A DNA stretch of 64,000 nucleotides, taken from assembly GCA_902779315.1 (NCBI GenBank), contig CACZBC010000006.1:50775-114774 (forward strand). The letters run 5' to 3'. The position numbers and the translations under genes were made by a program. Below the pieces are notes generated by a model, which saw only the letters and a list, made by a program, of their open reading frames with translations, made no database searches and was not told the DNA's origin. The first letter of the stretch is position 1. Each line of letters starts with the position of its first letter. This document shows positions 1-64,000 of the stretch, in pieces. The DNA is from an uncultured Bacteroidales bacterium. GTDB taxonomy: Bacteria > Bacteroidota > Bacteroidia > Bacteroidales > Bacteroidaceae.

Positions 1-814
1 CGATGGTTTTTTGCCCGCCAGTTTGGTTGGAGAGAGAGTCGAGGACTTGTTGGGCAAGATGGTTCTCAAGGCCTTGTCCTTCGAGATATTGCATGATTTT
101 GTCCTTCAACTCGTCGTAGGACTCAAGGTCTTTCTTGTCGATAAGCTTGACTATATCGTAACCGAAAGGCATGAGGAAAGGTTCGCTCATTTCGCCCTTC
201 TCGAGAGAATAAGCTACATCTTCGAATTCTTTCACTACCTGATTGGGGCCTATCCAAGGCAAAGTCCCTCCACGACTTGCCGAACCTGGGTCTTCAGACA
301 ATTTTCCTGCCAGCTCGGCAAAGTCCGCTCCGTCCTTCAAAGCCTGATAGATGGAGTCGATTCTTGTTTTGGCGGCAACACGATCCTCTTCCGAAGCGTC
401 TTGAGCCAAACGGATCAGGATGTGTGCAGGCTGCAAAAGTTGCTTGCCTTCGAGGCGTGAAATCATGTCGTCATAATAGGCGCGACATTCCTTTTCCTTT
501 GATCCTTCTGGTACGAGAAGAGGGCGAATCTGCTGATCACGATAGGTGCGGAACTCTTTCTGATAGCTGGAAAGGGTGTCCAGATGGTCGTCGAGAGCGG
601 CTTGAACCTTGAGTTTGTAGTTGACGAAGAGTTCTGCGTAGTCTTCTACGCTCTTCTTGTCGATGACGCCTTCCGAGTTGTTCTTATTATAGTTGTACTC
701 GAACTCGCTTCGAGTGACAGGTGTTCCGTTGATGCGCATCAAGACGGGATCGTCCTGAGCGGCAGCCGTCATTGATATTGCTGCGAGAGCAAAACTGACA
801 AATATCTTTTTCAT
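1..814 (-). CDS. PpiC/SurA-type peptidyl-prolyl isomerase (3' end cut by window edge)
   Basis: Reading the minus strand from an ATG at 814 gives an open frame of 271 codons that runs off position 1, so only the N-terminal part is present. Residues 1-22 are a signal peptide (MKKIFVSFALAAISM...AAAQ). Residues about 25-110 resemble the SurA-like chaperone part (FEYNYNKNN, YAELFVNYKLKVQAA). From about 130 a parvulin domain follows: AHILIRLAQDAS, DGADFAELAGKLSEDPGS, RGGTLPWIGPNQVVKEFE, then EKGEMSEPF and PFGYDIVKLID. The family isomerises prolyl bonds and chaperones outer-membrane proteins in the periplasm. The start is supported by AAAGGAAAG just upstream. It lies 25 bp after guaB on the same strand, so co-transcription is likely. 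Confidence 0.88.
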   Translation of the reverse strand, partial: MKKIFVSFALAAISMTAAAQDDPVLMRINGTPVTRSEFEYNYNKNNSEGVIDKKSVEDYAELFVNYKLKVQAALDDHLDTLSSYQKEFRTYRDQQIRPLLVPEGSKEKECRAYYDDMISRLEGKQLLQPAHILIRLAQDASEEDRVAAKTRIDSIYQALKDGADFAELAGKLSEDPGSASRGGTLPWIGPNQVVKEFEDVAYSLEKGEMSEPFLMPFGYDIVKLIDKKDLESYDELKDKIMQYLEGQGLENHLAQQVLDSLSNQTGGQKTI

Positions 815-839
815 CTTTCCTTTATTCTGTTTTCTTTTA

Positions 840-2318
840 TTATTGTGGACGACTGTAGTTAGGCGCCTCACTAGTGATGGTAATGTCGTGAGGATGGCTT
901 TCCTGAACGCCGGCATTCGTGATGCGGACGAACTTTGCGCTCCAAAGGTCCTCGATTGTAGCGGCTCCGCAATAGCCCATACCGCTTCTGAGGCCTCCGA
1001 TGAGCTGATAGATGACTTCCTGAACTGAGCCTTTGTAGGGAACGCGACCTGCTATTCCTTCTGGAACAAGCTTCTTCGTGTCCTTCACATTGCCTTGGAA
1101 GTAACGGTCTTTACTGCCGCACTCCATCGCTTCGAGCGAGCCCATTCCGCGATAGCTCTTGAACTTACGGCCATTATAGATGATGGTATCGCCAGGACTT
1201 TCCTCTGTTCCTGCTACGAGAGAGCCTATCATGACGCTGTAACCGCCTGCAGCAAGGGCTTTCACTACATCGCCACTATAGCGGAGACCACCGTCTGCGA
1301 TGAGGGGAACGTCTGTTCCCTTGAGGGCGCTTGCAACGTCGTAAACGGCGCTGAGCTGTGGTACGCCAACACCTGCAACGACTCGAGTGGTGCAAATACT
1401 GCCAGGACCTATGCCGACTTTGATGCCGTCAGCTCCAGCCTCGACAAGCATACGGGCTGCTTCACCGGTTGCGACATTGCCGACGACGATGTCCACGTCT
1501 GGGAACATCTTCTTTGCCTCCTTGAGTTTTTCAACGACAAACTTGCTGTGACCATGAGCCGTATCGATCACGATGGCATCCACATCGGCCTCGACGAGCG
1601 CCTTGATGCGGTCGAGCGTATCGGGAGTGACGCCCACGCCTGCTGCTACACGGAGTCGGCCTTTGTCGTCCTTGCAAGCCATCGGCTTGTCTTTCGCCTT
1701 AGTAATATCTTTGTAAGTGATGAGTCCGATGAGTTTGTTGTCGTCGTCCAGGACGGGAAGTTTCTCGATTTTATTCTCCTGGAGGATCTTCGCGGCAGCC
1801 TTGAGATCGGTCTGAACATGGGTTGTGACGAGGTTTTCGCTTGTCATGACATCCTCGACAGGACGGTCTATGTTCTGTTCGAAACGGAGGTCGCGATTGG
1901 TTACAATGCCTTTCAGGTGACGTTCATCATCTACAACGGGTATTCCGCCGATGTGATATTCGGACATCAGCTCGAGGGCATCGCGAACGCTGCTGCCCAA
2001 CTTGATGGTGATGGGGTCGTAAATCATGCCGTTTTCAGCGCGTTTCACGATGGCAACCTGTCTGGCCTGTTCCTCTATACTCATGTTTTTGTGGATGACA
2101 CCAATGCCGCCTTCGCGAGCAATGGCAATCGCCATCGGAGCTTCAGTTACCGTATCCATCGCGGCTGTCACGAAGGGGATCTTCAGTTCTATGTGTCTGG
2201 AGAACTTTGTCTCGAGCGACACAGTACGTGGAAGCACTTCAGAATAGCCTGGAACTAACAGGACGTCGTCGTAGGTGAGGCCGTCCATCACAATCTTGTC
2301 TGCAATAAATGATACCAT
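840..2318 (-). CDS. guaB: Inosine-5'-monophosphate dehydrogenase
   Basis: 492 residues, the usual bacterial IMPDH length. The enzyme oxidises IMP to XMP with NAD+, the committed step of GMP synthesis, in the cytoplasm. The N-terminal barrel start ([19 protein letters not shown]), two CBS domains at about 95-205 ([27 protein letters not shown]), the phosphate/K+ loop [11 protein letters not shown] with catalytic Cys309, and the flap [17 protein letters not shown] are all visible. Nothing is missing. It has its own promoter (-7 box at 2346-2353, minus) and is followed after 25 bp by the PpiC gene. Confidence 0.97.
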
Positions 2319-2345
2319 ATCCTTCTAAAACTTTATTATTGCGGG

Positions 2346-2353
2346 CAAAGATA
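2346..2353 (-). promoter_or_regulatory. Bacteroidota -7 box for guaB
   Basis: Minus strand reads TATCTTTG, a full match to TAnnTTTG, 28 bp before the guaB ATG. A GAAGGAT ribosome-binding-like stretch sits between. No convincing -33 TTTG was found at the usual spacing. Confidence 0.6.
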
Positions 2354-2484
2354 CGAAAAATTTGCTTAGGTTGTATTTCTTGACTCGGTATTTTTTCCCT
2401 AATCGTCACATTATATATTTATATGAGCGCTAAAAGGGGCTTCGGCAAAGGCCTGCAGGGAAGCAGGAGAGCATAAAACGGGTT

Positions 2485-2604
2485 AATCGAAAACGTATAG
2501 TGTTATGATTGCAAACGTATAGTGTTATGTTTGCGATTTACTAGTGTGACGTTTGCGTTTTACTAGTGTGAAGTTTGCAATCGTCACACGCCTCGTTGGA
2601 AACT
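2485..2604. repeat. 22-bp tandem array A
   Basis: Five abutting 22-bp units start at 2485, 2507, 2529, 2551 and 2573, followed by a partial unit. Units carry GATTGCAAAC or GTTTGCGATT plus cores TATAGTGT, CTAGTGTG (twice) and, in the last unit, the opposite-sense CACACGCC. Same family as arrays B to H. It lies between divergent genes, so it precedes the 5' ends of both. Confidence 0.85.
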
Positions 2605-2697
2605 CCATAAAGCCCCTTTATCTCACAAAGAATGTGATTTGCCACTTTTTTCGCTACTTTTCTCTCAAAACTTGTGCTTTTTTTCACTTCTTTTTAG

Positions 2698-2705
2698 TAA
2701 CTTTG
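2698..2705 (+). promoter_or_regulatory. Bacteroidota -7 box for the polyferredoxin operon
   Basis: TAACTTTG matches TAnnTTTG, 35 bp before the ATG at 2741. A TTG at 2672-2674 is a weak -33 candidate with a slightly long spacing of 23 bp. Confidence 0.55.
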
Positions 2706-2740
2706 TCCCACAAGTTCGCATAAAATAATCAATTCTGAGT

Positions 2741-4273
2741 ATGCTTAAGAAAATCCGTTTGACACTCGCCATCATCTTCTGGGTGCTGATTACGTGGCTC
2801 TTGCTGGACTTTACAGGAGTGGCACAAGCCTACCTTGGATGGATGGCTAAGATTCAGTTCATTCCCGCTTTGCTGGCATTGAACATCGGAGCTCTGCTCT
2901 TCGTCGTCACACTCACCCTTTTGATGGGGCGAATCTACTGCTCCATCATCTGTCCTTTGGGTGTGATGCAGGACTTCATTGCCTGGCTGCGACGCAAAAA
3001 GAACAAGTACAACTTCTCGCCCGCAAAGAACACACTTCGCCTCTCTGTGCTTGTAATTGCCTGTGCTTCACTGGCTTTGGGCGTTGCCTGGGTGGGTGGA
3101 CTCATCTTCCCTTACAGCACTTACGGACGAATCGTCTCAACCGTCTTCGCTCCCCTCTACAAGCTCGCGAACAACGGTCTGGCGGCAATTTCAGAGCATT
3201 TCGGAAGTTATGCCTTCTACGAGGTTGAGGTCTGGTTCAAGAGCATCGCGGCATTCGTGGTCGCTCTGCTCACCTTGGGCGTTATCGCAGTATTGGCTTG
3301 GAAGAACGGACGCACTTGGTGCAACACGATTTGCCCAGTCGGAACTCTGCTCGGCCTCATCAGCAAGCAGTCTTTCCTCAAGATAAATATCGACGCGGAA
3401 AAGTGCAAGAACTGCCGCAAATGCGAGCGGAACTGCAAAGCTGCCTGCATAGACCTCGACACGCACACAGTCGACCATTCCCGTTGTGTTGTCTGCGGTA
3501 ACTGCCTGGAAGAGTGCAAGTTCGACGCTTTGAAGTTCACATCCAGTTCTTCACCGCTTGCCTCCGACTCACAAAAGACGGATGAAGGCCGTCGAGCCGT
3601 TCTGACAGGCGTCGCTCTCCTTGCTGGAACAGCCCTCGCAAAGGCACAAAGCAAGGTCGAACCAAAGACGACGGATGGCGGTCTGGCTGACATCATCAAG
3701 AAGAAGAAACCGCGTAGAAAGAAACTCATCACACCTCCAGGTTCGCTCTCGATACGCAATCTTCGCAGTCATTGCACGGCTTGCCAACTCTGCATAGACG
3801 CCTGTCCGAACGATGTACTGCGTCCCAGCAGCAGTCTCGACCGCTTTATGCAACCCGAAGTAAGCTTCGAAAAGGGCTATTGTCGGCCTGAATGCAATCG
3901 CTGCTCGCAGGTTTGTCCGACCTCTGCAATACAGCCCGTCACCGTAGAGCAAAGGACTGCCATCCAAGTCGGGCACGCAGTCTGGACTCGCGAACTCTGC
4001 ATACCCGTCAAGGACGAAAAGCCTTGCGGACTTTGTGCACGTAAATGTCCAGCCCAAGCCATACAGATGGTGCCCCTCCAAGCTGGCGTTCATCAGGACG
4101 GATGGCGTTGGAAAGATGCTGACGGACAAGAAATCCCAAGGGAAAAAGTCCTGCTCATTCCCGTCGTCAACGAAGAGAAGTGCATCGGTTGTGGTGCTTG
4201 CGAAAACCTCTGTCCCTCAAATCCTCTCAGTGCAATCTATGTTGAAGGACACGAGGTACATAAAGAAATATAA
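2741..4273 (+). CDS. NapH/NapG-like membrane polyferredoxin fusion
   Basis: 510 residues. The N-terminal half has about five membrane segments (8-30, 42-62, 100-125, 168-188) with two conserved CxxxCP motifs at 67-71 and 194-198, as in NapH/NosR-type quinol-linked Fe-S proteins. Two 4Fe-4S motifs follow at about 222-236 and 249-259. At 284-303 a twin-arginine-like stretch (RRAVLTGVALLAGTALA) is followed by four more cysteine clusters at about 345-355, 381-392, 429-436 and 481-491, resembling NapG. It therefore looks like a NapH-NapG fusion. Probable role: passing electrons from the quinone pool across the membrane. The next gene, 14 bp on, is an exported Fe-S oxidoreductase and a plausible partner. 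No nitrate reductase is nearby, so a nitrate role is not implied. Confidence 0.85.
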   Translation: MLKKIRLTLAIIFWVLITWLLLDFTGVAQAYLGWMAKIQFIPALLALNIGALLFVVTLTLLMGRIYCSIICPLGVMQDFIAWLRRKKNKYNFSPAKNTLRLSVLVIACASLALGVAWVGGLIFPYSTYGRIVSTVFAPLYKLANNGLAAISEHFGSYAFYEVEVWFKSIAAFVVALLTLGVIAVLAWKNGRTWCNTICPVGTLLGLISKQSFLKINIDAEKCKNCRKCERNCKAACIDLDTHTVDHSRCVVCGNCLEECKFDALKFTSSSSPLASDSQKTDEGRRAVLTGVALLAGTALAKAQSKVEPKTTDGGLADIIKKKKPRRKKLITPPGSLSIRNLRSHCTACQLCIDACPNDVLRPSSSLDRFMQPEVSFEKGYCRPECNRCSQVCPTSAIQPVTVEQRTAIQVGHAVWTRELCIPVKDEKPCGLCARKCPAQAIQMVPLQAGVHQDGWRWKDADGQEIPREKVLLIPVVNEEKCIGCGACENLCPSNPLSAIYVEGHEVHKEI

Positions 4274-4287
4274 AAGGAGATTAGGTT

Positions 4288-5676
4288 ATGAAAGATATTA
4301 CAAGACGAGATTTCCTCAAAGTTTCAGGCACAGCTGCCGCCACAACGGCTTTGGCATCGTGTGGTGTAAAAGGCGATAATGCCGATGGCGAAGTGGATTA
4401 CATGGGACATCACGAAGGTCCAATCCCCACCGACAAGATGACCTATCGCACCAATCCCAAGCAAGGGGACAAAGTCAGCCTGCTTGGCTATGGTTGGATG
4501 CGCTTGCCCAATACAAAAGATGAAGACGGTCGAGACGTCATCGACCAGGAACAAGTGAACCGCCTCTGCAAGTTCGCCCTCGATCATGGCGTGAACTACT
4601 TCGACACATCACCAGCCTACTGTCGAGGCAAAAGCGAAGAAAGTCTCGGCATCGCCCTTGAAGAAAGCGGATACAAACGCAGCGACTACTTCATCGCGAC
4701 CAAACTCTCGAACTTCTCACCCTCGCAATACGACTTCGAAGAAGGCAAGGCAATGTTCGAACGAAGCCTTGAAAACCTTCGGACTGACTACATAGATTAC
4801 CTCCTACTGCACAGTATCGGTGGTGGAGGAATGCAGCCCGTTCATGAACGTTTCCTCGATAACGGCCTTCTCGACTGGCTCGTGGAACAGCGCGAAGCAG
4901 GTCGTATTCGCAATCTCGGCTTCTCCTTCCACGGCGATGTCGCAGTCTTCGACTGGGCTATGGCTCATCACGAAGAATATCATTGGGACTTTGTTCAGAT
5001 ACAGGCAAACTATGTCGATTGGGAGAACGAAGACAAAGGCCGCTCAGGCAAATACCTGTATGAAGAACTCTCAAAGCGGAACATTCCCGTCGTCATAATG
5101 GAACCCTTGCTTGGTGGCCGTCTGTCTAAAGTGCCAGACCACGTTGTGGCACACTTCAAACAACGCAAACCAGAGGATAGTGTCGCGTCTTGGGCCTTCC
5201 GCTACATAGGTTCAAAGCCCGCAGTACTTACCGTACTGAGCGGCATGACCTATATGGAGCACTTGGAAGACAACCTTCGAACATACTCCCCACTTGAGCC
5301 TCTCACCGAAGAGGAACAGGAATGGCTCGAAGAAGAAACGGCGACACTCATCAAGAGCTATCCCACAATTGATTGCAACGACTGCAGCTACTGCATGCCT
5401 TGCCCGTATGGTCTCGACATTCCAGGCATCTTCGTACATTATAATAAATGTGTCAACAAGGGCAACGTTCCTGAAAGCCAGCAGGCAAAGAACTACCAAA
5501 AAGCCAGAAGAGCCTTCTTAATAGGTTATGATCGCAGCGTACCCAAGCTCCGTCAGGCAAACCATTGTGTCGAATGTCGCGAATGCGTGCCGCATTGTCC
5601 CCAGCAGATTGACATTCCACGCGAAATGCAACGAATCGATTCCTTTGTTGAAAAACTCAAACAAGGAACGTTATAA
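4288..5676 (+). CDS. Tat-exported aldo/keto reductase with C-terminal 4Fe-4S domain
   Basis: 462 residues. The start TRRDFLKVSG is a twin-arginine signal and LASC (Cys25) is a lipobox-like site, suggesting a Tat-exported, lipid-anchored protein. An aldo/keto reductase barrel follows, with tetrad candidates Asp106 and Tyr111 (YFDTSPAYCRGKSEESLG), Lys139 (IATKLSN) and His175 (DYLLLHS). The last quarter carries two ferredoxin-like motifs: CNDCSYCMPCPYGLDIP and CVECRECVPHCPQQIDIP. The substrate is unknown. It is transcribed with the upstream polyferredoxin (14-bp gap), which could supply electrons. Confidence 0.88.
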   Translation: MKDITRRDFLKVSGTAAATTALASCGVKGDNADGEVDYMGHHEGPIPTDKMTYRTNPKQGDKVSLLGYGWMRLPNTKDEDGRDVIDQEQVNRLCKFALDHGVNYFDTSPAYCRGKSEESLGIALEESGYKRSDYFIATKLSNFSPSQYDFEEGKAMFERSLENLRTDYIDYLLLHSIGGGGMQPVHERFLDNGLLDWLVEQREAGRIRNLGFSFHGDVAVFDWAMAHHEEYHWDFVQIQANYVDWENEDKGRSGKYLYEELSKRNIPVVIMEPLLGGRLSKVPDHVVAHFKQRKPEDSVASWAFRYIGSKPAVLTVLSGMTYMEHLEDNLRTYSPLEPLTEEEQEWLEEETATLIKSYPTIDCNDCSYCMPCPYGLDIPGIFVHYNKCVNKGNVPESQQAKNYQKARRAFLIGYDRSVPKLRQANHCVECRECVPHCPQQIDIPREMQRIDSFVEKLKQGTL

Positions 5677-5716
5677 AAGCAAGGGCGCCTTCATACGGAA
5701 GACGCCCTTTGCTTTT
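5675..5716. terminator. Bidirectional terminator between convergent genes
   Basis: Arms AAAAGCAAGGGCG and CGCCCTTTGCTTTT form a 13-bp stem with one bulge and a 15-nt loop. A-rich and T-rich flanks give a U-tract in both directions. It overlaps the stop codon of the reductase gene and abuts the GH92 stop at 5717. Confidence 0.85.
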
Positions 5717-7957
5717 CTATTTCTTTTCGCTCATTGTAAAGTCGAGCGTTCCACCTTGAATGAGTTGCTGATGCGTCAGTTTCCAATCGGTTATCTTCTT
5801 GCCGTTGAGTTTCACACCCTTCACGTAGATGGCCTTGTCCGACTTTCGAGGAGCATTGATAACCAACTCCTCCTTTCCGTTTGGCATATGCAGGGTTGCA
5901 TGTTGGAACAAAGGCGTACCTATTACATACTCTGCAGCTCCTGCATTGAACGGATAGAAGCCAAGAGATGAGAAGATGTACCAAGCTGACATCTGTCCAC
6001 AGTCGTCATTACCTGCATAACCACAAGGCGTAGCATTATAGAACGTGCTGCGAACCTGCTCCACAAGTTCTTGTGTACGCCAAGGCTGACCTGCAAAGTT
6101 GTAGAGATAAACTGTGTGATGACTTGGTTCATTACCGTGTGCGTACTGTCCAATAAAGCCACTCGCATTACCATTCACTTCTCCGCTTGTCTCCGTCAAA
6201 GTGAAGTTCTCGTTGAGCTTCTTGATAAAAGGCTTCACACCACCAAAGAGATCGATAAGTCCTTGAGGGTTTTGCGGAACGAACCACATGTATTGCCAAG
6301 CATTACCCTCAACGAAGCATGGATTCTCGTAACTGAGGGGGTCGAAAGGCTCAATCCAGTTGCCTTTATCGTCTTTAGGTTGGAAGAAACCCGTAGCAGG
6401 GTTGAAGAGGTTGCGATAGTATTCGCTGCGTTTGATGAAACGTTCGTAGTCGGCAGTCTTTCCAAGTTTCTTCGCAACTGCAGCCACGCACCAATCGTCG
6501 AAAGCCTGTTCCATCGTGATGGACACGCTGACGTTCTGCTTATTCTGAGGCATGTAGCCATACTCTTCCCAAACCTCGAAAGGACTGTTGGGATGAGTGC
6601 GAGTGCTGCTCTCGACCATAGCTTTGTAGGCTCTCTCGACGTCAAGTCCAGGCAGTTCCGACATGATGGCATCGGCCACAACGGGTATGGCGTGATTGCC
6701 TATCATACAATAATTGTCCTGTCCCCAAAGGTCCCAAATGGGCAAGTAACCGTAGGTTTCGTGATGAAGAACCATGTCTCGAACAAATTGTACTGCAATA
6801 TTGGGATATAGTAGGGTGTAGAGAGGATGGGCTGCACGGAAGGTATCCCAAAGGCTGAAGGTGCTGTGATAGCTCTGACCTGCAGGCATTTGCTTGATTT
6901 CGAAGTTGGTATCCATGTATCTTCCATCTACATCACTGATGGTGTTGGGCTGCATGAGGACATGATAGAGGCCTGTATAGAAGATAGTCTTCTGGTCGTC
7001 TGTGCCCTCGATGTCGATAGTGGAGAGTTCCTTTTCCCAAGCATCATGAGCGGCTTTGGTGTAGTAGTTGAAGTCCCAAGACTGCGCTTCTGCCTTCATA
7101 TTCTTGCGAGCTCCATCATTATCAACTGCCGAGATGGCGACCTTTGCCAACACATCTTTCTTATTATTAGGGAAACAGAGGGCAGCCCTCAATGTGCGAC
7201 CGTTTATGACATCACTTTTGCCAGCACTACGTCCGCCATCCATCAGGATGCGACTCTCAAAGGGGCGCGAGAACTCGATGCGGAAATAAACCTTTCTCAA
7301 CTTTGCCCAACCAGTCAGAACACGGAAGCCTTCGATAGTCTTGTCATCGAGGATGCGTATCTGACTCTGGATAATCTGATAAGCGCGACGTCCTGTATAA
7401 TAGGCATCACCACGGAAAGTCATACGGTCGAGGTCGAGAACGACGGTCTGTTCTTTGCCTTCTGGAAACAGGTACTTGTGGATGCCTACATGAGTTGTTG
7501 CGGAAAGTTCGACGTTTATGTTCTCGCCGCCAAGCAAGTCGACCATATAGTAACCCGGAGCCGCCTTTTCCTGTTCATGCTTGAAAGGCAGAGCGAAGAT
7601 GCCTTTGCGCAGCAATTCGGGCGTGACACGCTTTACAGTCGGCATCAAGGAGATGTCGATGAGGTCTGTGCAACCTGTTCCGCTTAGGTGAGTATGCGTG
7701 AAACCGAAGATGGAGTCTCTGTTGTAATCGTAGCCGCAACAAGGGTCCCAAGTGACGTACTGCTCAGTTTCTGGAGCAAGTTGCACCATTCCCTGAGGCA
7801 TCGTGGGACCCGGGAACGTACTTCCACTGAGGGCTCCCGTATCGTCAGTCTGAGTACCGATGAAAGGGTTGACATACTTCGTATAGTCTGTCGCCATAAC
7901 TGCCAAAGAGACACAAGCTGCCAGACAAGTAAATGCTATTCGTTTGGAGAGGAACAT
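5717..7957 (-). CDS. GH92 family alpha-mannosidase
   Basis: 746 residues with signal peptide (residues 1-22, ending VMATD). GH92 enzymes are calcium-dependent exo-alpha-mannosidases acting on host or fungal mannans and N-glycans. Hallmarks: YVNPFIGT at the N-terminus, TFPGPTMPQGMVQLAPET, GFTHTHLSGTGC, the catalytic region YAHGNEPSHH with its acid Glu, and GNDDCGQMSAWYIFSSLG with the base Asp. Length is normal for the family. It is a single gene between two convergent or divergent neighbours, with no SusC/SusD pair in the window. Linkage specificity cannot be told. A weak -7 box (GAACTTTG, minus, 7983-7990) is 25 bp upstream. Confidence 0.95.
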   Translation of the reverse strand: MFLSKRIAFTCLAACVSLAVMATDYTKYVNPFIGTQTDDTGALSGSTFPGPTMPQGMVQLAPETEQYVTWDPCCGYDYNRDSIFGFTHTHLSGTGCTDLIDISLMPTVKRVTPELLRKGIFALPFKHEQEKAAPGYYMVDLLGGENINVELSATTHVGIHKYLFPEGKEQTVVLDLDRMTFRGDAYYTGRRAYQIIQSQIRILDDKTIEGFRVLTGWAKLRKVYFRIEFSRPFESRILMDGGRSAGKSDVINGRTLRAALCFPNNKKDVLAKVAISAVDNDGARKNMKAEAQSWDFNYYTKAAHDAWEKELSTIDIEGTDDQKTIFYTGLYHVLMQPNTISDVDGRYMDTNFEIKQMPAGQSYHSTFSLWDTFRAAHPLYTLLYPNIAVQFVRDMVLHHETYGYLPIWDLWGQDNYCMIGNHAIPVVADAIMSELPGLDVERAYKAMVESSTRTHPNSPFEVWEEYGYMPQNKQNVSVSITMEQAFDDWCVAAVAKKLGKTADYERFIKRSEYYRNLFNPATGFFQPKDDKGNWIEPFDPLSYENPCFVEGNAWQYMWFVPQNPQGLIDLFGGVKPFIKKLNENFTLTETSGEVNGNASGFIGQYAHGNEPSHHTVYLYNFAGQPWRTQELVEQVRSTFYNATPCGYAGNDDCGQMSAWYIFSSLGFYPFNAGAAEYVIGTPLFQHATLHMPNGKEELVINAPRKSDKAIYVKGVKLNGKKITDWKLTHQQLIQGGTLDFTMSEKK

Positions 7958-8000
7958 AATTAAAACATGTTAATGGTTTGTGCAAAGTTCGGCATTTCTT

Positions 8001-8030
8001 TTGTCATTCACAAAAAAAAGCCTACTTTTG
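8001..8030 (+). promoter_or_regulatory. Promoter of the small exported protein gene
   Basis: TTG at 8001-8003 and TACTTTTG at 8023-8030, separated by 19 bp, fit the Bacteroidota -33/-7 pattern. The -7 box ends 23 bp before the chosen ATG at 8054, which argues against any start further upstream. Confidence 0.65.
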
Positions 8031-8053
8031 TACCGAAAAAGACAAGGAAACGC

Positions 8054-8464
8054 ATGAAACGTCTTCTAATAATGCTACTCTTCGCGCTGACTTTTGGGAC
8101 AGTTTCAGCCCAAACACAAGACAGTGCGCGTGTAGACACCCTGCGCGAAGTGGAGGTGCGAGGTGACTCCGTACTTCGTGTGAACGAAGCGATACGACGG
8201 TCTATAGGAAAAGAACAGGCAACACGTATCGGCACAATGTCCGTAAGCGATGTGCTCGGCCATCGCATAACGGATAAAATCATGCATCCCTTGGCAATCA
8301 AGGATCGCAAACGCGAGAAGAAACATGCTCGCGACCGTAAGATTCTAGAGGAATACGAGCAGTTGAACCGCGTCAAGACCTTTGAGGAGCTCCTCGACGA
8401 AGCCATTCGAAAGCAAGCCATCGAAGACGGGAAAGAACCACCCACGCGCTCAGGAAAGAAATAA
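8054..8464 (+). CDS. Small exported protein of unknown function
   Basis: 136 residues from the ATG at 8054, chosen because MKRLLIMLLFALTFG...SAQ is a clear signal peptide and the promoter at 8001-8030 lies just before it. A longer frame opens at 7967 but would include the promoter. The mature part is highly charged: DTLREVEVRGDSVLRVNEAI near the start, then an Arg/Lys-rich helix (KDRKREKKHARDRKILEEY) and FEELLDEAIRKQ. No enzyme motif is visible. It resembles short conserved Bacteroidales periplasmic proteins with a TonB-plug-like VEVRGD word, but no function can be assigned. The deaminase gene starts 35 bp downstream. Confidence 0.65.
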   Translation: MKRLLIMLLFALTFGTVSAQTQDSARVDTLREVEVRGDSVLRVNEAIRRSIGKEQATRIGTMSVSDVLGHRITDKIMHPLAIKDRKREKKHARDRKILEEYEQLNRVKTFEELLDEAIRKQAIEDGKEPPTRSGKK

Positions 8465-8499
8465 AGGAACCACGTTTTCGTCCTATACATTATATATAT

Positions 8500-8973
8500 A
8501 TGAAGAAACAAGACAAGCGCTTCATGCAATTGGCCATAGATCTGAGCATAGAAAATGTGGCAAATGGCGGCGGACCTTTCGGAGCAGTCATCGTCAAAGA
8601 CGGGGAAGTGGTTGCGACTGGTGTAAATCGAGTTACAGCAAATAACGATCCTACAGCTCATGCCGAAGTGTCTGCCATTCGAGCTGCCTGCCAGAAAGAG
8701 GGCACATTCAAGCTCGAAGGATGCACTATCTACACCTCTTGCGAACCTTGTCCCATGTGTTTGAGCGCCATTTACTGGGCCGGACTCAGCCGAATCTACT
8801 ATGGTTGCAACAAACAAGACGCAGAAGAAATCCATTTCGGCGACAAGTTCATCTACGAAGAAATAGAACGCCCCGTCTCCAAACGCGCCATTCCTACAGA
8901 GAATATCATGCGCGAAGAAGCCCTGCAGGCCTTCCGAGATTGGGAAGATAAAACAGACAAAGTGGAATACTAA
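8500..8973 (+). CDS. guaD: Nucleoside deaminase, probable guanine deaminase
   Basis: 157 residues, cytidine-deaminase fold. Zinc ligands and proton donor are His54-Ala-Glu56 in NDPTAHAEVSAIRAAC, and Cys84/Cys87 in TSCEPCPMCLSAIYWA. GGGPFGAVIVKDG, NDPTAHAE, a C-terminal FIYEEI and the final Val-Glu-Tyr resemble the Bacillus GuaD type more than TadA, which favours guanine to xanthine deamination in purine salvage. A tRNA adenosine deaminase role is the main alternative. It is cytoplasmic, with no signal peptide. Confidence 0.85.
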   Translation: MKKQDKRFMQLAIDLSIENVANGGGPFGAVIVKDGEVVATGVNRVTANNDPTAHAEVSAIRAACQKEGTFKLEGCTIYTSCEPCPMCLSAIYWAGLSRIYYGCNKQDAEEIHFGDKFIYEEIERPVSKRAIPTENIMREEALQAFRDWEDKTDKVEY

Positions 8974-9003
8974 AACAGCAACAAGAAAAACAACTGCAGC
9001 CTC

Positions 9004-9146
9004 GTTGGCAATCGCATAGTGTTACGATGGCGATCGTATAGTGCGACGATGGGGATTGTCTAGTGTGACGTTGGCGAATATCACGTGTGACGTTGGCAAA
9101 CTTCAAACGTGAAAATCGAGAACATCACGTGCCACGTTTTCAAACC
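9004..9146. repeat. 22-bp tandem array B
   Basis: Six abutting units start at 9004, 9026, 9048, 9070, 9092 and 9114, with a partial seventh. The cores drift along the array: ATAGTGTT, ATAGTGCG, CTAGTGTG, CACGTGTG, CAAACGTG, CACGTGCC. The TTGGC/TTGC position stays in register at 22 bp although almost every base elsewhere changes. The array ends 21 bp before the ATG of the CPBP protease gene. Confidence 0.88.
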
Positions 9147-9167
9147 ACACATATCTAGTCTCAACTT

Positions 9168-10043
9168 ATGACCTGGCATAAACTCTCTCCCACCATCCTG
9201 ACCCTGCTCATCTTCCTGCTGGCACAAGGACTTGGCACAATCCTGCTCTTCGGCGTTTTCATGTTGACTTCGCCAAAGTTCAGTTCCGCCGTTCAAGCAT
9301 ATATGAGTGGCGAAGTGCAAAGTCTGCCTTTGCTCGAGATGATGCCAGCCTCCACCTTCTCCCTCATCTTGATGGTTGTAGACATCCTTGCAGTAATGGG
9401 TTGCTACTTCCTGCTCCACAACATCCGTCTCCTCAAATCCGACGATTTCTCCTCCATCAAGTGGCGGCCAGGCATACTTGCCATCGTCGGAGGCGTTTTA
9501 GGAGCCATCAGCATCTCCATCCTAACGGAAAAGGTCCCTCTCCCAGACACAATGCTGCAAATGTCGCAAGAAATGTCGCACAACATCATTGGATTGCTCA
9601 CACTCGTCGTCGTGGGACCCATCACAGAAGAACTGCTCTTTCGCGAAGCCATCGAAGGCGAAATGCTTCGCAGAGGCACAAACCCTTGGCTCGCAATCAT
9701 CATCTCGGCCATCGCTTTTGGCGTAGCACACCTCAATTTCGCGCAAGGACTCTATGCATTCCCGCTTGCAATCCTTTTCGGAATTATTTACTACAAGACG
9801 GGAAATATTGTTCTTACCTCTCTGCTCCATATCCTCAACAACGGTATCGCAGCCTTCCAACTCAACATACTAGGCGAGGACATTGCCGACCTAACCTATG
9901 CAGATTGGTTCGGGAACCAAGCCTCAGCATACATCGTAATGCTTCTTTTCGGATTGCTCAGCATCCTGTTTATGATGAAATTTTGGGCAAAACATCCTAC
10001 CAACGAACAAACTTGCAGCAAAACAGGCATTATGAACGAATAA
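9168..10043 (+). CDS. CPBP family intramembrane metalloprotease
   Basis: 291 residues, about eight membrane segments. The CPBP (Abi/Rce1-like) motifs are present in order: EELLFREAIEG (the EExxxR motif), FGVAHLNF with the first metal-binding His, and LLHILNNG with the second. Rce1 homologues cleave prenylated proteins; bacterial members are tied to bacteriocin immunity or membrane-protein processing, but substrates are generally unknown. It is monocistronic: array B lies upstream and a strong promoter for the next gene follows. Confidence 0.88.
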   Translation: MTWHKLSPTILTLLIFLLAQGLGTILLFGVFMLTSPKFSSAVQAYMSGEVQSLPLLEMMPASTFSLILMVVDILAVMGCYFLLHNIRLLKSDDFSSIKWRPGILAIVGGVLGAISISILTEKVPLPDTMLQMSQEMSHNIIGLLTLVVVGPITEELLFREAIEGEMLRRGTNPWLAIIISAIAFGVAHLNFAQGLYAFPLAILFGIIYYKTGNIVLTSLLHILNNGIAAFQLNILGEDIADLTYADWFGNQASAYIVMLLFGLLSILFMMKFWAKHPTNEQTCSKTGIMNE

Positions 10044-10116
10044 ACGCATCGTTTTGTGTTAATTTTTTTAAAGTTTAGCATATTTTACGTTAAAATATAT
10101 TAAACGCCCATTATTC

Positions 10117-10150
10117 TTTGCTCATATTCCTAAACGAAGTCGTACCTTTG
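10117..10150 (+). promoter_or_regulatory. Promoter of the coiled-coil lipoprotein operon
   Basis: TTTG at 10117-10120 and TACCTTTG at 10143-10150, 22 bp apart. The leader to the ATG at 10237 is about 80 nt and A/T-rich. Confidence 0.65.
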
Positions 10151-10236
10151 TGCGGAGTATCATCTACAAAAGGGGCATATTATGCACAAATGTAAAACCA
10201 TATAACTCTATTTTAATACTTTTAACATTTTAACAA

Positions 10237-13200
10237 ATGAAAAAGAAACTCATTCAATTACTCATGCTGCTGGTTGCAGCAGTAAGTGTAGGAGCGTTCG
10301 TGTCTTGTAAAGATACAAACGAGGATTATTACAACGAGTTGCGCACACAGTACATCAAGGACAATGCTACTCTGCAGGAAGCCTTTGATGCACAAGTTGC
10401 GAAGCTGGAAGAGCAGATTGCCACTTACAAGGCTGCTCTTGACTCTCTCGAGGAAGCATTTGCAGGCTTCAACTCTTGCGAATGTGATTCAAATGCCCTG
10501 AAGGCTGTCATCAAGGGCCTGACCGATCAGATTGAGAGCATCAACAAACAGATTGAGATTCTCACTAACGGTCTTGCTAACGCTGCCACCAAGGAAGAAT
10601 TGGGTGCTGTTAATCACACCATCGATCTCCTCACCCAGCAGGTTAACACCATTGACGGCGCTCTGAAGACTCTCATTGCTGCGTTCAATCCTCTGGCTTC
10701 TGATGTTGCTGCCGCTAAGGCTGCTCAGGAAATCATGCAGGGTGTCATCACCAACTTGCAAGAAGAACTTCGCAAGATAAGGGAAGACCTCGCAAACAAT
10801 AGCCAGTGCAACTGCGACTACAACTATGTAACCAGCAAGTTGGCAGAACTTGAGGCAAGAATGACTGGCGCTGAGGCACAGGCAAAGCAGGCTTTACAAT
10901 TTGCAACAGACGCAAAGACTACTGCTGATGCTGCGAAACTGGCCGCAGAAAGTGCTCAGAATGCTGCTGACAATGCAAAGGAAATTGCTAAAAACGCTCA
11001 GGATTTGGCTAATCAAACTATCTTAACGGCAAATGAAGCCAACCGCCTTGCTAATGAAGCAAAGACTGCTGCTGAAACTGCAAAACAGACAGCATCTGAC
11101 GCAAAAGACCTCGCTAAAGCAGCCGACGCCCTCGCAAACGCTACTTTCCAGAAGGTTGCTGAGTTTGAGGTTCAACTTACTACAATCAACGGAAAGGCCG
11201 AGCAAGCTCTCACCCAGGCAAACGATGCATTTGCATTGGCTGAAGCCAATCACAAGCTCATCGACAACCTGACTCAAACTGTCACAAGCATGAAGTCTGA
11301 ATACGATGAGAAGTTCAGCCAAATCGATGAAGCTCTGAATAACCTCAAGGGCCTTAGTGATAAGGTAAATGATAACACAGGAAGAATCAAAGCACTTGAG
11401 GATGCTCTCAAAGAATTGAAAGAGACCACTCTTGCCAATTTGACAGAGAAGGTTGACGAAATGGATAAGAAGCTCGACGGCATGAGCGAGAGACTCGCAA
11501 CATTAGAGAATCAATGTGCCACATTCCTTGACGAGGCACGTCTCATTGCTCAGGCAGAAGTAGCTACAGCTAAGGCTGACATCCTCAATTATGTGATGGA
11601 GAATTATGTCAATAAAGAGGATCTCGAGAATTACGCTACTAAGGAGCAGCTGAAGGACTCTATTGGCGCCCTCGTTGCGAGAATGCTCACAGAGCTCGAT
11701 AGTGATCGTCAAAGAATCCGCGCAAACGAAGTTGACATCGAATGGCTCAAGCGCTTATGGAGTGAAGCAACATACAAAGAAATCTTCGAACGCATCACTG
11801 CATTGGAAGGTGCTACCGAGAATATTAAGAATGAAGTCCTTCAAATTATTAATGAGACTCTTACCGAAAAGATTACTGAGATCATTAAGGAACTCTTAAA
11901 AGAGGGTGGTGATATCAATGTAGAGATTACTAAAATCATTAACAATATTCTTGAAAACGGTGATTTCATTACCGAGGATAAGGTAATGCCTATCGTCAAC
12001 GGAGTCATTAAAGAGGTTGGTGACGAGAACATTCAGGATTTGGTACAACTTGTTGTAGTCGTTTCATCTCTGAATACTACAGTTGATTCTCTTTGTAATG
12101 TTACTAATACCACCAACACTACGATTACAACAATCCAAAATAGTATTACAACTATTGAAGGCGACATTGATAACATCAATACCAACATCACAAACCTGTC
12201 AACAAGCATAAAAAATGTTAACACAAGAGTTGACTCTGTTGTAAATGTTATTAATAACATCAAGGGAGATGTCATCGCCATTCAGAATGCTCTTGCAAAG
12301 CAAGTGACAGGTATCATCGTTCAGGGCACATACAACCCCTGGTTCGGTTCCTTCAACCTGCCTGCAGACGTTCAGTCTAACGTCCTCGTTGCATTCTATG
12401 GTGTTCCCTTCAACGATGTTGAATTCCCAACAGATGACGACCAGAACTATGTCCGCAAGAATGAGGTTCTCACCGCAAAGGACATGGAAATGATCAATGG
12501 TGTGGAAATCTTTGAAGCTCCCGCTAATGTGCCTCTCTTGAATGAGGATGGCAACGCTGGTAAGGTTTACATGACCATCAATCCTAATACTGCAAACCTT
12601 GAAGGCCTGAAGTTGAGCATCGTCAACACTCTTGACGAAGAATCTCCTATCAAGCTCAACCCCATCACAAAGAGCAATGACAAACTGCAGTTTGGTTATA
12701 CCCGTGCTGACAATGGCTTCTATGAAGCAACAACTTATGTCACACCTAGAACAGTCATGAAAGAAGACAATGGTATTCCTCTCAAAAGAGAAGATATCAC
12801 TGCATTGTATGGTGAAGTTCAGAGCAAGATCATGGAAATTGCTAACAACTTTGAGAAACCTGACAGACAAGGTAGCTTGCATAAACTTTTAACCGATATT
12901 TATCAGGTAATACGCGGCATCAAAGCTGACAGATATGGTTTGAAGTGCACATACACTACCGCAGACAAAGAAGGAGCAGAGACAGAACACTCTGTATATT
13001 CTCAGTACAATATGGCAGCAACATTCTTCAAGCCTCTCAATCTGGCTTGGGGTAAGGACATCACTTGGGATAAGATGCCTGGATACGATTTCTTTGATGG
13101 TCTGCTCGATGATATTGCAACCTCTCTGAAGGCGAACATTGATGTGGCAAGTGCTACTGGCATTATTAAGGGAATGACTGATCAGCTTAAGATTGAAGAG

Positions 13201-14301
13201 CTCAGATTCATTGGCCTTACCGAGGACTTTGTTGCAAAAGTTGAAGCCAGAGTATCAAGTGTCACACTGAATGGCGTTGGTTATGTCATAGAAGCACCTG
13301 GTACAGGTAACTTCGAAATCAAGTTCGACAAGAATTTGACAGCAGGTGGTAACGCAGTTACAGTTCCTGAGGCTGTGGCATTTGACGATGAAAACATCAC
13401 TGCAAAGAGAGCAACACTGGTTGTCTTCGGCGACATCCTGAATGGTTTGAAACTGAGGATGCTTGTACCTGCTAGAGGAGCAGACGATAAAGTTGAAGCA
13501 TATGCAACACTTGTCTTTAGTGACAGTTACGCAACTGCAGAACTCATTGACGGTGTAATTACACTCAATATCGTTGGAGGCGAAAGCTATGCTCTTGCAG
13601 CATACGCTGGAGGCAACCTCTCTATCACATCAGATTGTGCTGATTTCGTCATTCTTAAAGACTGCGTAGGTCGCGAAGGTTCTATTAACCTCCCAGTTGT
13701 GGTTGAATTCACTGATGACGTTCGCGAACTGCTGAACGAACAGAAAAACATTCTTAATGAAGTCTTTGATGAACTGAATATCCAATTGGATCAGATTAAC
13801 AACTATGGCGGATCAGCTTGGGTTGATGGTTTCATTGATGAATATCTTAGGAAGTATCTGGATTTGATTAATGAGGACTATTGCAGATTCTTCAATTCTA
13901 TAAACCGTCGCTTCGGTCCTTTCATTGTTGCAAGTAACAGCGGCAAGGGCTTTAAGCGTCTGAGTTTCTATAGAAAATATCCTACCAAGATGAAGAAAGA
14001 AAATCTGGCAATCTACCCAACCACAAAGAACATGGAACTCATCGTACCTATTGCAAGGAAGCACGTTGCAGTGACAAATGTCTTCAAGGGTAAGGCAAAT
14101 GCTCAGGCTGGTGATGCAGATTGCAAGGCCAAGTTGCAGGCAGCCAACACAGGCAAACTCAACACTGTTGTTGACGGAACCGTACGTAAGATTGATGTTA
14201 CTGGCATGGAACCTGGCTATGTTTACGAGGTTGCTTACTCTATTCTTGACTTCGATGGCAACATCTCGACCGTCAAGTCTTACATCACGATTGAAGAATA
14301 A
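10237..14301 (+). CDS. Long coiled-coil surface lipoprotein (PL29 N-terminal-domain-like)
   Basis: 1354 residues. The lipoprotein signal ends in AFVSC with Cys at about 24, followed by KDTNEDYYNELRTQYI. Residues about 35-720 are predicted coiled coil: Ala/Lys/Glu heptads (AAKLAAESAQNAADNAKEIA) at 200-300, then Thr/Asn/Ile-rich heptads (NTTNTTITTIQNSITTIEG) at 620-690. From about 700 the sequence becomes beta-rich and globular (VTGIIVQGTYNPWFGSFNLP) to the end, finishing with an Ig-like strand pattern. The N-terminus resembles Bacteroidales proteins labelled PL29 lyase N-terminal domain, but no lyase catalytic region is recognisable. Likely an elongated fibre or stalk on the outer membrane. 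The OmpA-family gene follows after 39 bp. Confidence 0.8.
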   Translation: MKKKLIQLLMLLVAAVSVGAFVSCKDTNEDYYNELRTQYIKDNATLQEAFDAQVAKLEEQIATYKAALDSLEEAFAGFNSCECDSNALKAVIKGLTDQIESINKQIEILTNGLANAATKEELGAVNHTIDLLTQQVNTIDGALKTLIAAFNPLASDVAAAKAAQEIMQGVITNLQEELRKIREDLANNSQCNCDYNYVTSKLAELEARMTGAEAQAKQALQFATDAKTTADAAKLAAESAQNAADNAKEIAKNAQDLANQTILTANEANRLANEAKTAAETAKQTASDAKDLAKAADALANATFQKVAEFEVQLTTINGKAEQALTQANDAFALAEANHKLIDNLTQTVTSMKSEYDEKFSQIDEALNNLKGLSDKVNDNTGRIKALEDALKELKETTLANLTEKVDEMDKKLDGMSERLATLENQCATFLDEARLIAQAEVATAKADILNYVMENYVNKEDLENYATKEQLKDSIGALVARMLTELDSDRQRIRANEVDIEWLKRLWSEATYKEIFERITALEGATENIKNEVLQIINETLTEKITEIIKELLKEGGDINVEITKIINNILENGDFITEDKVMPIVNGVIKEVGDENIQDLVQLVVVVSSLNTTVDSLCNVTNTTNTTITTIQNSITTIEGDIDNINTNITNLSTSIKNVNTRVDSVVNVINNIKGDVIAIQNALAKQVTGIIVQGTYNPWFGSFNLPADVQSNVLVAFYGVPFNDVEFPTDDDQNYVRKNEVLTAKDMEMINGVEIFEAPANVPLLNEDGNAGKVYMTINPNTANLEGLKLSIVNTLDEESPIKLNPITKSNDKLQFGYTRADNGFYEATTYVTPRTVMKEDNGIPLKREDITALYGEVQSKIMEIANNFEKPDRQGSLHKLLTDIYQVIRGIKADRYGLKCTYTTADKEGAETEHSVYSQYNMAATFFKPLNLAWGKDITWDKMPGYDFFDGLLDDIATSLKANIDVASATGIIKGMTDQLKIEELRFIGLTEDFVAKVEARVSSVTLNGVGYVIEAPGTGNFEIKFDKNLTAGGNAVTVPEAVAFDDENITAKRATLVVFGDILNGLKLRMLVPARGADDKVEAYATLVFSDSYATAELIDGVITLNIVGGESYALAAYAGGNLSITSDCADFVILKDCVGREGSINLPVVVEFTDDVRELLNEQKNILNEVFDELNIQLDQINNYGGSAWVDGFIDEYLRKYLDLINEDYCRFFNSINRRFGPFIVASNSGKGFKRLSFYRKYPTKMKKENLAIYPTTKNMELIVPIARKHVAVTNVFKGKANAQAGDADCKAKLQAANTGKLNTVVDGTVRKIDVTGMEPGYVYEVAYSILDFDGNISTVKSYITIEE

Positions 14302-14340
14302 AACAAACCCGCTTTTTGAACAAAAAAAGGAATCAAAGTT

Positions 14341-15489
14341 ATGAAACTTAAGAATATTTTAATGACAGCTGCGCTGCTTGCCGGATGCTTTACAGCATCT
14401 GCGCAAGAGCCGCAGGCTGCGGCAAAGAAATGTGATGCATTCGTTCCACATTGGTATGTTCAAGGTCAAGTAGGTGGACAATATACTTTGGGCGAAGTAT
14501 CTTTCAGTGATCTCCTCTCTGGTAACGTTCAAGTTGGAGCAGGCTATAACTTCTCACCTGTATGGGGTTTACGTCTCTCTCTTGATGCATGGCAGAGCAA
14601 GGGCGGTTCTAATCTTGATTATCTTGGACTCGGCGTTAAGACATGGAAGTACAATTTCATTGCTCCAACTCTTGACGTGACATGTGATCTGACCAATTGG
14701 ATTCTTGGTTACAAAGCAAATCGAGTTTGCAACTTTGGCTTACTGGCTGGTCTCGGCCTTAATTTCGCATGGCATAATGGTGAAGCAGCAGATGTACGTA
14801 ATCTCGTCGCTTCAACAGAGGTTGCTACTGGCGTAACTGCTCCCGTAGAACATCAGATGACTGACTTGTGGGGTGGTTCTACCACACGCGTCGTTGGCAG
14901 ACTCGGTGCTTACCTCGACTTCAACATTAGTCGTCGTGTTGCTCTTGGCCTTGAGTTAAACAGCAATGTCCTCTCTGACACTTACAACTCCAAAGAGGCT
15001 GGTAATGCCGACTGGTATTTCAACCTGCTGGCAGGTGTCAAGGTTAGACTTGGCAAGCTCAGCAAGAAAGCAGCAGAGCCCATCGTTGTAGAGAAAATCG
15101 TTGAGAAACCTGTTGAAAAGGTTGTTGAAAAGATTGTCTACAAGGAGCCTGAAACTCAGCCTCACGACCCGATGCGTCGTGACATCTTCTACACCATCCG
15201 CGGTTCTGAAATCAGCAAGACAGAGATGGCGAAGATTGAAGATGTAGTAAACTACCTCAAGAAGTATCCCAATGCTAAGGTTTCCGTTACCGGCTATGCT
15301 GACAGAGGCACTGGTAACCCACAAATCAACGTTGGCTATGCACAGAAGCGCGCTCAAGGTGTTGCTGATGTACTGACTAAAAAGTATGGTATTTCTCCTA
15401 GCCGTATAACAATAGACAGCAAGGGCGATACCGTTCAGCCTTACGATTTGAACGATCTCAATCGTGTCACAATCTGTATTGCTGAGTAA
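14341..15489 (+). CDS. OmpA-family outer membrane protein
   Basis: 382 residues with signal peptide (ends TASAQ). Residues about 35-240 form an eight-strand-type beta-barrel (WYVQGQVGGQYTLG, aromatic strand ends). A Val/Glu/Lys-rich linker with repeated VEKIVEK/VEKVVEK words spans about 250-275. The C-terminal OmpA-like peptidoglycan-binding domain has KVSVTGYADRGTGNPQINVG and YAQKRAQGVADVL. It anchors the outer membrane to the wall. AAAGGAATC upstream is the ribosome-binding site. It is probably co-transcribed with the coiled-coil lipoprotein, which may be displayed with it. Confidence 0.92.
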   Translation: MKLKNILMTAALLAGCFTASAQEPQAAAKKCDAFVPHWYVQGQVGGQYTLGEVSFSDLLSGNVQVGAGYNFSPVWGLRLSLDAWQSKGGSNLDYLGLGVKTWKYNFIAPTLDVTCDLTNWILGYKANRVCNFGLLAGLGLNFAWHNGEAADVRNLVASTEVATGVTAPVEHQMTDLWGGSTTRVVGRLGAYLDFNISRRVALGLELNSNVLSDTYNSKEAGNADWYFNLLAGVKVRLGKLSKKAAEPIVVEKIVEKPVEKVVEKIVYKEPETQPHDPMRRDIFYTIRGSEISKTEMAKIEDVVNYLKKYPNAKVSVTGYADRGTGNPQINVGYAQKRAQGVADVLTKKYGISPSRITIDSKGDTVQPYDLNDLNRVTICIAE

Positions 15490-15516
15490 TTATTGACATA
15501 CTTCTATTAACAACTT

Positions 15517-15552
15517 CCCCCCGCCATTCTGCATATGTAGTGTGACGGGGGG
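15517..15552. terminator. Weak GC-rich hairpin after the OmpA-family gene
   Basis: CCCCCCG at 15517-15523 pairs with CGGGGGG at 15546-15552 across a 22-nt loop. No T-run follows, so it may only partly reduce read-through into the next gene at 15567. Confidence 0.35.
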
Positions 15553-15566
15553 ATGAATTATCATTT

Positions 15567-16763
15567 ATGAGAAGATTCTTAACTTTTCCACTATTTGCCT
15601 TGCTTGCCTTGTCAGCAACTCATGCACAAGACATAGACACAGGAACAGGTTTCATTGGCAATGGATACTATCGCATTCACAATGTGGCCACGGAACGTTA
15701 TGTCTATGTTACTGACAACAAGGACTATTACGACATTGCCCGTGACGAGGAAGATTTCCAAGCTATCCAACTATGGAAGGATGCCGAGAAAACAGTCTCT
15801 GATCCTGCCAGCGTTATCTTCATTGAGAAGATAAACAACACAACTTATGACCTCACAGCACAAGGTACTGGAGTTCATTCTCTCACTGGTTACTACGTCA
15901 ATGTCAGCCAAAAATCGGATAACACATACGAAGTCTCTGCCACCAAGGCTGGTGTAACAAAGTACCTTTATGACGGCAAATCTGGTTCTGCCCAACAAGG
16001 GAAAATGAGTACTAGTGGTAAGGACATTTCATATCGTCGGTGGATTGTCGACAAGATTGAAACAGATCATTCCATCAATTATGTTGGTATTAAGCCTACT
16101 ATCGAGCTGAATGGAGTGTATTATCAACCATTCTATGCTGCTTTCCCTTTCAGGGCAGTTTCTCCGGATATGCATATCTATTATGTCAGCGATGCTGCAG
16201 GTTCGTATGCTCTTCTGCAGGAGATTGAGGGCGACATTCCAGCCAGCACTCCTGTCCTCATAGAGTGTGCCTCACCGAATACGACCGACAATCGTATTGA
16301 GCTCCTTACTTCTACGACTGCAAAGGTTAGAGGAAATAAACTTCGTGGCGTTTACTTCTGCAATGGCAAACGTCCCGAAAGGTCTAGGGATGCATACAAG
16401 AAGTTTGACGCAGCCACGATGCGACTCTTCACAGTTGCAAACGGCAAACTGGTTCTAAGCAATGATGCTCCGGATAGGATCAATACTATTATGGTAACTG
16501 ACTTTGAGGAATACACTGGATTGATTCCTGCTGATTGTCTGTTTGCCAACACAAGCTATTTCCTAGCAAATGAGTTTACACCGAATACACTCGAGTTGAC
16601 GGATGATCCAACCAGCATAAATGGCATTGCCGGTCAATCCACAGATAATGCAAAGACTGGAGTCTATACTCTTAGCGGCACATTGCTGCGACAGACAAAC
16701 GACATACAGGGTTTGCCTTCTGGCTTGTATATTGTAGGTGGACGTAAGATTGCAATTAAGTAA
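15567..16763 (+). CDS. Secreted protein with C-terminal sorting-like tail, function unknown
   Basis: 398 residues with signal peptide (residues 1-20, ending THAQ). The N-terminal part (GNGYYRIHNVATERYVYVTD) resembles ricin-like or carbohydrate-binding folds seen in Bacteroidales secreted proteins. The middle (GVYYQPFYAAFPFRAVSPDM) is not recognised. The last 35 residues (GVYTLSGTLLRQTN, then GLPSGLYIVGGRKIAIK) fit a type IX-like C-terminal signal, suggesting surface delivery. Its stop codon abuts the next ATG directly, so the two genes are translationally coupled. Confidence 0.7.
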   Translation: MRRFLTFPLFALLALSATHAQDIDTGTGFIGNGYYRIHNVATERYVYVTDNKDYYDIARDEEDFQAIQLWKDAEKTVSDPASVIFIEKINNTTYDLTAQGTGVHSLTGYYVNVSQKSDNTYEVSATKAGVTKYLYDGKSGSAQQGKMSTSGKDISYRRWIVDKIETDHSINYVGIKPTIELNGVYYQPFYAAFPFRAVSPDMHIYYVSDAAGSYALLQEIEGDIPASTPVLIECASPNTTDNRIELLTSTTAKVRGNKLRGVYFCNGKRPERSRDAYKKFDAATMRLFTVANGKLVLSNDAPDRINTIMVTDFEEYTGLIPADCLFANTSYFLANEFTPNTLELTDDPTSINGIAGQSTDNAKTGVYTLSGTLLRQTNDIQGLPSGLYIVGGRKIAIK

Positions 16764-17924
16764 ATGAAGAAGTTTGTTCTGCTGTTTTTTGTCTTGACTT
16801 TGTCGGCAAGCATGTCGGCTCAAGACAATTCACAAGTTTCGAAGTTGGCCCAAAAGGGTATTCTGAATCATCTAGATGTTGGCGTAAATGTCGGCACATT
16901 GGGTTTCGGAGTTGATGTTGCAGTTCCTGTTGGAGATTATGTTCGAGTTCGTGCTGGCTACAGCTATATGCCGCGATTCTCCATCAAATCCGATTTCAAC
17001 GTTGAAACCCGCAATGGAAGCATAAGTAATCTCATTGCAAAAGTCGGAAAAATTGATGATAAACTTGCCCAATATGGGATTGACATCAATAGTCCAGGTT
17101 TTGCAGAGTACAAGGAGATGTTCGACAAGTTCCGCAATGTTGAGGCAAAGGATCATGTTACAATGTCTCTCAAGCCTAACTTGCACCAGTTCAAGTTCTT
17201 GGTTGATGTTCTGCCTTTCAAGAACAACAAGCATTGGAGTTTTACTGCGGGCTTCTTCGTCGGACCTTCCACTGCGGGAGATGCATGCAATCTGGAGAAG
17301 GAAACGCTGATTTTGGAAGGCATTAATGCATACAATGCCATCTATGTCAACTATCCGGAACAGGGAATCAAAGGAACTTGGCTACATGAAGACGGCAAAG
17401 CAAAAGAAGACCCCTTCTACAGATATGGCGTTGCAGGCTTCAATCTGGGCACATTTGCCGATGGAGACAAAGCCCTTATGGTTCCCGATAAGGACAACAA
17501 GGCTCGAGCTGAAATGACCATAAGTAAGATACGTCCCTACCTGGGTTTAGGATATAACACGCATTTGTCTCGCGACCAAAAATGGAATCTGACTGTTGAT
17601 GCAGGTGTGCTGATTCTCTGCGGAAAGCCCAAGATTTATGCTGACAATGTGTATAAAATCGATGCAAGCCCCATTCGTTTCGACGAAAACGGGAAATACT
17701 TGGGAGGCATAGGCTTTGACGAAGACGATTTCTACTATGGTGACATCGTTGGACGCATTCCTGGAACCTACAAATACGGACCTTATGGAGAGTTGAGGAA
17801 CAATGTTGATTTGGCCCGAGACTTGCACAACATTCCTGGAAAGGTTGGCGATATGGTCAATACGATCTCCAAATTCAAAGTCTATCCGAATGCTTCGATA
17901 ACAGTTACGTACAGGCTGTTCTGA
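16764..17924 (+). CDS. Outer-membrane beta-barrel protein
   Basis: 386 residues with signal peptide (ends SMSAQ). Alternating strands such as HLDVGVNVGTLGFGVDVAVP, YVRVRAGYSYMPRF, WSFTAGFFVGPST and ASITVTYRLF with a terminal Phe are typical of porin-like Bacteroidota barrels. No TonB box or plug is seen. The ATG follows the preceding stop without a gap. Together with the three upstream genes it forms a surface-protein run from 10237. Ligand unknown. Confidence 0.75.
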   Translation: MKKFVLLFFVLTLSASMSAQDNSQVSKLAQKGILNHLDVGVNVGTLGFGVDVAVPVGDYVRVRAGYSYMPRFSIKSDFNVETRNGSISNLIAKVGKIDDKLAQYGIDINSPGFAEYKEMFDKFRNVEAKDHVTMSLKPNLHQFKFLVDVLPFKNNKHWSFTAGFFVGPSTAGDACNLEKETLILEGINAYNAIYVNYPEQGIKGTWLHEDGKAKEDPFYRYGVAGFNLGTFADGDKALMVPDKDNKARAEMTISKIRPYLGLGYNTHLSRDQKWNLTVDAGVLILCGKPKIYADNVYKIDASPIRFDENGKYLGGIGFDEDDFYYGDIVGRIPGTYKYGPYGELRNNVDLARDLHNIPGKVGDMVNTISKFKVYPNASITVTYRLF

Positions 17925-17940
17925 ACATACATAACATTCT

Positions 17941-18082
17941 TCTAAATGTCACGTTTGCACGCACAAGAAAACATCAAACGTTAAGTTGGAAAACGTCACA
18001 CGTGAAAATGGCCAACATCAAACGTGAAGTTTGCGAACTTCACGTTTGATGTTTGTAAACTACACTAGTGATGTTTTGTGTA
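17941..18082. repeat. 22-bp tandem array C
   Basis: About six units; the clearest start at 17963, 17985, 18007, 18029 and 18051, with partial copies at both ends. Cores: CAAACGTT, CACACGTG, CAAACGTG, CACGTTTG (reverse of the previous one) and CACTAGTG. It lies between the beta-barrel gene (plus) and hup (minus), which are convergent. Confidence 0.83.
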
Positions 18083-18114
18083 AGTGCCAGTCCTCTATTC
18101 CTGAACCGCTCATG

Positions 18115-18144
18115 AAAAAGCCCCTTCCCATTTTGGAAAGAGGC
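18115..18144 (-). terminator. Second terminator downstream of hup
   Basis: On the minus strand GCCTCTTTCC pairs with GGGAAGGGGC (10 bp, two G-U pairs) and is followed by TTTTT. It is a backup to the hairpin at 18147-18174. Confidence 0.65.
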
Positions 18145-18146
18145 AT

Positions 18147-18174
18147 AAAAAAGCCCCTCTTTCAAGAGAGGGGC
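18147..18174 (-). terminator. Terminator of hup
   Basis: Minus strand: GCCCCTCT/AGAGGGGC stem, short loop, then TTTTTT. It lies 18 bp after the hup stop codon. Confidence 0.85.
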
Positions 18175-18191
18175 CTAGAATTAAGCTTTCT

Positions 18192-18455
18192 TTAGAATGC
18201 CAACTCCTTGCCAGCTTTGAACTTAACCACCTTCTTTGCAGGAATGGTGATAGCCTTCTTTGTAGCGGGGTTGATACCCTTGCGAGCCTTGCGCTTTGTA
18301 ACGTCGAAAGTACCGAAGCCTACGAGAGCAACCTTTTCGCTCTTCTTAACAGCCTTCTTGATAGCTTCCAGAGTTGCGTCCAGAGCCTTCTTTGCGTCAA
18401 CCTTGCTCAAGCCAGCGCCCTCAGCGATCTTGGCAACTAATTCAGTCTTGTTCAT
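18192..18455 (-). CDS. hup: DNA-binding protein HU
   Basis: 87 residues, the standard HU size. MNKTELVAKIAEGAGLSK, the helical dimer region with VALVGFGTFDVTKRKAR, and the DNA-intercalating arm with GINPATKKAITIPAKK and the conserved Pro are all present. HU bends and compacts DNA and assists replication and repair. It is monocistronic with its own promoter (-33 at 18549-18552, -7 at 18522-18529) and tandem terminators. It sits beside array C; whether it binds the arrays is untested. Confidence 0.96.
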   Translation of the reverse strand: MNKTELVAKIAEGAGLSKVDAKKALDATLEAIKKAVKKSEKVALVGFGTFDVTKRKARKGINPATKKAITIPAKKVVKFKAGKELAF

Positions 18456-18521
18456 AAGATAATTGTTTAGTTGTTTGTAATTAAGTTATTTAATACACTA
18501 TATTATTGCACTTTTGCATCA

Positions 18522-18552
18522 CAAATTTAGCGAAACTTGCCTTAACAGCAAA
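18522..18552 (-). promoter_or_regulatory. Promoter of hup
   Basis: Minus strand TTTG (18549-18552), 19 bp, TAAATTTG (18522-18529): a full match to the Bacteroidota consensus with ideal spacing. The leader to the ATG is about 60 nt. Confidence 0.75.
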
Positions 18553-18634
18553 GCTTTTTCTTAAAAAAATGCAATAAATGACGAAAAAACTTGATATAAA
18601 GGCGGTTTTGCCCCATTTCTACATCTATTTTTCG

Positions 18635-18642
18635 TATCTTTG
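18635..18642 (+). promoter_or_regulatory. Bacteroidota -7 box for the rhomboid gene
   Basis: TATCTTTG followed by CAC, 32 bp before the ATG at 18675. A TTTTG at 18606-18610 is a possible -33 element at 24 bp. Confidence 0.6.
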
Positions 18643-18674
18643 CACGCGAAATATTAACATTTAGACAATTACAG

Positions 18675-19604
18675 ATGAATACGATACCTCCCATCACTAA
18701 AAACCTGCTCATCATCAATGTGCTGTGCTTCCTTGCCAGTCTGGCCTTTGCTTCTCACAACATAGACCTCGAGGAGATGTTCGGCCTGCACTTCTTTCTA
18801 GCCAGCAACTTCCGTCCCTGGCAAATCTTTACCTACATGTTCATGCACGCCAATTGGTCGCATCTCTTCTTCAACATGTTTGCCGTTTGGATGTTTGGCC
18901 GTATTATGGAGCAGACGATGGGCAGGAACAGATTCCTTTTCTACTATCTGACTTGCGGACTTGGAGCAGGTCTTGCTCAAGAACTCGTTCAGATGGCAGA
19001 GTATTGGTACTACGGCTTTGGCAATTACGGGCAAATAAATCTTGGTGACGCTATCGTTCCTATGGCTGACTACCTTAACCGTTGGAACACCGTTGGAGCC
19101 TCAGGAGCCGTCTATGGCATCTTGCTCTCTTTCGGCATGACGTTCCCCAACGAACGACTTTTCATCTTCCCCATACCCGTTCCCATCAAGGCAAAATACT
19201 TCGTCGTAGGCTATGCTGTCATCGAACTTCTGTCGGCTCTCTCACTCAGTAGCGATGGAGTGGCACACATGGCTCATCTTGGTGGCATGCTTGTTGGCCT
19301 GTTGCTTCTGCTCTATTGGCGTGGAGGAGGCGGGAGAGGCAATCGTGGCGGCTACAGCAGCTACGATCGAGGCAGTAACTCATGGGATAATTTCCGAAGT
19401 TGGTTCTCTTCCTTATTCAAGAAGAAAGAGCCACATATCGATGTTACTTATGGAGGCCGATACAATCAAGAGGCAGCCTATCGCCAACAGAAAAAGCAGG
19501 AAGAGGAAGAACTCAATCGCATCCTGGACAAAGTGAAGAAGAACGGCTACGAAGGTCTCACCAGTGAAGAGAAGAAGCGACTGTTTGACATAAGCAGAAA
19601 ATAA
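18675..19604 (+). CDS. Rhomboid-family intramembrane serine protease
   Basis: 309 residues with six core membrane segments. The catalytic dyad is Ser143 in TVGASGAVYG and His201 in VAHMAHLGGM, with the oxyanion and structural residues MHANWSHLFFNM (HxxxHxxxN) in place. A Gly/Arg/Ser-rich linker (GGGGRGNRGGYSSYDRGS) and a charged cytosolic tail (EEEELNRILDKVKKNGYEGL) follow, the latter typical of Bacteroidota rhomboids. It cleaves membrane-anchored substrates; targets unknown. The next gene begins 2 bp after its stop. Confidence 0.93.
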   Translation: MNTIPPITKNLLIINVLCFLASLAFASHNIDLEEMFGLHFFLASNFRPWQIFTYMFMHANWSHLFFNMFAVWMFGRIMEQTMGRNRFLFYYLTCGLGAGLAQELVQMAEYWYYGFGNYGQINLGDAIVPMADYLNRWNTVGASGAVYGILLSFGMTFPNERLFIFPIPVPIKAKYFVVGYAVIELLSALSLSSDGVAHMAHLGGMLVGLLLLLYWRGGGGRGNRGGYSSYDRGSNSWDNFRSWFSSLFKKKEPHIDVTYGGRYNQEAAYRQQKKQEEEELNRILDKVKKNGYEGLTSEEKKRLFDISRK

Positions 19605-19606
19605 TC

Positions 19607-20668
19607 ATGCTTAAACGACTCTCAATTAGTCTTTTCCTTGGCGCCAATCTCTGCACCATATTGTTATTATGGCTGTGTGTGGCATTGACATTCGTCTCGC
19701 CAGACGTTATGCCTCGGCTTTCGCTCCTCACTTTGGCATTCCCCATCTTTCTGGTTGTCGACATACTCTTCATCTTCTTTTGGCTTCTGTTTCATGCTCG
19801 ACTGGTATGGGTGCCTATTGTTGGAGCGCTCCTTGTTGGCAGCTACATCCTCGACTACTGCCCTATCCACTTCAGCAACAACAATAACAGCAACAAACTT
19901 GCCGACACAACCATAACTGTCGCGACCTTTAACGTCAGCTATATTGAAAGCGATGAAGAGAAACAAAACGAGTTGATTCGCTTCCTGAACACGGCCAATG
20001 CCGATATTGTCTGCCTGCAAGAGCTTAACAAAAGTTTCTTCAAAGACCATAAGGCTTGGCTAGACACAACAGCCTACCATACTCTGCAAAGCATTAATGT
20101 GGCTATACTTTCACGCCATCCATTTTTGAGCGAAGCCTTGAACATAGACTATCCGACACGCAGCAACCACAGCATAGCTTGCTGGATAGATTATCAAGGT
20201 GACAGTCTGCTCCTTGTCAACAACCATTTGGAAAGCACCCACCTAAGCACAGCAGAAAAGGACGATTATGCCAACGCCATCATAGAACCTGGCCGTCAAG
20301 CCATCGAAAACAGTTCGCGAATGCTTCTGGGCAAACTGAGTGAAGCCGCAGCCTATCGAGGAGCACAGGCCGACAGTATTTGCGCGCTTATAGACCACAG
20401 TGCAAGCCATCCTGTTATTGTCTGCGGAGACTTCAACGACACACCCATTTCATATACCTACCAAAAACTAGCCCGTCGCCTTACATCAGCCTATCGGGAG
20501 AAAGGCATGGGGCCAGGTTTTTCATTTTCCCAGCGTTTCTTTCCCGTACGCATCGACCACATCTTTTATTCCTCAAACTGGGCATGTCAGTCATGTTGCA
20601 TAGATAAAACCATTTCCACCTCTGACCACTACCCTCTCGTTGCTCGTTTGAGCAAAAAAGTTCATTAA
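19607..20668 (+). CDS. Membrane-anchored endonuclease/exonuclease/phosphatase family protein
   Basis: 353 residues. Three membrane segments occupy residues about 5-85, then an EEP domain: TVATFNVSYIE (metal/phosphate Asn), DIVCLQELNKSF (metal Glu), VNNHLEST, VCGDFNDTPISYTY (Asp/Asn) and a C-terminal DHYPLVARL (Asp-His). All catalytic positions are intact, unlike the paralogue at 39409. The family covers phosphodiesterases and nucleases; the substrate cannot be told. Coupled to the rhomboid gene with a 2-bp gap. Confidence 0.88.
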   Translation: MLKRLSISLFLGANLCTILLLWLCVALTFVSPDVMPRLSLLTLAFPIFLVVDILFIFFWLLFHARLVWVPIVGALLVGSYILDYCPIHFSNNNNSNKLADTTITVATFNVSYIESDEEKQNELIRFLNTANADIVCLQELNKSFFKDHKAWLDTTAYHTLQSINVAILSRHPFLSEALNIDYPTRSNHSIACWIDYQGDSLLLVNNHLESTHLSTAEKDDYANAIIEPGRQAIENSSRMLLGKLSEAAAYRGAQADSICALIDHSASHPVIVCGDFNDTPISYTYQKLARRLTSAYREKGMGPGFSFSQRFFPVRIDHIFYSSNWACQSCCIDKTISTSDHYPLVARLSKKVH

Positions 20669-20724
20669 ACTTTCTTTTTTGCATAAAAAATCCCTCTTTT
20701 GCTCTTTGTTTACGGAAAAAGTCT

Positions 20725-20732
20725 TATCTTTG
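20725..20732 (+). promoter_or_regulatory. Bacteroidota -7 box for secDF
   Basis: TATCTTTG then CACGC, 60 bp before the secDF ATG. Confidence 0.6.
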
Positions 20733-20792
20733 CACGCTATTATGCCAAAATGGAATAAAATATAAACAAAAAATTAAATAATTCTATTAACA

Positions 20793-23700
20793 ATGCAAAA
20801 CAAAGGATTTGTAAAGGTTTTCGCAGTTCTGCTGACACTTGTGTGTCTTTTCTATCTGAGCTTCTCCGTTGTGACCAATCACTTCGAAAGCAAAGTTGAA
20901 AAGCTTGCACAGACAGAAGGTCAGGCTGCTGCCGACCGCTACATGGATTCTCTGCTCAACAACAAGGTGTACTGCAATGTATGGACATTGAAGGAATGCC
21001 GCGAGATGGGCATTGGTCTTGGTCTTGACCTCAAGGGAGGTATGAATGTTATTCTGGAAGTCAGCGTGCCTGATGTCATCAAAGCACTTGCCGACCACAA
21101 AGAAGAGACAGATGAAAACTTCCGTAAGGCTGTTGAACAGGCCACAAAAGAGGCTGCTGCCAGCCAAAGTGATTTTATTACTTTATTCGTAAAGGACTAC
21201 AAAACTCTCGAGCCCAACAAGGCCCTCGCTGAACTCTTTGCCACACAACAACTTCGTGACAAAGTGACAACAAAGAGCACTGACAAGGAAGTCGAGAGCG
21301 TGCTTCGTGCTGAAGTTAAGAGTGCAATTGACAACTCTTACAATGTACTCCGCACCCGTATCGACCGCTTTGGTGTCGTACAGCCTAATATCCAGGCCCT
21401 CGAAGGTCAGGAAGGCCGCATCATGGTCGAAATGCCTGGCGTAAAGGAACCCGAACGCGTACGTAAGTTGCTGCAAGGCAGTGCCAACCTCGAATTCTGG
21501 GAGACCTACAATGCACAGGAGATTACTCCTTTCCTGATTACTCTTGACACTAAGCTTGCTGCCGCATTGAGTGGCATCAAGGAAGATGCCGCTGCTGCCG
21601 ACACAACACAAGTTGAAGAGGCTCCTGCCGACACAGCAAAGGCCGCTGCCGACCTCGCTTCTGCCGTTGCTGAGAACAGCGATGAAGAGACTGCATCAGC
21701 AACTGCTTCTGCTGCTGACCTCGAAAAGGCCCACAAGCAGAATCCTCTGCTGAGCCGTTTGAACCACAGATATGCTTATGGTTGCGTAGTTGGCGTTGCC
21801 AGCAAGCGCGACATGGATGCCATCAATGAACTCCTTGCTTCTCCTGAAGCTAAGGAAGTTCTTCCCTCCGATCTCCGCCTCAAGTGGGGTGTTAAGGGTA
21901 TGGGAGAAGGTGCCAATGCCAACACCTACGAACTGTATGCCATTAAGGTGACAGAGCGTAACGGTCGTGCTCCTCTGGAAGGTGACGTTGTTACCGATGC
22001 CAGCGACTCTTATGATCAGAGAGGTATGCCTTGCGTTAGCATGAAGATGAACGTCGATGGTGCACGTCGTTGGGCTGCCCTCACAAAGGCCAACCTGAAG
22101 CGTAGCGTAGCCATCGTGCTTGATGATAACGTTTACAGTGCTCCTACTGTACAGAGCGAAATCACTGGCGGTAATTCCGAAATTACTGGTCACTTCACTG
22201 CAGAAGACACTCGCGACCTCGCAAACGTGCTGAAGTCTGGTAAGATGCCTGCTCCTGCAAAGATTGTCAGCGAGGAAATCGTTGGTCCTTCTCTTGGTGC
22301 AGAATCTATCCGTCAGGGTATCTGGAGCTGCGTCATCGCCTTTGTCATCCTGATGATCTACATGATCACGATGTACGGCTTCATCCCAGGCATGGTTGCG
22401 AACTGCGCTCTTATCCTGAACCTCTTCTTCACAATCGGTATCCTGACTAGTTTCCAGGCTGCCCTCACCATGAGTGGTATCGCAGGTATGGTACTGTCGT
22501 TGGGTATGGCAGTCGATGCTAACGTGCTTATCTACGAGCGTACGAAGGAAGAGATGAAGGCAGGCAAGAAGGTTCGCGAAGCACTTGCAGCTGGTTACAG
22601 CAACGCTTTCAGCGCCATCTTCGACTCTAACTTGACGTCAGTCATCACGGCTATCATCCTTTACTACTTCGGTACAGGTCCTATCCGCGGCTTTGCAACT
22701 ACGTTGCTGATCGGTATCTGCGTCAGCTTCTTCACCGCAGTGTTCCTGACACGCGTCGTTTATACTCAGGTAATGGACAAGGACAAGTGGCTCGGCCTCA
22801 CATTCCGCACCGCTATTGGTGACAAGATTTCCTTCCAGAACCCGAACTTCAAGTTCATGAGCGCATACAAGAAGAGCTTCGCTATCTTCGGCACGTTGGC
22901 AGTCATCAGCATTGCCTTCATGTTCACTCGTGGCTTTAGCAAGAGTATTGACTTCACAGGTGGTCGCAACTTCGTGGTATTGTTCGAGAACAACGTACAA
23001 CCCGAGACCGTTCGCGGCTTGTTGGCCGAAGCATTCCCAGAAAGCAACACCAGCGCAATCGCACTTGGTACCGAAGGCAAAACCATCCGTATCTCTACGA
23101 ACTATCGCATTGAAGAGGACGGCATCGAAGTTGATAGCGAGATTGAAGAGAAGTTGTTCAACACCCTCAAGGGCGGCAACTTGTTGGCAAACGACCTTAC
23201 CCTGGAGAACTTCATCAACCGTGATGAGCGTGCTGGCGGTTCTATCATCAGCAGCCAGAAGGTAGGTCCTTCCGTAGCATCCGACATCACAAAGGGAGCC
23301 ATTTGGAGTGTCATTCTGGCCTTCATTGCCATCTTCGTGTACATCTTCATCCGTTTCCGCAACCTGTCGTTCTCTATTGGTGCCATCACCGCACTGGTTG
23401 TGGACATCATCCTCATCTTGGGTATGTACAGTATGTGCTGGGGCTGGATGCCATTCTCTCTTGAGATTGACCAGACGTTCATCGGTGCTGTGCTGACCGC
23501 TATCGGTTATTCCATCAACGATAAGGTGGTTGTATTCGACCGTATTCGCGAGTTCCTCCACCTGCATCCGAAGCGCGACAAGCAGGAGCTCTTCAATACT
23601 TCTTTGAACAGCACCTTGAACCGTACCATCAACACCTCTGTATCTACGTTCATCGTTCTTGCAGTTATCTTCTGCCTTGGCGGTGCCAGCATTCGCAGCT

Positions 23701-23819
23701 TCGCCTTTGCAATGATCTTGGGTGTCATCTTCGGTACGCTGTCTTCTATCTTCGTGGCTGCTCCCACAGCTTACCTCACCAGAGGCAAGAATATTGTTGA
23801 GGAGCCCGAGAAGAAGTAG
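20793..23819 (+). CDS. secDF: Protein translocase SecDF fusion
   Basis: 1008 residues. SecDF uses the proton gradient to complete protein export through SecYEG in the inner membrane. SecD part: GLGLDLKGGMNVILEV, RIMVEMPGVKEPERVRKLL, GGNSEITGHFTAEDTRDLA, then six membrane segments including GMVLSLGMAVDANVLIYER. SecF part from about 690: SIDFTGGRNFVVLFE, VGPSVASDITKGAIW and six more membrane segments. An Ala/Glu/Asp-rich low-complexity insert lies at about 260-310 within the periplasmic domain. A single fused gene is usual for Bacteroidota. It ends with a terminator at 23847-23884. Confidence 0.96.
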   Translation: MQNKGFVKVFAVLLTLVCLFYLSFSVVTNHFESKVEKLAQTEGQAAADRYMDSLLNNKVYCNVWTLKECREMGIGLGLDLKGGMNVILEVSVPDVIKALADHKEETDENFRKAVEQATKEAAASQSDFITLFVKDYKTLEPNKALAELFATQQLRDKVTTKSTDKEVESVLRAEVKSAIDNSYNVLRTRIDRFGVVQPNIQALEGQEGRIMVEMPGVKEPERVRKLLQGSANLEFWETYNAQEITPFLITLDTKLAAALSGIKEDAAAADTTQVEEAPADTAKAAADLASAVAENSDEETASATASAADLEKAHKQNPLLSRLNHRYAYGCVVGVASKRDMDAINELLASPEAKEVLPSDLRLKWGVKGMGEGANANTYELYAIKVTERNGRAPLEGDVVTDASDSYDQRGMPCVSMKMNVDGARRWAALTKANLKRSVAIVLDDNVYSAPTVQSEITGGNSEITGHFTAEDTRDLANVLKSGKMPAPAKIVSEEIVGPSLGAESIRQGIWSCVIAFVILMIYMITMYGFIPGMVANCALILNLFFTIGILTSFQAALTMSGIAGMVLSLGMAVDANVLIYERTKEEMKAGKKVREALAAGYSNAFSAIFDSNLTSVITAIILYYFGTGPIRGFATTLLIGICVSFFTAVFLTRVVYTQVMDKDKWLGLTFRTAIGDKISFQNPNFKFMSAYKKSFAIFGTLAVISIAFMFTRGFSKSIDFTGGRNFVVLFENNVQPETVRGLLAEAFPESNTSAIALGTEGKTIRISTNYRIEEDGIEVDSEIEEKLFNTLKGGNLLANDLTLENFINRDERAGGSIISSQKVGPSVASDITKGAIWSVILAFIAIFVYIFIRFRNLSFSIGAITALVVDIILILGMYSMCWGWMPFSLEIDQTFIGAVLTAIGYSINDKVVVFDRIREFLHLHPKRDKQELFNTSLNSTLNRTINTSVSTFIVLAVIFCLGGASIRSFAFAMILGVIFGTLSSIFVAAPTAYLTRGKNIVEEPEKK

Positions 23820-23846
23820 GATTCCGACTTTACACATCTTTATAAT

Positions 23847-23884
23847 AAGAGCCGCAGCACTGCCAAGTCAGGGTTGCGGCTCTT
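23847..23884 (+). terminator. Terminator of secDF
   Basis: AAGAGCCGCA and TGCGGCTCTT form a perfect 10-bp stem with an 18-nt loop, followed by CGTCTT. Array D starts 4 bp later. Confidence 0.75.
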
Positions 23885-23887
23885 CGT

Positions 23888-24041
23888 CTTATCAAACGTG
23901 GCATGTTATGATCGCAAACGTCACACTAGTAAATTGTAAACGTCACACTAGATGATTGCAAACGTCACACTAGATGATTGCAAACGTCACGTGCCACGTT
24001 TGCAATCATGGCACGTTACGTTTTTTATTTCGACACGTGAT
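23888..24041. repeat. 22-bp tandem array D
   Basis: Seven abutting units start at 23888, 23910, 23932, 23954, 23976, 23998 and 24020. Units 2-4 carry the CACACTAG core, the reverse complement of the CTAGTGTG core in arrays A and H. Unit 5 has CACGTGCC and unit 6 the inverse (GGCACGTT), so units 5-6 form a large dyad. Together with the secDF terminator and cysE promoter it fills the 301-bp gap before cysE. Confidence 0.88.
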
Positions 24042-24081
24042 AATTTTCAATTATCAATTTCGGATTGTCAATTTTATTTTG

Positions 24082-24089
24082 TACCTTTG
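24082..24089 (+). promoter_or_regulatory. Bacteroidota -7 box for cysE
   Basis: TACCTTTG then CAGC, 31 bp before the ATG at 24121. This rules out an in-frame start at 23974 inside array D. Confidence 0.65.
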
Positions 24090-24120
24090 CAGCAGTATTT
24101 ATTGTAAAGCACTCAAAGCC

Positions 24121-25050
24121 ATGAGTCCAAACGAACTCAACGACCTGCTGAAGCAGACCGTCAGCCGTCTTTCAGAGCCTGACTCACTACACGGCCTTTT
24201 CCATGAACACAATGATGGCGACCCGCTGCCCTCAGCTCCGGCTCTTGCCGAGATTATCGAACTTAGCCGAGCCATCCTGTTTCCAGGATTCTATGGGAAG
24301 TCCACGCTGAACAGCAAAACGCTCCCCTATCACATTGGTGTCAGTTTGGACCGCCTCAATCAACTGCTCACGCAACAGGTTTTGGCAGGCCTTTGTTTCC
24401 AATCCTGCGAGAAGGTACAGACGTGCGAACTGACAGAGAAGGCCCAAACGATTGCAGCTGAGTTCATCTCTCGCATGCCAGAGCTGCGAAGCATCCTCGC
24501 TACAGACGTCGAAGCGGCTTATAATGGTGATCCTGCAGCCGAGTCGTATGGCGAAATCATCAGTTGCTATCCGGTCATCAAAGCGATTAGCAGCTACCGA
24601 ATTGCCCACGAACTCCTGCTTTTGGGCGTGCCCTTGATTCCTCGCATCATTACTGAAATGGCCCATAGCGAAACAGGTATCGACATCCATCCGGGAGCTC
24701 AGATAGGTCATCACTTCACCATCGACCACGGAACTGGTGTTGTCATTGGAGCGACTTGCATCATTGGCAACTATGTCAAACTGTATCAAGGTGTTACGCT
24801 TGGCGCGAAGAGTTTCACGCTGGACGACAACGGCAATCCCGTCAAAGGCATTCCCCGCCACCCGATACTCGAGGATAATGTCATCGTTTACAGTAATGCG
24901 ACAGTCCTGGGACGCATCACCCTGGCTCAAGGCACCGTGATAGGCGGCAACGTCTGGGTAACCGAAAGCACGAAGCCGGGCGAGCAAATCATTCAGGCAA
25001 AAAAGCGAAAGAGCCAACTGGTAAGGCCCGAAGACTGGGGATGCCTGTGA
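24121..25050 (+). CDS. cysE: Serine O-acetyltransferase
   Basis: 309 residues from the ATG at 24121, placed by the -7 box at 24082-24089. The enzyme makes O-acetylserine from serine and acetyl-CoA for cysteine synthesis. The N-terminal helical half includes ISCYPVIKAISSYRIAHEL. The C-terminal left-handed beta-helix has the catalytic His/Asp region (TGIDIHPGAQIGHHFTIDHG) and TGVVIGATCIIGNYVKLYQG, followed by hexapeptide turns. It resembles the longer EpsC/CysE form with an extended N-terminus. The sulfhydrylase gene is not in the window. Confidence 0.93.
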   Translation: MSPNELNDLLKQTVSRLSEPDSLHGLFHEHNDGDPLPSAPALAEIIELSRAILFPGFYGKSTLNSKTLPYHIGVSLDRLNQLLTQQVLAGLCFQSCEKVQTCELTEKAQTIAAEFISRMPELRSILATDVEAAYNGDPAAESYGEIISCYPVIKAISSYRIAHELLLLGVPLIPRIITEMAHSETGIDIHPGAQIGHHFTIDHGTGVVIGATCIIGNYVKLYQGVTLGAKSFTLDDNGNPVKGIPRHPILEDNVIVYSNATVLGRITLAQGTVIGGNVWVTESTKPGEQIIQAKKRKSQLVRPEDWGCL

Positions 25051-25083
25051 TAGTCCATAATTCATAGTCCATAGTTCATAGTT
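25051..25083. repeat. Short AT-rich 14-bp direct repeat
   Basis: Two full copies and a partial of a 14-mer starting ATAGTCCATA (at 25050 and 25064) fill the space between cysE and rlmL. It is unrelated to the 22-bp family. Confidence 0.55.
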
Positions 25084-25100
25084 AAATAACAAGCTAACAA

Positions 25101-26588
25101 ATGCAGAATCCCAAGTGGAACACTCCAGCGAGCAAAACCGGAGAAGAGTTCGAAATGATAGCCAAGACCTTCCAAGGCCTTGAGACTGTGCTCGCGACGG
25201 AGCTTATAGACCTCGGCGCAAACAACATACAGATAGGACGCCGCATGGTGTCGTTCACCGGAGACAAGGAGCTCCTTTATCGTGCGAACTTCCAACTCCG
25301 CACGGCCATCCGCATCCTGATGCCCATCAAGCACTTCCGCGCCACCTCGGCCGATGAGGTGTACGAGGCTGTGCAGGAAATCGATTGGACAAACTACCTG
25401 ACTAACGAGACGACGTTCGCCGTGGATAGTGTGGTCTTCAGCCAAGAGTTCCGGCACTCTAAGTTTGTGGCCTACAAGGTGAAAGATGCTATTGTCGACC
25501 AGATGAGGGAGCGTACGGGAGGTCGTCCGAACATCCGTGTCACCAATCCCGACCTGCAGCTCCACATCCACATCGCTGAGTACGACTGCACCCTCTCGCT
25601 CGACACAAGCGGAGAAAGCCTGCATCGTCGTGGATACAGGCAAGAGACAGTAGAGGCTCCGCTGAATGAAGTCCTCGCTGCCGGCATTATTATGCTGACG
25701 GGTTGGAAGGGCGAATGCGACCTCATTGACCCGATGTGCGGCAGCGGAACCATAGCCATCGAGGCAGCTTTGATTGCCCGCGGCATCGCTCCTGGCGTGT
25801 ATCGCAAGGAATATGCCTTCGAGAAGTGGCCCGACTTTGACCAGGAACTCTTCGACAGCATATACGAAGATGAGTCAAAGGAGCACGAGTTCGAGCATCA
25901 CATCTACGGCTACGACATCAATCACAATGCTGTTGCCATTGCCACGACCAACGTCAAGGCTGCCGGCTTGAGCAAGGAAATCACCATCCAACAGCAGGAC
26001 TTCGCCGACTTCAAGCAGCCCGCGGAGAAAGCCATCATCATCACCAATCCCCCCTACGGCGAACGTATCTCGGCTCCGGACCTGCTTGGCCTCTACAAGA
26101 TGATAGGCAGCAAGTTCAAACACGACTTTACTGGCAACGACGCGTGGGTGCTCAGCTATCGCGAGGAATGCTTCGACCAGATCGGACTTAAACCGTCGCT
26201 CCGCACGCCGCTCTACAACGGAAGCCTCGAATGCGAACTCCGCAAGTACCAGATGTTCAGTGGAAAGTTCAACGACATGCGTGCCGAAGGAGGTGACATC
26301 AAAACCGCTCAGGAACGTCGCATGATGGCGGATCGCAAGCGATTTAAGCAACATCGCGACTTCAAGGAACGCCTCGAGGACGATCCTCGCGAGCGTTTCA
26401 CCCGCAAGAAGGACCGCGAAGACTATCGCAGAGGCAGCAAGAAAGGCGACTTCCGCAAGGAGTCCAGAGGCGAGCGCAAAGACTTCCGAGGTGATTCGCG
26501 CAAGGATTTCCGCGGAGACCGCAAGCCTTTCGACAAAAATAAACCCGTTAAGAAATATGGAAAGAAACGCTATGACGATGAAGATTAA
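25101..26588 (+). CDS. rlmL: THUMP-domain 23S rRNA (guanine-N2) methyltransferase, RlmL type
   Basis: 495 residues. An N-terminal THUMP domain (about 20-165; ELIDLGANNIQIGRRMVSF) precedes a Rossmann methyltransferase with DPMCGSGTIAIEAALIARG (SAM loop) and the catalytic ITNPPYGERI. The family methylates N2 of a guanine in 23S rRNA helix 74. The RlmK half found in E. coli is absent, as in most Bacteroidota. After about residue 405 a 90-residue basic tail repeats DFR/GDxR words (KDFRGDSRKDFRGDRKPFD) and is probably disordered and RNA-binding. Its 3' end overlaps the start of the peptidase gene by 17 bp. Met20 is an alternative start. Confidence 0.9.
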   Translation: MQNPKWNTPASKTGEEFEMIAKTFQGLETVLATELIDLGANNIQIGRRMVSFTGDKELLYRANFQLRTAIRILMPIKHFRATSADEVYEAVQEIDWTNYLTNETTFAVDSVVFSQEFRHSKFVAYKVKDAIVDQMRERTGGRPNIRVTNPDLQLHIHIAEYDCTLSLDTSGESLHRRGYRQETVEAPLNEVLAAGIIMLTGWKGECDLIDPMCGSGTIAIEAALIARGIAPGVYRKEYAFEKWPDFDQELFDSIYEDESKEHEFEHHIYGYDINHNAVAIATTNVKAAGLSKEITIQQQDFADFKQPAEKAIIITNPPYGERISAPDLLGLYKMIGSKFKHDFTGNDAWVLSYREECFDQIGLKPSLRTPLYNGSLECELRKYQMFSGKFNDMRAEGGDIKTAQERRMMADRKRFKQHRDFKERLEDDPRERFTRKKDREDYRRGSKKGDFRKESRGERKDFRGDSRKDFRGDRKPFDKNKPVKKYGKKRYDDED

Positions 26589-28485
26589 ATACCTTATTCT
26601 ATCACTCCTCATGCTCTCCACGACCGGTTCACTCTTCGCCCAAAAGCTCTTCACACTTGAAGAACTCAACTTCGGCGGGAAGAATGCTTCGAAGTTCTAC
26701 CCCGAGCGATGGCAACTGCGCTGGGACGGGAACCGACTCATCGATGCTGCCGACAGGTCAAACGTCATTGTGATTGACCCCAAGACGGGCAAAACTATCG
26801 AAGGCGAAACGGCCAGCCTCGATGCAAACAAGCGTTCGCGACACGAAGGAGAACTGGAATTCTGCAAAGCTTCCGGCGCTGTCGCATTCCTGCGCGACAA
26901 TAACCTGTTCGTTCTGGCTGCCGACGGCACCGAACATCAGTTGTCGAGCGACGGCTCGCGGGAGATTGTGTACGGTCAAAGCGTACATCGCGACGAGTTC
27001 GGCATCTATAAGGGAACCTTCTGGAGCCCCGACGGACAGCAGCTCGCCTTCTATCGCATGGACCAAAGCATGGTGGCAGATTACCAAACGGGACAGATCA
27101 TCTACCTTGACCTGGGCGATCCTACTGACAGATACTTCACCAACATTGCTTGGGCACCGGACGGAGGGACGCTCTATCTCTACGAGCTCAACCGCGACCA
27201 GAACCACACGACACTCGATGCCTACGATGCTGCAACAGGTCGCAAGCTCCGCACCCTGCGCGAGGAGAGTTCCGACAAGTACGTCGAGCCGCTCCACCCC
27301 ATTACCTTCTTGCCTTGGGACAACAGCAAGTTCATCTATTGGAGCTGGAAAGATGGCTTCAAGCACCTGTATCTGATGGACATCGAGGGCAAAGAACTCG
27401 GCCAACTCACCAGCGGTAAGTGGGTCGTGAAGGAGCTTGTCGGCTTCTGTCCAGCCACAAAGAGCGCCATCATCATCACTAAGGAAGCAGGCGACTTGCA
27501 GCGCAACATCTATCGTCTCGACCTGAAGACAAAGAAGCGCACGCTGCTCGACAACGGTCGCGGATGCCACTCCGCGCAGCTCTCTGCCGATGGGCGTTAC
27601 CTCATCGACACTTGGCAAGAACCGACTGTGCCGCGTGCCTGCGCCGTGACCGACACGAAGACTGGCAAGCAGAGCCTGCAAAGAACGGCTAAAGACCCGT
27701 GGGAAGGCTGGTATCAACCCATATTCGAGCAGGGCACCATCCTTGCTGCTGATGGCCAGACAACACTTTACTGGCGCATGGTCAAGCCGATGGACTTCGA
27801 TGCCTCGAAGAAGTATCCGACCGTCGTTTACGTCTATGGCGGCCCGCACGCCCATAATGTCGAGGCCTCCTGGCACTGGGGCTCGCGCTCCTGGGAGACC
27901 TACATGGCACAGAAAGGCTATATCCTCTTCATCCTCGACAACAGAGGAAGCGAGGACAGAGGCAGGGACTTCGAGCAAGTTACCTTCCGTCATCTGGGAC
28001 AAGAGGAGATGAAAGACCAAATGTGTGGTGTGGAATTCTTGAAGACATTACCTTATGTAGATGCCGACAGGCTTGGCGTTCATGGCTGGAGCTACGGCGG
28101 ATTCATGACGACATCGCTCATGACAACCTATCCCGACGCGTTCAAAGTGGGCGTGGCAGGTGGCCCTGTCATTGACTGGAAATGGTATGAAGTGATGTAC
28201 GGCGAACGGTACATGGACACGCCTCAGCAAAACCCCGAAGGCTACAAGCAAACGAGTTGCATCAACAAGGCAAAGAACCTGAAGGGCAAACTGCAGATCA
28301 TCATCGGCATGAACGACCCGACATGTGTTCCCCAGCACAGCCTGCAGTTCCTCAACGCCTGTGCAGAAGCCGGCACACAGCCCGACTTCTTCGTCTATCC
28401 AGGCGAGGGCCACAACATGGCAGGGCATAAGAGTGTCCACCTGCATGAGCGTATCACACAATACTTCGAAGATTATCTTAAATAG
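26572..28485 (+). CDS. Dipeptidyl peptidase IV (S9B family)
   Basis: 637 residues from the ATG at 26572 (ATG 26578 is equally possible); both give a signal peptide [14 protein letters not shown]...LFAQ. Starts further upstream lie deep in rlmL and would spoil the signal. The N-terminal eight-blade propeller includes [18 protein letters not shown]. The hydrolase domain has Ser507 in [11 protein letters not shown], Asp582 in [12 protein letters not shown] and His614 in GEGHNMAGH. It removes X-Pro dipeptides from peptides in the periplasm. It is slightly shorter than the typical 720-residue DPP IV. Overlap with rlmL suggests translational coupling. Confidence 0.93.
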
Positions 28486-28496
28486 AATATAACGTT

Positions 28497-29765
28497 ATGC
28501 GTATCCTTCTTTTAGGCAGTGGCGGGCGTGAACATGCCCTAGCTTGGAAAATCAGTCAAAGTTCAAAGGTCGACAAACTGTACATCGCACCTGGAAATGC
28601 CGGCACAACAGAGGTCGGCGAAAATGTCAACATAAAGGTTAACGACTTCGAAAGCATCAAGAAGTTCTGCCTTGACAAGCAGATTCAGATGGTTGTGGTT
28701 GGTCCCGAAGACCCGTTAGTGAACGGCATCTACGACTTCTTTAAGGAAGACGAACAACTTCAGAGCATCCCCGTTATTGGCCCAAGTAAGAAGGGGGCCG
28801 TGCTTGAGGGAAGCAAAGACTTTGCCAAAGGTTTCATGCAAAGGCATGGAATCCCGACGGCAGCCTACCGCACCTTTACCGGCGAGACACTCGAGGATGG
28901 TAAGGCTTTCCTGCGAACCTTGAAGGCGCCTTATGTTCTGAAGGCCGACGGACTGTGTGCTGGCAAGGGTGTCCTCATCCTGCCAACCCTAGAAGAGGCA
29001 GAGAAGGAACTTGAAGAGATGCTTGGCGGCATGTTCGGCGGCGCAAGTAGTCGGGTCGTCATCGAAGAGTTCATGAGCGGCATCGAGTGCAGCGTCTTCG
29101 TCCTGACCGATGGAAAAAGTTACAAGATCTTGCCCGAAGCAAAGGACTACAAACGCATCGGCGAGGGCGATACCGGCCTGAATACTGGTGGAATGGGTAG
29201 CGTCAGTCCTGTCCCATTTGCCGACAAAGAGTGGATGAAAAAGGTTGAAGACCGCATCATTCGTCCCACAGTCGAAGGCTTGAAAGCCGAAGATATTGAC
29301 TATAAAGGCTTTATCTTCTTCGGCCTCATCAATGTGGAGGGTAATCCAAAAGTCATCGAGTACAATGTTCGCATGGGTGATCCGGAAACGGAAACTGTGA
29401 TGCTCCGCCTGAAGAGCGACCTCGTGGACCTCTTCGAAAGTGTTGCGGCTGGCACACTTGCAGAGAAAGAGATCGAGTTTGACGAGCGTGCTGCCGTCTG
29501 CATCATGTTGGTGAGCGGCGGTTATCCTGGTTCGTACGAGAAAGGCTTCCCCATCACAGGCATCGATGACGTGGAGGACAGCATTGTCTTCCATGCCGGT
29601 ACAGCTATGAAGGACGGCGAAATCGTAACTAACGGCGGCCGAGTCATTGCTGTAAGCAGCTATGGAAAAGACAAGGAAGAAGCCTTGCAGAAGAGTTTTA
29701 CCGAGGCGAAGAAGATAAAGTTCCAAGGTAAGAATTTCCGTCGAGACATAGGGGCCGACCTCTAA
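28497..29765 (+). CDS. purD: Phosphoribosylamine-glycine ligase
   Basis: 422 residues, the normal length. It joins phosphoribosylamine and glycine with ATP, the second step of purine synthesis. [33 protein letters not shown], the ATP-grasp segments [15 protein letters not shown] and [34 protein letters not shown] and the metal site [12 protein letters not shown] are all present. It starts 11 bp after the peptidase gene and is followed by a membrane-protein gene after a single base. Confidence 0.97.
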
Positions 29766-29766
29766 T

Positions 29767-30717
29767 ATGGTACGGTACAGGCTCCAGAACAAGATTGCAG
29801 GGAGCGAACTGACACTTCCCTTCTGCGCGATTGCCGCAATCAGTATGTGGTGGTTGCCGCAGAAGGCTTTTGATGTGCGATGTCTTCTTGGTCTGGTTCT
29901 CTGCTTGCTCACCACCTATGTCATCATGGAGACGAATGCACAACAACACATCATTCGCATTCGAACCCGCATGATGTCGTGCGTTTGGCTCATACTTGCG
30001 GCCAGCCTCTCGTTCATTCATCCTTTAGGCGAGCCAATTATTGCGGCCACATTCCTATGCATGAGCTATCTTTTGCTGTTCCGATGCTACCAGAAGCATC
30101 GTCCCCAGAAACTTGTGTTCCATGCCTTTCTGATGCTTAGCTTGGGCAGTTTCTGCGCACCAGTCATGTTGCCGATGTCAATCTTCTTCTTCCTTTATAC
30201 TGCCATCTTCTTGCGCTCGCTGACGAGAAAAGCGTTTTGGGCAGGCATACTAGGCGTTATCGTGCCTTATTGGTGCTATGCCGTCTGGTGTTTTGCGACA
30301 GAAGACATGCAGAGTTTTGTAACGAGAATGACCGAAATGGCGAAGTTCGACATTCCGACTGTCGAGGCTGTCACATCGCTACCATTCGTCTGGCAGGTTT
30401 CCGCAGGAGTCGTGGCCTTGCTCAGCATTGTGAGTATCCTGCACTATCTCCAAACGAACTACGACGACAAGATACGGGTTCGCATGATATTGTACATATA
30501 TGTCTTGCAGACATTACTTTTGATAGCGTACCTCGTCCTTCAGCCCGTTCACTATCAGACCACGATGGCTTTGCTCGTAGCGAGTGCCAGCCCACTCATC
30601 GCGCACTATTTCTCGCTCAGCAGAAGCATTCTGACCACCATCTTTTTCCTGCTTTCCATATTGCTCACGGCAGGTATGGCGACACTCAATCTCTGGTTGA
30701 CTTCGTTCTCCATCTAA
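29767..30717 (+). CDS. Polytopic membrane protein of unknown function
   Basis: 316 residues with about ten hydrophobic segments spread over the whole length (for example LGLVLCLLTTYVIM, VWLILAASLSFIH, FFLYTAIFLRSLTR, ILTTIFFLLSILLTAG). No charged catalytic motif or known family signature was recognised. It begins one base after the purD stop, so it is translated from the same message, but nothing links it to purine synthesis. Array E starts 6 bp after its stop. Confidence 0.75.
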   Translation: MVRYRLQNKIAGSELTLPFCAIAAISMWWLPQKAFDVRCLLGLVLCLLTTYVIMETNAQQHIIRIRTRMMSCVWLILAASLSFIHPLGEPIIAATFLCMSYLLLFRCYQKHRPQKLVFHAFLMLSLGSFCAPVMLPMSIFFFLYTAIFLRSLTRKAFWAGILGVIVPYWCYAVWCFATEDMQSFVTRMTEMAKFDIPTVEAVTSLPFVWQVSAGVVALLSIVSILHYLQTNYDDKIRVRMILYIYVLQTLLLIAYLVLQPVHYQTTMALLVASASPLIAHYFSLSRSILTTIFFLLSILLTAGMATLNLWLTSFSI

Positions 30718-30722
30718 GGGAA

Positions 30723-30854
30723 GGAGGAAAACATCACACGTGATAATCGCAAACATCACACGTGACGATTGCAAATGACACACGTGACAAAGTCAAACTT
30801 CAAACGTGACGTTTGGCAACTTCACACGCCTAGTTTGCCAACGCAACAAGTCAA
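30723..30854. repeat. 22-bp tandem array E
   Basis: Six abutting units start at 30723, 30745, 30767, 30789, 30811 and 30833. Cores: CACACGTG three times, CAAACGTG, CACACGCC, and a degenerate last unit. It fills most of the gap between a plus gene and the convergent fasciclin gene; no separate terminator is visible there. Confidence 0.88.
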
Positions 30855-30874
30855 CTGAAAATCAGCGACTTTTC

Positions 30875-33052
30875 CTACCAGATGTCTTCAGACTCTTCCG
30901 GGTTATCGTAAACCTCTTTTGCTACATATTCGAAGTAGTCCATATAGAACTCCTTGGCTTCTGCATCGAGGACGGACTGGAAGCGGATGTAGTAGTTTTG
31001 GTAAGGCTGAAGGAAGGTATTGATGATAATACGGCGTGACATGTAATGGAAAGTGCGAACGGGACTGCCGCCGCCATTAGCATTGGTCCATGCATAAGGT
31101 GCCTTCATGAAGCCTTTCGTACGCATAGCTTTCGTGACGCGGTCGTTGTATTCCTCGTCGTCAGTATCTGCTTCCCAACCCACATTAGAGGGAACTGTGA
31201 CGCTTTCCATTCGTTTCTCCAAGCCACCCATGCGAAGATCCATAGGAATACCTGCGGCGGGCATACGGTCGCGAGTCGTTCCAAAATAGACCTGAGCCAT
31301 CGAGCGGACGCGCGAACCTGTTGCTACACCAAAGCGGATCTCGTACTGACCTGCTCGCGGAACTGGCGGCAACTGCATGGTAAAGTCGTAGCGACCGATG
31401 ATGTTGAACTCGTCGCCCTGCAAGTTATGATAGCCCGACATGTAACCTTGCAGATAATAGAACAACGTGCCCTCGCGAATCTCGACACCGTCCAGATACG
31501 GATAATTCGTGGGAATAGCCCTGACGTTGGGCGCTCCGTATGCATAGTAGGCTCGTTGTTGGCGGATGTCATTATTCATCATTTCTGGCATCGTGCAGCA
31601 AGCGTCGAAACGGATACGCTGACTCGACATCGTATTGCAGACGTTCTCTGTGCAGACGAGCAATTGTTCGATAGGATAGACAATAGCGTTGGCTATGTTA
31701 GAGGCGTCTGTTCCTGCTTCGGTACTGGTAAGTATGCGGATGCCCTCGTTCTCTGTTGGCGTCGAACTGGAGCCTTTTATGCGGAAGAACATGCCGCTCT
31801 CATGATAGTCGTTTATGTTTAGCTTGGTTGGTCCGAACTGGCCTCTTCCGTTCCTCAGAATTGGGAAACGGTTAAGGTAAATGCCGTTCGACTCGAGACT
31901 CTCGTATGTCTTGAGCATTCGTGGCAGTCCCATCGTCTGGTAATAGTCCATGATGGGTATGGTGGGACCCTTGGCTGAGGAGTAGTTGTACCCCAGTTCG
32001 TTGTAGTGTATGACCAGCTTTTCCCTGCCGATACGTTGTGGTAAGAGATGATACGTGACGAACTGGTTCAGCACATTCATCTCGTTGGTATAGTCATCGT
32101 CATAAAGTGTTCCGTCTATGTAGTCGAAGAGTCTAGACTCGCGCAGGTAATCGCAAACATCTTTGACAGTTATCTCCTCAACCGGTTTGCCCAACGTCTC
32201 CTCCCAGAAATGGTCTGTTTCGGCAAAGAGTGTGAAGCCATAGTAGCGGTGTCTGGGAATGGTACCAGCCTGCCCCACAGAAGTGTGATTGGGCAAGTTC
32301 TTGACCTGATTGGTCTGATAAAGGTACTCCCACGTCTCATCACGATAGGCGTTGAGCGTGTCTTCCATATGGCAAGCCAACAACAAACGCGACATTACGG
32401 TGTACCCACTACCAGGCTGCTTTGCCCACATACGCATAAAGTCGCCCAAACGTCCGTCGCTAGGAGCAACCACTCCCTCAACCTGATGAACATATCCGTT
32501 AGTCAGCATGATGCCCCTGTTCTTCTTTGAAACAGTTGCAACACCATCGATGCTGATGCTGTCCAAGTCATGCGTGCCATAGAATACACGCAACTTTCGG
32601 TTGTTCATGTTTGCCAATCCAAACTCATGCTCGTTATCTGGGAAGTCCGAAATGTCGTAAGCATACTGGTCGCCACTATCCAAAACACTATTGAACACAA
32701 TAACTTTCTCGATACTGTCCAGCGTGCTTACTTCCGTGAAACCTTCCCAAGACGGTTCCGTAATGATGCCTTTCCTGCAAAGAGAGTCAAGGTAAGTCTG
32801 TATGGCTTCGTTCGAAGGGGCAAACACAGTATAGTGTCCGCGAGCAGACAGCAATTGCTTCAATGTTGTCTGGGAGTAAGGGCTGACAGGAACCTTGCTA
32901 AGCAAACGTACATACTCGCTATAGTAGTCCTTTTCCTCAAGATATTGCATGATGGTTTTCCCCTCGAATACATATCTCGCAGACGTGTCAATATGTTCCG
33001 TGCAACCAATCAAAGTGATTAGCAGGATTGCAGCCGTCAAAAGTCTTTTCAT
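30875..33052 (-). CDS. Fasciclin-domain lipoprotein
   Basis: 725 residues. Lipoprotein signal with lipobox LIGC (Cys17). A fasciclin domain follows at about 30-200, with the diagnostic GHYTVFAPSNEAIQTYLDSL, KVIVFNSVLD and GYVHQVEGVV; a second, more degenerate copy may span about 215-370. The last 250 residues (about 470-725) are beta-rich and unassigned. Fasciclin domains mediate adhesion; Bacteroidota versions are often next to SusC/SusD genes, but none is here. Its -7 box is at 33090-33097 (minus). Confidence 0.85.
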   Translation of the reverse strand: MKRLLTAAILLITLIGCTEHIDTSARYVFEGKTIMQYLEEKDYYSEYVRLLSKVPVSPYSQTTLKQLLSARGHYTVFAPSNEAIQTYLDSLCRKGIITEPSWEGFTEVSTLDSIEKVIVFNSVLDSGDQYAYDISDFPDNEHEFGLANMNNRKLRVFYGTHDLDSISIDGVATVSKKNRGIMLTNGYVHQVEGVVAPSDGRLGDFMRMWAKQPGSGYTVMSRLLLACHMEDTLNAYRDETWEYLYQTNQVKNLPNHTSVGQAGTIPRHRYYGFTLFAETDHFWEETLGKPVEEITVKDVCDYLRESRLFDYIDGTLYDDDYTNEMNVLNQFVTYHLLPQRIGREKLVIHYNELGYNYSSAKGPTIPIMDYYQTMGLPRMLKTYESLESNGIYLNRFPILRNGRGQFGPTKLNINDYHESGMFFRIKGSSSTPTENEGIRILTSTEAGTDASNIANAIVYPIEQLLVCTENVCNTMSSQRIRFDACCTMPEMMNNDIRQQRAYYAYGAPNVRAIPTNYPYLDGVEIREGTLFYYLQGYMSGYHNLQGDEFNIIGRYDFTMQLPPVPRAGQYEIRFGVATGSRVRSMAQVYFGTTRDRMPAAGIPMDLRMGGLEKRMESVTVPSNVGWEADTDDEEYNDRVTKAMRTKGFMKAPYAWTNANGGGSPVRTFHYMSRRIIINTFLQPYQNYYIRFQSVLDAEAKEFYMDYFEYVAKEVYDNPEESEDIW

Positions 33053-33089
33053 TGGGAAGAATTTTGTTGTCAGTCATAGTTTTCCTTTG

Positions 33090-33097
33090 CAAATATA
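33090..33097 (-). promoter_or_regulatory. Bacteroidota -7 box for the fasciclin gene
   Basis: Minus strand TATATTTG then CAAAGG, 38 bp before the ATG at 33052. It is divergent from the glycosyltransferase promoter. Confidence 0.55.
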
Positions 33098-33162
33098 TAA
33101 CTTTTTACGATATAACACGCGCTTTTCCCACATTATTTATATGTAGATTGCTCAAAAAATTA

Positions 33163-33170
33163 TAACTTTG
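33163..33170 (+). promoter_or_regulatory. -7 box almost touching the glycosyltransferase start
   Basis: TAACTTTG then CACTC and directly the ATG at 33176. With a normal distance from -7 box to start site, the transcript would begin at or within a few bases of the ATG. No Shine-Dalgarno-like stretch exists between. Confidence 0.55.
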
Positions 33171-33175
33171 CACTC

Positions 33176-34198
33176 ATGAAACCTGCTCTTATCGATATTC
33201 CTGTGCTCATTCTGTTCTTCAACAGGCCGCAGCAATTGAGCCAAGTCTTTACCCAAGTCAGCAAGGCTCGCCCGTCTCGTCTGTTTCTTTATCAGGACGG
33301 GCCACGAAGTGAAGCAGACATGCCTGGCATACTTGCCTGCCGAGAAGTGGTGGCAAAGGTCGACTGGGAATGTCAGATAGAGACCTTCTATCAGGAACGG
33401 AACTTCGGTTGCGACCCCTCGGAATACATCTCGCAGAAATGGGCCTTCAGCCATGTTGACAAATGCGTCGTCCTGGAAGACGATGATGTGCCTGCCGTCA
33501 GTTTCTTTTCGTTCTGCAAAGAAATGCTCGAACGCTATGAAAACGACGAACGCATCACGATGATAAGCGGATTTAACCTAGAAGAACAGACCAACGACAT
33601 ACAGGAAGATTACTTCTTCACCACAAACTTCAGCATTTGGGGCTGGGCCTCGTGGCGACGCGTCATCGATCAATGGGACGAACACTACACTTGGCTCGAC
33701 AACCCCACTGCAGTCCGTCAGATAGAAGAACTGATACGCGAACGCCGTTACCGCAAAGACTTCCTGCCTATGTGCCGAAAGCATCGGGAGCAAGGCAAAG
33801 CCTTCTACGAAACCATTTTCTGGTCACACTTGCTGCTCAGCAATGGCCTTGCCATTGTGCCAAGGAAGAACATGATAAACAATCTTGGCGCAACAGCAGA
33901 CAGCACACACTTCGGAGGATCCCTCGAGACAATGCCTCGTGGCTATCGACGTATATTCACCATGCAACGATTCGAGTTCTCGGAAGGTCATACCCTCAAT
34001 CATCCGCCATACATTATCGAACATGTAGCCTACCGACATCGTGCCTATCGCATCATGGGCTGGAGGTGTCCGATGGTTAAAATCAGCCGTTCCATCGAGG
34101 AATTACTGCTTAACCTGCGTTATGGGAACTTCCGTTTCATTCTCACCTCCATACGAAATAGACTCAACAAGTGGATGGGAAAGGAGGCTTACAAATGA
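33176..34198 (+). CDS. Glycosyltransferase, GT2-like fold
   Basis: 340 residues, no signal peptide. The N-terminal nucleotide-sugar fold shows PVLILFFNRPQQLSQVF, RLFLYQDGPR and the metal-binding acidic cluster CVVLEDDDVPAVSFF. Conserved NFSIWGWASWRRV follows, as in family members that glycosylate surface polysaccharide. The sugar and acceptor are unknown. Its stop overlaps the start of the next transferase (ATGA at 34195). The -7 box lies 6 bp upstream of the ATG. Confidence 0.85.
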   Translation: MKPALIDIPVLILFFNRPQQLSQVFTQVSKARPSRLFLYQDGPRSEADMPGILACREVVAKVDWECQIETFYQERNFGCDPSEYISQKWAFSHVDKCVVLEDDDVPAVSFFSFCKEMLERYENDERITMISGFNLEEQTNDIQEDYFFTTNFSIWGWASWRRVIDQWDEHYTWLDNPTAVRQIEELIRERRYRKDFLPMCRKHREQGKAFYETIFWSHLLLSNGLAIVPRKNMINNLGATADSTHFGGSLETMPRGYRRIFTMQRFEFSEGHTLNHPPYIIEHVAYRHRAYRIMGWRCPMVKISRSIEELLLNLRYGNFRFILTSIRNRLNKWMGKEAYK

Positions 34199-35370
34199 AT
34201 GTTCTGCTCGTAAGCACAAGCGAATGCAGCGGAGGAGGAGCCATTGCTGCTCGTCGCCTCATGGAAGCCCTCAACAAAAACGGAGTGAAGGCCAAGTTGA
34301 TGGTGCGCGATAAGCAATCGGATGCCATTACGGTTTGTCAGGTAGGCAACAAGATTCCAAAGTTCGTGGAACGCCTTTCCATATTGCCTCGCTGCGGATT
34401 CCGACGCTCTCGACTCTGGCAAGCAGGCATCGCTAACGTGGGTATCGACATCACACATACCCGAGAATTCCAAGAAGCAGACGTCATACATCTGCATTGG
34501 GTGTGCCAAGGCATGCTTTCTCTCGATGGATTGGAGAAAATAATGGGTAGCAACAAACGTGTTGTCTGGACGCTGCACGACGAATGGCCTTACTTGGGAG
34601 TATGCCATTATCGAGGAGAATGTGCTGAAAGAGAGTGCCGAAATTGTCCTGTTCTTTGTGGCTCTCTACCTTCTTTTCTATACGCGCGCAAGCGGGCAAT
34701 CTACCAACAATGGCACCCAACCTTTGTGGGATGCAGTCAATGGATTGCCGAGCAGGCACGACACGCCCTGCCTTCAGAACGTGTGGAGCACATCAACAAC
34801 TGCATTCCGTCTGCACTCTTCCACCCTGCCGATATGCAGCAAGCACGACAATCGCTTTCCTTGCCACGAGATAAACGCCTGCTCCTCTTCTGCAGTCAAA
34901 AGGTGAATGACGAGAGGAAAGGCATCTCCTATCTGCTCGAAGCCCTGCAACTAATTGAAAAGGAAAACCTTCATCTGGTCATTGTAGGCAAGAATGCAGA
35001 ACAAATCCCGTTGCCTGACGGCATTAGCGTCACTCGTTTCGGCTCCGTTGGTGAGCATTTGATGCCACAAATCTACAACGCCGTCGATGCTTTCCTCACA
35101 CCAAGTCTGCAAGACAATCTGCCCAACACCATTGCAGAGGCAATGAGTTGCGGCACACCTTGCGTAGGTTTCAACGTTGGAGGCATACCTGAGATGATAG
35201 ACCATCTGGGGAATGGTTATGTGGCACACTACCGAGATGCTGTCGACTTGGCTTCAGGCATACGTTTCGTCCTCAGTCACAACTTGCGAGATGCCGCCCA
35301 TCATAAGGCTGCAGATGCTTACGGAGAAACACATGTGGCACAGCAATACATCAACCTCTACCAGTCTTGA
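34195..35370 (+). CDS. Glycosyltransferase family 4
   Basis: 391 residues from the ATG in the ATGA overlap at 34195; a start at 34171 would add eight unlikely residues. The GT-B fold opens with NVLLVSTSECSGGGAIAARR (donor-side Gly loop), then HLHWVCQGMLSL, VVWTLHDEWPYLGVCHYRGEC, and the C-terminal nucleotide-binding PSLQDNLPNTIAEAMSCGTP with its Glu in the EX7E-type position. Four Cys at about 145-160 (CHYRGECAERECRNCPVLC) resemble the WcaC-type zinc-like loop. It probably adds a sugar in capsule, exopolysaccharide or LPS assembly. Confidence 0.88.
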   Translation: MNVLLVSTSECSGGGAIAARRLMEALNKNGVKAKLMVRDKQSDAITVCQVGNKIPKFVERLSILPRCGFRRSRLWQAGIANVGIDITHTREFQEADVIHLHWVCQGMLSLDGLEKIMGSNKRVVWTLHDEWPYLGVCHYRGECAERECRNCPVLCGSLPSFLYARKRAIYQQWHPTFVGCSQWIAEQARHALPSERVEHINNCIPSALFHPADMQQARQSLSLPRDKRLLLFCSQKVNDERKGISYLLEALQLIEKENLHLVIVGKNAEQIPLPDGISVTRFGSVGEHLMPQIYNAVDAFLTPSLQDNLPNTIAEAMSCGTPCVGFNVGGIPEMIDHLGNGYVAHYRDAVDLASGIRFVLSHNLRDAAHHKAADAYGETHVAQQYINLYQS

Positions 35371-35371
35371 C

Positions 35372-36151
35372 ATGAAACCCCTGATTACCATAGCAACCGT
35401 CACATACAATGCAGAATCAACTCTTGAGCGCACTTTAAGGAGTGTTGCTTCGCAGGATTATGCCCGCATAGAGCATTTAATTATCGACGGATGCTCCAAA
35501 GATCACACCCTTTCCCTTGTGCAACGCTATGTAGAGGAGAACCAAGCTCGCCACAACATACGCCTCATCTGCGAACCAGACAACGGGCTATATGATGCGA
35601 TGAACAAGGCTTTATTAAATGCGACAGGCGACTATATCGTATTCCTCAATGCTGGCGACTGCTTGCACAGCAGTGATACCATCTCTTCCATTTCCAATTT
35701 AGCTCAATGGAGAAAGGGAAGTCACAGCCATCCTGCCATTCTCTATGGAGACACGCACTTGGTTGATGGCGAAGGAAACTTCCTCCGTCGCCGCAGACTC
35801 ACGCCCCCAGAAACGCTCACACCTGACAGCTTCCGCAATGGTATGCTCGTTTGTCACCAGTCTTTCTATGTTAGGACAGACCTTGCAAAACAGGAACTCT
35901 ACGACCTCCAGTATCGATATTCTGCTGACTTCGATTGGTGTATTCGTCTCGTACAACGTGCAAAGCGTCGTCGCCTCAGGATTGTCAACACACAGCTTGT
36001 GCTTACAGACTATTTAAATGAAGGCCTCACAACGCGCAACCACCGCGCTTCTCTCATTGAACGGCTGCACATCATGGCACACTACTATGGTTGGCCAGCA
36101 ACCATCATTCGACATTTCTGGTTCATCATCAGAGCCATCATCAAGAGATAA
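35372..36151 (+). CDS. Glycosyltransferase family 2 (WcaA-like)
   Basis: 259 residues from ATG 35372, one base after the preceding stop; an in-frame start at 35213 would sit inside the GT4 gene. GT-A motifs: PLITIATVTYNAESTLERTL, IEHLIIDGCSKDHT, EPDNGLYDAMNKALLNATG, FLNAGDC (DXD-equivalent) and RYSADFDWCIRL. It resembles colanic-acid-type transferases. Third of three consecutive transferases; rnhB begins 6 bp after it. Confidence 0.88.
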   Translation: MKPLITIATVTYNAESTLERTLRSVASQDYARIEHLIIDGCSKDHTLSLVQRYVEENQARHNIRLICEPDNGLYDAMNKALLNATGDYIVFLNAGDCLHSSDTISSISNLAQWRKGSHSHPAILYGDTHLVDGEGNFLRRRRLTPPETLTPDSFRNGMLVCHQSFYVRTDLAKQELYDLQYRYSADFDWCIRLVQRAKRRRLRIVNTQLVLTDYLNEGLTTRNHRASLIERLHIMAHYYGWPATIIRHFWFIIRAIIKR

Positions 36152-36157
36152 GACAAC

Positions 36158-36766
36158 ATGTTGGAGCCATACTACCATAAAGATGTCATCGAAGCAGGTT
36201 GCGACGAAGCCGGAAGAGGCTGCCTTGCAGGACCTGTCTATGCTGCTGCCGTCATCTTGCCAACTGACTTCAAGAGTGAACTTCTGAACGACTCGAAGCA
36301 ACTCAGCGAACATAAACGATACATGCTTCGTGAAGTCATAGAGCGCGAGGCATTGGCCTGGGCAGTTGGGATTGTCAGTAACAAAGAAATAGACTGTATC
36401 AACATCCTGCGGGCAAGCATCCTTGCTATGCATCGTGCCCTTGACGGCCTGAAGATTCGGCCTGAGGAAATCATCGTCGACGGCAACCGCTTCAAGCCAT
36501 ATAAAGATCTGCCCTACACGACAATCGTCAAAGGAGACGGAAAATACATGAGCATCGCAGCAGCAAGCATACTTGCAAAGACATACAGAGACGACTGCAT
36601 GCAGGAACTCCACAAAGAGTTTCCTGCCTATCATTGGGACAGTAACAAAGGTTATCCTGCACCGGCACATCGTCAGGCAATACGTGAGCATGGCACAACT
36701 CCTTACCATCGTATGACCTTCAACCTGCTTGGCTCACCTCAATTGGAATTCAACTTCGAACAATAA
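36158..36766 (+). CDS. rnhB: Ribonuclease HII
   Basis: 202 residues, standard size. It nicks RNA in RNA-DNA hybrids and at single ribonucleotides. Catalytic acids are visible: Asp16-Glu17 in [13 protein letters not shown] and the later [12 protein letters not shown] Asp; [16 protein letters not shown] and [16 protein letters not shown] are characteristic. It is embedded in the glycosyltransferase run with 6- and 15-bp gaps. Confidence 0.96.
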
Positions 36767-36781
36767 CTACATAATCTTCTA

Positions 36782-39412
36782 ATGAAACGACAACTATTTA
36801 ATTTGCTTTTTACACTACTTGGCATTATTGCAGTAAACGCTCAGGACCTGTGTATATGTACCTACAACGTCAGGTACAAGAACAGCGGTGACACAGATGC
36901 AGGCAATGGCTGGGACGCCAGAAAAGCTTATCTCATCAACTTCGTCAACTTCCAGCAACCAGACTTGCTTGGCGTACAGGAAGCAACGAATGCGCAGATG
37001 AACGATATGGCGAACGGGCTAAGCGGCTATGCCTATGTTGGTGTAGGGCGCAACGACGGCAAGACGAGTGGCGAGTACTCCGCCATCTTCTATCGCAAGG
37101 AACGCATGGTGCTCCTCGACAATGGAGACTTCTGGTTGAGCGACACACCTTACAAGCCCTCGAAGGGTTTCCCAAGCAAAGGTGGCAGCACCACATACTA
37201 CCGTATTTGCTCATGGGGCAAGTTCTATGACAAGGCAACTGGCGTAACCCTCTTTCACTTTAACACACACCTTGACCTTGATGAGACGAACCGGCAACAA
37301 TCGTTCTATCTCATAAAGCAGAAGATTCAGGAGCTTGCCAGCACGACAGCCCCCGTTATTATAACAGGCGACTACAATGCCGTACAGACTGGGGAAGCCT
37401 ATAAGTTGTTCCTCAACTCTGGCTTTCTTCTTGACAGCTATGTTAGTGCCAAGCAGAAATTCATATCGAACGGCACTTGTCCTGGCTTCAATGCAAACAG
37501 CTACTCTACAGTATCGAGTGAGCTGAGACGCATTGATCACATTTTTGTCACGCAGAGAGCATTCAACATCACGCATTATGCTGTGCTTAATCCCTGTTAT
37601 TATTCCACTTCAGGTACGGCAGATTACAATGAAAGGGCGTATTCCGACCACAGCCCCGTGCTGGCAAAGCTAACTTACAAGAACGCCGTATCATCAACTG
37701 AACTGCCTACAACTCCCCCTCCCATCGTTGACGGCATCTACCAAATCTCGACTCCAGAAGAACTTCAGGCCTTCTCGTTTATTGTTAATGGTGTAGCGGG
37801 CTTCGCACAGAGAACTAATGCTAAAGCAGTCCTGCTGAACGACATCGACATGACAGGAATGACCAGCTGGCTGCCTATAGGGACGAATAACAAGCCTTTC
37901 ACAGGCACATTCGACGGTCAGGGATATTCCATTAAGGACATTGCGATTAAAACGAGCAAGTCCTATTCCGGATTCTTCGGCAAGGTTATGGGCGCTACCA
38001 TCAAGAACTTCCACATCAGCGGCACACTTACCGTTTCTGAGGGCTATACCGAACATGGTGTTGTGGGATATGCCGATGGTTCAACCATCACAGATGTTCA
38101 CTCTTCTTTGAAAATCACAGCCAACAAAGCGAACAACGACACACAACACATTGGAGGCATTGTCGGCTCGATGTTCAACAGCTCAACAGTCACCAGATGC
38201 TCGTTTGATGGGACGATTTCTGATGCTGGAACCAATACTGTGGGCGGCATCGTTGGCTATGCTGACGGAACAAACAACAACATTTCATACTGCATCAACT
38301 ATGGAACGGTCAAGTCCAACGGGTCCTCAACCAATACTGGTGGCATCCTGGGATACGTCAACTATGCCGGATTCAAGATTTCTTTCTGTGCAAACACAGG
38401 TTCTGTTACAGCCAATACGAGTAATGGCGGACAGATTGTAGGCAGACAAGTGAAAGCTATGACCACACCTCCTTCCGACCTCTACTACATTGGCGGAACA
38501 AGTTTGGCTGCTTTTGGTTCTGCCACAAACGAGACTTCTGCGACAGGTGCTACTGTTGTTTCGGCAAACGACGTGAAGAGTGGCGAACTGACTTACCTCC
38601 TTAACGAAGGAAGGGAAGATGAAGATGTCGTCTTCCTCCAAAACCTGGACGAGGGAGAACAAACTGATCCCCACCCCATCATTGGCGGCTATCCTGAACA
38701 TAAGGTTGTCCATAAAGGTGCATTTGGCAAGCAAAAGAACCTGAGCGACAATACCAACTATAGTTTCTATGTTAATGAAAACGGACGTCTGGTAAGCCTT
38801 CCTCTCGTCAACTACTTCTCGACGCCAGTTGATTTTACTGCGGATTATGCCAGCTATACAGGTGAATCGATTGCAAAATGGGGCGCCATCTATCTGCCTT
38901 TTGCAGCAGAGTCGAGCGAAAACGTACAGCTGTATGAACTCGTACCAGAGCTGACCGAAGGTTCCGTCCTTGCGATTGTTCCCCGCTCCACCCTTCCTGC
39001 TTACACTCCAGGACTCTATCAAATCCTTGGAGGCGCATTCGAAGTGGAGGCTTACAACACTCCTGTCGCCGTTCCGCCAACTGACGTTTCCGTTTCTGCA
39101 GGCAACTTCCTGCTCAAGGGAACACTCGACAAGTTGACCGTTTCCGGCGGTTATGTATATAATAATGGAGTATTCAGATACACATCCGACAATATTGCGG
39201 TAAATGCTTTCGAAGCGCATCTGACGGCAAACGGAGAGCAACCAGAGGAAATTACCCTGCTCATCGTCGATGCGACAGGCATCCATGAGGTCCAAGGTTC
39301 GCAACTTGCAGAACAAAGCAACAACGCCATCTACAACCTTTCAGGACAGCGCTTGAACAAGATACTGAAGGGTGTCAACATTATTAACGGCAAGAAATAC
39401 ATCATCAAATGA
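36782..39412 (+). CDS. Secreted EEP-domain phosphodiesterase/nuclease with GLUG repeats
   Basis: 876 residues with signal peptide (ends VNAQ). An active EEP domain at about 22-300: Asn29 in CTYNVRYKN, Glu67 in LLGVQEATN, FNTHLDLDE, IITGDYNAVQTGEAY and YSDHSPVLAKL. Residues about 320-600 carry GLUG-type repeats (GTFDGQGYSIKDIAIK, GGIVGYADGTNNNISYC). A beta-rich part follows, then the tail IYNLSGQRLNKILKG and VNIINGKKYIIK, shared with the 1910-residue protein and consistent with type IX-like sorting. Likely a surface or secreted nuclease. Its last four bases overlap the start of the next gene. Confidence 0.85.
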   Translation: MKRQLFNLLFTLLGIIAVNAQDLCICTYNVRYKNSGDTDAGNGWDARKAYLINFVNFQQPDLLGVQEATNAQMNDMANGLSGYAYVGVGRNDGKTSGEYSAIFYRKERMVLLDNGDFWLSDTPYKPSKGFPSKGGSTTYYRICSWGKFYDKATGVTLFHFNTHLDLDETNRQQSFYLIKQKIQELASTTAPVIITGDYNAVQTGEAYKLFLNSGFLLDSYVSAKQKFISNGTCPGFNANSYSTVSSELRRIDHIFVTQRAFNITHYAVLNPCYYSTSGTADYNERAYSDHSPVLAKLTYKNAVSSTELPTTPPPIVDGIYQISTPEELQAFSFIVNGVAGFAQRTNAKAVLLNDIDMTGMTSWLPIGTNNKPFTGTFDGQGYSIKDIAIKTSKSYSGFFGKVMGATIKNFHISGTLTVSEGYTEHGVVGYADGSTITDVHSSLKITANKANNDTQHIGGIVGSMFNSSTVTRCSFDGTISDAGTNTVGGIVGYADGTNNNISYCINYGTVKSNGSSTNTGGILGYVNYAGFKISFCANTGSVTANTSNGGQIVGRQVKAMTTPPSDLYYIGGTSLAAFGSATNETSATGATVVSANDVKSGELTYLLNEGREDEDVVFLQNLDEGEQTDPHPIIGGYPEHKVVHKGAFGKQKNLSDNTNYSFYVNENGRLVSLPLVNYFSTPVDFTADYASYTGESIAKWGAIYLPFAAESSENVQLYELVPELTEGSVLAIVPRSTLPAYTPGLYQILGGAFEVEAYNTPVAVPPTDVSVSAGNFLLKGTLDKLTVSGGYVYNNGVFRYTSDNIAVNAFEAHLTANGEQPEEITLLIVDATGIHEVQGSQLAEQSNNAIYNLSGQRLNKILKGVNIINGKKYIIK

Positions 39413-40194
39413 AAAGGCTTTTATCATTCATCACAATAACATTGATGGCATTCTGTGTTTATGCACAGAATCTTTACATAGGTAGTTTCTACGTCACAAC
39501 ACCCGAAGAGGAGACGCTCTACGGTGATGGAGGTGACAAATGGACGACTCGACGGACCTATATCTGCGACTTGTTCTGCTTTGAACAACCTGATGTGCTT
39601 GGTTTACAGTCATATACAGACACCCAACTCTCTTTCTTGAAGACTCGTATGACGGGTTACAATGCTGCGGAAGACATCCTTTACAACAGAGCGCTCGAGC
39701 TCGACACTTGCGGCATCGTTAGCGATATGCCGGAAGGCAGCACTTGTTCTTGGGCAAGACTCAGAAAGGAAGGAAAGACCTTCTACGTCTTCAACATCTG
39801 TTTCTCAACAGAAGTTTCTGTCGCTTACAGTTCCGCAACCCGACTTCGAACAGCTATAGAAGAGATTAATACTGAGGGGCTTCCGTGCTTCATCACAGGC
39901 AATCTGGGTGTCGACTCAGCAAAGACTGCGTACAGTAGGATAACTGGGAAATACAACGACTGCTACTCGAAAGCCAGCGTTAAAAGCGCAGAGTACGGCA
40001 CAAGGAACAACTTCGACCTCGCCAACAATCACGGCAACGAGCGTTACGACTTTGTCTTTGCCTCCAGAAACATAGTCGTCAATTCCTACGGACAACTTCA
40101 ATCCACCTATTTCGCCAAGGAGTCTAACGGCTCGTACAAGCGTCGACATTTCTCCACACACTTCCCCGTTATGGCGAAAGTTAAGTTGCCTTAA
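39409..40194 (+). CDS. EEP-domain protein lacking catalytic residues (probable pseudoenzyme)
   Basis: 261 residues with signal peptide (ends VYAQ). Aligned by eye with the preceding gene, the EEP fold is kept (WTTRRTYICDLFCFEQPDVL matches WDARKAYLINFVNFQQPDLL), but the active site is lost: Asn29 is Tyr28, Glu67 is Ser68, the GDYN motif reads GNLG, the THLD His region reads CFSTEV, and DHSPV reads THFPV. It has no GLUG repeats and no sorting tail. The reading frame is intact, so it is a diverged protein rather than a broken gene. ATGA overlap with the upstream gene suggests coupled expression. A perfect terminator follows at 40216. Confidence 0.8.
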   Translation: MKRLLSFITITLMAFCVYAQNLYIGSFYVTTPEEETLYGDGGDKWTTRRTYICDLFCFEQPDVLGLQSYTDTQLSFLKTRMTGYNAAEDILYNRALELDTCGIVSDMPEGSTCSWARLRKEGKTFYVFNICFSTEVSVAYSSATRLRTAIEEINTEGLPCFITGNLGVDSAKTAYSRITGKYNDCYSKASVKSAEYGTRNNFDLANNHGNERYDFVFASRNIVVNSYGQLQSTYFAKESNGSYKRRHFSTHFPVMAKVKLP

Positions 40195-40215
40195 GTGGAG
40201 CAACACATTTATGTC

Positions 40216-40250
40216 AGTTAGGGCGGATTGCATATCCGCCCTAACTTTAT
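40216..40250. terminator. Perfect 13-bp terminator hairpin
   Basis: AGTTAGGGCGGAT (40216-40228) and ATCCGCCCTAACT (40234-40246) with loop TGCAT, followed by TTAT. It ends the 33176-40194 gene run. Confidence 0.85.
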
Positions 40251-40343
40251 AGGAAAAATATTTACAACACGAGGTTCGCGTTTCGGCACAAAATAATGTA
40301 AAGATTTTTCCGAAACGCCAACTTTTCCCATTCGAAACAGGTA

Positions 40344-40431
40344 AAAATCAAACGTCAAACGTGATGTTTGCAAACGTCAAACGTTAAGTTGAGCAACTTA
40401 ACACGCCAAAATTGCAATTTTCAAAGGTTTC
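40344..40431. repeat. 22-bp tandem array F
   Basis: Four units start at 40344, 40366, 40388 and 40410. Cores: CAAACGTG, CAAACGTT, TAACACGC and a degenerate one. GTTTGCAAAC at 40366 is the exact 10-bp dyad. Confidence 0.8.
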
Positions 40432-40741
40432 ATCGGGCAAATAAACACGCCTTTTTCGCCACTTTTCAGTGCCAAATCATAATCCTTGACATTGCAACAT
40501 TCTGACTGACAAGCACATAACATACCCCCAAAATCCGCGTTCTTTTCGCCCTCGGCATCGTTTGGCCTCAAACAAGCCAAGGAAAATGGGTCAAAACAGC
40601 GAATTTCCTTGACAAAACAGGGATTGCATCAGTCATGACTTTACGCGTCAAAAGCCCAAACTTTTAACAACAAAATAACATTTCTCTGCAGTTTTAACAA
40701 TATTTAACAATGCTCAAAAACACATTTCCACCATTATTCTG

Positions 40742-40749
40742 TAACTTTA
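40742..40749 (+). promoter_or_regulatory. Possible -7 box for the GLUG protein gene
   Basis: TAACTTTA differs from TAnnTTTG only in its last base and is followed by CACC. It is 119 bp before the ATG at 40869. Confidence 0.4.
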
Positions 40750-40868
40750 CACCTGATTTACATGTGTGCGCGTCCGTGCGCATATATAAATAGGTATCTC
40801 TGGGAAGAGACCAAGCTGACACGAACTAACAACGTTTTTATCATTTTTTATAAACTAAACTAACTAAC

Positions 40869-43800
40869 ATGAAACGAACATTCTACTCATTGTTCATGGC
40901 ATTCCTTTTGGGAATGGCAGGAACGCAAGTGTGGGCTGACGACTTGACCACAACGGAGATTGACGGCGTCACCTACTACGTAATCAACAACGGCGAGGAG
41001 TTCAAGATGTTTGCTGACTTGGTAAGCAACGGCGAATTTGGTGCCAATGCTGTGCTCAAGACAGACATCAGCCTTGCCGATGTCATTACAGAAGGAAGTC
41101 CATGGAATCCCATCGGCACCAGTGGCGGCATTTACACTGGTACCTTCGACGGACAAGGACACAGCATTACGGGTTTCAACGCAACTAGCGAAGCTGACGG
41201 CGGCGGCCTCTTCGGCTTTGCAACTGGCGCAACCATCAAGGACTTCAGCATTGCTGGAACACTCACGGCAACAGCCGGAACCGGTTCTGGTGTCGTAGGT
41301 TATCCTTCGAACTGTACCATCACCAACATCCATTCCTCTCTGACAGTCGTGGTTCCAGTAGCTGGCGTGCATCATGTAGGTGGCGTCGTAGGCTCTGGTC
41401 GTGGCGGCAACACCATTAGTGGTTGCACATTCCGCGGCACGATGGATGTGGCTGCAGGCAGTACTGACAACTTTGCAGGCATTGTGGCTTACCTAGGAGG
41501 CGACAGCGTATCGTTCTGCGCCAACTATGGCAACATCACTTTCGACGATGCAGGTTGTGCCGCAGGCGGTGTTGCGGGTTATCTCAACAACACCGGCTCA
41601 TATGTGCAGAACTGCCTCAACATGGGCAAAGTCACCTTTAGCGAAAGCGAGGGAACACCCACTTATGGCGGTGCCATCGTAGGTCGTCTGAGGACTCACG
41701 ACGTCAACAAACTGACAGGAAACTGCTGGCTCGAAGGAAGCGCTACTGGAGCAGGTAAAGACGGAGGCAATCCTAACCTGACAACAGCATTCTGCTTCAA
41801 CCCGGACATGCTTCCTACAGGCGAGGTTTGCTACAAGCTCAACGGCGACCAATCAACGATAGGTTGGTATCAGACTCTGGGAACAGACGAACAGCCTGTA
41901 CTCGACGCCACTCATGCACAAGTTTACATGAACGGCCGACTCCACTGTAATGGCGACGTCTACGAAGGTTCCACCTTCTCCAACGAAAATACAGAGGTCA
42001 TTCAGGACGAGCATAACATTGTGGATGGCTTCTGCTCTTATTGCAATCTCTTCGATAAGAACTACCTGGCACCCAACGCCGACGGTTTCTACGAGATTGG
42101 CAACGCAAAGCAACTCGTATGGTTCGAGCAACTGGTGAACACAGGCGAACTCAGTGCCAACGCCGTGCTTACTGCCGACATTGACTTTGCAGACCTTATG
42201 CCAGAAGGTGCAGATCCTGAAGAAACAGAAGTCGCTTGGACACCAATTGGCGACTGGGGCGCTACAAGAGGCGTTTCCAGCGCAGGCTACAAGGGCCACT
42301 TCGATGGCCAGGGCCACACCATTAAGCACCTCAATGCAACATCCAAGCAGAACTACTTCGGCGTATTTGGTGTCATCTCGACAGACTGTCTCATCGAGAA
42401 CTTCGACATCTATGGAACATATCACACCACATTCCAATATGCAGGTAGCGTCGCTGCTTATGCTCGCGACGACCGTCCCACAATCCGCAACATCCACAGC
42501 TATGTGAACATCTACAACTCTTCAGCAGGTGGCAGACAAGGCGGTATCCTCGGTGGTGTCCTGACAACAACCTTCCAGACCGTCATTGAGAACTGTACCT
42601 ACTCTGGCACACTCGATGGCAACGATGCAGGTGGAAGCGGCAACTATGGTGGCATCGTAGGTTATGTGAACAACAACTCCAAGACCGTAGCCGACATTAC
42701 CAACTGTTTGTTCGACGGTAACGTAGTCAACAATAACGCTGCTCCAGGCGGCTGTACCTTTGGTGGCTTTGTGGGTTACAGCAATGGTGGTGCCGTAACT
42801 ATCAAGAACAGTTTGTCTATCGGCCATGTAGAGTCTGCCATCTGGGGTCAGTTCTTCGGCGCTGTCAAGAGCACTCGCTCTTCTCTCCCCAACAGCTACT
42901 ATATTGGCGAGATACTCAACGGCTCCGCAAGCACCGTTACTCTGACGGCAACCGAAACTGATACAGACGAACTTGCAAGCGGTGAGATTGCCTGGAAGCT
43001 GAACGAAGAGACATTCGTTGACGTTGTATGGCATCAGGCTCTCGGCGACCAAGCATATCCTGTACCTTATGGCAACGGTGCGATTGTCTATCAGACTCCT
43101 AGCGGATATGAATGCATTTCTCCCGACGATCCTGATTCGTTCGCAGACTTCCTCAACAACGTCATTGCCAATGAGAAAGAGTTCCTTCAGGATATAGTCG
43201 CTTACCAAGCATCAGTCAACGCATACGAAACAGAGATTGATTCTTGGGAAGACATTGAGACTCTCGAGGAGTTCCTTGAGACATACAAGGCTGCTGCTGA
43301 ACTGAAGGAAGCAGTCAAGACTTCTGCAGCTAATTATGCTGCTTACCAGCAAGCCTGCGAAGCCGCTGCAACCTACATGGAAGAGAACAACCTCCAAGGT
43401 GAGACAACAGACATCCTGAAATCCTATCTCGAAGATAATGTTGAGCCAAGCGAAGAAGGTTATCCAAATGGCAGCTATGCCTACATTATGGAAACCCTCA
43501 ATTTGGACGACGAAGCGCTTGCTGCCGAAGTTACTTACCTGAACCAATTGCTCGAAGCTGCCATTGCTGCAGACGGCATTGTTCCTGGCAACGAAATCAC
43601 TCGTTTGGTAACCAACCCAACCTTCACCGAAGGCGAGGGCTTCGAAGGATGGACTACTGAGGTTGCCGACGGAGGTGCACTTGCTACTGGTGGCGTTGCA
43701 GAAATCATGAAGATTGCTCGCGGCAAGAATGGTACTTTCGATATCAAGCAGACTGTAAGCAACCTGCCAAACGGTATCTATCTGATGGCACTGAACGGCA

Positions 43801-46601
43801 TGTTCCTTGCTGGTGGCGACATCTACTCTCAGTACTATGCAGGTCAACTCTACTTGAACAACACCTACAACTACTTCATGTCTCCCAGCGAGGACCTTAT
43901 CGAAGTTGACGCTGCCGAAGATGGCGTGAACTGCCTCATCAGCGAGGATGATCCGTTTATGGAAGGCTCTGATGTATTAGGATATGTTCCTTCAACGTTC
44001 AAGGGCTGCTCTTATGCTTACAACGCAGGACGCTATCAGAACTTCGTAGCTGCAGAAGTTACCGACGAAACTCTGACTGTTGGTATGCGCAGCCTTGGTA
44101 CTGGCATTGATGGCGACTGGATGCCATTCGGCAATCTCCACGTCATATATCTTGGTACAGCCGACGATGCTAACGATAAATTAGCTGAGGTTTTGGAAGA
44201 CTATTCCACACGAGCACAAGTTATTGTAGACTTTAATTGGGAATCTGATGGCGAATATGTCATGCAATATCCTAACGTATCTGAGGACTTGAAGAATCAA
44301 CTCATAGAAGCCATTGGTGCTGTCGACGACGCAACTACCGGCGAATCCAAGATGGAACTCATCAACATCTTCTCCGATCTCTTCAATAAAGTTCATGCTT
44401 GCCGCAAGGCATACATCGCTATGCAAACGGCTGCCAACGAACTGTTCGAGTACCTCGGCACTTTGGATGCATACGGCATGATTTCCGAAGAAGAATATAC
44501 CGAATGGGAAGCCACCGTGCTTGAGGCACAGGATCACTACACGAATGGTGACGTCACAGCAGAGGAAGCTCTCCAGATAGCAGAGAAACTTAACAACTGT
44601 GAGCTTGTCCAGAAGCCCGTTGACGGAGTATATCAATTGGCTACAGTTGACGACGTGAAGCTCTTCTCTATATTGGTGAACAATGGTAAGAGTGATGCCA
44701 AGGCTGTCTTGGCGAACGATATCGACATGACAGGAATTGACGACTTCCAGCCCATCGGCACTTCTACCACTCCCTACATGGGTGAGTTCGATGGCCAAGG
44801 CCACAAGATCTCGAACTTTGGTAAGTACGACGCCGAGGAAGGCATCTATTCTTTGGCTTTCGTAGGTGACCGCCAGGGATTCTTCGGTTATGTGAAGAAC
44901 GCTACCATCAAGAACTTCAGCATCGACGGCACATTCACCTACGAGGGTGGCACTGGCTACGGTGCTATCGGTTGGGCTGAAGGCAGTACCCTCCAGAACA
45001 TCCACTCTGCACTCAACATCGCATCCGTATCGACGTCGCACCACATCGGAGGTGTCTGCGGCGATATGCGTGCAGGAAGTAAGGCCATTGGCTGCTCCTT
45101 CAGTGGAACGATTACCGACAACCACAACTCGCACGACTGTCTTGGCGGCATCGGTGGATATTCTAACGAGAACTGCCTCTACGAGAACTGTGCGAACTAC
45201 GGCGCTGTCACTTACACTGCTGCCAATGCTTATGCTGGTGGCATCTGTGGCTATGTCAACAATAGCAGTTTCGTTGGTGTCATCAATTGCCTTAATGTCG
45301 GAACCGTTGCAACGGCTGATGGTGCCACACCTTCTTACGGCGGTGCCTTCGTTGGACGTCTGCGTGACCATGCAAACTCTAAGTTCGAGAACAACCACAT
45401 GCTTGAGGGTAGCGCTCCCAACACTAGCGGCGAGAACAAGATTACAGCTAATATCTGCAATGCAGAACAGCTTGCCAGCGGCGAGATTTGCTACAAGTTG
45501 AATGGCGACCAGACTGAAATCAACTGGTACCAGACCCTTGGCGCTGATGAGTTCCCGATGCTTTACAACACGCACAAGGTTGTCTATATTGACTCAAATG
45601 GTAACTACACCAATGAAGAGACGCATACCGGAACAGGCACTCAAGACGATCCGTTTGTTGTGAAGTCGGCTGCAGACCTCTCTAACTTGATTAACCTGCT
45701 TGTTTCAGGTCGTATGAATTATGTGGTTATGGAAGAAGATGTCGATATGGCTGGCGTAACAGATTGGACACCTCTCTTCAACATTGCCGACCAATCGAAT
45801 GGCTATCCTTTCATCGACTTCGATGGTAAGGGTCATGTCATCAGCAACCTCACCTCCAACACTGAAGGAGCATATGACTACTGCGGCCTCTTTGGTATCC
45901 TTTGCGGCAATGTTCGCAACTTGGGTGTAGAGAATGCTGACGTAACTTGTGCCGGTGGTACAGGTATCTTGGCAGGCTATCTGGGCCACTCTACCTTCGG
46001 ACAGCCCTGCTATGTTGAGAACGTTTGGGTAACAGGTAAAGTTACTGCAAACGGCTACTGCGGTGGCATGTTTGGCAACGTAGCCTGCGAGAGCCATATC
46101 AAGAACTGCTATGCCAACGTGGAAGTGAACGGTTCAGGTGATCTTACAGGCGGCATCATCGGTCGAGTTCGTGCAAAGATTGACATGACTCAAGTCTATG
46201 CTGCTGGTTCCATCAACCGTGGTGGCGGCATCATCGGCGGTGGCTTCCAAGATGCTACTCCTGCTGGTACCTACAATCGTGTAGCTGTATGGAACAACAC
46301 AAACAACAACTTCGGTCCCGCTCGTGAAAGCGAAGAGTTGAGTTCTATCATCTATTACGACGGCACGAACTTCGCAGACATGCAGACCCAAGTCGTAGCA
46401 TGGGATCCCACAGTATGGTCCTGCGATATGGAGCCTGGCAGCTATCCTGTTTTGGCAGCCTTCGATCCCGATGGCATCAAGGGAGTGACTGCAGACTACA
46501 GCAAACAGTCTACCGAGATTTACAACCTTGCCGGTCAACGTTTGAGCAAGATGCAGAAGGGCATCAACATCGTGAACGGCAAAAAGATTATGGTTAAATA
46601 A
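40869..46601 (+). CDS. Giant secreted GLUG-repeat protein with sorting-like tail
   Basis: 1910 residues with signal peptide (ends QVWAD). Four GLUG-containing blocks lie at about 20-360, 395-720, 1250-1560 and 1585-1860; each opens with a domain like FDGQGHSITGF, then LFGFATGATIKDFSIAG and HHVGGVVGS. Blocks 1 and 3 end in near-identical words (CYKLNGDQSTIGWYQTLG and CYKLNGDQTEINWYQTLG), showing internal duplication. Between about 750 and 1240 lie helical stretches (EEFLETYKAAAELKEAVKTS) and a jelly-roll-like domain (LVTNPTFTEGEGFEGWTTEV). The tail IYNLAGQRLSKMQKG and INIVNGKKIMVK matches the 876-residue protein. Likely a surface adhesin or glycan-binding protein. Monocistronic, with a terminator after it. 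Confidence 0.85.
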   Translation: MKRTFYSLFMAFLLGMAGTQVWADDLTTTEIDGVTYYVINNGEEFKMFADLVSNGEFGANAVLKTDISLADVITEGSPWNPIGTSGGIYTGTFDGQGHSITGFNATSEADGGGLFGFATGATIKDFSIAGTLTATAGTGSGVVGYPSNCTITNIHSSLTVVVPVAGVHHVGGVVGSGRGGNTISGCTFRGTMDVAAGSTDNFAGIVAYLGGDSVSFCANYGNITFDDAGCAAGGVAGYLNNTGSYVQNCLNMGKVTFSESEGTPTYGGAIVGRLRTHDVNKLTGNCWLEGSATGAGKDGGNPNLTTAFCFNPDMLPTGEVCYKLNGDQSTIGWYQTLGTDEQPVLDATHAQVYMNGRLHCNGDVYEGSTFSNENTEVIQDEHNIVDGFCSYCNLFDKNYLAPNADGFYEIGNAKQLVWFEQLVNTGELSANAVLTADIDFADLMPEGADPEETEVAWTPIGDWGATRGVSSAGYKGHFDGQGHTIKHLNATSKQNYFGVFGVISTDCLIENFDIYGTYHTTFQYAGSVAAYARDDRPTIRNIHSYVNIYNSSAGGRQGGILGGVLTTTFQTVIENCTYSGTLDGNDAGGSGNYGGIVGYVNNNSKTVADITNCLFDGNVVNNNAAPGGCTFGGFVGYSNGGAVTIKNSLSIGHVESAIWGQFFGAVKSTRSSLPNSYYIGEILNGSASTVTLTATETDTDELASGEIAWKLNEETFVDVVWHQALGDQAYPVPYGNGAIVYQTPSGYECISPDDPDSFADFLNNVIANEKEFLQDIVAYQASVNAYETEIDSWEDIETLEEFLETYKAAAELKEAVKTSAANYAAYQQACEAAATYMEENNLQGETTDILKSYLEDNVEPSEEGYPNGSYAYIMETLNLDDEALAAEVTYLNQLLEAAIAADGIVPGNEITRLVTNPTFTEGEGFEGWTTEVADGGALATGGVAEIMKIARGKNGTFDIKQTVSNLPNGIYLMALNGMFLAGGDIYSQYYAGQLYLNNTYNYFMSPSEDLIEVDAAEDGVNCLISEDDPFMEGSDVLGYVPSTFKGCSYAYNAGRYQNFVAAEVTDETLTVGMRSLGTGIDGDWMPFGNLHVIYLGTADDANDKLAEVLEDYSTRAQVIVDFNWESDGEYVMQYPNVSEDLKNQLIEAIGAVDDATTGESKMELINIFSDLFNKVHACRKAYIAMQTAANELFEYLGTLDAYGMISEEEYTEWEATVLEAQDHYTNGDVTAEEALQIAEKLNNCELVQKPVDGVYQLATVDDVKLFSILVNNGKSDAKAVLANDIDMTGIDDFQPIGTSTTPYMGEFDGQGHKISNFGKYDAEEGIYSLAFVGDRQGFFGYVKNATIKNFSIDGTFTYEGGTGYGAIGWAEGSTLQNIHSALNIASVSTSHHIGGVCGDMRAGSKAIGCSFSGTITDNHNSHDCLGGIGGYSNENCLYENCANYGAVTYTAANAYAGGICGYVNNSSFVGVINCLNVGTVATADGATPSYGGAFVGRLRDHANSKFENNHMLEGSAPNTSGENKITANICNAEQLASGEICYKLNGDQTEINWYQTLGADEFPMLYNTHKVVYIDSNGNYTNEETHTGTGTQDDPFVVKSAADLSNLINLLVSGRMNYVVMEEDVDMAGVTDWTPLFNIADQSNGYPFIDFDGKGHVISNLTSNTEGAYDYCGLFGILCGNVRNLGVENADVTCAGGTGILAGYLGHSTFGQPCYVENVWVTGKVTANGYCGGMFGNVACESHIKNCYANVEVNGSGDLTGGIIGRVRAKIDMTQVYAAGSINRGGGIIGGGFQDATPAGTYNRVAVWNNTNNNFGPARESEELSSIIYYDGTNFADMQTQVVAWDPTVWSCDMEPGSYPVLAAFDPDGIKGVTADYSKQSTEIYNLAGQRLSKMQKGINIVNGKKIMVK

Positions 46602-46638
46602 TGTGCATCATTATATAGTAATAGATGTTCCATAAAGA

Positions 46639-46680
46639 AAGGGGGCTCAAGTCCGAGAAGGCTGAGCTCCCTTACTTTTT
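46639..46680 (+). terminator. Terminator after the GLUG protein gene
   Basis: AAGGGGGCTCA and TGAGCTCCCTT (one mismatch) with a 13-nt loop, followed by ACTTTTT. Confidence 0.85.
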
Positions 46681-46708
46681 CCTGTGGGCTGAAAAATATT
46701 TGATGAAA

Positions 46709-46741
46709 TGGTGAACTATTCAAAGAATTGTATTATCTTTG
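46709..46741 (+). promoter_or_regulatory. Promoter of the GH2 gene
   Basis: TTTG at 46709-46712, 21 bp, TATCTTTG at 46734-46741. The ATG is at 46772, so the in-frame ATG at 46739 inside the -7 box is excluded as a start. Confidence 0.75.
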
Positions 46742-46771
46742 CACCAACAACAACCAATTTTGTATTATAAG

Positions 46772-48631
46772 ATGAAAAGATTGTCACTTTCGCTCCTGCT
46801 TCTATGCTTGACAGCCGGAGCTTGGGCTCTACCCAGAGCTGAGTACCCGCGTCCACAATTCGAACGCCAAGACTGGCTTAACCTCAATGGTGACTGGACC
46901 TACACTTTTGATTTTGTAGGTTCCGGCATGGAGAAGAAACTCTTTGAGAGCAAGGGCTTCCAGGGAAAGATTACCGTACCGTTCTGTCCCGAGAGCAAAC
47001 TCAGCGGCGTAGGCTACACAGACTTTATCAACAACATTTGGTACCAGCGCAACATCCAAATGCCCCAGAACTGGACAGGACGCAACGTGATGCTCAACTT
47101 CGGTGCAGTCTATTTCAACAGCGAAGTCTTCATCGACGGACGTCTTGCTGGACGACACTTCGGCGGCAGCACTTCCTTTGCCATAGATGTGACGAAGTTC
47201 ATCGCTGACGGCAAGGAGCACTCGCTAGTCGTACATGCCTACAGCGACACGCGGACAACTAAGCAGCCCGCCGGCAAGCAGAACGTTCGCTTCAACCAGT
47301 TCGAGTGTATGTACACCCGCACCACAGGCATCTGGCAGACGGTCTGGATGGAGCCGGTTGATGAGAATGCACTCCTTCGTGCCCAAGTCATCACGGACAT
47401 CGACCAGAGCCAAGTTATCCTGCATCCCACATTCTACCGTGAGTCAGCAGGGACATTGACGGTTACCTTGAAAGACGGCAAGAAGGTGGTCGCCACGAAG
47501 ACAGTACGTGCTCAGAACAACTCCACCATCGTGCTGCCTGTCAAAGGGCAGAAACTGTGGAGCCCCGAGAATCCGTTCCTCTACGACCTCACATACGAGA
47601 TGAAGGATGCCAGCGGCAAGGTCATCGACCGCGTCCAAAGCTATGTGGGCTTGCGAAAGATTCACGTTGAAGGCAACAAGACCTACCTCAACAACGAGCC
47701 CTTCTACCAGCGTCTCGTTCTCGACCAAGGGTTCTATCCCGACGGCATCTGGACTGCTCCGACCGATGAGGCCTTGCGTCATGACATCGAACTCTCAATG
47801 GCTGCTGGCTTCAATGGTGCTCGCCTGCATCAAAAGGTGTTCGAGGAACGCTTCCACTACTGGGCCGATAAGCTTGGATACATCACTTGGGGCGAAGCTC
47901 CGTCATGGGGCATGGATGCCAACGACCCGGAGGTGGCGCGCAACTTCCTCAGCGAATGGACTGAGGAGATAGTGCGAGACCGCAACCATCCCAGCATTGT
48001 GACGTGGACTCCGATGAACGAAGAGTGGTGGCCAGACCGCGTGCAGTTCCCACGCTTCGTGAGCGATGTCTATGATTTGAGCAAGGCGCTCGACCCCACT
48101 CGGCCCGTCTGCGACGTTAGCGGAGGCGTGCACATCAAGACCGACATCTGGACGACACACAACTACGAACAAGATCCGAAGCGACTCAAGGAAGCCATCT
48201 ACAACGGACAGCGCTGGTTCCAGACGCCCAACAACTATCCTGGCATTCCACGCACAAACACCGGTTTCAACCGCCCAACCGACAATGAAGTGTACGACTT
48301 CCCGCGTTACGAGAAGGCCGACAAACCCTATCTCCTCGATGAATTCGGGGGTATTAAGTGGGTTAAGGGTCAAGACACAGCCACAGGAAACTCGAATGCC
48401 AGCTGGGGTTACGGCGAGCCTCCCCACTCGCTCGAGGAGTTTTATGCCCGTCTGGAAGGTCAGGTCGACGCCTTGATGGAGATTGCCGACAATGTATGGG
48501 GTTACACATACACCCAGCTCACCGACGTCGAGCAGGAACAGAACGGCATTTATTTCTACGACCGCACAGAGAAGTTCGACATGGCACGCATCAAAGCCAT
48601 TTTCTCCAAAAAGCCTGCTTCGAGCAAATAA
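46772..48631 (+). CDS. Glycoside hydrolase family 2 enzyme
   Basis: 619 residues from ATG 46772, fixed by the promoter and by the signal peptide MKRLSLSLLLLCLTAG...WALP. The N-terminal sugar-binding jelly roll (WLNLNGDWTYTFDF, NNIWYQRNIQMP) is followed by an Ig-like domain and a TIM barrel with acid/base Glu in TWTPMNEEWWPD and nucleophile Glu in YLLDEFGGIKW. GH2 covers beta-galactosidases, beta-glucuronidases and beta-mannosidases; length and lack of a C-terminal Bgal_small domain fit the short beta-glycosidase types, but specificity is open. Periplasmic or surface. Confidence 0.9.
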   Translation: MKRLSLSLLLLCLTAGAWALPRAEYPRPQFERQDWLNLNGDWTYTFDFVGSGMEKKLFESKGFQGKITVPFCPESKLSGVGYTDFINNIWYQRNIQMPQNWTGRNVMLNFGAVYFNSEVFIDGRLAGRHFGGSTSFAIDVTKFIADGKEHSLVVHAYSDTRTTKQPAGKQNVRFNQFECMYTRTTGIWQTVWMEPVDENALLRAQVITDIDQSQVILHPTFYRESAGTLTVTLKDGKKVVATKTVRAQNNSTIVLPVKGQKLWSPENPFLYDLTYEMKDASGKVIDRVQSYVGLRKIHVEGNKTYLNNEPFYQRLVLDQGFYPDGIWTAPTDEALRHDIELSMAAGFNGARLHQKVFEERFHYWADKLGYITWGEAPSWGMDANDPEVARNFLSEWTEEIVRDRNHPSIVTWTPMNEEWWPDRVQFPRFVSDVYDLSKALDPTRPVCDVSGGVHIKTDIWTTHNYEQDPKRLKEAIYNGQRWFQTPNNYPGIPRTNTGFNRPTDNEVYDFPRYEKADKPYLLDEFGGIKWVKGQDTATGNSNASWGYGEPPHSLEEFYARLEGQVDALMEIADNVWGYTYTQLTDVEQEQNGIYFYDRTEKFDMARIKAIFSKKPASSK

Positions 48632-48639
48632 CACACCAC

Positions 48640-48718
48640 GTTGCCAAACTAGGCATGGCTAATTGTAAAACTAAACTAGGCGCGTCGTTCTACACGGCAC
48701 GCCTAGTTTTCGAATGAC
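48640..48718. repeat. 22-bp tandem array G (degenerate)
   Basis: Three units start at 48640, 48662 and 48684. TTGCCAAAC and ATTGTAAAAC keep the register, but cores have drifted to AGGCATGG, AACTAGGC and GGCACGCC. It lies between convergent GH2 and pyrH and includes the hairpin at 48673-48709. Confidence 0.65.
48673..48709. terminator. Hairpin within array G, probable shared terminator
   Basis: AAACTAGGCG (48673-48682) and CGCCTAGTTT (48700-48709) are perfect 10-bp arms with a 17-nt loop. T-rich on the plus side (GTTTTCG) and A-rich on the other, it could end both convergent genes. Confidence 0.6.
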
Positions 48719-48733
48719 TCTAGAGGTCTATTT

Positions 48734-49444
48734 TCAGTTGTGCACCAAAGTGCCTATTTCTTCACCGTCGAGGACGCGTTTGAGGTTGCCCACAACGTCC
48801 ATGTTAAAGACGTAAATGGGCAGATTGTTTTGCTGACACATCGCAGTTGCTGTGATGTCCATCACTTTCAGACCACGTGAAATGACCTCATCATAAGTGA
48901 TGTCGTGGAACTTGGTGGCAGTCGGATCTTTCTCAGGATCAGCCGTATAGATACCGTCAACACGGGTTCCCTTGAGCATCACGTCTGCTTCGATCTCGAT
49001 GCCACGCAGAGACGAGCCCGTATCTGTCGTGAAGTAAGGGCTTCCAGTACCACCACTAAAGATAGCTATCTCACCCCTCTCCATCGCCTCAATTGCTTTC
49101 CATTTGCCATAGAATTCGCCGATGGGTTCCATTCTGAAAGCCGTCATCACTCGGTTTTTCTGTCCGATAGCGTCGAGAGCGCTACTCAGAGCCAACGAGT
49201 TGATGACTGTTGCACACATACCCATCTGGTCGCCTTTGACACGATCAAAGCCTTTGCCTGCTCCCGTCAAACCTCGAAAGATATTGCCACCTCCGATAAC
49301 GATGCCAATCTGAACGCCCATATCGGCTATTTCCTTGATTTGCTTGGCATACTCATTCAGACGTTTCACGTCGATGCCGTAGCCCTGTTCGCCTTGCAGA
49401 CTTTCGCCCGAAAGCTTAAGTAGAATGCGTTTGAATCTTGCCAT
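48734..49444 (-). CDS. pyrH: UMP kinase
   Basis: 236 residues, standard size. It phosphorylates UMP to UDP in pyrimidine synthesis and belongs to the amino-acid kinase fold. RILLKLSGESLQGEQGYGID, VIGGGNIFRGL, DQMGMCATVINSLALSSAL, FSGGTGSPYFTTDT and VDGIYTADPEKDPTATKF are all conserved. It follows birA by 10 bp and is probably expressed from the birA promoter. Confidence 0.97.
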   Translation of the reverse strand: MARFKRILLKLSGESLQGEQGYGIDVKRLNEYAKQIKEIADMGVQIGIVIGGGNIFRGLTGAGKGFDRVKGDQMGMCATVINSLALSSALDAIGQKNRVMTAFRMEPIGEFYGKWKAIEAMERGEIAIFSGGTGSPYFTTDTGSSLRGIEIEADVMLKGTRVDGIYTADPEKDPTATKFHDITYDEVISRGLKVMDITATAMCQQNNLPIYVFNMDVVGNLKRVLDGEEIGTLVHN

Positions 49445-49454
49445 ATTGTATAAA

Positions 49455-50225
49455 TTATATAATGTATTTCACTTCTTTGAACTCGTAGCGACGTCGATTG
49501 CCCTCATTATCCAGCAGAATCAAATGCCCAGACTGTTCCACATCGATGAGTTTGGCACGAAAAACGCCCATTTCATCGCTATATCTGTGCTCTTCGTCTC
49601 GACGATAAAGCCCTTCCTTATAGTGTTCATGCAGGACATCAAGAGCATCGTCCTTTCCGTCCTCGACTTGCCGAAGATAATATGTGAAACGTTCCATAAA
49701 CTGTTCCAACACATTACGTCGCCCCACATCATGCCCTACAATGTCTGCTAAGGAACGTGGATTGGGAGCATCACTCAGGAAACGTCGCTGGTTTATGTTG
49801 ATGCCGATTCCAATCGTAGAACTCCTGATTTGCGACCCTTGCAAGTCGTTCTCGATGAGTATGCCTGCCACTTTGCTGTCTTCGAAGTAGATGTCGTTAG
49901 GCCACTTAATTCGAAAACCAGGAGCGAAGGCATCGAGAGCATCTCGAACGGCCAGGGCTGCAACTTCCGAAACTGCGAACATCCGTCGGGCAGGCAGGTT
50001 TGACGGCCTGACTCGTAGGCTGAACAGGAGATTCTTCCCCTTTTCCGACTCCCAACTATTCGTGGCAGCTCCCCTTCCAGCACTCTGGAACTCTGCCGTC
50101 ACAAGAGTCATGCTTTGATTGTCTGGCATATCGATATGGCGCAGAAAGTTGTTCGTAGAATCCACCTCATCGAGTTCTATCATGCGAAACATCGGCGAAT
50201 CGTCCAGACAGAAATGCTTCTCCAT
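49455..50225 (-). CDS. birA: Biotin-[acetyl-CoA-carboxylase] ligase
   Basis: 256 residues from the ATG at 50225 (minus). The frame stays open to 50525, but the -7 box at 50282-50289 lies inside that extension. It attaches biotin to the carboxylase carrier protein. ELDEVDSTNNFL, AEFQSAGRGAATNSWES (biotin/AMP loop), LLFSLRVRP, IKWPNDIYFEDSKVAGILIE and IGIGININQ are all present. There is no N-terminal helix-turn-helix, so this is a class I, non-regulatory BirA. pyrH follows 10 bp downstream. Confidence 0.94.
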   Translation of the reverse strand: MEKHFCLDDSPMFRMIELDEVDSTNNFLRHIDMPDNQSMTLVTAEFQSAGRGAATNSWESEKGKNLLFSLRVRPSNLPARRMFAVSEVAALAVRDALDAFAPGFRIKWPNDIYFEDSKVAGILIENDLQGSQIRSSTIGIGININQRRFLSDAPNPRSLADIVGHDVGRRNVLEQFMERFTYYLRQVEDGKDDALDVLHEHYKEGLYRRDEEHRYSDEMGVFRAKLIDVEQSGHLILLDNEGNRRRYEFKEVKYII

Positions 50226-50281
50226 CGCTTTTACTTTACGTTCTTCGTGCTCCCACGCCAGCCTTTGTATGGAAGACAATG

Positions 50282-50289
50282 CAAAGATA
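50282..50289 (-). promoter_or_regulatory. -7 box for birA-pyrH
   Basis: Minus strand TATCTTTG then CATTG, 57 bp before the birA ATG. Confidence 0.65.
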
Positions 50290-50384
50290 GCAAACTTTTC
50301 CCTTTCGGAAACGAGAAGAAAGGAAAAAGAGCAAAATATAACAAGATTTTGGGCGTTATGCTTCATAATGTGCAAACTTTTAAG

Positions 50385-50392
50385 TATCTTTG
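50385..50392 (+). promoter_or_regulatory. -7 box for the GH105-GH2 operon
   Basis: TATCTTTG then CACG, 39 bp before the ATG at 50431. It is divergent from the birA promoter about 100 bp away. Confidence 0.65.
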
Positions 50393-50430
50393 CACGAAAA
50401 ATACAGATTATAAATTCTAAATTTGGAAAT

Positions 50431-51540
50431 ATGAAACGGCAACTTTTGACAATTGTGACGCTATTGTTTACTTTGACAAGTATGGCAAAGAATGATTTAC
50501 TTCGCGACTTCCCTGCAGGAAGCACCCCTCAAGAAGTAGGGCGACGCCTTGCCTATCACTTCATCGACGGGAAACACGCTTGTTGGGGCGACACGAAGAA
50601 CCTCGGCTATCACGAAGTTTGCACTTGGAACGGAGCCTTGATGTGGGGACGAGCCATGGGTGACGACGTCATCATTCAGAAGATGAAGGAACGCTTCGAC
50701 GACCTCTTGGTAAACTACAAAGAGAATATTCCCGCCAAGAATCATGTCGATTTCAACATGTTCGGCTCCCTTCCGTTGAGCCTTTACGCGTCTTTCCCTA
50801 CAGAAGAGAGTTACAAGACGATGGGGCTCTCGTATGCCGACACTCAATGGCAACTGCCTCCAAATGCAAAGGAGAGCGAGAAACGACTTGCCCGTCAAGG
50901 TTATACTTGGCAAACACGAATGTGGATTGACGACATGTATATGATTACGATTGTCCAAGCCTGGGCCTATCGAACGACTGGAGACCGCAAATACATAGAC
51001 CGTGCCGCTCACGAAATGGTGAAATACCTTGATGAACTGCAACGGCCGAACGGGCTCTTCTATCACGCGCCAGACGTTCCTTTCTATTGGGGACGAGGCG
51101 ACGGATGGATGGCAGTCGGGCTGACAGAAGTGCTGAAGGCGCTTCCGAAAGACAGTCCCTACTACAAACGCATCATGAAAGGTTACAAGAAGATGATGAA
51201 GAGCCTGCTTCAGTACAGAAACAACGAAGGCCTCTGGAACCAACTCATCGACCAGCCTGACTTCTGGACCGAAACGTCTGGTTCCGCCATGTTTACCTAT
51301 GCTTTCATTCGTGGCGTGAAGGAAGGGTGGCTCTCGGCAAAGACCTATGCCCCAGCAGCACGGAAGGCTTGGCTCGCACTTATACCTTATATTAATAGTA
51401 ACAACGACGTCACGAACATTTGTGTTGGCACAAGCAAGAAGAACGACTTCAATTATTACCTCGATCGGCCAAAGATGACTGGCGACTATCATGGTCAAGG
51501 CCCGTATCTTTGGTGTGCAGCAGCATTATTGGAAAATTAA
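50431..51540 (+). CDS. GH105 unsaturated rhamnogalacturonyl hydrolase-like enzyme
   Basis: 369 residues from ATG 50431, chosen for the signal peptide MKRQLLTIVTLLFTLTSMA and the -7 box 39 bp upstream; the frame is open further upstream but that region is the birA leader. The (alpha/alpha)6 barrel shows CTWNGALMWGRAMGD, TRMWIDDMYMITIVQAWAYR with the catalytic Asp region, and YWGRGDGWMAVGLTEVLKAL. The family hydrates and splits unsaturated uronic acids from pectic or arabinogalactan fragments made by lyases. The GH2 gene follows after 27 bp. Confidence 0.9.
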   Translation: MKRQLLTIVTLLFTLTSMAKNDLLRDFPAGSTPQEVGRRLAYHFIDGKHACWGDTKNLGYHEVCTWNGALMWGRAMGDDVIIQKMKERFDDLLVNYKENIPAKNHVDFNMFGSLPLSLYASFPTEESYKTMGLSYADTQWQLPPNAKESEKRLARQGYTWQTRMWIDDMYMITIVQAWAYRTTGDRKYIDRAAHEMVKYLDELQRPNGLFYHAPDVPFYWGRGDGWMAVGLTEVLKALPKDSPYYKRIMKGYKKMMKSLLQYRNNEGLWNQLIDQPDFWTETSGSAMFTYAFIRGVKEGWLSAKTYAPAARKAWLALIPYINSNNDVTNICVGTSKKNDFNYYLDRPKMTGDYHGQGPYLWCAAALLEN

Positions 51541-51567
51541 TAATCCGAAAACACGAAGAATAAAACC

Positions 51568-54255
51568 ATGAAACGTCTCTTTCTTTCTCTTTTTGCATTA
51601 TACGTTATGTTGCCCGTTTTGGCTGGCTACAGAAACAATTGTATCACGCTTGATTCGCGGCTTCAGCATGGTGGCAAGCAGACTTGGCACATGGTTCGAG
51701 CAGGGGAAACTCAGGCAACAGGCAGGGAGATTTCCATGCCTGGTTTCAACACGCAAGGTTGGGCAGAAGCCATCGTGCCTGCGACCGTCCTGACGAACCT
51801 CGTCGAACAGAAGGTCTATCCAGAGCCCTACTTTGGACAGAACAACAAGCTTGCAAACAATCTTATCCCAGACTTGGCAAAGGTGGAACGCGAGTTCTAT
51901 ACATATTGGTTCCGCACAGAGTTCGTAGTGCCTGCAGAGTTCAAAGGCAAAAGAATATGGCTCGAACCGATGGGCATCAACTATCGGGCTGAGATTTGGG
52001 TAAATGGATACATGATAGGTCAGATGGCTGGCATGTTCAACAACCAGCCGTTCGACATTACAGACCGAGCTGTCCAGCCTGGTCAGACTGCAGCCATTGC
52101 CATTCGTGTCCTGCCTGTTGATGTGTCTGGAACTACTTCGCCAAAAGGTTGGGGAGCAGTCGGAGAATGGCACAACGGCGGAGACGGATGGATAGGACAG
52201 AATGTAACCCAACTCATGACTGTAGGTTGGGACTTCACTTTCGAGGATGGCATTCGCGACAGGAACACTGGAATTTGGCGTTCGATACGCCTCTATGCGA
52301 CTGGTCCACAGCAACTTCGCAACCCATACGTAACCTCGGAACTCGCCCACCCCAATTATGATGTCGCGAGCGAAACGGTTAGTGTGGAAGTTTGGAATCC
52401 CAACACAAACAGCGGAGAATGTGTCGTGAGCGGAAGCATCGAGGGAACTGACATTTCTTTCAAGAGCAAGAATATCAAGTTGCAAAGGGGGGAGCATAAG
52501 ACAGTCACTTTCTCACCAAAAGATTTCCCACAACTCGTCATCAGAAGGCCCAAGCTTTGGTGGCCGAAGAACAAGGGCGAGCAGAACCTCTACACGCTTC
52601 GTCTTACTCTTGTAGACGGGAAAGGAAATCTCATGGACAGCCTTTCAACCCGATTCGGAATCAGGGAAGTTATCGCCACTCGCGAGACTCCAGACAAATC
52701 GAAACTTTTCATCATAAACGGGCACAAGACCTTCGTTCGAGGAAGCAACTGGATCCCTGAAGCCATGCTACGTACCAACGATAAACGAATGGAGACGGAA
52801 CTCGCCTATACAGACCAGTCTGGCATCAACTTGTTGCGTCTTTGGGGAGGCGGAATTGCTGAGAGTGACCGCTTCTACGAGCTTTGTGATGAGTACGGAA
52901 TCATGGTTTGGCAGGAGTTCTGGATGACTGGCGACACGAAGCATCCTATGGATGAGCCGCTCTATCTGGCAAATGTGGAGAGTACGATGAAACGCATCCG
53001 CAATCATCCCAGCATAGTCATTTATGTCTCGAGCAACGAGAGTACGGCTGTGACTGGAGCAGAAGAACTCATCAAGAGCCTGGCTCCAGACATCCCCTAT
53101 CAGATGCAAAGTGAATGCGACGGCGTTCATGATGGCAGCCCCTACAAGCAAGTCAATCCGATGCGACACTACGAAAACACGGCTTCGGACAGAGGAAGTC
53201 GCGTAGATGGCTTCAATCCTGAGTATGGAGCCCCAACCTTGCCTATCGTCGAGGACTTGTACGAGATGATGCCTGCCAACGAGCTTTGGCCCATGAATAA
53301 AGCAACCTGGGACTACTTGGACGGCAACGGATTCCACCTTATGAGCACGCTCTACAAGGATATGGTCAACGAGTATGGCCAGTCGAAGAGCATCGAGGAG
53401 TTTGCTCGCCGCGGACAAATGGTGGGAGCCATCAATTCGAAGAGCATTTGGGAAGTCTGGAACGAGCACAAACTGCAGTATGGAGACCGTTGGTGCTCAG
53501 GTCTTCTGTTCTGGTATCACAACTGCGCGAACTGGCAAGTCTGCTCTCGAATGTGGGACTGGTTCCTCGAACCGACTGCTTCCCTCTATCACACCATGCA
53601 CGCCCTCGAGCCTGTTCATATCCAATACGACTATCTGACGGGTACTGTAAGTGTGAGCAACGACTATCTCGAAGCGCAAAAGGGACTCAAGGCGAAGGCC
53701 GAAGTCTATGATTCACAGAGCCGTAAGGTCAATTCCGTTACTGCAAAAGTGGATGTTCCTGCAGATGGGGTTGCCAACGATGTGCTTTCTGTCGCCATTC
53801 CTGACGATATAACTCCAGTCCATTTCATCGCTCTCGAACTGACTGACGCGAAGGGAAAAGTCGTGAGTCGCAACCTGTATTGGCGCTCGAACAACAAGTA
53901 TGAGGGCAAGAGCACCTTGACTGGACCTTGCACAAGCGGGTTCGAGGCCCTCGCAAACCTGCCTGAAGCGAGACCCACAGTTATGACTCGCCGCCTTTCC
54001 GAAAAGGATGGGCAATATGAATGGGAAGTGACATTGAGGAACAGCAGTCGGAAGATTGCCTTCTTCTGCCAACTTCTCCTGACTGACCTGAACGACAAAC
54101 CCATTCACGGAACCTATTACAGCGACAACTTCTTCACGATGTTGCCAGGAGAGAAACAAGTCATCACCATTCGGACAGACAAGCAAAACGGAGGGAATTT
54201 CCGCCTTCGCTTCTGCGAGAATATGGGTGAGAAGAGAAACGCAACAATAAGATGA
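51568..54255 (+). CDS. GH2 enzyme, beta-mannosidase/exo-beta-glucosaminidase type
   Basis: 895 residues with signal peptide (ends PVLAG). The N-terminal part (PGFNTQGWAEAIVPATVLTN, FWTYWFRTEF-like strand at about 115) is typical of the mannosidase/glucosaminidase branch. Acid/base Glu lies in IVIYVSSNESTAV and the nucleophile Glu in GFNPEYGAPTLP; NLLRLWGGGIAESDRFYELC is also conserved. Two C-terminal beta domains complete it. Substrate cannot be fixed; the GH105 partner suggests a uronate-containing plant glycan. It is the last gene of the operon, with array H 20 bp downstream. Confidence 0.9.
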   Translation: MKRLFLSLFALYVMLPVLAGYRNNCITLDSRLQHGGKQTWHMVRAGETQATGREISMPGFNTQGWAEAIVPATVLTNLVEQKVYPEPYFGQNNKLANNLIPDLAKVEREFYTYWFRTEFVVPAEFKGKRIWLEPMGINYRAEIWVNGYMIGQMAGMFNNQPFDITDRAVQPGQTAAIAIRVLPVDVSGTTSPKGWGAVGEWHNGGDGWIGQNVTQLMTVGWDFTFEDGIRDRNTGIWRSIRLYATGPQQLRNPYVTSELAHPNYDVASETVSVEVWNPNTNSGECVVSGSIEGTDISFKSKNIKLQRGEHKTVTFSPKDFPQLVIRRPKLWWPKNKGEQNLYTLRLTLVDGKGNLMDSLSTRFGIREVIATRETPDKSKLFIINGHKTFVRGSNWIPEAMLRTNDKRMETELAYTDQSGINLLRLWGGGIAESDRFYELCDEYGIMVWQEFWMTGDTKHPMDEPLYLANVESTMKRIRNHPSIVIYVSSNESTAVTGAEELIKSLAPDIPYQMQSECDGVHDGSPYKQVNPMRHYENTASDRGSRVDGFNPEYGAPTLPIVEDLYEMMPANELWPMNKATWDYLDGNGFHLMSTLYKDMVNEYGQSKSIEEFARRGQMVGAINSKSIWEVWNEHKLQYGDRWCSGLLFWYHNCANWQVCSRMWDWFLEPTASLYHTMHALEPVHIQYDYLTGTVSVSNDYLEAQKGLKAKAEVYDSQSRKVNSVTAKVDVPADGVANDVLSVAIPDDITPVHFIALELTDAKGKVVSRNLYWRSNNKYEGKSTLTGPCTSGFEALANLPEARPTVMTRRLSEKDGQYEWEVTLRNSSRKIAFFCQLLLTDLNDKPIHGTYYSDNFFTMLPGEKQVITIRTDKQNGGNFRLRFCENMGEKRNATIR

Positions 54256-54274
54256 AAATGACATAACCAGCGAA

Positions 54275-54416
54275 GAGACAAAACAACTAGTGCGACGTTT
54301 GCAATTTACTAGTGTGACGTTGGCAATTTACTAGTGTGACGTTGGCAATTTACTAGTGTGACGTTGGCAATTTACTAGTGTGACGATTGAATCGTCACAC
54401 TAGTCGCTGGGAAACA
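54275..54416. repeat. 22-bp tandem array H (best conserved)
   Basis: Six units start at 54275, 54297, 54319, 54341, 54363 and 54385. The three from 54319 to 54384 are identical (GTTGGCAATT then TACTAGTGTGAC), and the one before differs by a single base. The last unit is inverted, giving a perfect 14-bp inverted repeat at 54374-54404 (ACTAGTGTGACGAT/ATCGTCACACTAGT, 3-nt loop). It ends 18 bp before the ATG at 54435. Confidence 0.93.
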
Positions 54417-54434
54417 TATAAAATCAATCGTATC

Positions 54435-55604
54435 ATGAAATGCCAGGAAAGATTCCAACAAATCTACAAACGCGAGCCTGAAGCCCTTGCTTTCTGCCCT
54501 TATCGAGTATGCCCCATCGGAGCCCATAGCGATGCTAACTTGGGGAAAGTCACAGGGTTGGCAATCGACAAAGGCATCCATCTCGCCTACAGTCCCAAGC
54601 ATAATGGTGTCGTGGAACTTTGCTCTCTCCAGTTCGACAAACGGGCCCAGTTCCATGTTCGTGATGTGCCTCGCCAGAAATGTAACGACTGGGCAGACTA
54701 TCTTCGAGGCGCCACACTCAAACTTGGCGAGCGATATCCCCTCACCTATGGTTTGAGCGGAGTCATCGAAGGCACCCTTCCCATCGGAGGTCTCTCGTCT
54801 TCGGCAGCCGTAGCCCTCGTCTTTCTCAAAGCCCTCTGCAAGGTCAACAACATTCAACCAGAACCCCTCGAACTCATCCTCACTTCTATGGCAGCCGAGA
54901 ACGACTATGTAGGCGTCAATAGCGGCAAGCTCGACCAAAGCTGCGAGGTGTATTCGAAGAAGGACCATCTGCTTTATCTCGACACGAAGACCGACGAGTA
55001 CGAGCTCATTCCAACACACCCAAAGATGAAACCTTACCGCATAGCCATCTTCTTCAGCGGCATCGAAAGGACGCTTGCAGGCAGCAAATACAACATGCGA
55101 GTCGATGAGGCTCGAAGTGCAGCCTACGCTCTATTGGCTTATGCAGGCTTGGAGTACGGCAAATTCAGCGAGGCGAATCTGCGTGCTGTGCCAAGAGAAA
55201 TATATGAGATGTACAAGGAAAGGCTCCCTGAAAACTGGCGGAAAAGGGCCGAACATTGGTTCACGGAATTCGACAGAGTTGAGATGGGGGCAGAAGCTTG
55301 GAGGCGAGGAGACCTCGACACCTACGGCAAACTCAGCTTCGAAAGCGGCCAAAGCAGTATCGTCAACTGGGAAACAGGTTCTCCAGAACTGAAGGCACTC
55401 TACGACATCATGTGCCATACTGACGGAATCTACGGTGGTCGCTTTAGCGGAGCAGGTTTCAAGGGATGTTGTATGGCACTCATCGACCCCTCGTTCGAAG
55501 CATCAATCAAGCAAAAAGTCACAAGCGAATACCTCAAAATCTTTCCTGAACTCGAAGGCAAATACAGCGTCCACATTTGCCAAAGTGCAGACGGATTGCT
55601 CTAG
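54435..55604 (+). CDS. GHMP sugar kinase, galactokinase/galacturonokinase-like
   Basis: 389 residues from ATG 54435; an in-frame start at 54387 lies within array H and is rejected. Galactokinase-family motifs: PYRVCPIGAHSDANLGKVTG (sugar-binding), GTLPIGGLSSSAAVALVFL (ATP loop) and GGRFSGAGFKGCCMALI (third motif). The usual galactokinase GEHTDY reads GAHSDA: the Glu that contacts the sugar 6-OH is Ala30, as in plant galacturonokinases (PLGAH). That makes a 6-carboxylated sugar such as galacturonate a candidate substrate, with galactose the alternative. The nucleotidyltransferase gene follows after 15 bp, so the pair could make an NDP-sugar. Confidence 0.82.
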   Translation: MKCQERFQQIYKREPEALAFCPYRVCPIGAHSDANLGKVTGLAIDKGIHLAYSPKHNGVVELCSLQFDKRAQFHVRDVPRQKCNDWADYLRGATLKLGERYPLTYGLSGVIEGTLPIGGLSSSAAVALVFLKALCKVNNIQPEPLELILTSMAAENDYVGVNSGKLDQSCEVYSKKDHLLYLDTKTDEYELIPTHPKMKPYRIAIFFSGIERTLAGSKYNMRVDEARSAAYALLAYAGLEYGKFSEANLRAVPREIYEMYKERLPENWRKRAEHWFTEFDRVEMGAEAWRRGDLDTYGKLSFESGQSSIVNWETGSPELKALYDIMCHTDGIYGGRFSGAGFKGCCMALIDPSFEASIKQKVTSEYLKIFPELEGKYSVHICQSADGLL

Positions 55605-55619
55605 ATAAAACGAAAAAAC

Positions 55620-56363
55620 ATGAAATGTCTCATTCTTGCTGCAGGATATGCCACTCGTCTGTATCCCCTTACAGAGAACTTCCCAAAGCCTCTTCTCAAG
55701 GTAGGCGGCAAGACAATCCTCGATTGGCTCGTCGACGACATAGACGAAGCTGGTCTGGTCGACGAGTATATCGTCATCTCGAACCACAAGTTCGCCCATC
55801 ATTTCCTTGATTGGGCATCCACAAAAGGGCAGAGAATAACAGTCGTGGACGATGGCACATCAAGCAACGAGACACGACTTGGGGCCGTTTGCGACATTCA
55901 ATTCGCCATTGAAAAACTTGACCTTGATGACGACATGCTTGTCATTGCAGGCGATAATCTGCTGGATTTCAGCCTGAAGCGTTTCATCCATTATGCGCTT
56001 GAGAAACAGACCTCCTGCATTATGCGCTTTTATGAAAAGGACGAACAAAAGCTCTTGAAGTGCGGTGTAGTTACCTTCGACGATAATGATCGCGTCCTTC
56101 GAATGACTGAGAAATCTCCCACGCCTGAAACTCATTGGTGCTGCCCACCCTTCTATTACTATACCCGAAAGGATGCAAGGCTCGTCAAAGAAGGCATCTC
56201 GGAAGGTTGCGGCACAGACGCTCCAGGCAGTTACATCGCTTGGCTCTGCACCAAAACACCTGTCCACGCAATGGAAATGCCTGGCCGACGCTTCGATATC
56301 GGCAACCTGAAAAGTTATGAACAAGTACAGAAGGAATATCACGGCATCAAAGTAAGTGAATAA
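55620..56363 (+). CDS. Sugar-1-phosphate nucleotidyltransferase
   Basis: 247 residues, NTP-transferase fold. KCLILAAGYATRLYPLTENF and PKPLLKVGGKTILDWLVDDI give the nucleotide-binding GxGTR-like loop and the PKPLL Lys. IAGDNLLDFSLK has the metal Asp, and GRRFDIGNLKSYEQVQKEY closes the active site. It activates a sugar-1-phosphate to an NDP-sugar; base and sugar are unknown. Its position 15 bp after the GHMP kinase suggests it uses that kinase's product. It is short and lacks the C-terminal hexapeptide domain. Confidence 0.88.
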   Translation: MKCLILAAGYATRLYPLTENFPKPLLKVGGKTILDWLVDDIDEAGLVDEYIVISNHKFAHHFLDWASTKGQRITVVDDGTSSNETRLGAVCDIQFAIEKLDLDDDMLVIAGDNLLDFSLKRFIHYALEKQTSCIMRFYEKDEQKLLKCGVVTFDDNDRVLRMTEKSPTPETHWCCPPFYYYTRKDARLVKEGISEGCGTDAPGSYIAWLCTKTPVHAMEMPGRRFDIGNLKSYEQVQKEYHGIKVSE

Positions 56364-56449
56364 TATGATATGACAGAACCTTTGGCAACAAATGTTACTC
56401 AAGAACTAAAAAGACCGTTTAATTAAAGAACTGCAAAAATTAAGGAAAC

Positions 56450-59400
56450 ATGAGAAGAATGTATGTTGTTTTTGTAGCTTCCTATTACAATAAGCTATTA
56501 TTCTGTTTCTTGTTACTGTTGTTTCCTGTCGCCATTCTGGCCCAAGACAAATACCACGTTGTGGATGCAGAAACAGGCGAAGCCCTTGATGGCGTTTGCA
56601 TGTATGTGACCGAAGGCAAGGGAGCCTGGACTAACGAGAATGGTGATGCGGAACTCAAAATAAAAGATAATGAGCAGGTGAAAATCTCATACATCGGATA
56701 CAAAACACTCGTGCTTAAAAAGTCTGAGCTGGAAGCCACTATCAGGCTGACACCATTGTCAAAAGACTTACGGGAAGTAAGCGTTGAATCGGACGAACTG
56801 CTCCTCGAACGCCTGGCAAAGAAGCTGAATAAAGAGGCTAATGCTAACCGAAAACACAGAGTGCCTTTCTTCTCACGAATTACCTTGCAGACAAATGACG
56901 GCAACGAGATGATTGAGTCTTTTCTGGAAGCCGGTTCTGCAGGAATCATCCACTTGCTCAAACTCTACACTGGCTTGTATTATAGTATTTCGGCTTCTGG
57001 CCGAAGTGCGTCGAACCTGCGCAGAACAAATCTGCACAACATCTTCTGCTTAGGGCCTAACACAGAGAATGATTTGTTCTGGAAAGGATATGTGGGACCT
57101 TTGCATCAGGGTGCAACAGCAGCATGGCTCAAAAGGAACTATCAGCTTTCCTCCGAGGTCTATACCAACGAAGAAGGGGAAGGCTTGAGGTGCATTACCG
57201 TGACACCCAAAAACAACACTGCCTTGATAGGAGGAAAGATATACCTCAAACCGAGTTCGTGCGACCTGGTCTATTTCGAGGGCAAAATAACGGCAGACGC
57301 AGTCGTATATGCGGGAGAATCGTCCACGGTATCGAAACGCATAATAAACTTCTTTATCAACTACACCAATCGTGATGGCTTTACCGAAGTTGATAATATG
57401 ACGTTTGTGCTTACGGCAAACGGCATAAAATGCCGCTCGGTGATGATAAACATGGAGAAACACAATGTCCTAGAAGAGCTGACTTGGCCCGTGGAGATAG
57501 GGAGAAATCTTGTCTACTCCCTTGATGATACAGGATATAATTATTCTATGGACAAATACCTTTCCATCATGGCCCGCACAGATGTCGAAGATGCTTTGGT
57601 GAATGGCAACTTCTCTGCTATGACCGAGAAGGAAGACGGGCAGCAGACGACAGGTGACGGACAACCAACGGCGAAATGGAAGAATGCTCTTCCGCAAGAG
57701 AAAGTCTATCTGCACCTTGACAATACAGGCTATTTTAAAGGCGAGACCATTTGGTTCAAGGCGTATGTTGTCCGCACCGACACAGAGCGGCGCGGAAACC
57801 TCAGTAGTGTTCTCTATGTGGATTTGGTTAGTCCGACTGGCGACGTGATGGCACATAAGAAAATATACGTGACACACGGCATAGGAGCAGGCAGTATAAC
57901 ACTGGACAATGCTGTGATGCCTACAGGGTTTTACGAGTTGAGGGCTTACACTCGCTACATGACCAATTGGAGCAAGAACGCGTGCTTCTCCAGGATAATC
58001 CCCATCTTCAGGGAGCCACGGAAGGAAGGCGACTTCCAACCTCGTATGGACACGGAGACGCGCCTTACTGCCATAGAAACAGCAAAGGAGGAGAAACGTG
58101 CCTTCTATCCTGAAGGCGGAAATCTAGTGAAGGGACTCCCTGCCCGTGTTGCTTATACGATAAAAGGTGAACGTGGGGTAGTGGAAATCCCTGCTTCTTC
58201 AGACCATAAGTCAGTGGAGATTGACATTAATGGAACTTCTCATTCATACACGCTTCCCCAGGCACTGGACGAAGGCATTTCCTTGCGAGTGGATGCCCTT
58301 CGCAACGACAGTCTTACAATGGATCTTTGGGCAACATCAGGTCTTTCAGGCAAGGAACTTGGCTATGCACTTATACATAGCGGAAAAGTCTTGACATCAT
58401 TTACGTTCAAGGCTCAAAGCCATCAGCATTTCTCCATTGCCCGCAGTGTTCTGCCGGAAGGTGTTTCGCAAGTCACTGTCTTCGACACTGAAGGTGGAGA
58501 CTTGGCAGACCGCTTCGTCTTCCGATGTCCGGAATATGCTGATTCTCTGCAAATCCAAACCACGACAACAAAACTCTTGCCCTGCGGCAAGGTATCAATG
58601 GACATTACATCCACCCCCTACACCTCGCTCTCCTTTTCTGCGATGGATGCCAATAGTGTGGTGAACGGCAGACGAGGGGACATCAAGACGTGGATGTTGC
58701 TGGGAAGTGACATCAGGGGATATATCGCCAATCCGGAATACTACTTCGAGAGCGACGATGCAGAGCACCGCAAGGCTGCGGACCTGCTGATGCTGATTCA
58801 GGGATGGAGACGCTATGACTGGGATGCAATGAATGGCAACAAGAAACAAAAGTCGCTTCAGCCATACGAAAGCAAATTGGCTATTGACGGTACAATCAAA
58901 GCTAAGAAGAGCACTAATGCAGACGTAGCTGGCGTGACGGTCTCTGTCACTTTGCGAGGCGGGGATGAAAACATCGGACTATCTGCTGTTACAGACAGTA
59001 CGGGGCGTTATGTCATAGTCCTTCCTGACATTCAGGGAGAGTGGCCGATGAGCATTTCGGCTGCCAAGGATGGGCTCTCTGACAAGTACATCATCCCCAT
59101 CAACCGTCATTTCTCCCCCGCATCGAGGCTTCCCGAGGAATTCGAGGTAGAACAGATACCCATGGACAACTTCCAACTGCATCATTGGGACATCCCTGAC
59201 GACGACGAAACAGTCTGGAAGAAATTCCTGGATGCTCGTGGGACAACGATGCGCGAAGTTACTGTTAAGAAGAGAAGACTCGACAACTTTAACTATAGTG
59301 GCTTTGCTGATGAAAAGAATGCACAGATAAACTCCACGATCTACTATGACTGCGAGAAGGCCGTCGAGGACTATCTCGACCGCGGCGAAGAGCCTCCTTA

Positions 59401-60160
59401 CCTTACGGAATGGCTCGCAGGGAAGAAAAAGAACTTCAATGGAAACACACCCATTGAGAAAGCGATGTGGGCTGCCATAGGAGACTCCATGCAATTTAAT
59501 CGGGACGACAGACAGATGTTCGTGCCTGGCGCGGTGATTGATGTCGCAGAGCTTAGGGGCATGGACATTCCCTACGACACCTACGAGGATAACGCACCAT
59601 CGTACTGGATTCCTGTATGGAGAGACGGTTTTTCGATAGACGGACACCCTGTCGTTTGGATGGTGAACAACCTGTTCTGTACCATCACCAACCTTAGTCT
59701 TAGAACCGACACGTCAAGCAAGGTTCCGGTTACGGCTCCCACCATAGAACGTCTTACCAAGCCAAATATAGAGCTGCCGCAGCTGCTCGAGGACGTGAAG
59801 TCACTTTATGTCGCCAGAGACAATTCACTCGTCCATAAGGTAACAAGCTCATCGGCCATCGAAGGGCGAACCCCATATCTGGTGTACTGCTTCACCAAAC
59901 CCGGAATAAAGAGCAAGGTTAAGGGCATACGCTATACATCGTATCAGGGCTTTGACCCCGTAGAAGTGTTCCAGACGGAAGATTATGAGCAAATGCCTCC
60001 GATGAACGACTTCCGCCGCACACTTTACTGGAACCCCAATCTCTGGACTGACGAGAACGGCAAGGCGCACGTTGAGTTCTGGAACAACTCTACCTGCACA
60101 GACATGATTATCTCTGCCGAAGGCATAACAGACGACGGAAAGTTCGTCACTGGCAGATAA
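56450..60160 (+). CDS. Large secreted protein with carboxypeptidase-regulatory and macroglobulin-like domains
   Basis: 1236 residues with an N-terminal signal ([17 protein letters not shown]). Residues about 35-110 are a carboxypeptidase-regulatory-like domain (KYHVVDAETGEALDGVCMYV, ISYIGYKTLVL). After an uncharacterised part, about 415-530 is an MG2-type macroglobulin domain (EKVYLHLDNTGYFKGETIWF, GFYELRAYTRYM). A second carboxypeptidase-regulatory-like stretch is near 815-870, and a beta-rich end (TLYWNPNLWTDENGKAHVEF) resembles the closing domain of macroglobulin-like Bacteroidota proteins. No TonB plug or bait/thioester motif is seen. Either ATG 56450 or 56459 could be used. Function unknown; envelope location likely. 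Confidence 0.78.
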   Translation: MRRMYVVFVASYYNKLLFCFLLLLFPVAILAQDKYHVVDAETGEALDGVCMYVTEGKGAWTNENGDAELKIKDNEQVKISYIGYKTLVLKKSELEATIRLTPLSKDLREVSVESDELLLERLAKKLNKEANANRKHRVPFFSRITLQTNDGNEMIESFLEAGSAGIIHLLKLYTGLYYSISASGRSASNLRRTNLHNIFCLGPNTENDLFWKGYVGPLHQGATAAWLKRNYQLSSEVYTNEEGEGLRCITVTPKNNTALIGGKIYLKPSSCDLVYFEGKITADAVVYAGESSTVSKRIINFFINYTNRDGFTEVDNMTFVLTANGIKCRSVMINMEKHNVLEELTWPVEIGRNLVYSLDDTGYNYSMDKYLSIMARTDVEDALVNGNFSAMTEKEDGQQTTGDGQPTAKWKNALPQEKVYLHLDNTGYFKGETIWFKAYVVRTDTERRGNLSSVLYVDLVSPTGDVMAHKKIYVTHGIGAGSITLDNAVMPTGFYELRAYTRYMTNWSKNACFSRIIPIFREPRKEGDFQPRMDTETRLTAIETAKEEKRAFYPEGGNLVKGLPARVAYTIKGERGVVEIPASSDHKSVEIDINGTSHSYTLPQALDEGISLRVDALRNDSLTMDLWATSGLSGKELGYALIHSGKVLTSFTFKAQSHQHFSIARSVLPEGVSQVTVFDTEGGDLADRFVFRCPEYADSLQIQTTTTKLLPCGKVSMDITSTPYTSLSFSAMDANSVVNGRRGDIKTWMLLGSDIRGYIANPEYYFESDDAEHRKAADLLMLIQGWRRYDWDAMNGNKKQKSLQPYESKLAIDGTIKAKKSTNADVAGVTVSVTLRGGDENIGLSAVTDSTGRYVIVLPDIQGEWPMSISAAKDGLSDKYIIPINRHFSPASRLPEEFEVEQIPMDNFQLHHWDIPDDDETVWKKFLDARGTTMREVTVKKRRLDNFNYSGFADEKNAQINSTIYYDCEKAVEDYLDRGEEPPYLTEWLAGKKKNFNGNTPIEKAMWAAIGDSMQFNRDDRQMFVPGAVIDVAELRGMDIPYDTYEDNAPSYWIPVWRDGFSIDGHPVVWMVNNLFCTITNLSLRTDTSSKVPVTAPTIERLTKPNIELPQLLEDVKSLYVARDNSLVHKVTSSSAIEGRTPYLVYCFTKPGIKSKVKGIRYTSYQGFDPVEVFQTEDYEQMPPMNDFRRTLYWNPNLWTDENGKAHVEFWNNSTCTDMIISAEGITDDGKFVTGR

Positions 60161-60272
60161 TGCGGATTTGTCGTCGAGGAAGTTACACCGGCAATTAATA
60201 TACGGATAAGGGCAGATAAAAGGTTCTCAAGGCATACAATAAGCACTTTAACGCCATTTTTCTGCCTAATTA

Positions 60273-60304
60273 TTTGCACGTTTCGCAGAAATCACTTACC
60301 TTTG
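60273..60304 (+). promoter_or_regulatory. Promoter of rimP-nusA-infB
   Basis: TTTG at 60273-60276, 20 bp, TACCTTTG at 60297-60304: a near-ideal Bacteroidota promoter. The expected transcript start near 60309 gives a leader of about 72 nt containing the hairpin at 60319-60349. Confidence 0.78.
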
Positions 60305-60318
60305 CACGCGAAAAGATG

Positions 60319-60357
60319 AAAGTGAGGGGCTCCGAAAGTTCCTCACTTTTCTTTAAT
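60319..60357 (+). promoter_or_regulatory. Leader hairpin with T-run before rimP (attenuator-like)
   Basis: AAAGTGAGG (60319-60327) and CCTCACTTT (60341-60349) form a perfect 9-bp stem, extendable by two G-U pairs, followed by TCTTTAAT. It lies between the promoter and the rimP ATG, so it could act as an intrinsic terminator or attenuator in the leader. Confidence 0.55.
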
Positions 60358-60380
60358 AAACCTAAAAACACTTAAAACAC

Positions 60381-60848
60381 ATGATTAGCAAAAGTGCAGT
60401 GCAGCAAGCCGTAGAAGAGTGGCTTGAAGGCAAAGAGTATTTCCTTGTTGACATCAGCATCAGTCCTGACGACCGTATCGTGGTGGAGATAGATCACCAG
60501 GATGGAGTATGGATTGAGGACTGTGCCGACCTGAGTCGACACATAGAATCGCGTCTGAGCCGTGATGAGGAAGACTACGAGCTGGAAGTTGGCAGTGCAG
60601 GTTTGGGACAACCCTTCCGCGTTCGTCGTCAATACGAGATTCACGTTGGCAAGGAAGTCGAGACACAATTGCACGACGGGCACAAGTATCATGGCATTTT
60701 GCTGAGCGTTGGCGACGAAGGTTTCCAACTTGGCATCATGCAGAAAGTGAAGGAAGAAGGCAAGAAACGTCCCGTCCTTATGGAAGTTCCCACAGACTTC
60801 CGCTTCGAAGACGTTGCCTACACGAAGTATCTCATTAAGGTAAAGTAA
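60381..60848 (+). CDS. rimP: Ribosome maturation factor RimP
   Basis: 155 residues. RimP assists late 30S subunit assembly. RIVVEIDHQDGVWIEDCADL, SRHIESRLSR and YELEVGSAGLGQPFRVRRQY are the family signatures; the E. coli SPG motif reads SAG here. A C-terminal SH3-like barrel (GILLSVGDEGFQLGI) follows. It heads the conserved rimP-nusA-infB operon with gaps of 19 and 31 bp. Confidence 0.94.
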   Translation: MISKSAVQQAVEEWLEGKEYFLVDISISPDDRIVVEIDHQDGVWIEDCADLSRHIESRLSRDEEDYELEVGSAGLGQPFRVRRQYEIHVGKEVETQLHDGHKYHGILLSVGDEGFQLGIMQKVKEEGKKRPVLMEVPTDFRFEDVAYTKYLIKVK

Positions 60849-60867
60849 AAACAAAACAAATATAAAA

Positions 60868-62127
60868 ATGGCAAAGAAAACACAAGAAAAAGAGGCGCCT
60901 GACATGATAGAGGTTTTCGCCGACTTTAAAGAAAAGAACAACATCGACCGTGCCACTCTGGTAAGCGTGTTGGAAGAATGCTTCCGCAACGTCATTGCCA
61001 AGATGCATGGCACAGACGAGAACTACGACATCATTGTCAATCCCGACAAGGGCGACTTCGAAATCTACCACAATCGTGTGGTTGTGCCCGATGGAGAAGT
61101 GAACGACAAGAACAAGGAAATCTCGTTGAGCGAGGCACAACAGATTGAGGACGACTACGAGATTGGCGAAGAAGTCAGCCAACGCGTCGATATGTCCGAG
61201 TTCGGACGCCGTGCCATCCTTCAGCTCAGACAGACCCTCGCCAGCCGAATCATGGAGCTGGAGTACGACGCTCTGTACAATCAGTACAAAGACCGCGAAG
61301 GGGAAGTCATCAGTGCAGAAGTGTATCAGACATGGAAGCGCGAGACTCTTCTTATGGACGAAGAGGGCAACGAATTGCTCCTTCCCCGCCAAGAACAGAT
61401 TCCTGGCGACTTCTTCCGTAAGGGCGAAAGCACTCGTGCCGTCATCTTGCGTGTTGAGAACACAGGCGGCAAGCCTCGCATCATCCTGAGCAGAACAGCC
61501 CCTGAGTTCCTGCAGAGAATGCTGGAAGCAGAAGTTCCTGAAATTCAGGACGGCCTCATCACAATCCACAAGATTGCACGCATCCCAGGTGAACGTGCCA
61601 AGATTGCTGTCGAGAGCTACGACGACCGTATTGATCCTGTAGGAGCTTGCGTAGGTGTGAAAGGCAGCCGCCTTCGTGGCATCGTGCACGAACTGCGTGG
61701 CGAGAACATCGACGTGGTAACATGGACTTCCAACACGCAACTTATGATTACTCGCGCCCTCAATCCTGCCCGCGTCAATAGTGTTACGCTCAACGAAGAG
61801 GAACATACTGCCGAGGTTTATCTCGATCCGGATCAGGTATCACTCGCCATCGGTAAGGGCGGCCTCAACGTCAAACTTGCCAGCATGCTCGTTGGTTATA
61901 CCATCGATGTCTTCCGCGAACTCAACGAAGAAGACAACGACGACGTAAGCCTCGACGAGTTTACCGATGCCATCGAACCCTGGATTATCGACGAACTCAA
62001 GAAGATTGGCTTCGAGACTGCAAAAGGTGTGTTGGGCGCACAGCGTGAGATGATCATCCAGAATGCCGACCTCGAGGAGGAAACCGTAGACGAAGTGCTG
62101 CGCATTTTACAAGCTGAGTTCGAATAA
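60868..62127 (+). CDS. nusA: Transcription elongation/termination factor NusA
   Basis: 419 residues. The N-terminal RNA-polymerase-binding domain (MIEVFADFKEKNNIDRATLV) precedes an S1 domain at about 135-200, KH1 (VGACVGVKGSRLRGIVHELR) and KH2 (VSLAIGKGGLNVKLASMLVG). The E. coli C-terminal acidic repeats are missing, as in most Bacteroidota; only a short acidic tail (EDNDDVSLDEF) remains. Second gene of the operon. Confidence 0.97.
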   Translation: MAKKTQEKEAPDMIEVFADFKEKNNIDRATLVSVLEECFRNVIAKMHGTDENYDIIVNPDKGDFEIYHNRVVVPDGEVNDKNKEISLSEAQQIEDDYEIGEEVSQRVDMSEFGRRAILQLRQTLASRIMELEYDALYNQYKDREGEVISAEVYQTWKRETLLMDEEGNELLLPRQEQIPGDFFRKGESTRAVILRVENTGGKPRIILSRTAPEFLQRMLEAEVPEIQDGLITIHKIARIPGERAKIAVESYDDRIDPVGACVGVKGSRLRGIVHELRGENIDVVTWTSNTQLMITRALNPARVNSVTLNEEEHTAEVYLDPDQVSLAIGKGGLNVKLASMLVGYTIDVFRELNEEDNDDVSLDEFTDAIEPWIIDELKKIGFETAKGVLGAQREMIIQNADLEEETVDEVLRILQAEFE

Positions 62128-62158
62128 AAAAGATTAGAGTTTAGGGAAAAGAAAGACA

Positions 62159-64000
62159 ATGAGCATCAGATTAAATAAAGTAACCAAGGAGTTCAACATC
62201 GGACTGCAGACGGCTGTTGAATTTCTCCAGAAGAAAGGCTTCACCGAGGTTGAGGCTAATCCCAACTTTAAGATAACGGAAGAACAATATGCCCAATTGC
62301 AAAGCGAGTTCAGTTCCGACAAAGGTTTGCGTAACGAAGCGACTCAACTTCTTCAGCAACACACCCATCAGGCCAAGGAACGCAAAGAGCCTAAGCAAAA
62401 GCCCTTGGAAGAGGTACAGATAGAAGCTCCGAAGATGGCTGGTCCGAAGATTCTTGGACGCATTGACCTTGGAAAGAAACCTGCCCCAACACCTAAGGCA
62501 GAGGAAGCTGCTCCTGCAAAGCCCAAAGCAAAGGAAGCTCCAGCAGAAGAAGCAAAGCCCAAGGTAGAAGCTAAGCCTGTAGAAGAGAAGAAGGAAAAGG
62601 TTGTCGTTGAAAAGAAGACTGAAGTTCCCGCTCCGAAAGAAGAGCCAGTCGTTCCAAAGGAGAAACCTGCAGAAACATTAGCTCCGCAAAGCCAACCCGC
62701 TCCACAAGAGAAGAAGGAGGAAGAAATCTTCCGTCTGACTCCCGCTCCAAATGCTGCACCTTCTCTTACCATCAAGGGCAAGATTGACCTCGACAGCCTG
62801 AACCAGACCACACGTCCGAAGAAGAAGACTCACGAGGAACGTCGTCGTGAACGCATTGAAGCGCAAGGTGGCGACCGCAAAAAGCGTGTCCGTCTTGGAA
62901 AAGAACGTGTTGACGTCAACGATGTTGCCAATCAGCAACAAGGTCAGAAGAAGAATGGCGGCAACACCCAGCAGCAGAACCAGAACGGCGGAGGAAAGAA
63001 CAAGAAGCAGAAGAACCATCCCAAGCAGACTCCTCTCCAACCAGAAGTAAGCGACGAGGAAGTTGCAAAGCAAGTACGCGAAACGTTGGCCCGCCTTACC
63101 AGCAAAGGTACGAAGATGGGCAAGGGTGCGAAGTATCGTCGTGAAAAGCGCGAAGCCATCCGTCAAGGAATGGAGGAGGAACTGGCCAACGAAGCAGCAG
63201 AGAGCAAGGTACTCAAACTGACAGAGTTCGTAACGGCCAACGAGTTGGCTACGATGATGAACGTGCCTGTCACGAAGATTATCGCAACCTGCATGAGCAT
63301 CGGCATTATGGTCAGCATCAACCAGCGAATGGATGCCGAGACCATCAATCTCGTAGCAGAAGAGTTCGGCTTCACCACAGAATATGTCAGCGCAGAAGTC
63401 AGTGCGGCTGTCAGCGAAGAGGAGGACGACGAGCAGGATCTCGTACCACGCGCTCCCATCGTAACCGTGATGGGTCACGTCGACCATGGTAAGACATCTT
63501 TGCTCGACTACATTCGTCAGACCAACGTCATTGCAGGCGAGGCTGGTGGTATTACGCAGCACATCGGTGCCTACAATGTGACACTCGAAGACGGACGTCA
63601 CGTCACTTTCCTCGATACCCCAGGTCACGAAGCCTTCACGGCTATGCGTGCTCGTGGTGCTCAGGTAACGGATATCGCCATTATCATCGTGGCTGCCGAC
63701 GACGATATCATGCCGCAGACAAAGGAAGCTATTGCGCATGCCACAGCTGCTGGAGTGCCTATCGTCTTCGCTATCAACAAGATAGATAAGGCAGGAGCAA
63801 ATCCCGACAAGATTAAGGAAGGCCTTGCCAACATGAACTTCCTCGTCGAGGAATGGGGCGGTAAGTACCAGAGCCAAGACATCAGTGCCAAGAAGGGTAT
63901 CGGTGTGGAAGAACTCTTGGAGAAGGTACTGCTGGAAGCAGAGATGCTCGACCTCAAGGCCAACCCCAACCGAAAGGCTACGGGCTCCATCATCGAGTCC
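62159..64000 (+). CDS. infB: Translation initiation factor IF-2 (3' end cut by window edge)
   Basis: Starts at ATG 62159 ([20 protein letters not shown], a typical IF-2 N-terminal helical domain) and runs off the window after about 614 codons. Residues about 75-230 are a Lys/Ala/Pro/Glu-rich linker, followed by a basic stretch ([13 protein letters not shown]) and the IF2_N domain. The GTPase domain begins near residue 435 with [18 protein letters not shown], then [18 protein letters not shown], and AINKID. Domains II to IV are outside the window. IF-2 places initiator tRNA on the ribosome. Confidence 0.97.

Follow-up and report, generated by a model that had tools for sequence, protein, structure and literature searches.

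Intergenic arrays on a 22-bp lattice keep their places while their words are rewritten in a Bacteroidales family, with HU-HIG proteins as candidate readers

Arrays in the window

The window analyzed here, a 64-kb stretch of the genome of an uncultured Bacteroidales bacterium (the source genome, G000, estimated to be 84% complete), carries the following intergenic arrays and associated HU gene:

2467-2598, no strand: array 1, 6 units of 22 bp; divergent gap 2319-2740; profile score 93.3
9008-9161, no strand: array 2, 7 units; tandem gap 8974-9167; profile score 109.3
17967-18076, no strand: array 3, 5 units; convergent gap 17925-18191, adjoining the HU gene; profile score 98.7
18192-18455, minus strand: classical HU gene (called length 87 aa), adjoining array 3; PF00216, E 2.4e-32
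23892-24045, no strand: array 4, 7 units; tandem gap; profile score 122.1
30727-30836, no strand: array 5, 5 units; convergent gap; profile score 99.2
40348-40435, no strand: array 6, 4 units; tandem gap; profile score 62.5
48640-48718, no strand: array 7, degenerate and weak; convergent gap; lag-22 identity 0.44
54279-54388, no strand: array 8, 5 units and then one in inverted orientation; tandem gap; profile score 92.2

A first-pass annotation of this DNA had claimed eight 22-bp arrays; seven of them have a clear period, and the stretch at 48640-48718 is weak. Among lags 10-33, lag 22 gave the best identity in all eight claimed arrays: 0.68 (2485-2604), 0.66 (9004-9146), 0.57 (17941-18082), 0.67 (23888-24041), 0.65 (30723-30854), 0.53 (40344-40431), 0.44 (48640-48718) and 0.74 (54275-54416). 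A 22-bp profile recovered 7/8, missing the degenerate array 7, and Tandem Repeats Finder reported period 22 at six of the eight places (at two of these also period 44), with no period-22 row at 40344 or 48640. The window's 20 gaps of at least 60 bp (4225 bp), with boundaries resting on a simple gene caller of our own, contain seven lag-22 segments scoring at least 12, whereas shuffling each gap 200 times gave 0.035 on average and never more than 1, so that the claimed periodicity does rise above shuffled intergenic sequence. Within the window we found no Rfam match at gathering scores and no tRNA.

Unit structure and genomic placement

Confinement to the window, which would have counted against the first-pass claim, is not what the genome shows: a single word, allowing at most 3 mismatches, matches 647 times in the genome and its reversed control twice. 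Array density in the source genome is approximately one per 9 kb (443 kb examined); in the list of 49 profile arrays, one appears as two entries (C4 38257 and 38302), and 3/50 arrays are not centered in a called gap. All three gap types are occupied, as first described, with an uneven distribution that favors convergent gaps: among gaps of at least 100 bp, arrays are present in 12/18 convergent, 30/76 tandem and 4/26 divergent ones. In the 30 tandem gaps the array lies at a median of 21.5 bp past the upstream stop and 169.5 bp ahead of the next start.

The unit had been described as a shared TTGCAA dyad plus an exchangeable core, a description that fits the source genome and does not generalize: relatives retain the 22-bp period but use different words, without the fixed TTGCAA register, and several dialects coexist within one genome (four genomes compared). 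A better description of the unit is a pair of inverted 9-bp halves with a central dinucleotide, plus a GC linker. In the source genome the center is AC or GT in 130/134 internal units, and adjacent units keep their polarity in 127 cases and switch it in 23. A recombination site with an asymmetric center was considered and rejected, as this rule fails elsewhere, where TA and other centers are seen by eye. Center polarity in the 30 tandem gaps is independent of gene sense (13 AC, 16 GT, 1 tie), as expected for a reader of double-stranded DNA.

Conservation of period and place

Across four genomes we detected 47, 18, 25 and 25 intergenic lag-22 segments (115 in total), compared with 3, 3, 1 and 1 for lags 17, 19, 20, 23, 25, 26 and 28 pooled, each of these seven lags contributing 0-4 segments; score thresholds vary from 12 to 15 between lag counts, some of which spanned more than intergenic DNA. 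With lag 22 prominent even between genomes that have no words in common, these counts uphold the earlier suggestion of selection on spacing rather than on letters. In 20 genomes from 20 other families of the order, lag 22 is at background.

The places are also kept. Our mapping of the three gaps in window positions 1-20000 revealed a 22-bp array, in genome-specific words, in 27/28 homologous instances (gap 3 was compared in the relatives other than G256 and G263, and for three relatives only the downstream gene establishes the homology of gap 2). The gap of array 1 has a homologous gap with a lag-22 segment in 9/10 relatives, two of them weak (score 14); an array precedes the homologue of the gene at 9168 in 10/10 relatives, the gene upstream of this gap being apparently missing from G258, G260 and G264; and an array adjoins the HU homologue in all eight relatives examined at gap 3.

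Comparison of orthologous gaps between species gave the same picture. Counting gaps with an array in neither genome, in the second only, in the first only and in both, we obtained 10/0/0/3 (G000-G262), 10/0/0/4 (G262-G264), 9/0/0/2 (G000-G260 and, likewise, G260-G262), 12/3/1/4 (G000-G264) and 15/2/2/5 (G260-G264), with Fisher P from 0.031 to 0.001 over six species pairs that share genomes and are thus not independent, gap pairs both below 60 bp being skipped. Aligned array sequence differs at 131/787 positions and flanks at 411/3403 in a pooled count that one locus enters twice; without it the figures are 120/655 and 382/2915, one of 8 pairs being skipped. Array period and place are often conserved from one species to the next while the sequence is rewritten, a combination that points to a DNA-binding protein changing along with the arrays.

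HU-HIG proteins as candidate readers

The HU-HIG family, described in Pfam as 'HU domain fused to wHTH, Ig, or Glycine-rich motif' (PF18291), is present in 11/11 genomes searched, and in several relatives an HU-HIG gene lies beside the classical HU homologue of array 3. Of 13 HU-HIG-wHTH loci, 12 have a frame (L300 has none; G263b, which is counted, has a frame of 190 aa). These 12 genes come from nine genomes, and all 12 are preceded by a 22-bp array of 3-4 units, each a palindrome or close to one. The distance between array end and start is 79-87 bp for ten genes and 38-39 bp for two, whose start call is 48 bp longer. For G258, G265, G259, G263 and G264 the promoter words resemble those used at other places in the genome, and for G256, G257 and G261 they are a variant seldom seen outside the promoter. 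Nine genomes have both the TTGC-GCAA dialect and HU-HIG-wHTH, and among 11 genomes the TTGC-GCAA pair is missing from G262 alone, which also lacks HU-HIG-wHTH; the 84% complete source genome has 8 forward TTGC-GCAA matches, yet no HU-HIG-wHTH was found there.

Other HU-HIG genes are enriched for promoter-proximal arrays to a degree that varies with the cut-off. Defining as promoter-proximal an array beyond a cut-off distance from any stop, 4/5 of them have such an array at 100 bp, compared to 19/636 other genes (Fisher P 6e-6), and 2/5 compared to 18/636 at 120 bp (P 0.009). Of the four HU-HIG genes counted at 100 bp, two are orthologues at a single place whose arrays lie 102 and 111 bp from the HU stop, between the two cut-offs, and both P values are optimistic, the HU-HIG copies being mutually related. 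In a wider set of HU-HIG genes without wHTH, 20/27 have an upstream segment (six weak, with score 12-15, and four one-place orthologues). All three complete HU-HIG genes of the source genome have an upstream array, but so do 23/95 genes there whose upstream gap is at least 150 bp.

Possession of an HU fold is not enough to account for the lattice, since PF00216 occurs in 58/60 genomes of the order and G284, with 17 PF00216 matches, has no 22-bp array in its 20-kb sample. HU proteins are, besides, known for low sequence specificity, which speaks against the HU-HIG reading. HU-HIG is the best candidate family for a reader of the arrays, with a binding predicted from these sequence associations.

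Discussion

The first-pass annotation had seen in the arrays a protein lined up on DNA, which is still their most natural predicted reading, and the evidence favors a putative chromosome-organizing or multivalent protein site. Our tentative proposal, which we hold at somewhat less than even confidence, is that the arrays are multivalent double-stranded DNA sites for HU-HIG paralogues that block between transcription units, with words rewritten together with their reader. On a fixed 22-bp lattice of such sites, mostly at transcription-unit ends, dimeric DNA-binding proteins would dock side by side, one per two helical turns. The most likely readers would be the HU-HIG paralogues, HU-like nucleoid proteins of which some have a C-terminal winged helix, each recognizing its own palindromic word. 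Through the promoter array a reader may control its own gene, and by coating same-word arrays chromosome-wide it may form protein blocks between neighboring transcription units, putatively serving to insulate these units, to terminate transcription by roadblock or to fold the nucleoid. Divergence or replacement of a reader would lead to a genome-wide rewriting of its words, with places and period staying as they were.

Phased sites of about 22 bp are known from plasmid iterons, and nucleoid-bound proteins such as Noc and SlmA have dispersed palindromic sites. The arrays share the phasing of the former and the dispersed palindromes of the latter; unlike these families and that of ParB, each of which has a single conserved word, they combine numerous words with a common lattice and lie at the ends of many genes.

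It is a serious possibility, though one we would not presently assert, that the lattice is read by another dimeric DNA-binding family, repressor-like or nucleoid-occlusion-like, which regulates HU-HIG genes through their promoter arrays. Palindromes in many dialects would fit any dimeric reader, and the words span a wider range than one would expect an HU-type arm to recognize. Against this stand the nearly fixed distance of the array in 12/12 HU-HIG-wHTH promoters and the fact that, by eye, no gene family but HU-HIG was noticed among the 23 genes with promoter-proximal arrays, apart from the orthologue of the gene after gap 1, which recurs in three genomes.

An action of the arrays as RNA, with transcribed inverted units forming 3′-end hairpins as terminators or protection of mRNA ends, appears improbable. 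Placement at gene 3′ ends agrees with it, as do one G264 site ending with inverted units and a T-run and folding z of -3.6 or below on the plus strand for 4/7 arrays (54275, 2485, 17941 and 23894), but the other three fold at chance on that strand (9004, z -1.1; 30723, -0.1; 40344, -1.1), array 9004 reaching z -2.8 on the minus strand. The halves of the commonest source-genome unit (54/231) are not complementary, the 127 direct versus 23 switched neighbors disfavor hairpins, and the arrays have no sense-strand bias; taken together with the mixed folding scores, this led us to reject RNA hairpins as the design rule. Substitution for intrinsic terminators was likewise rejected: terminator-like hairpins occur at 19/56 array ends and 19/78 other ends in the source genome, their frequency did not differ significantly in any of four genomes, and a replaced-terminator role is unsupported, given that gaps with arrays show no depletion of intrinsic terminators.

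That the arrays are dispersed repeats of a selfish or neutral kind (REP/REPIN, MITE or minisatellite), tolerating a location at 3′ ends, is in our assessment very unlikely. In favor of this reading, one set of three units recurs almost unchanged at six places within a 158-kb part of G264, and indels of exactly 22 bp, their position within the stretch unrecorded, appear in 5/6 aligned comparisons at five loci. Many dispersed palindromic intergenic repeats are indeed a REP/REPIN trait, and the BIME/REP repeats of Escherichia coli and REPIN-RAYT systems comprise hundreds of them, with 3′-end and convergent bias and species-specific words. The arrays resemble these systems in all those respects and differ in their rigid 22-bp lattice and in words rewritten at kept places; the REP-associated Y1 transposase (PF01797) is absent from 10/11 genomes, G070 having one weak match (24.2 bits, cut-off 23). 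With the same gaps occupied across species, by unrelated words on one lattice, and RAYT-type transposases absent in 10/11 genomes, the non-autonomous mobile repeat put forward in the first reading is unsupported. Three dialect patterns match 0, 2 and 0 stretches in viral contigs, arguing against a phage origin. No MITE-type leader or tail common to the arrays was seen beside them by eye, and a CRISPR array was rejected, also by eye, as the units are contiguous and without spacers. The BrickBuilt minisatellite of Porphyromonas gingivalis is described as a 23-nt unit, AGAYCATARTATCCTCTCRTRTG, inside a MITE, with 18-19 copies in the genomes compared (PMC4596501). It shares short tandem units, intergenic location and a Bacteroidales host with the arrays, which are distinguished by inverted-half units of period 22 rather than 23, by unrelated words and by a frequency of about one array per 9 kb, and it was rejected as an identity for them.

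That the dialects mark a species' own DNA for natural transformation is hardly credible: Neisserial DNA uptake sequences do have species dialects and inverted copies at gene ends, like the species-specific words and the 3′-end and convergent placement seen here, but they are not known to have a fixed-period lattice, whereas the arrays are clustered on a 22-bp lattice about every 7-9 kb instead of being dispersed single words, multiple dialects occur in one genome, and we know of no role for such a rigid lattice in DNA uptake.

Conclusions

Our search of open-licence papers yielded no account of 22-bp arrays of this kind, nor any array or binding site for HU-HIG proteins, and, whatever the reader, kept place and period with rewritten letters are not accounted for by any of the repeat classes that we tested. 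We put forward, as a possibility still short of conviction, that the chromosome of this family is punctuated at transcription-unit ends by 22-bp lattices, on the order of hundreds per genome, whose sequence-specific HU-like readers co-evolve with them, each genome with its own dialects. If so, the arrays would be a bacterial analogue of fast-evolving satellite/reader pairs, and a bacterial model for the concerted evolution of repeat and reader. The function of the expanded HU-HIG family would become directly testable, and matched word-reader pairs would be available for studying the insulation of neighboring bacterial genes. An abundant gut and rumen family would then mark its transcription-unit boundaries with a programmable nucleoid-protein code, one for which we found no earlier description.

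Period, placement and unit design

Arrays in the window were assessed with Tandem Repeats Finder, by eye in 22-bp rows and by lag identity. The first-pass annotation had described eight intergenic arrays with a 22-bp period, and lag 22 ranks first among lags 10-33 in all eight; by lag identity seven are strong, while the array at 48640-48718 is weak. The period also exceeds chance on shuffling, with seven lag-22 segments (stretches self-matching at a 22-bp offset) in window gaps, whereas 200 shuffles averaged 0.035 and never exceeded 1. The family proved to extend beyond the window: when up to 3 mismatches are allowed, one 18-mer word (unit sequence) matches the genome at 311 forward and 336 reverse sites, compared with 0 forward and 2 reverse for its reversed control. 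Searching 443 kb of this genome with a 22-bp profile (contigs C1, C2, C4 and part of C6, window included) yielded 49 arrays at score >=18 and 55 at score 12; the two controls, one Markov and one reversed, had 0 each at the higher score and 6 and 2, respectively, at the lower. This corresponds to one array per ~9 kb in the 443 kb examined and, by extrapolation, to ~310 in the genome. Compared with random choice among gaps of at least 100 bp, inter-array distances are more even, both in the number below 3 kb (3/42 versus 9.7 expected, P 0.002) and in their coefficient of variation (P 0.02).

Arrays had been reported from convergent, tandem and divergent gaps, and all three types do carry them, but unevenly (12/18, 30/76 and 4/26 of gaps >=100 bp, respectively, from our own gene calls, which also underlie the distances below); 3 of 50 arrays are centred outside any called gap. 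In tandem gaps, 24 of 30 arrays lie closer to the upstream stop than to the next start, with medians of 21.5 bp after the stop and 169.5 bp before the start (Wilcoxon P 2.6e-4). Across four genomes, 77 of 110 intergenic arrays have a stop codon no more than 100 bp away; of the rest, 24 are promoter-proximal and 9 fit neither class. One divergent-gap array in the genome of the window (C1:59202-59461) lies upstream of a gene whose product appears NusG-like by eye.

Units in this genome have GC followed by two 9-bp halves, the second inverted, on either side of a central dinucleotide; the halves are drawn from a limited set (AAACGTCAC, GATTTACTA, AAACGTATA and others). AC or GT occupies the centre of 130/134 internal units, and departures are commoner in end units (first, 13/49; last, 15/48). 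Centre polarity is the same between adjacent units 127 times and switched 23 times, and no tie to gene sense was found in this genome.

Conserved places and rewritten words

Relatives were found via named loci and homologous stretches then compared; among the matches listed, they are mostly MAGs from rumen or gut, assigned to Bacteroidaceae, Prevotellaceae or Bacteroidales, plus a few unrelated bacteria. At the three gaps of window 1-20000 (2319-2740, 8974-9167 and 17925-18191), G256 and G257 have arrays in window-like words, and further relatives carry arrays of that period built from different words: CAACTTAACACGTTAACTTTGC in G262, a CCCCGCACGCGGCG-type word in G264 and G259, AACGCCCTATAGGGGAATGAGC in G263 and G265, and AATAATGGTTAACCTTTCCGGC in G260. 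By our own mapping, arrays occupy 27 of 28 homologous gap instances (9/10, 10/10 and 8/8), the sole exception being the first gap in G258; beyond these gaps, one more separate array was noticed, in G259 (L136 5782). Over longer stretches, six species pairs show agreement in array presence between orthologous gaps (Fisher P 0.031 to 0.001), with discordant gaps in two pairs numbering 4/20 and 4/24. The period is shared by four genomes with different words.

Intergenic lag counts by genome (G000, genome of the window)
Lags: 17/19/20/22/23/25/26/28
G000: 0/0/1/47/0/0/0/2
G262: 1/1/0/18/0/0/0/1
G264: 0/0/0/25/0/0/0/1
G260: 0/0/0/25/1/0/0/0

Between the genome of the window and two near relatives, 18% of aligned bases differ in the arrays, compared with 13% in the flanks, which include coding parts (six comparisons at five loci, duplicate removed). 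An exact 22-bp indel occurs in 5/6 of these comparisons, together with indels of other lengths. In a C1 stretch of G264 (local 110752-110870), two adjoining inverted units followed by a T-run form a terminator-like hairpin.

Twenty further family genomes (347 kb) gave 16 intergenic lag-22 segments, spread over 11 genomes; every other lag that is not a multiple of three gave 0-8, with the 8 at lag 14. In 20 genomes, each from a different other family of the order (380 kb in all), lag 22 gave 1 and other lags 0-2. Three of the family genomes, two of them of other genera, were sampled more largely over coding and intergenic DNA and had 12, 5 and 7 lag-22 segments, against at most 3, 1 and 6 at other lags that are not multiples of three, the 3 and 6 again at lag 14. 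In some family genomes the lattice may be missing or thinly spread, since 9 of the 20 showed no lag-22 segment in 12-20 kb each (one with a long N run). Lag 14 forms a second excess (6 segments in the G070 sample, 8 in the 20 family genomes). Other designs were also seen: 22-bp units, GGAGTTAACAGCCTTCGGCTGA among them, whose interior resembles a hairpin, at L153 12300-12527 (G137), an RNA-like design of the same period; family arrays resembling 11-bp rather than 22-bp units at L150 11888-11951 (G098) and L148 11223-11408 (G083); repeats of 22 bp resembling GCAACCGTCACTTGGAAGAAAT at several places in G247 and G234, of another genus; and a pair of CCGCACGCGG words spaced 22 bp on viral contigs L202 and L203.

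Candidate array-binding proteins

RAYT-type transposases were found in none of 10 of the 11 genomes searched. HU-HIG (the HU-like family PF18291) is present in all 11, at 5 to 17 matches per genome, a count that takes in classical HU. A lag-22 segment lies within ~300 bp upstream of 20/27 HU-HIG genes, six of these segments being weak and four belonging to orthologues at one place, versus 65/198 genes with an upstream gap of at least 150 bp. Promoter-proximal arrays precede 4/5 HU-HIG genes versus 19/636 others (P 6e-6). For two of the four, however, the distance from a stop is 102 and 111 bp, and raising the stop cut-off to 120 bp changes the figures to 2/5 versus 18/636 (P 0.009).

HU-HIG-wHTH proteins (~208 aa) form a subclass that ends in a C-terminal winged helix, with 14 matches in 9/11 genomes, one a short fragment. 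All 12 genes with a found frame have an upstream array of 3-4 units, palindromic or nearly so, ending 79-87 bp before the start, or 38-39 bp in two genes whose start call is 48 bp longer. Their promoter words vary among genomes and among paralogues. Those of G258, G265, G259, G263 and G264 recur in kind elsewhere in the genome among the matches listed, and those of G256, G257 and G261 are variants with few further copies among them. Forward matches to TTGC(N14)GCAA twice, overlapping pairs within one array being counted separately, number 156 in G258, 46 in G265, 24 in G263, 17 in G259, 16 in G257, 13 in G261, 12 in G256, 8 in G000, 4 in G260, 1 in G264 and 0 in G262; the reversed pattern, as control, matches nothing in any of the 11 genomes. 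In G260 the matches listed fall at only two places, one being the HU-HIG-wHTH promoter. An HU-HIG gene was found within the 3 kb examined at only 2 of 14 pattern loci inspected, and therefore most arrays of this dialect (word type) lie elsewhere.

A classical HU gene (window 18192-18455) adjoins the array in the gap at 17925-18191. An HU-HIG gene adjoins the classical HU homologue in several relatives; the window and G262 have short gaps there, with no such gene. G264 loci L214-L217 hold several near-identical HU-HIG genes with differing upstream sequence, and elsewhere a number of HU-HIG matches sit, repeat-like, at contig starts.

Discussion

A fixed period, conserved places, rewritten letters and no strand bias together point to a double-stranded DNA reader, a protein binding the arrays and co-evolving with their words. 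On the promoter evidence HU-HIG is the best candidate for this role; that another dimeric factor reads the arrays instead is nearly as likely. Full-text searches of the open-licence literature brought up no description of such arrays. Coated by their reader, arrays at gene ends could act as insulation or a roadblock between transcription units, or might contribute to nucleoid folding.
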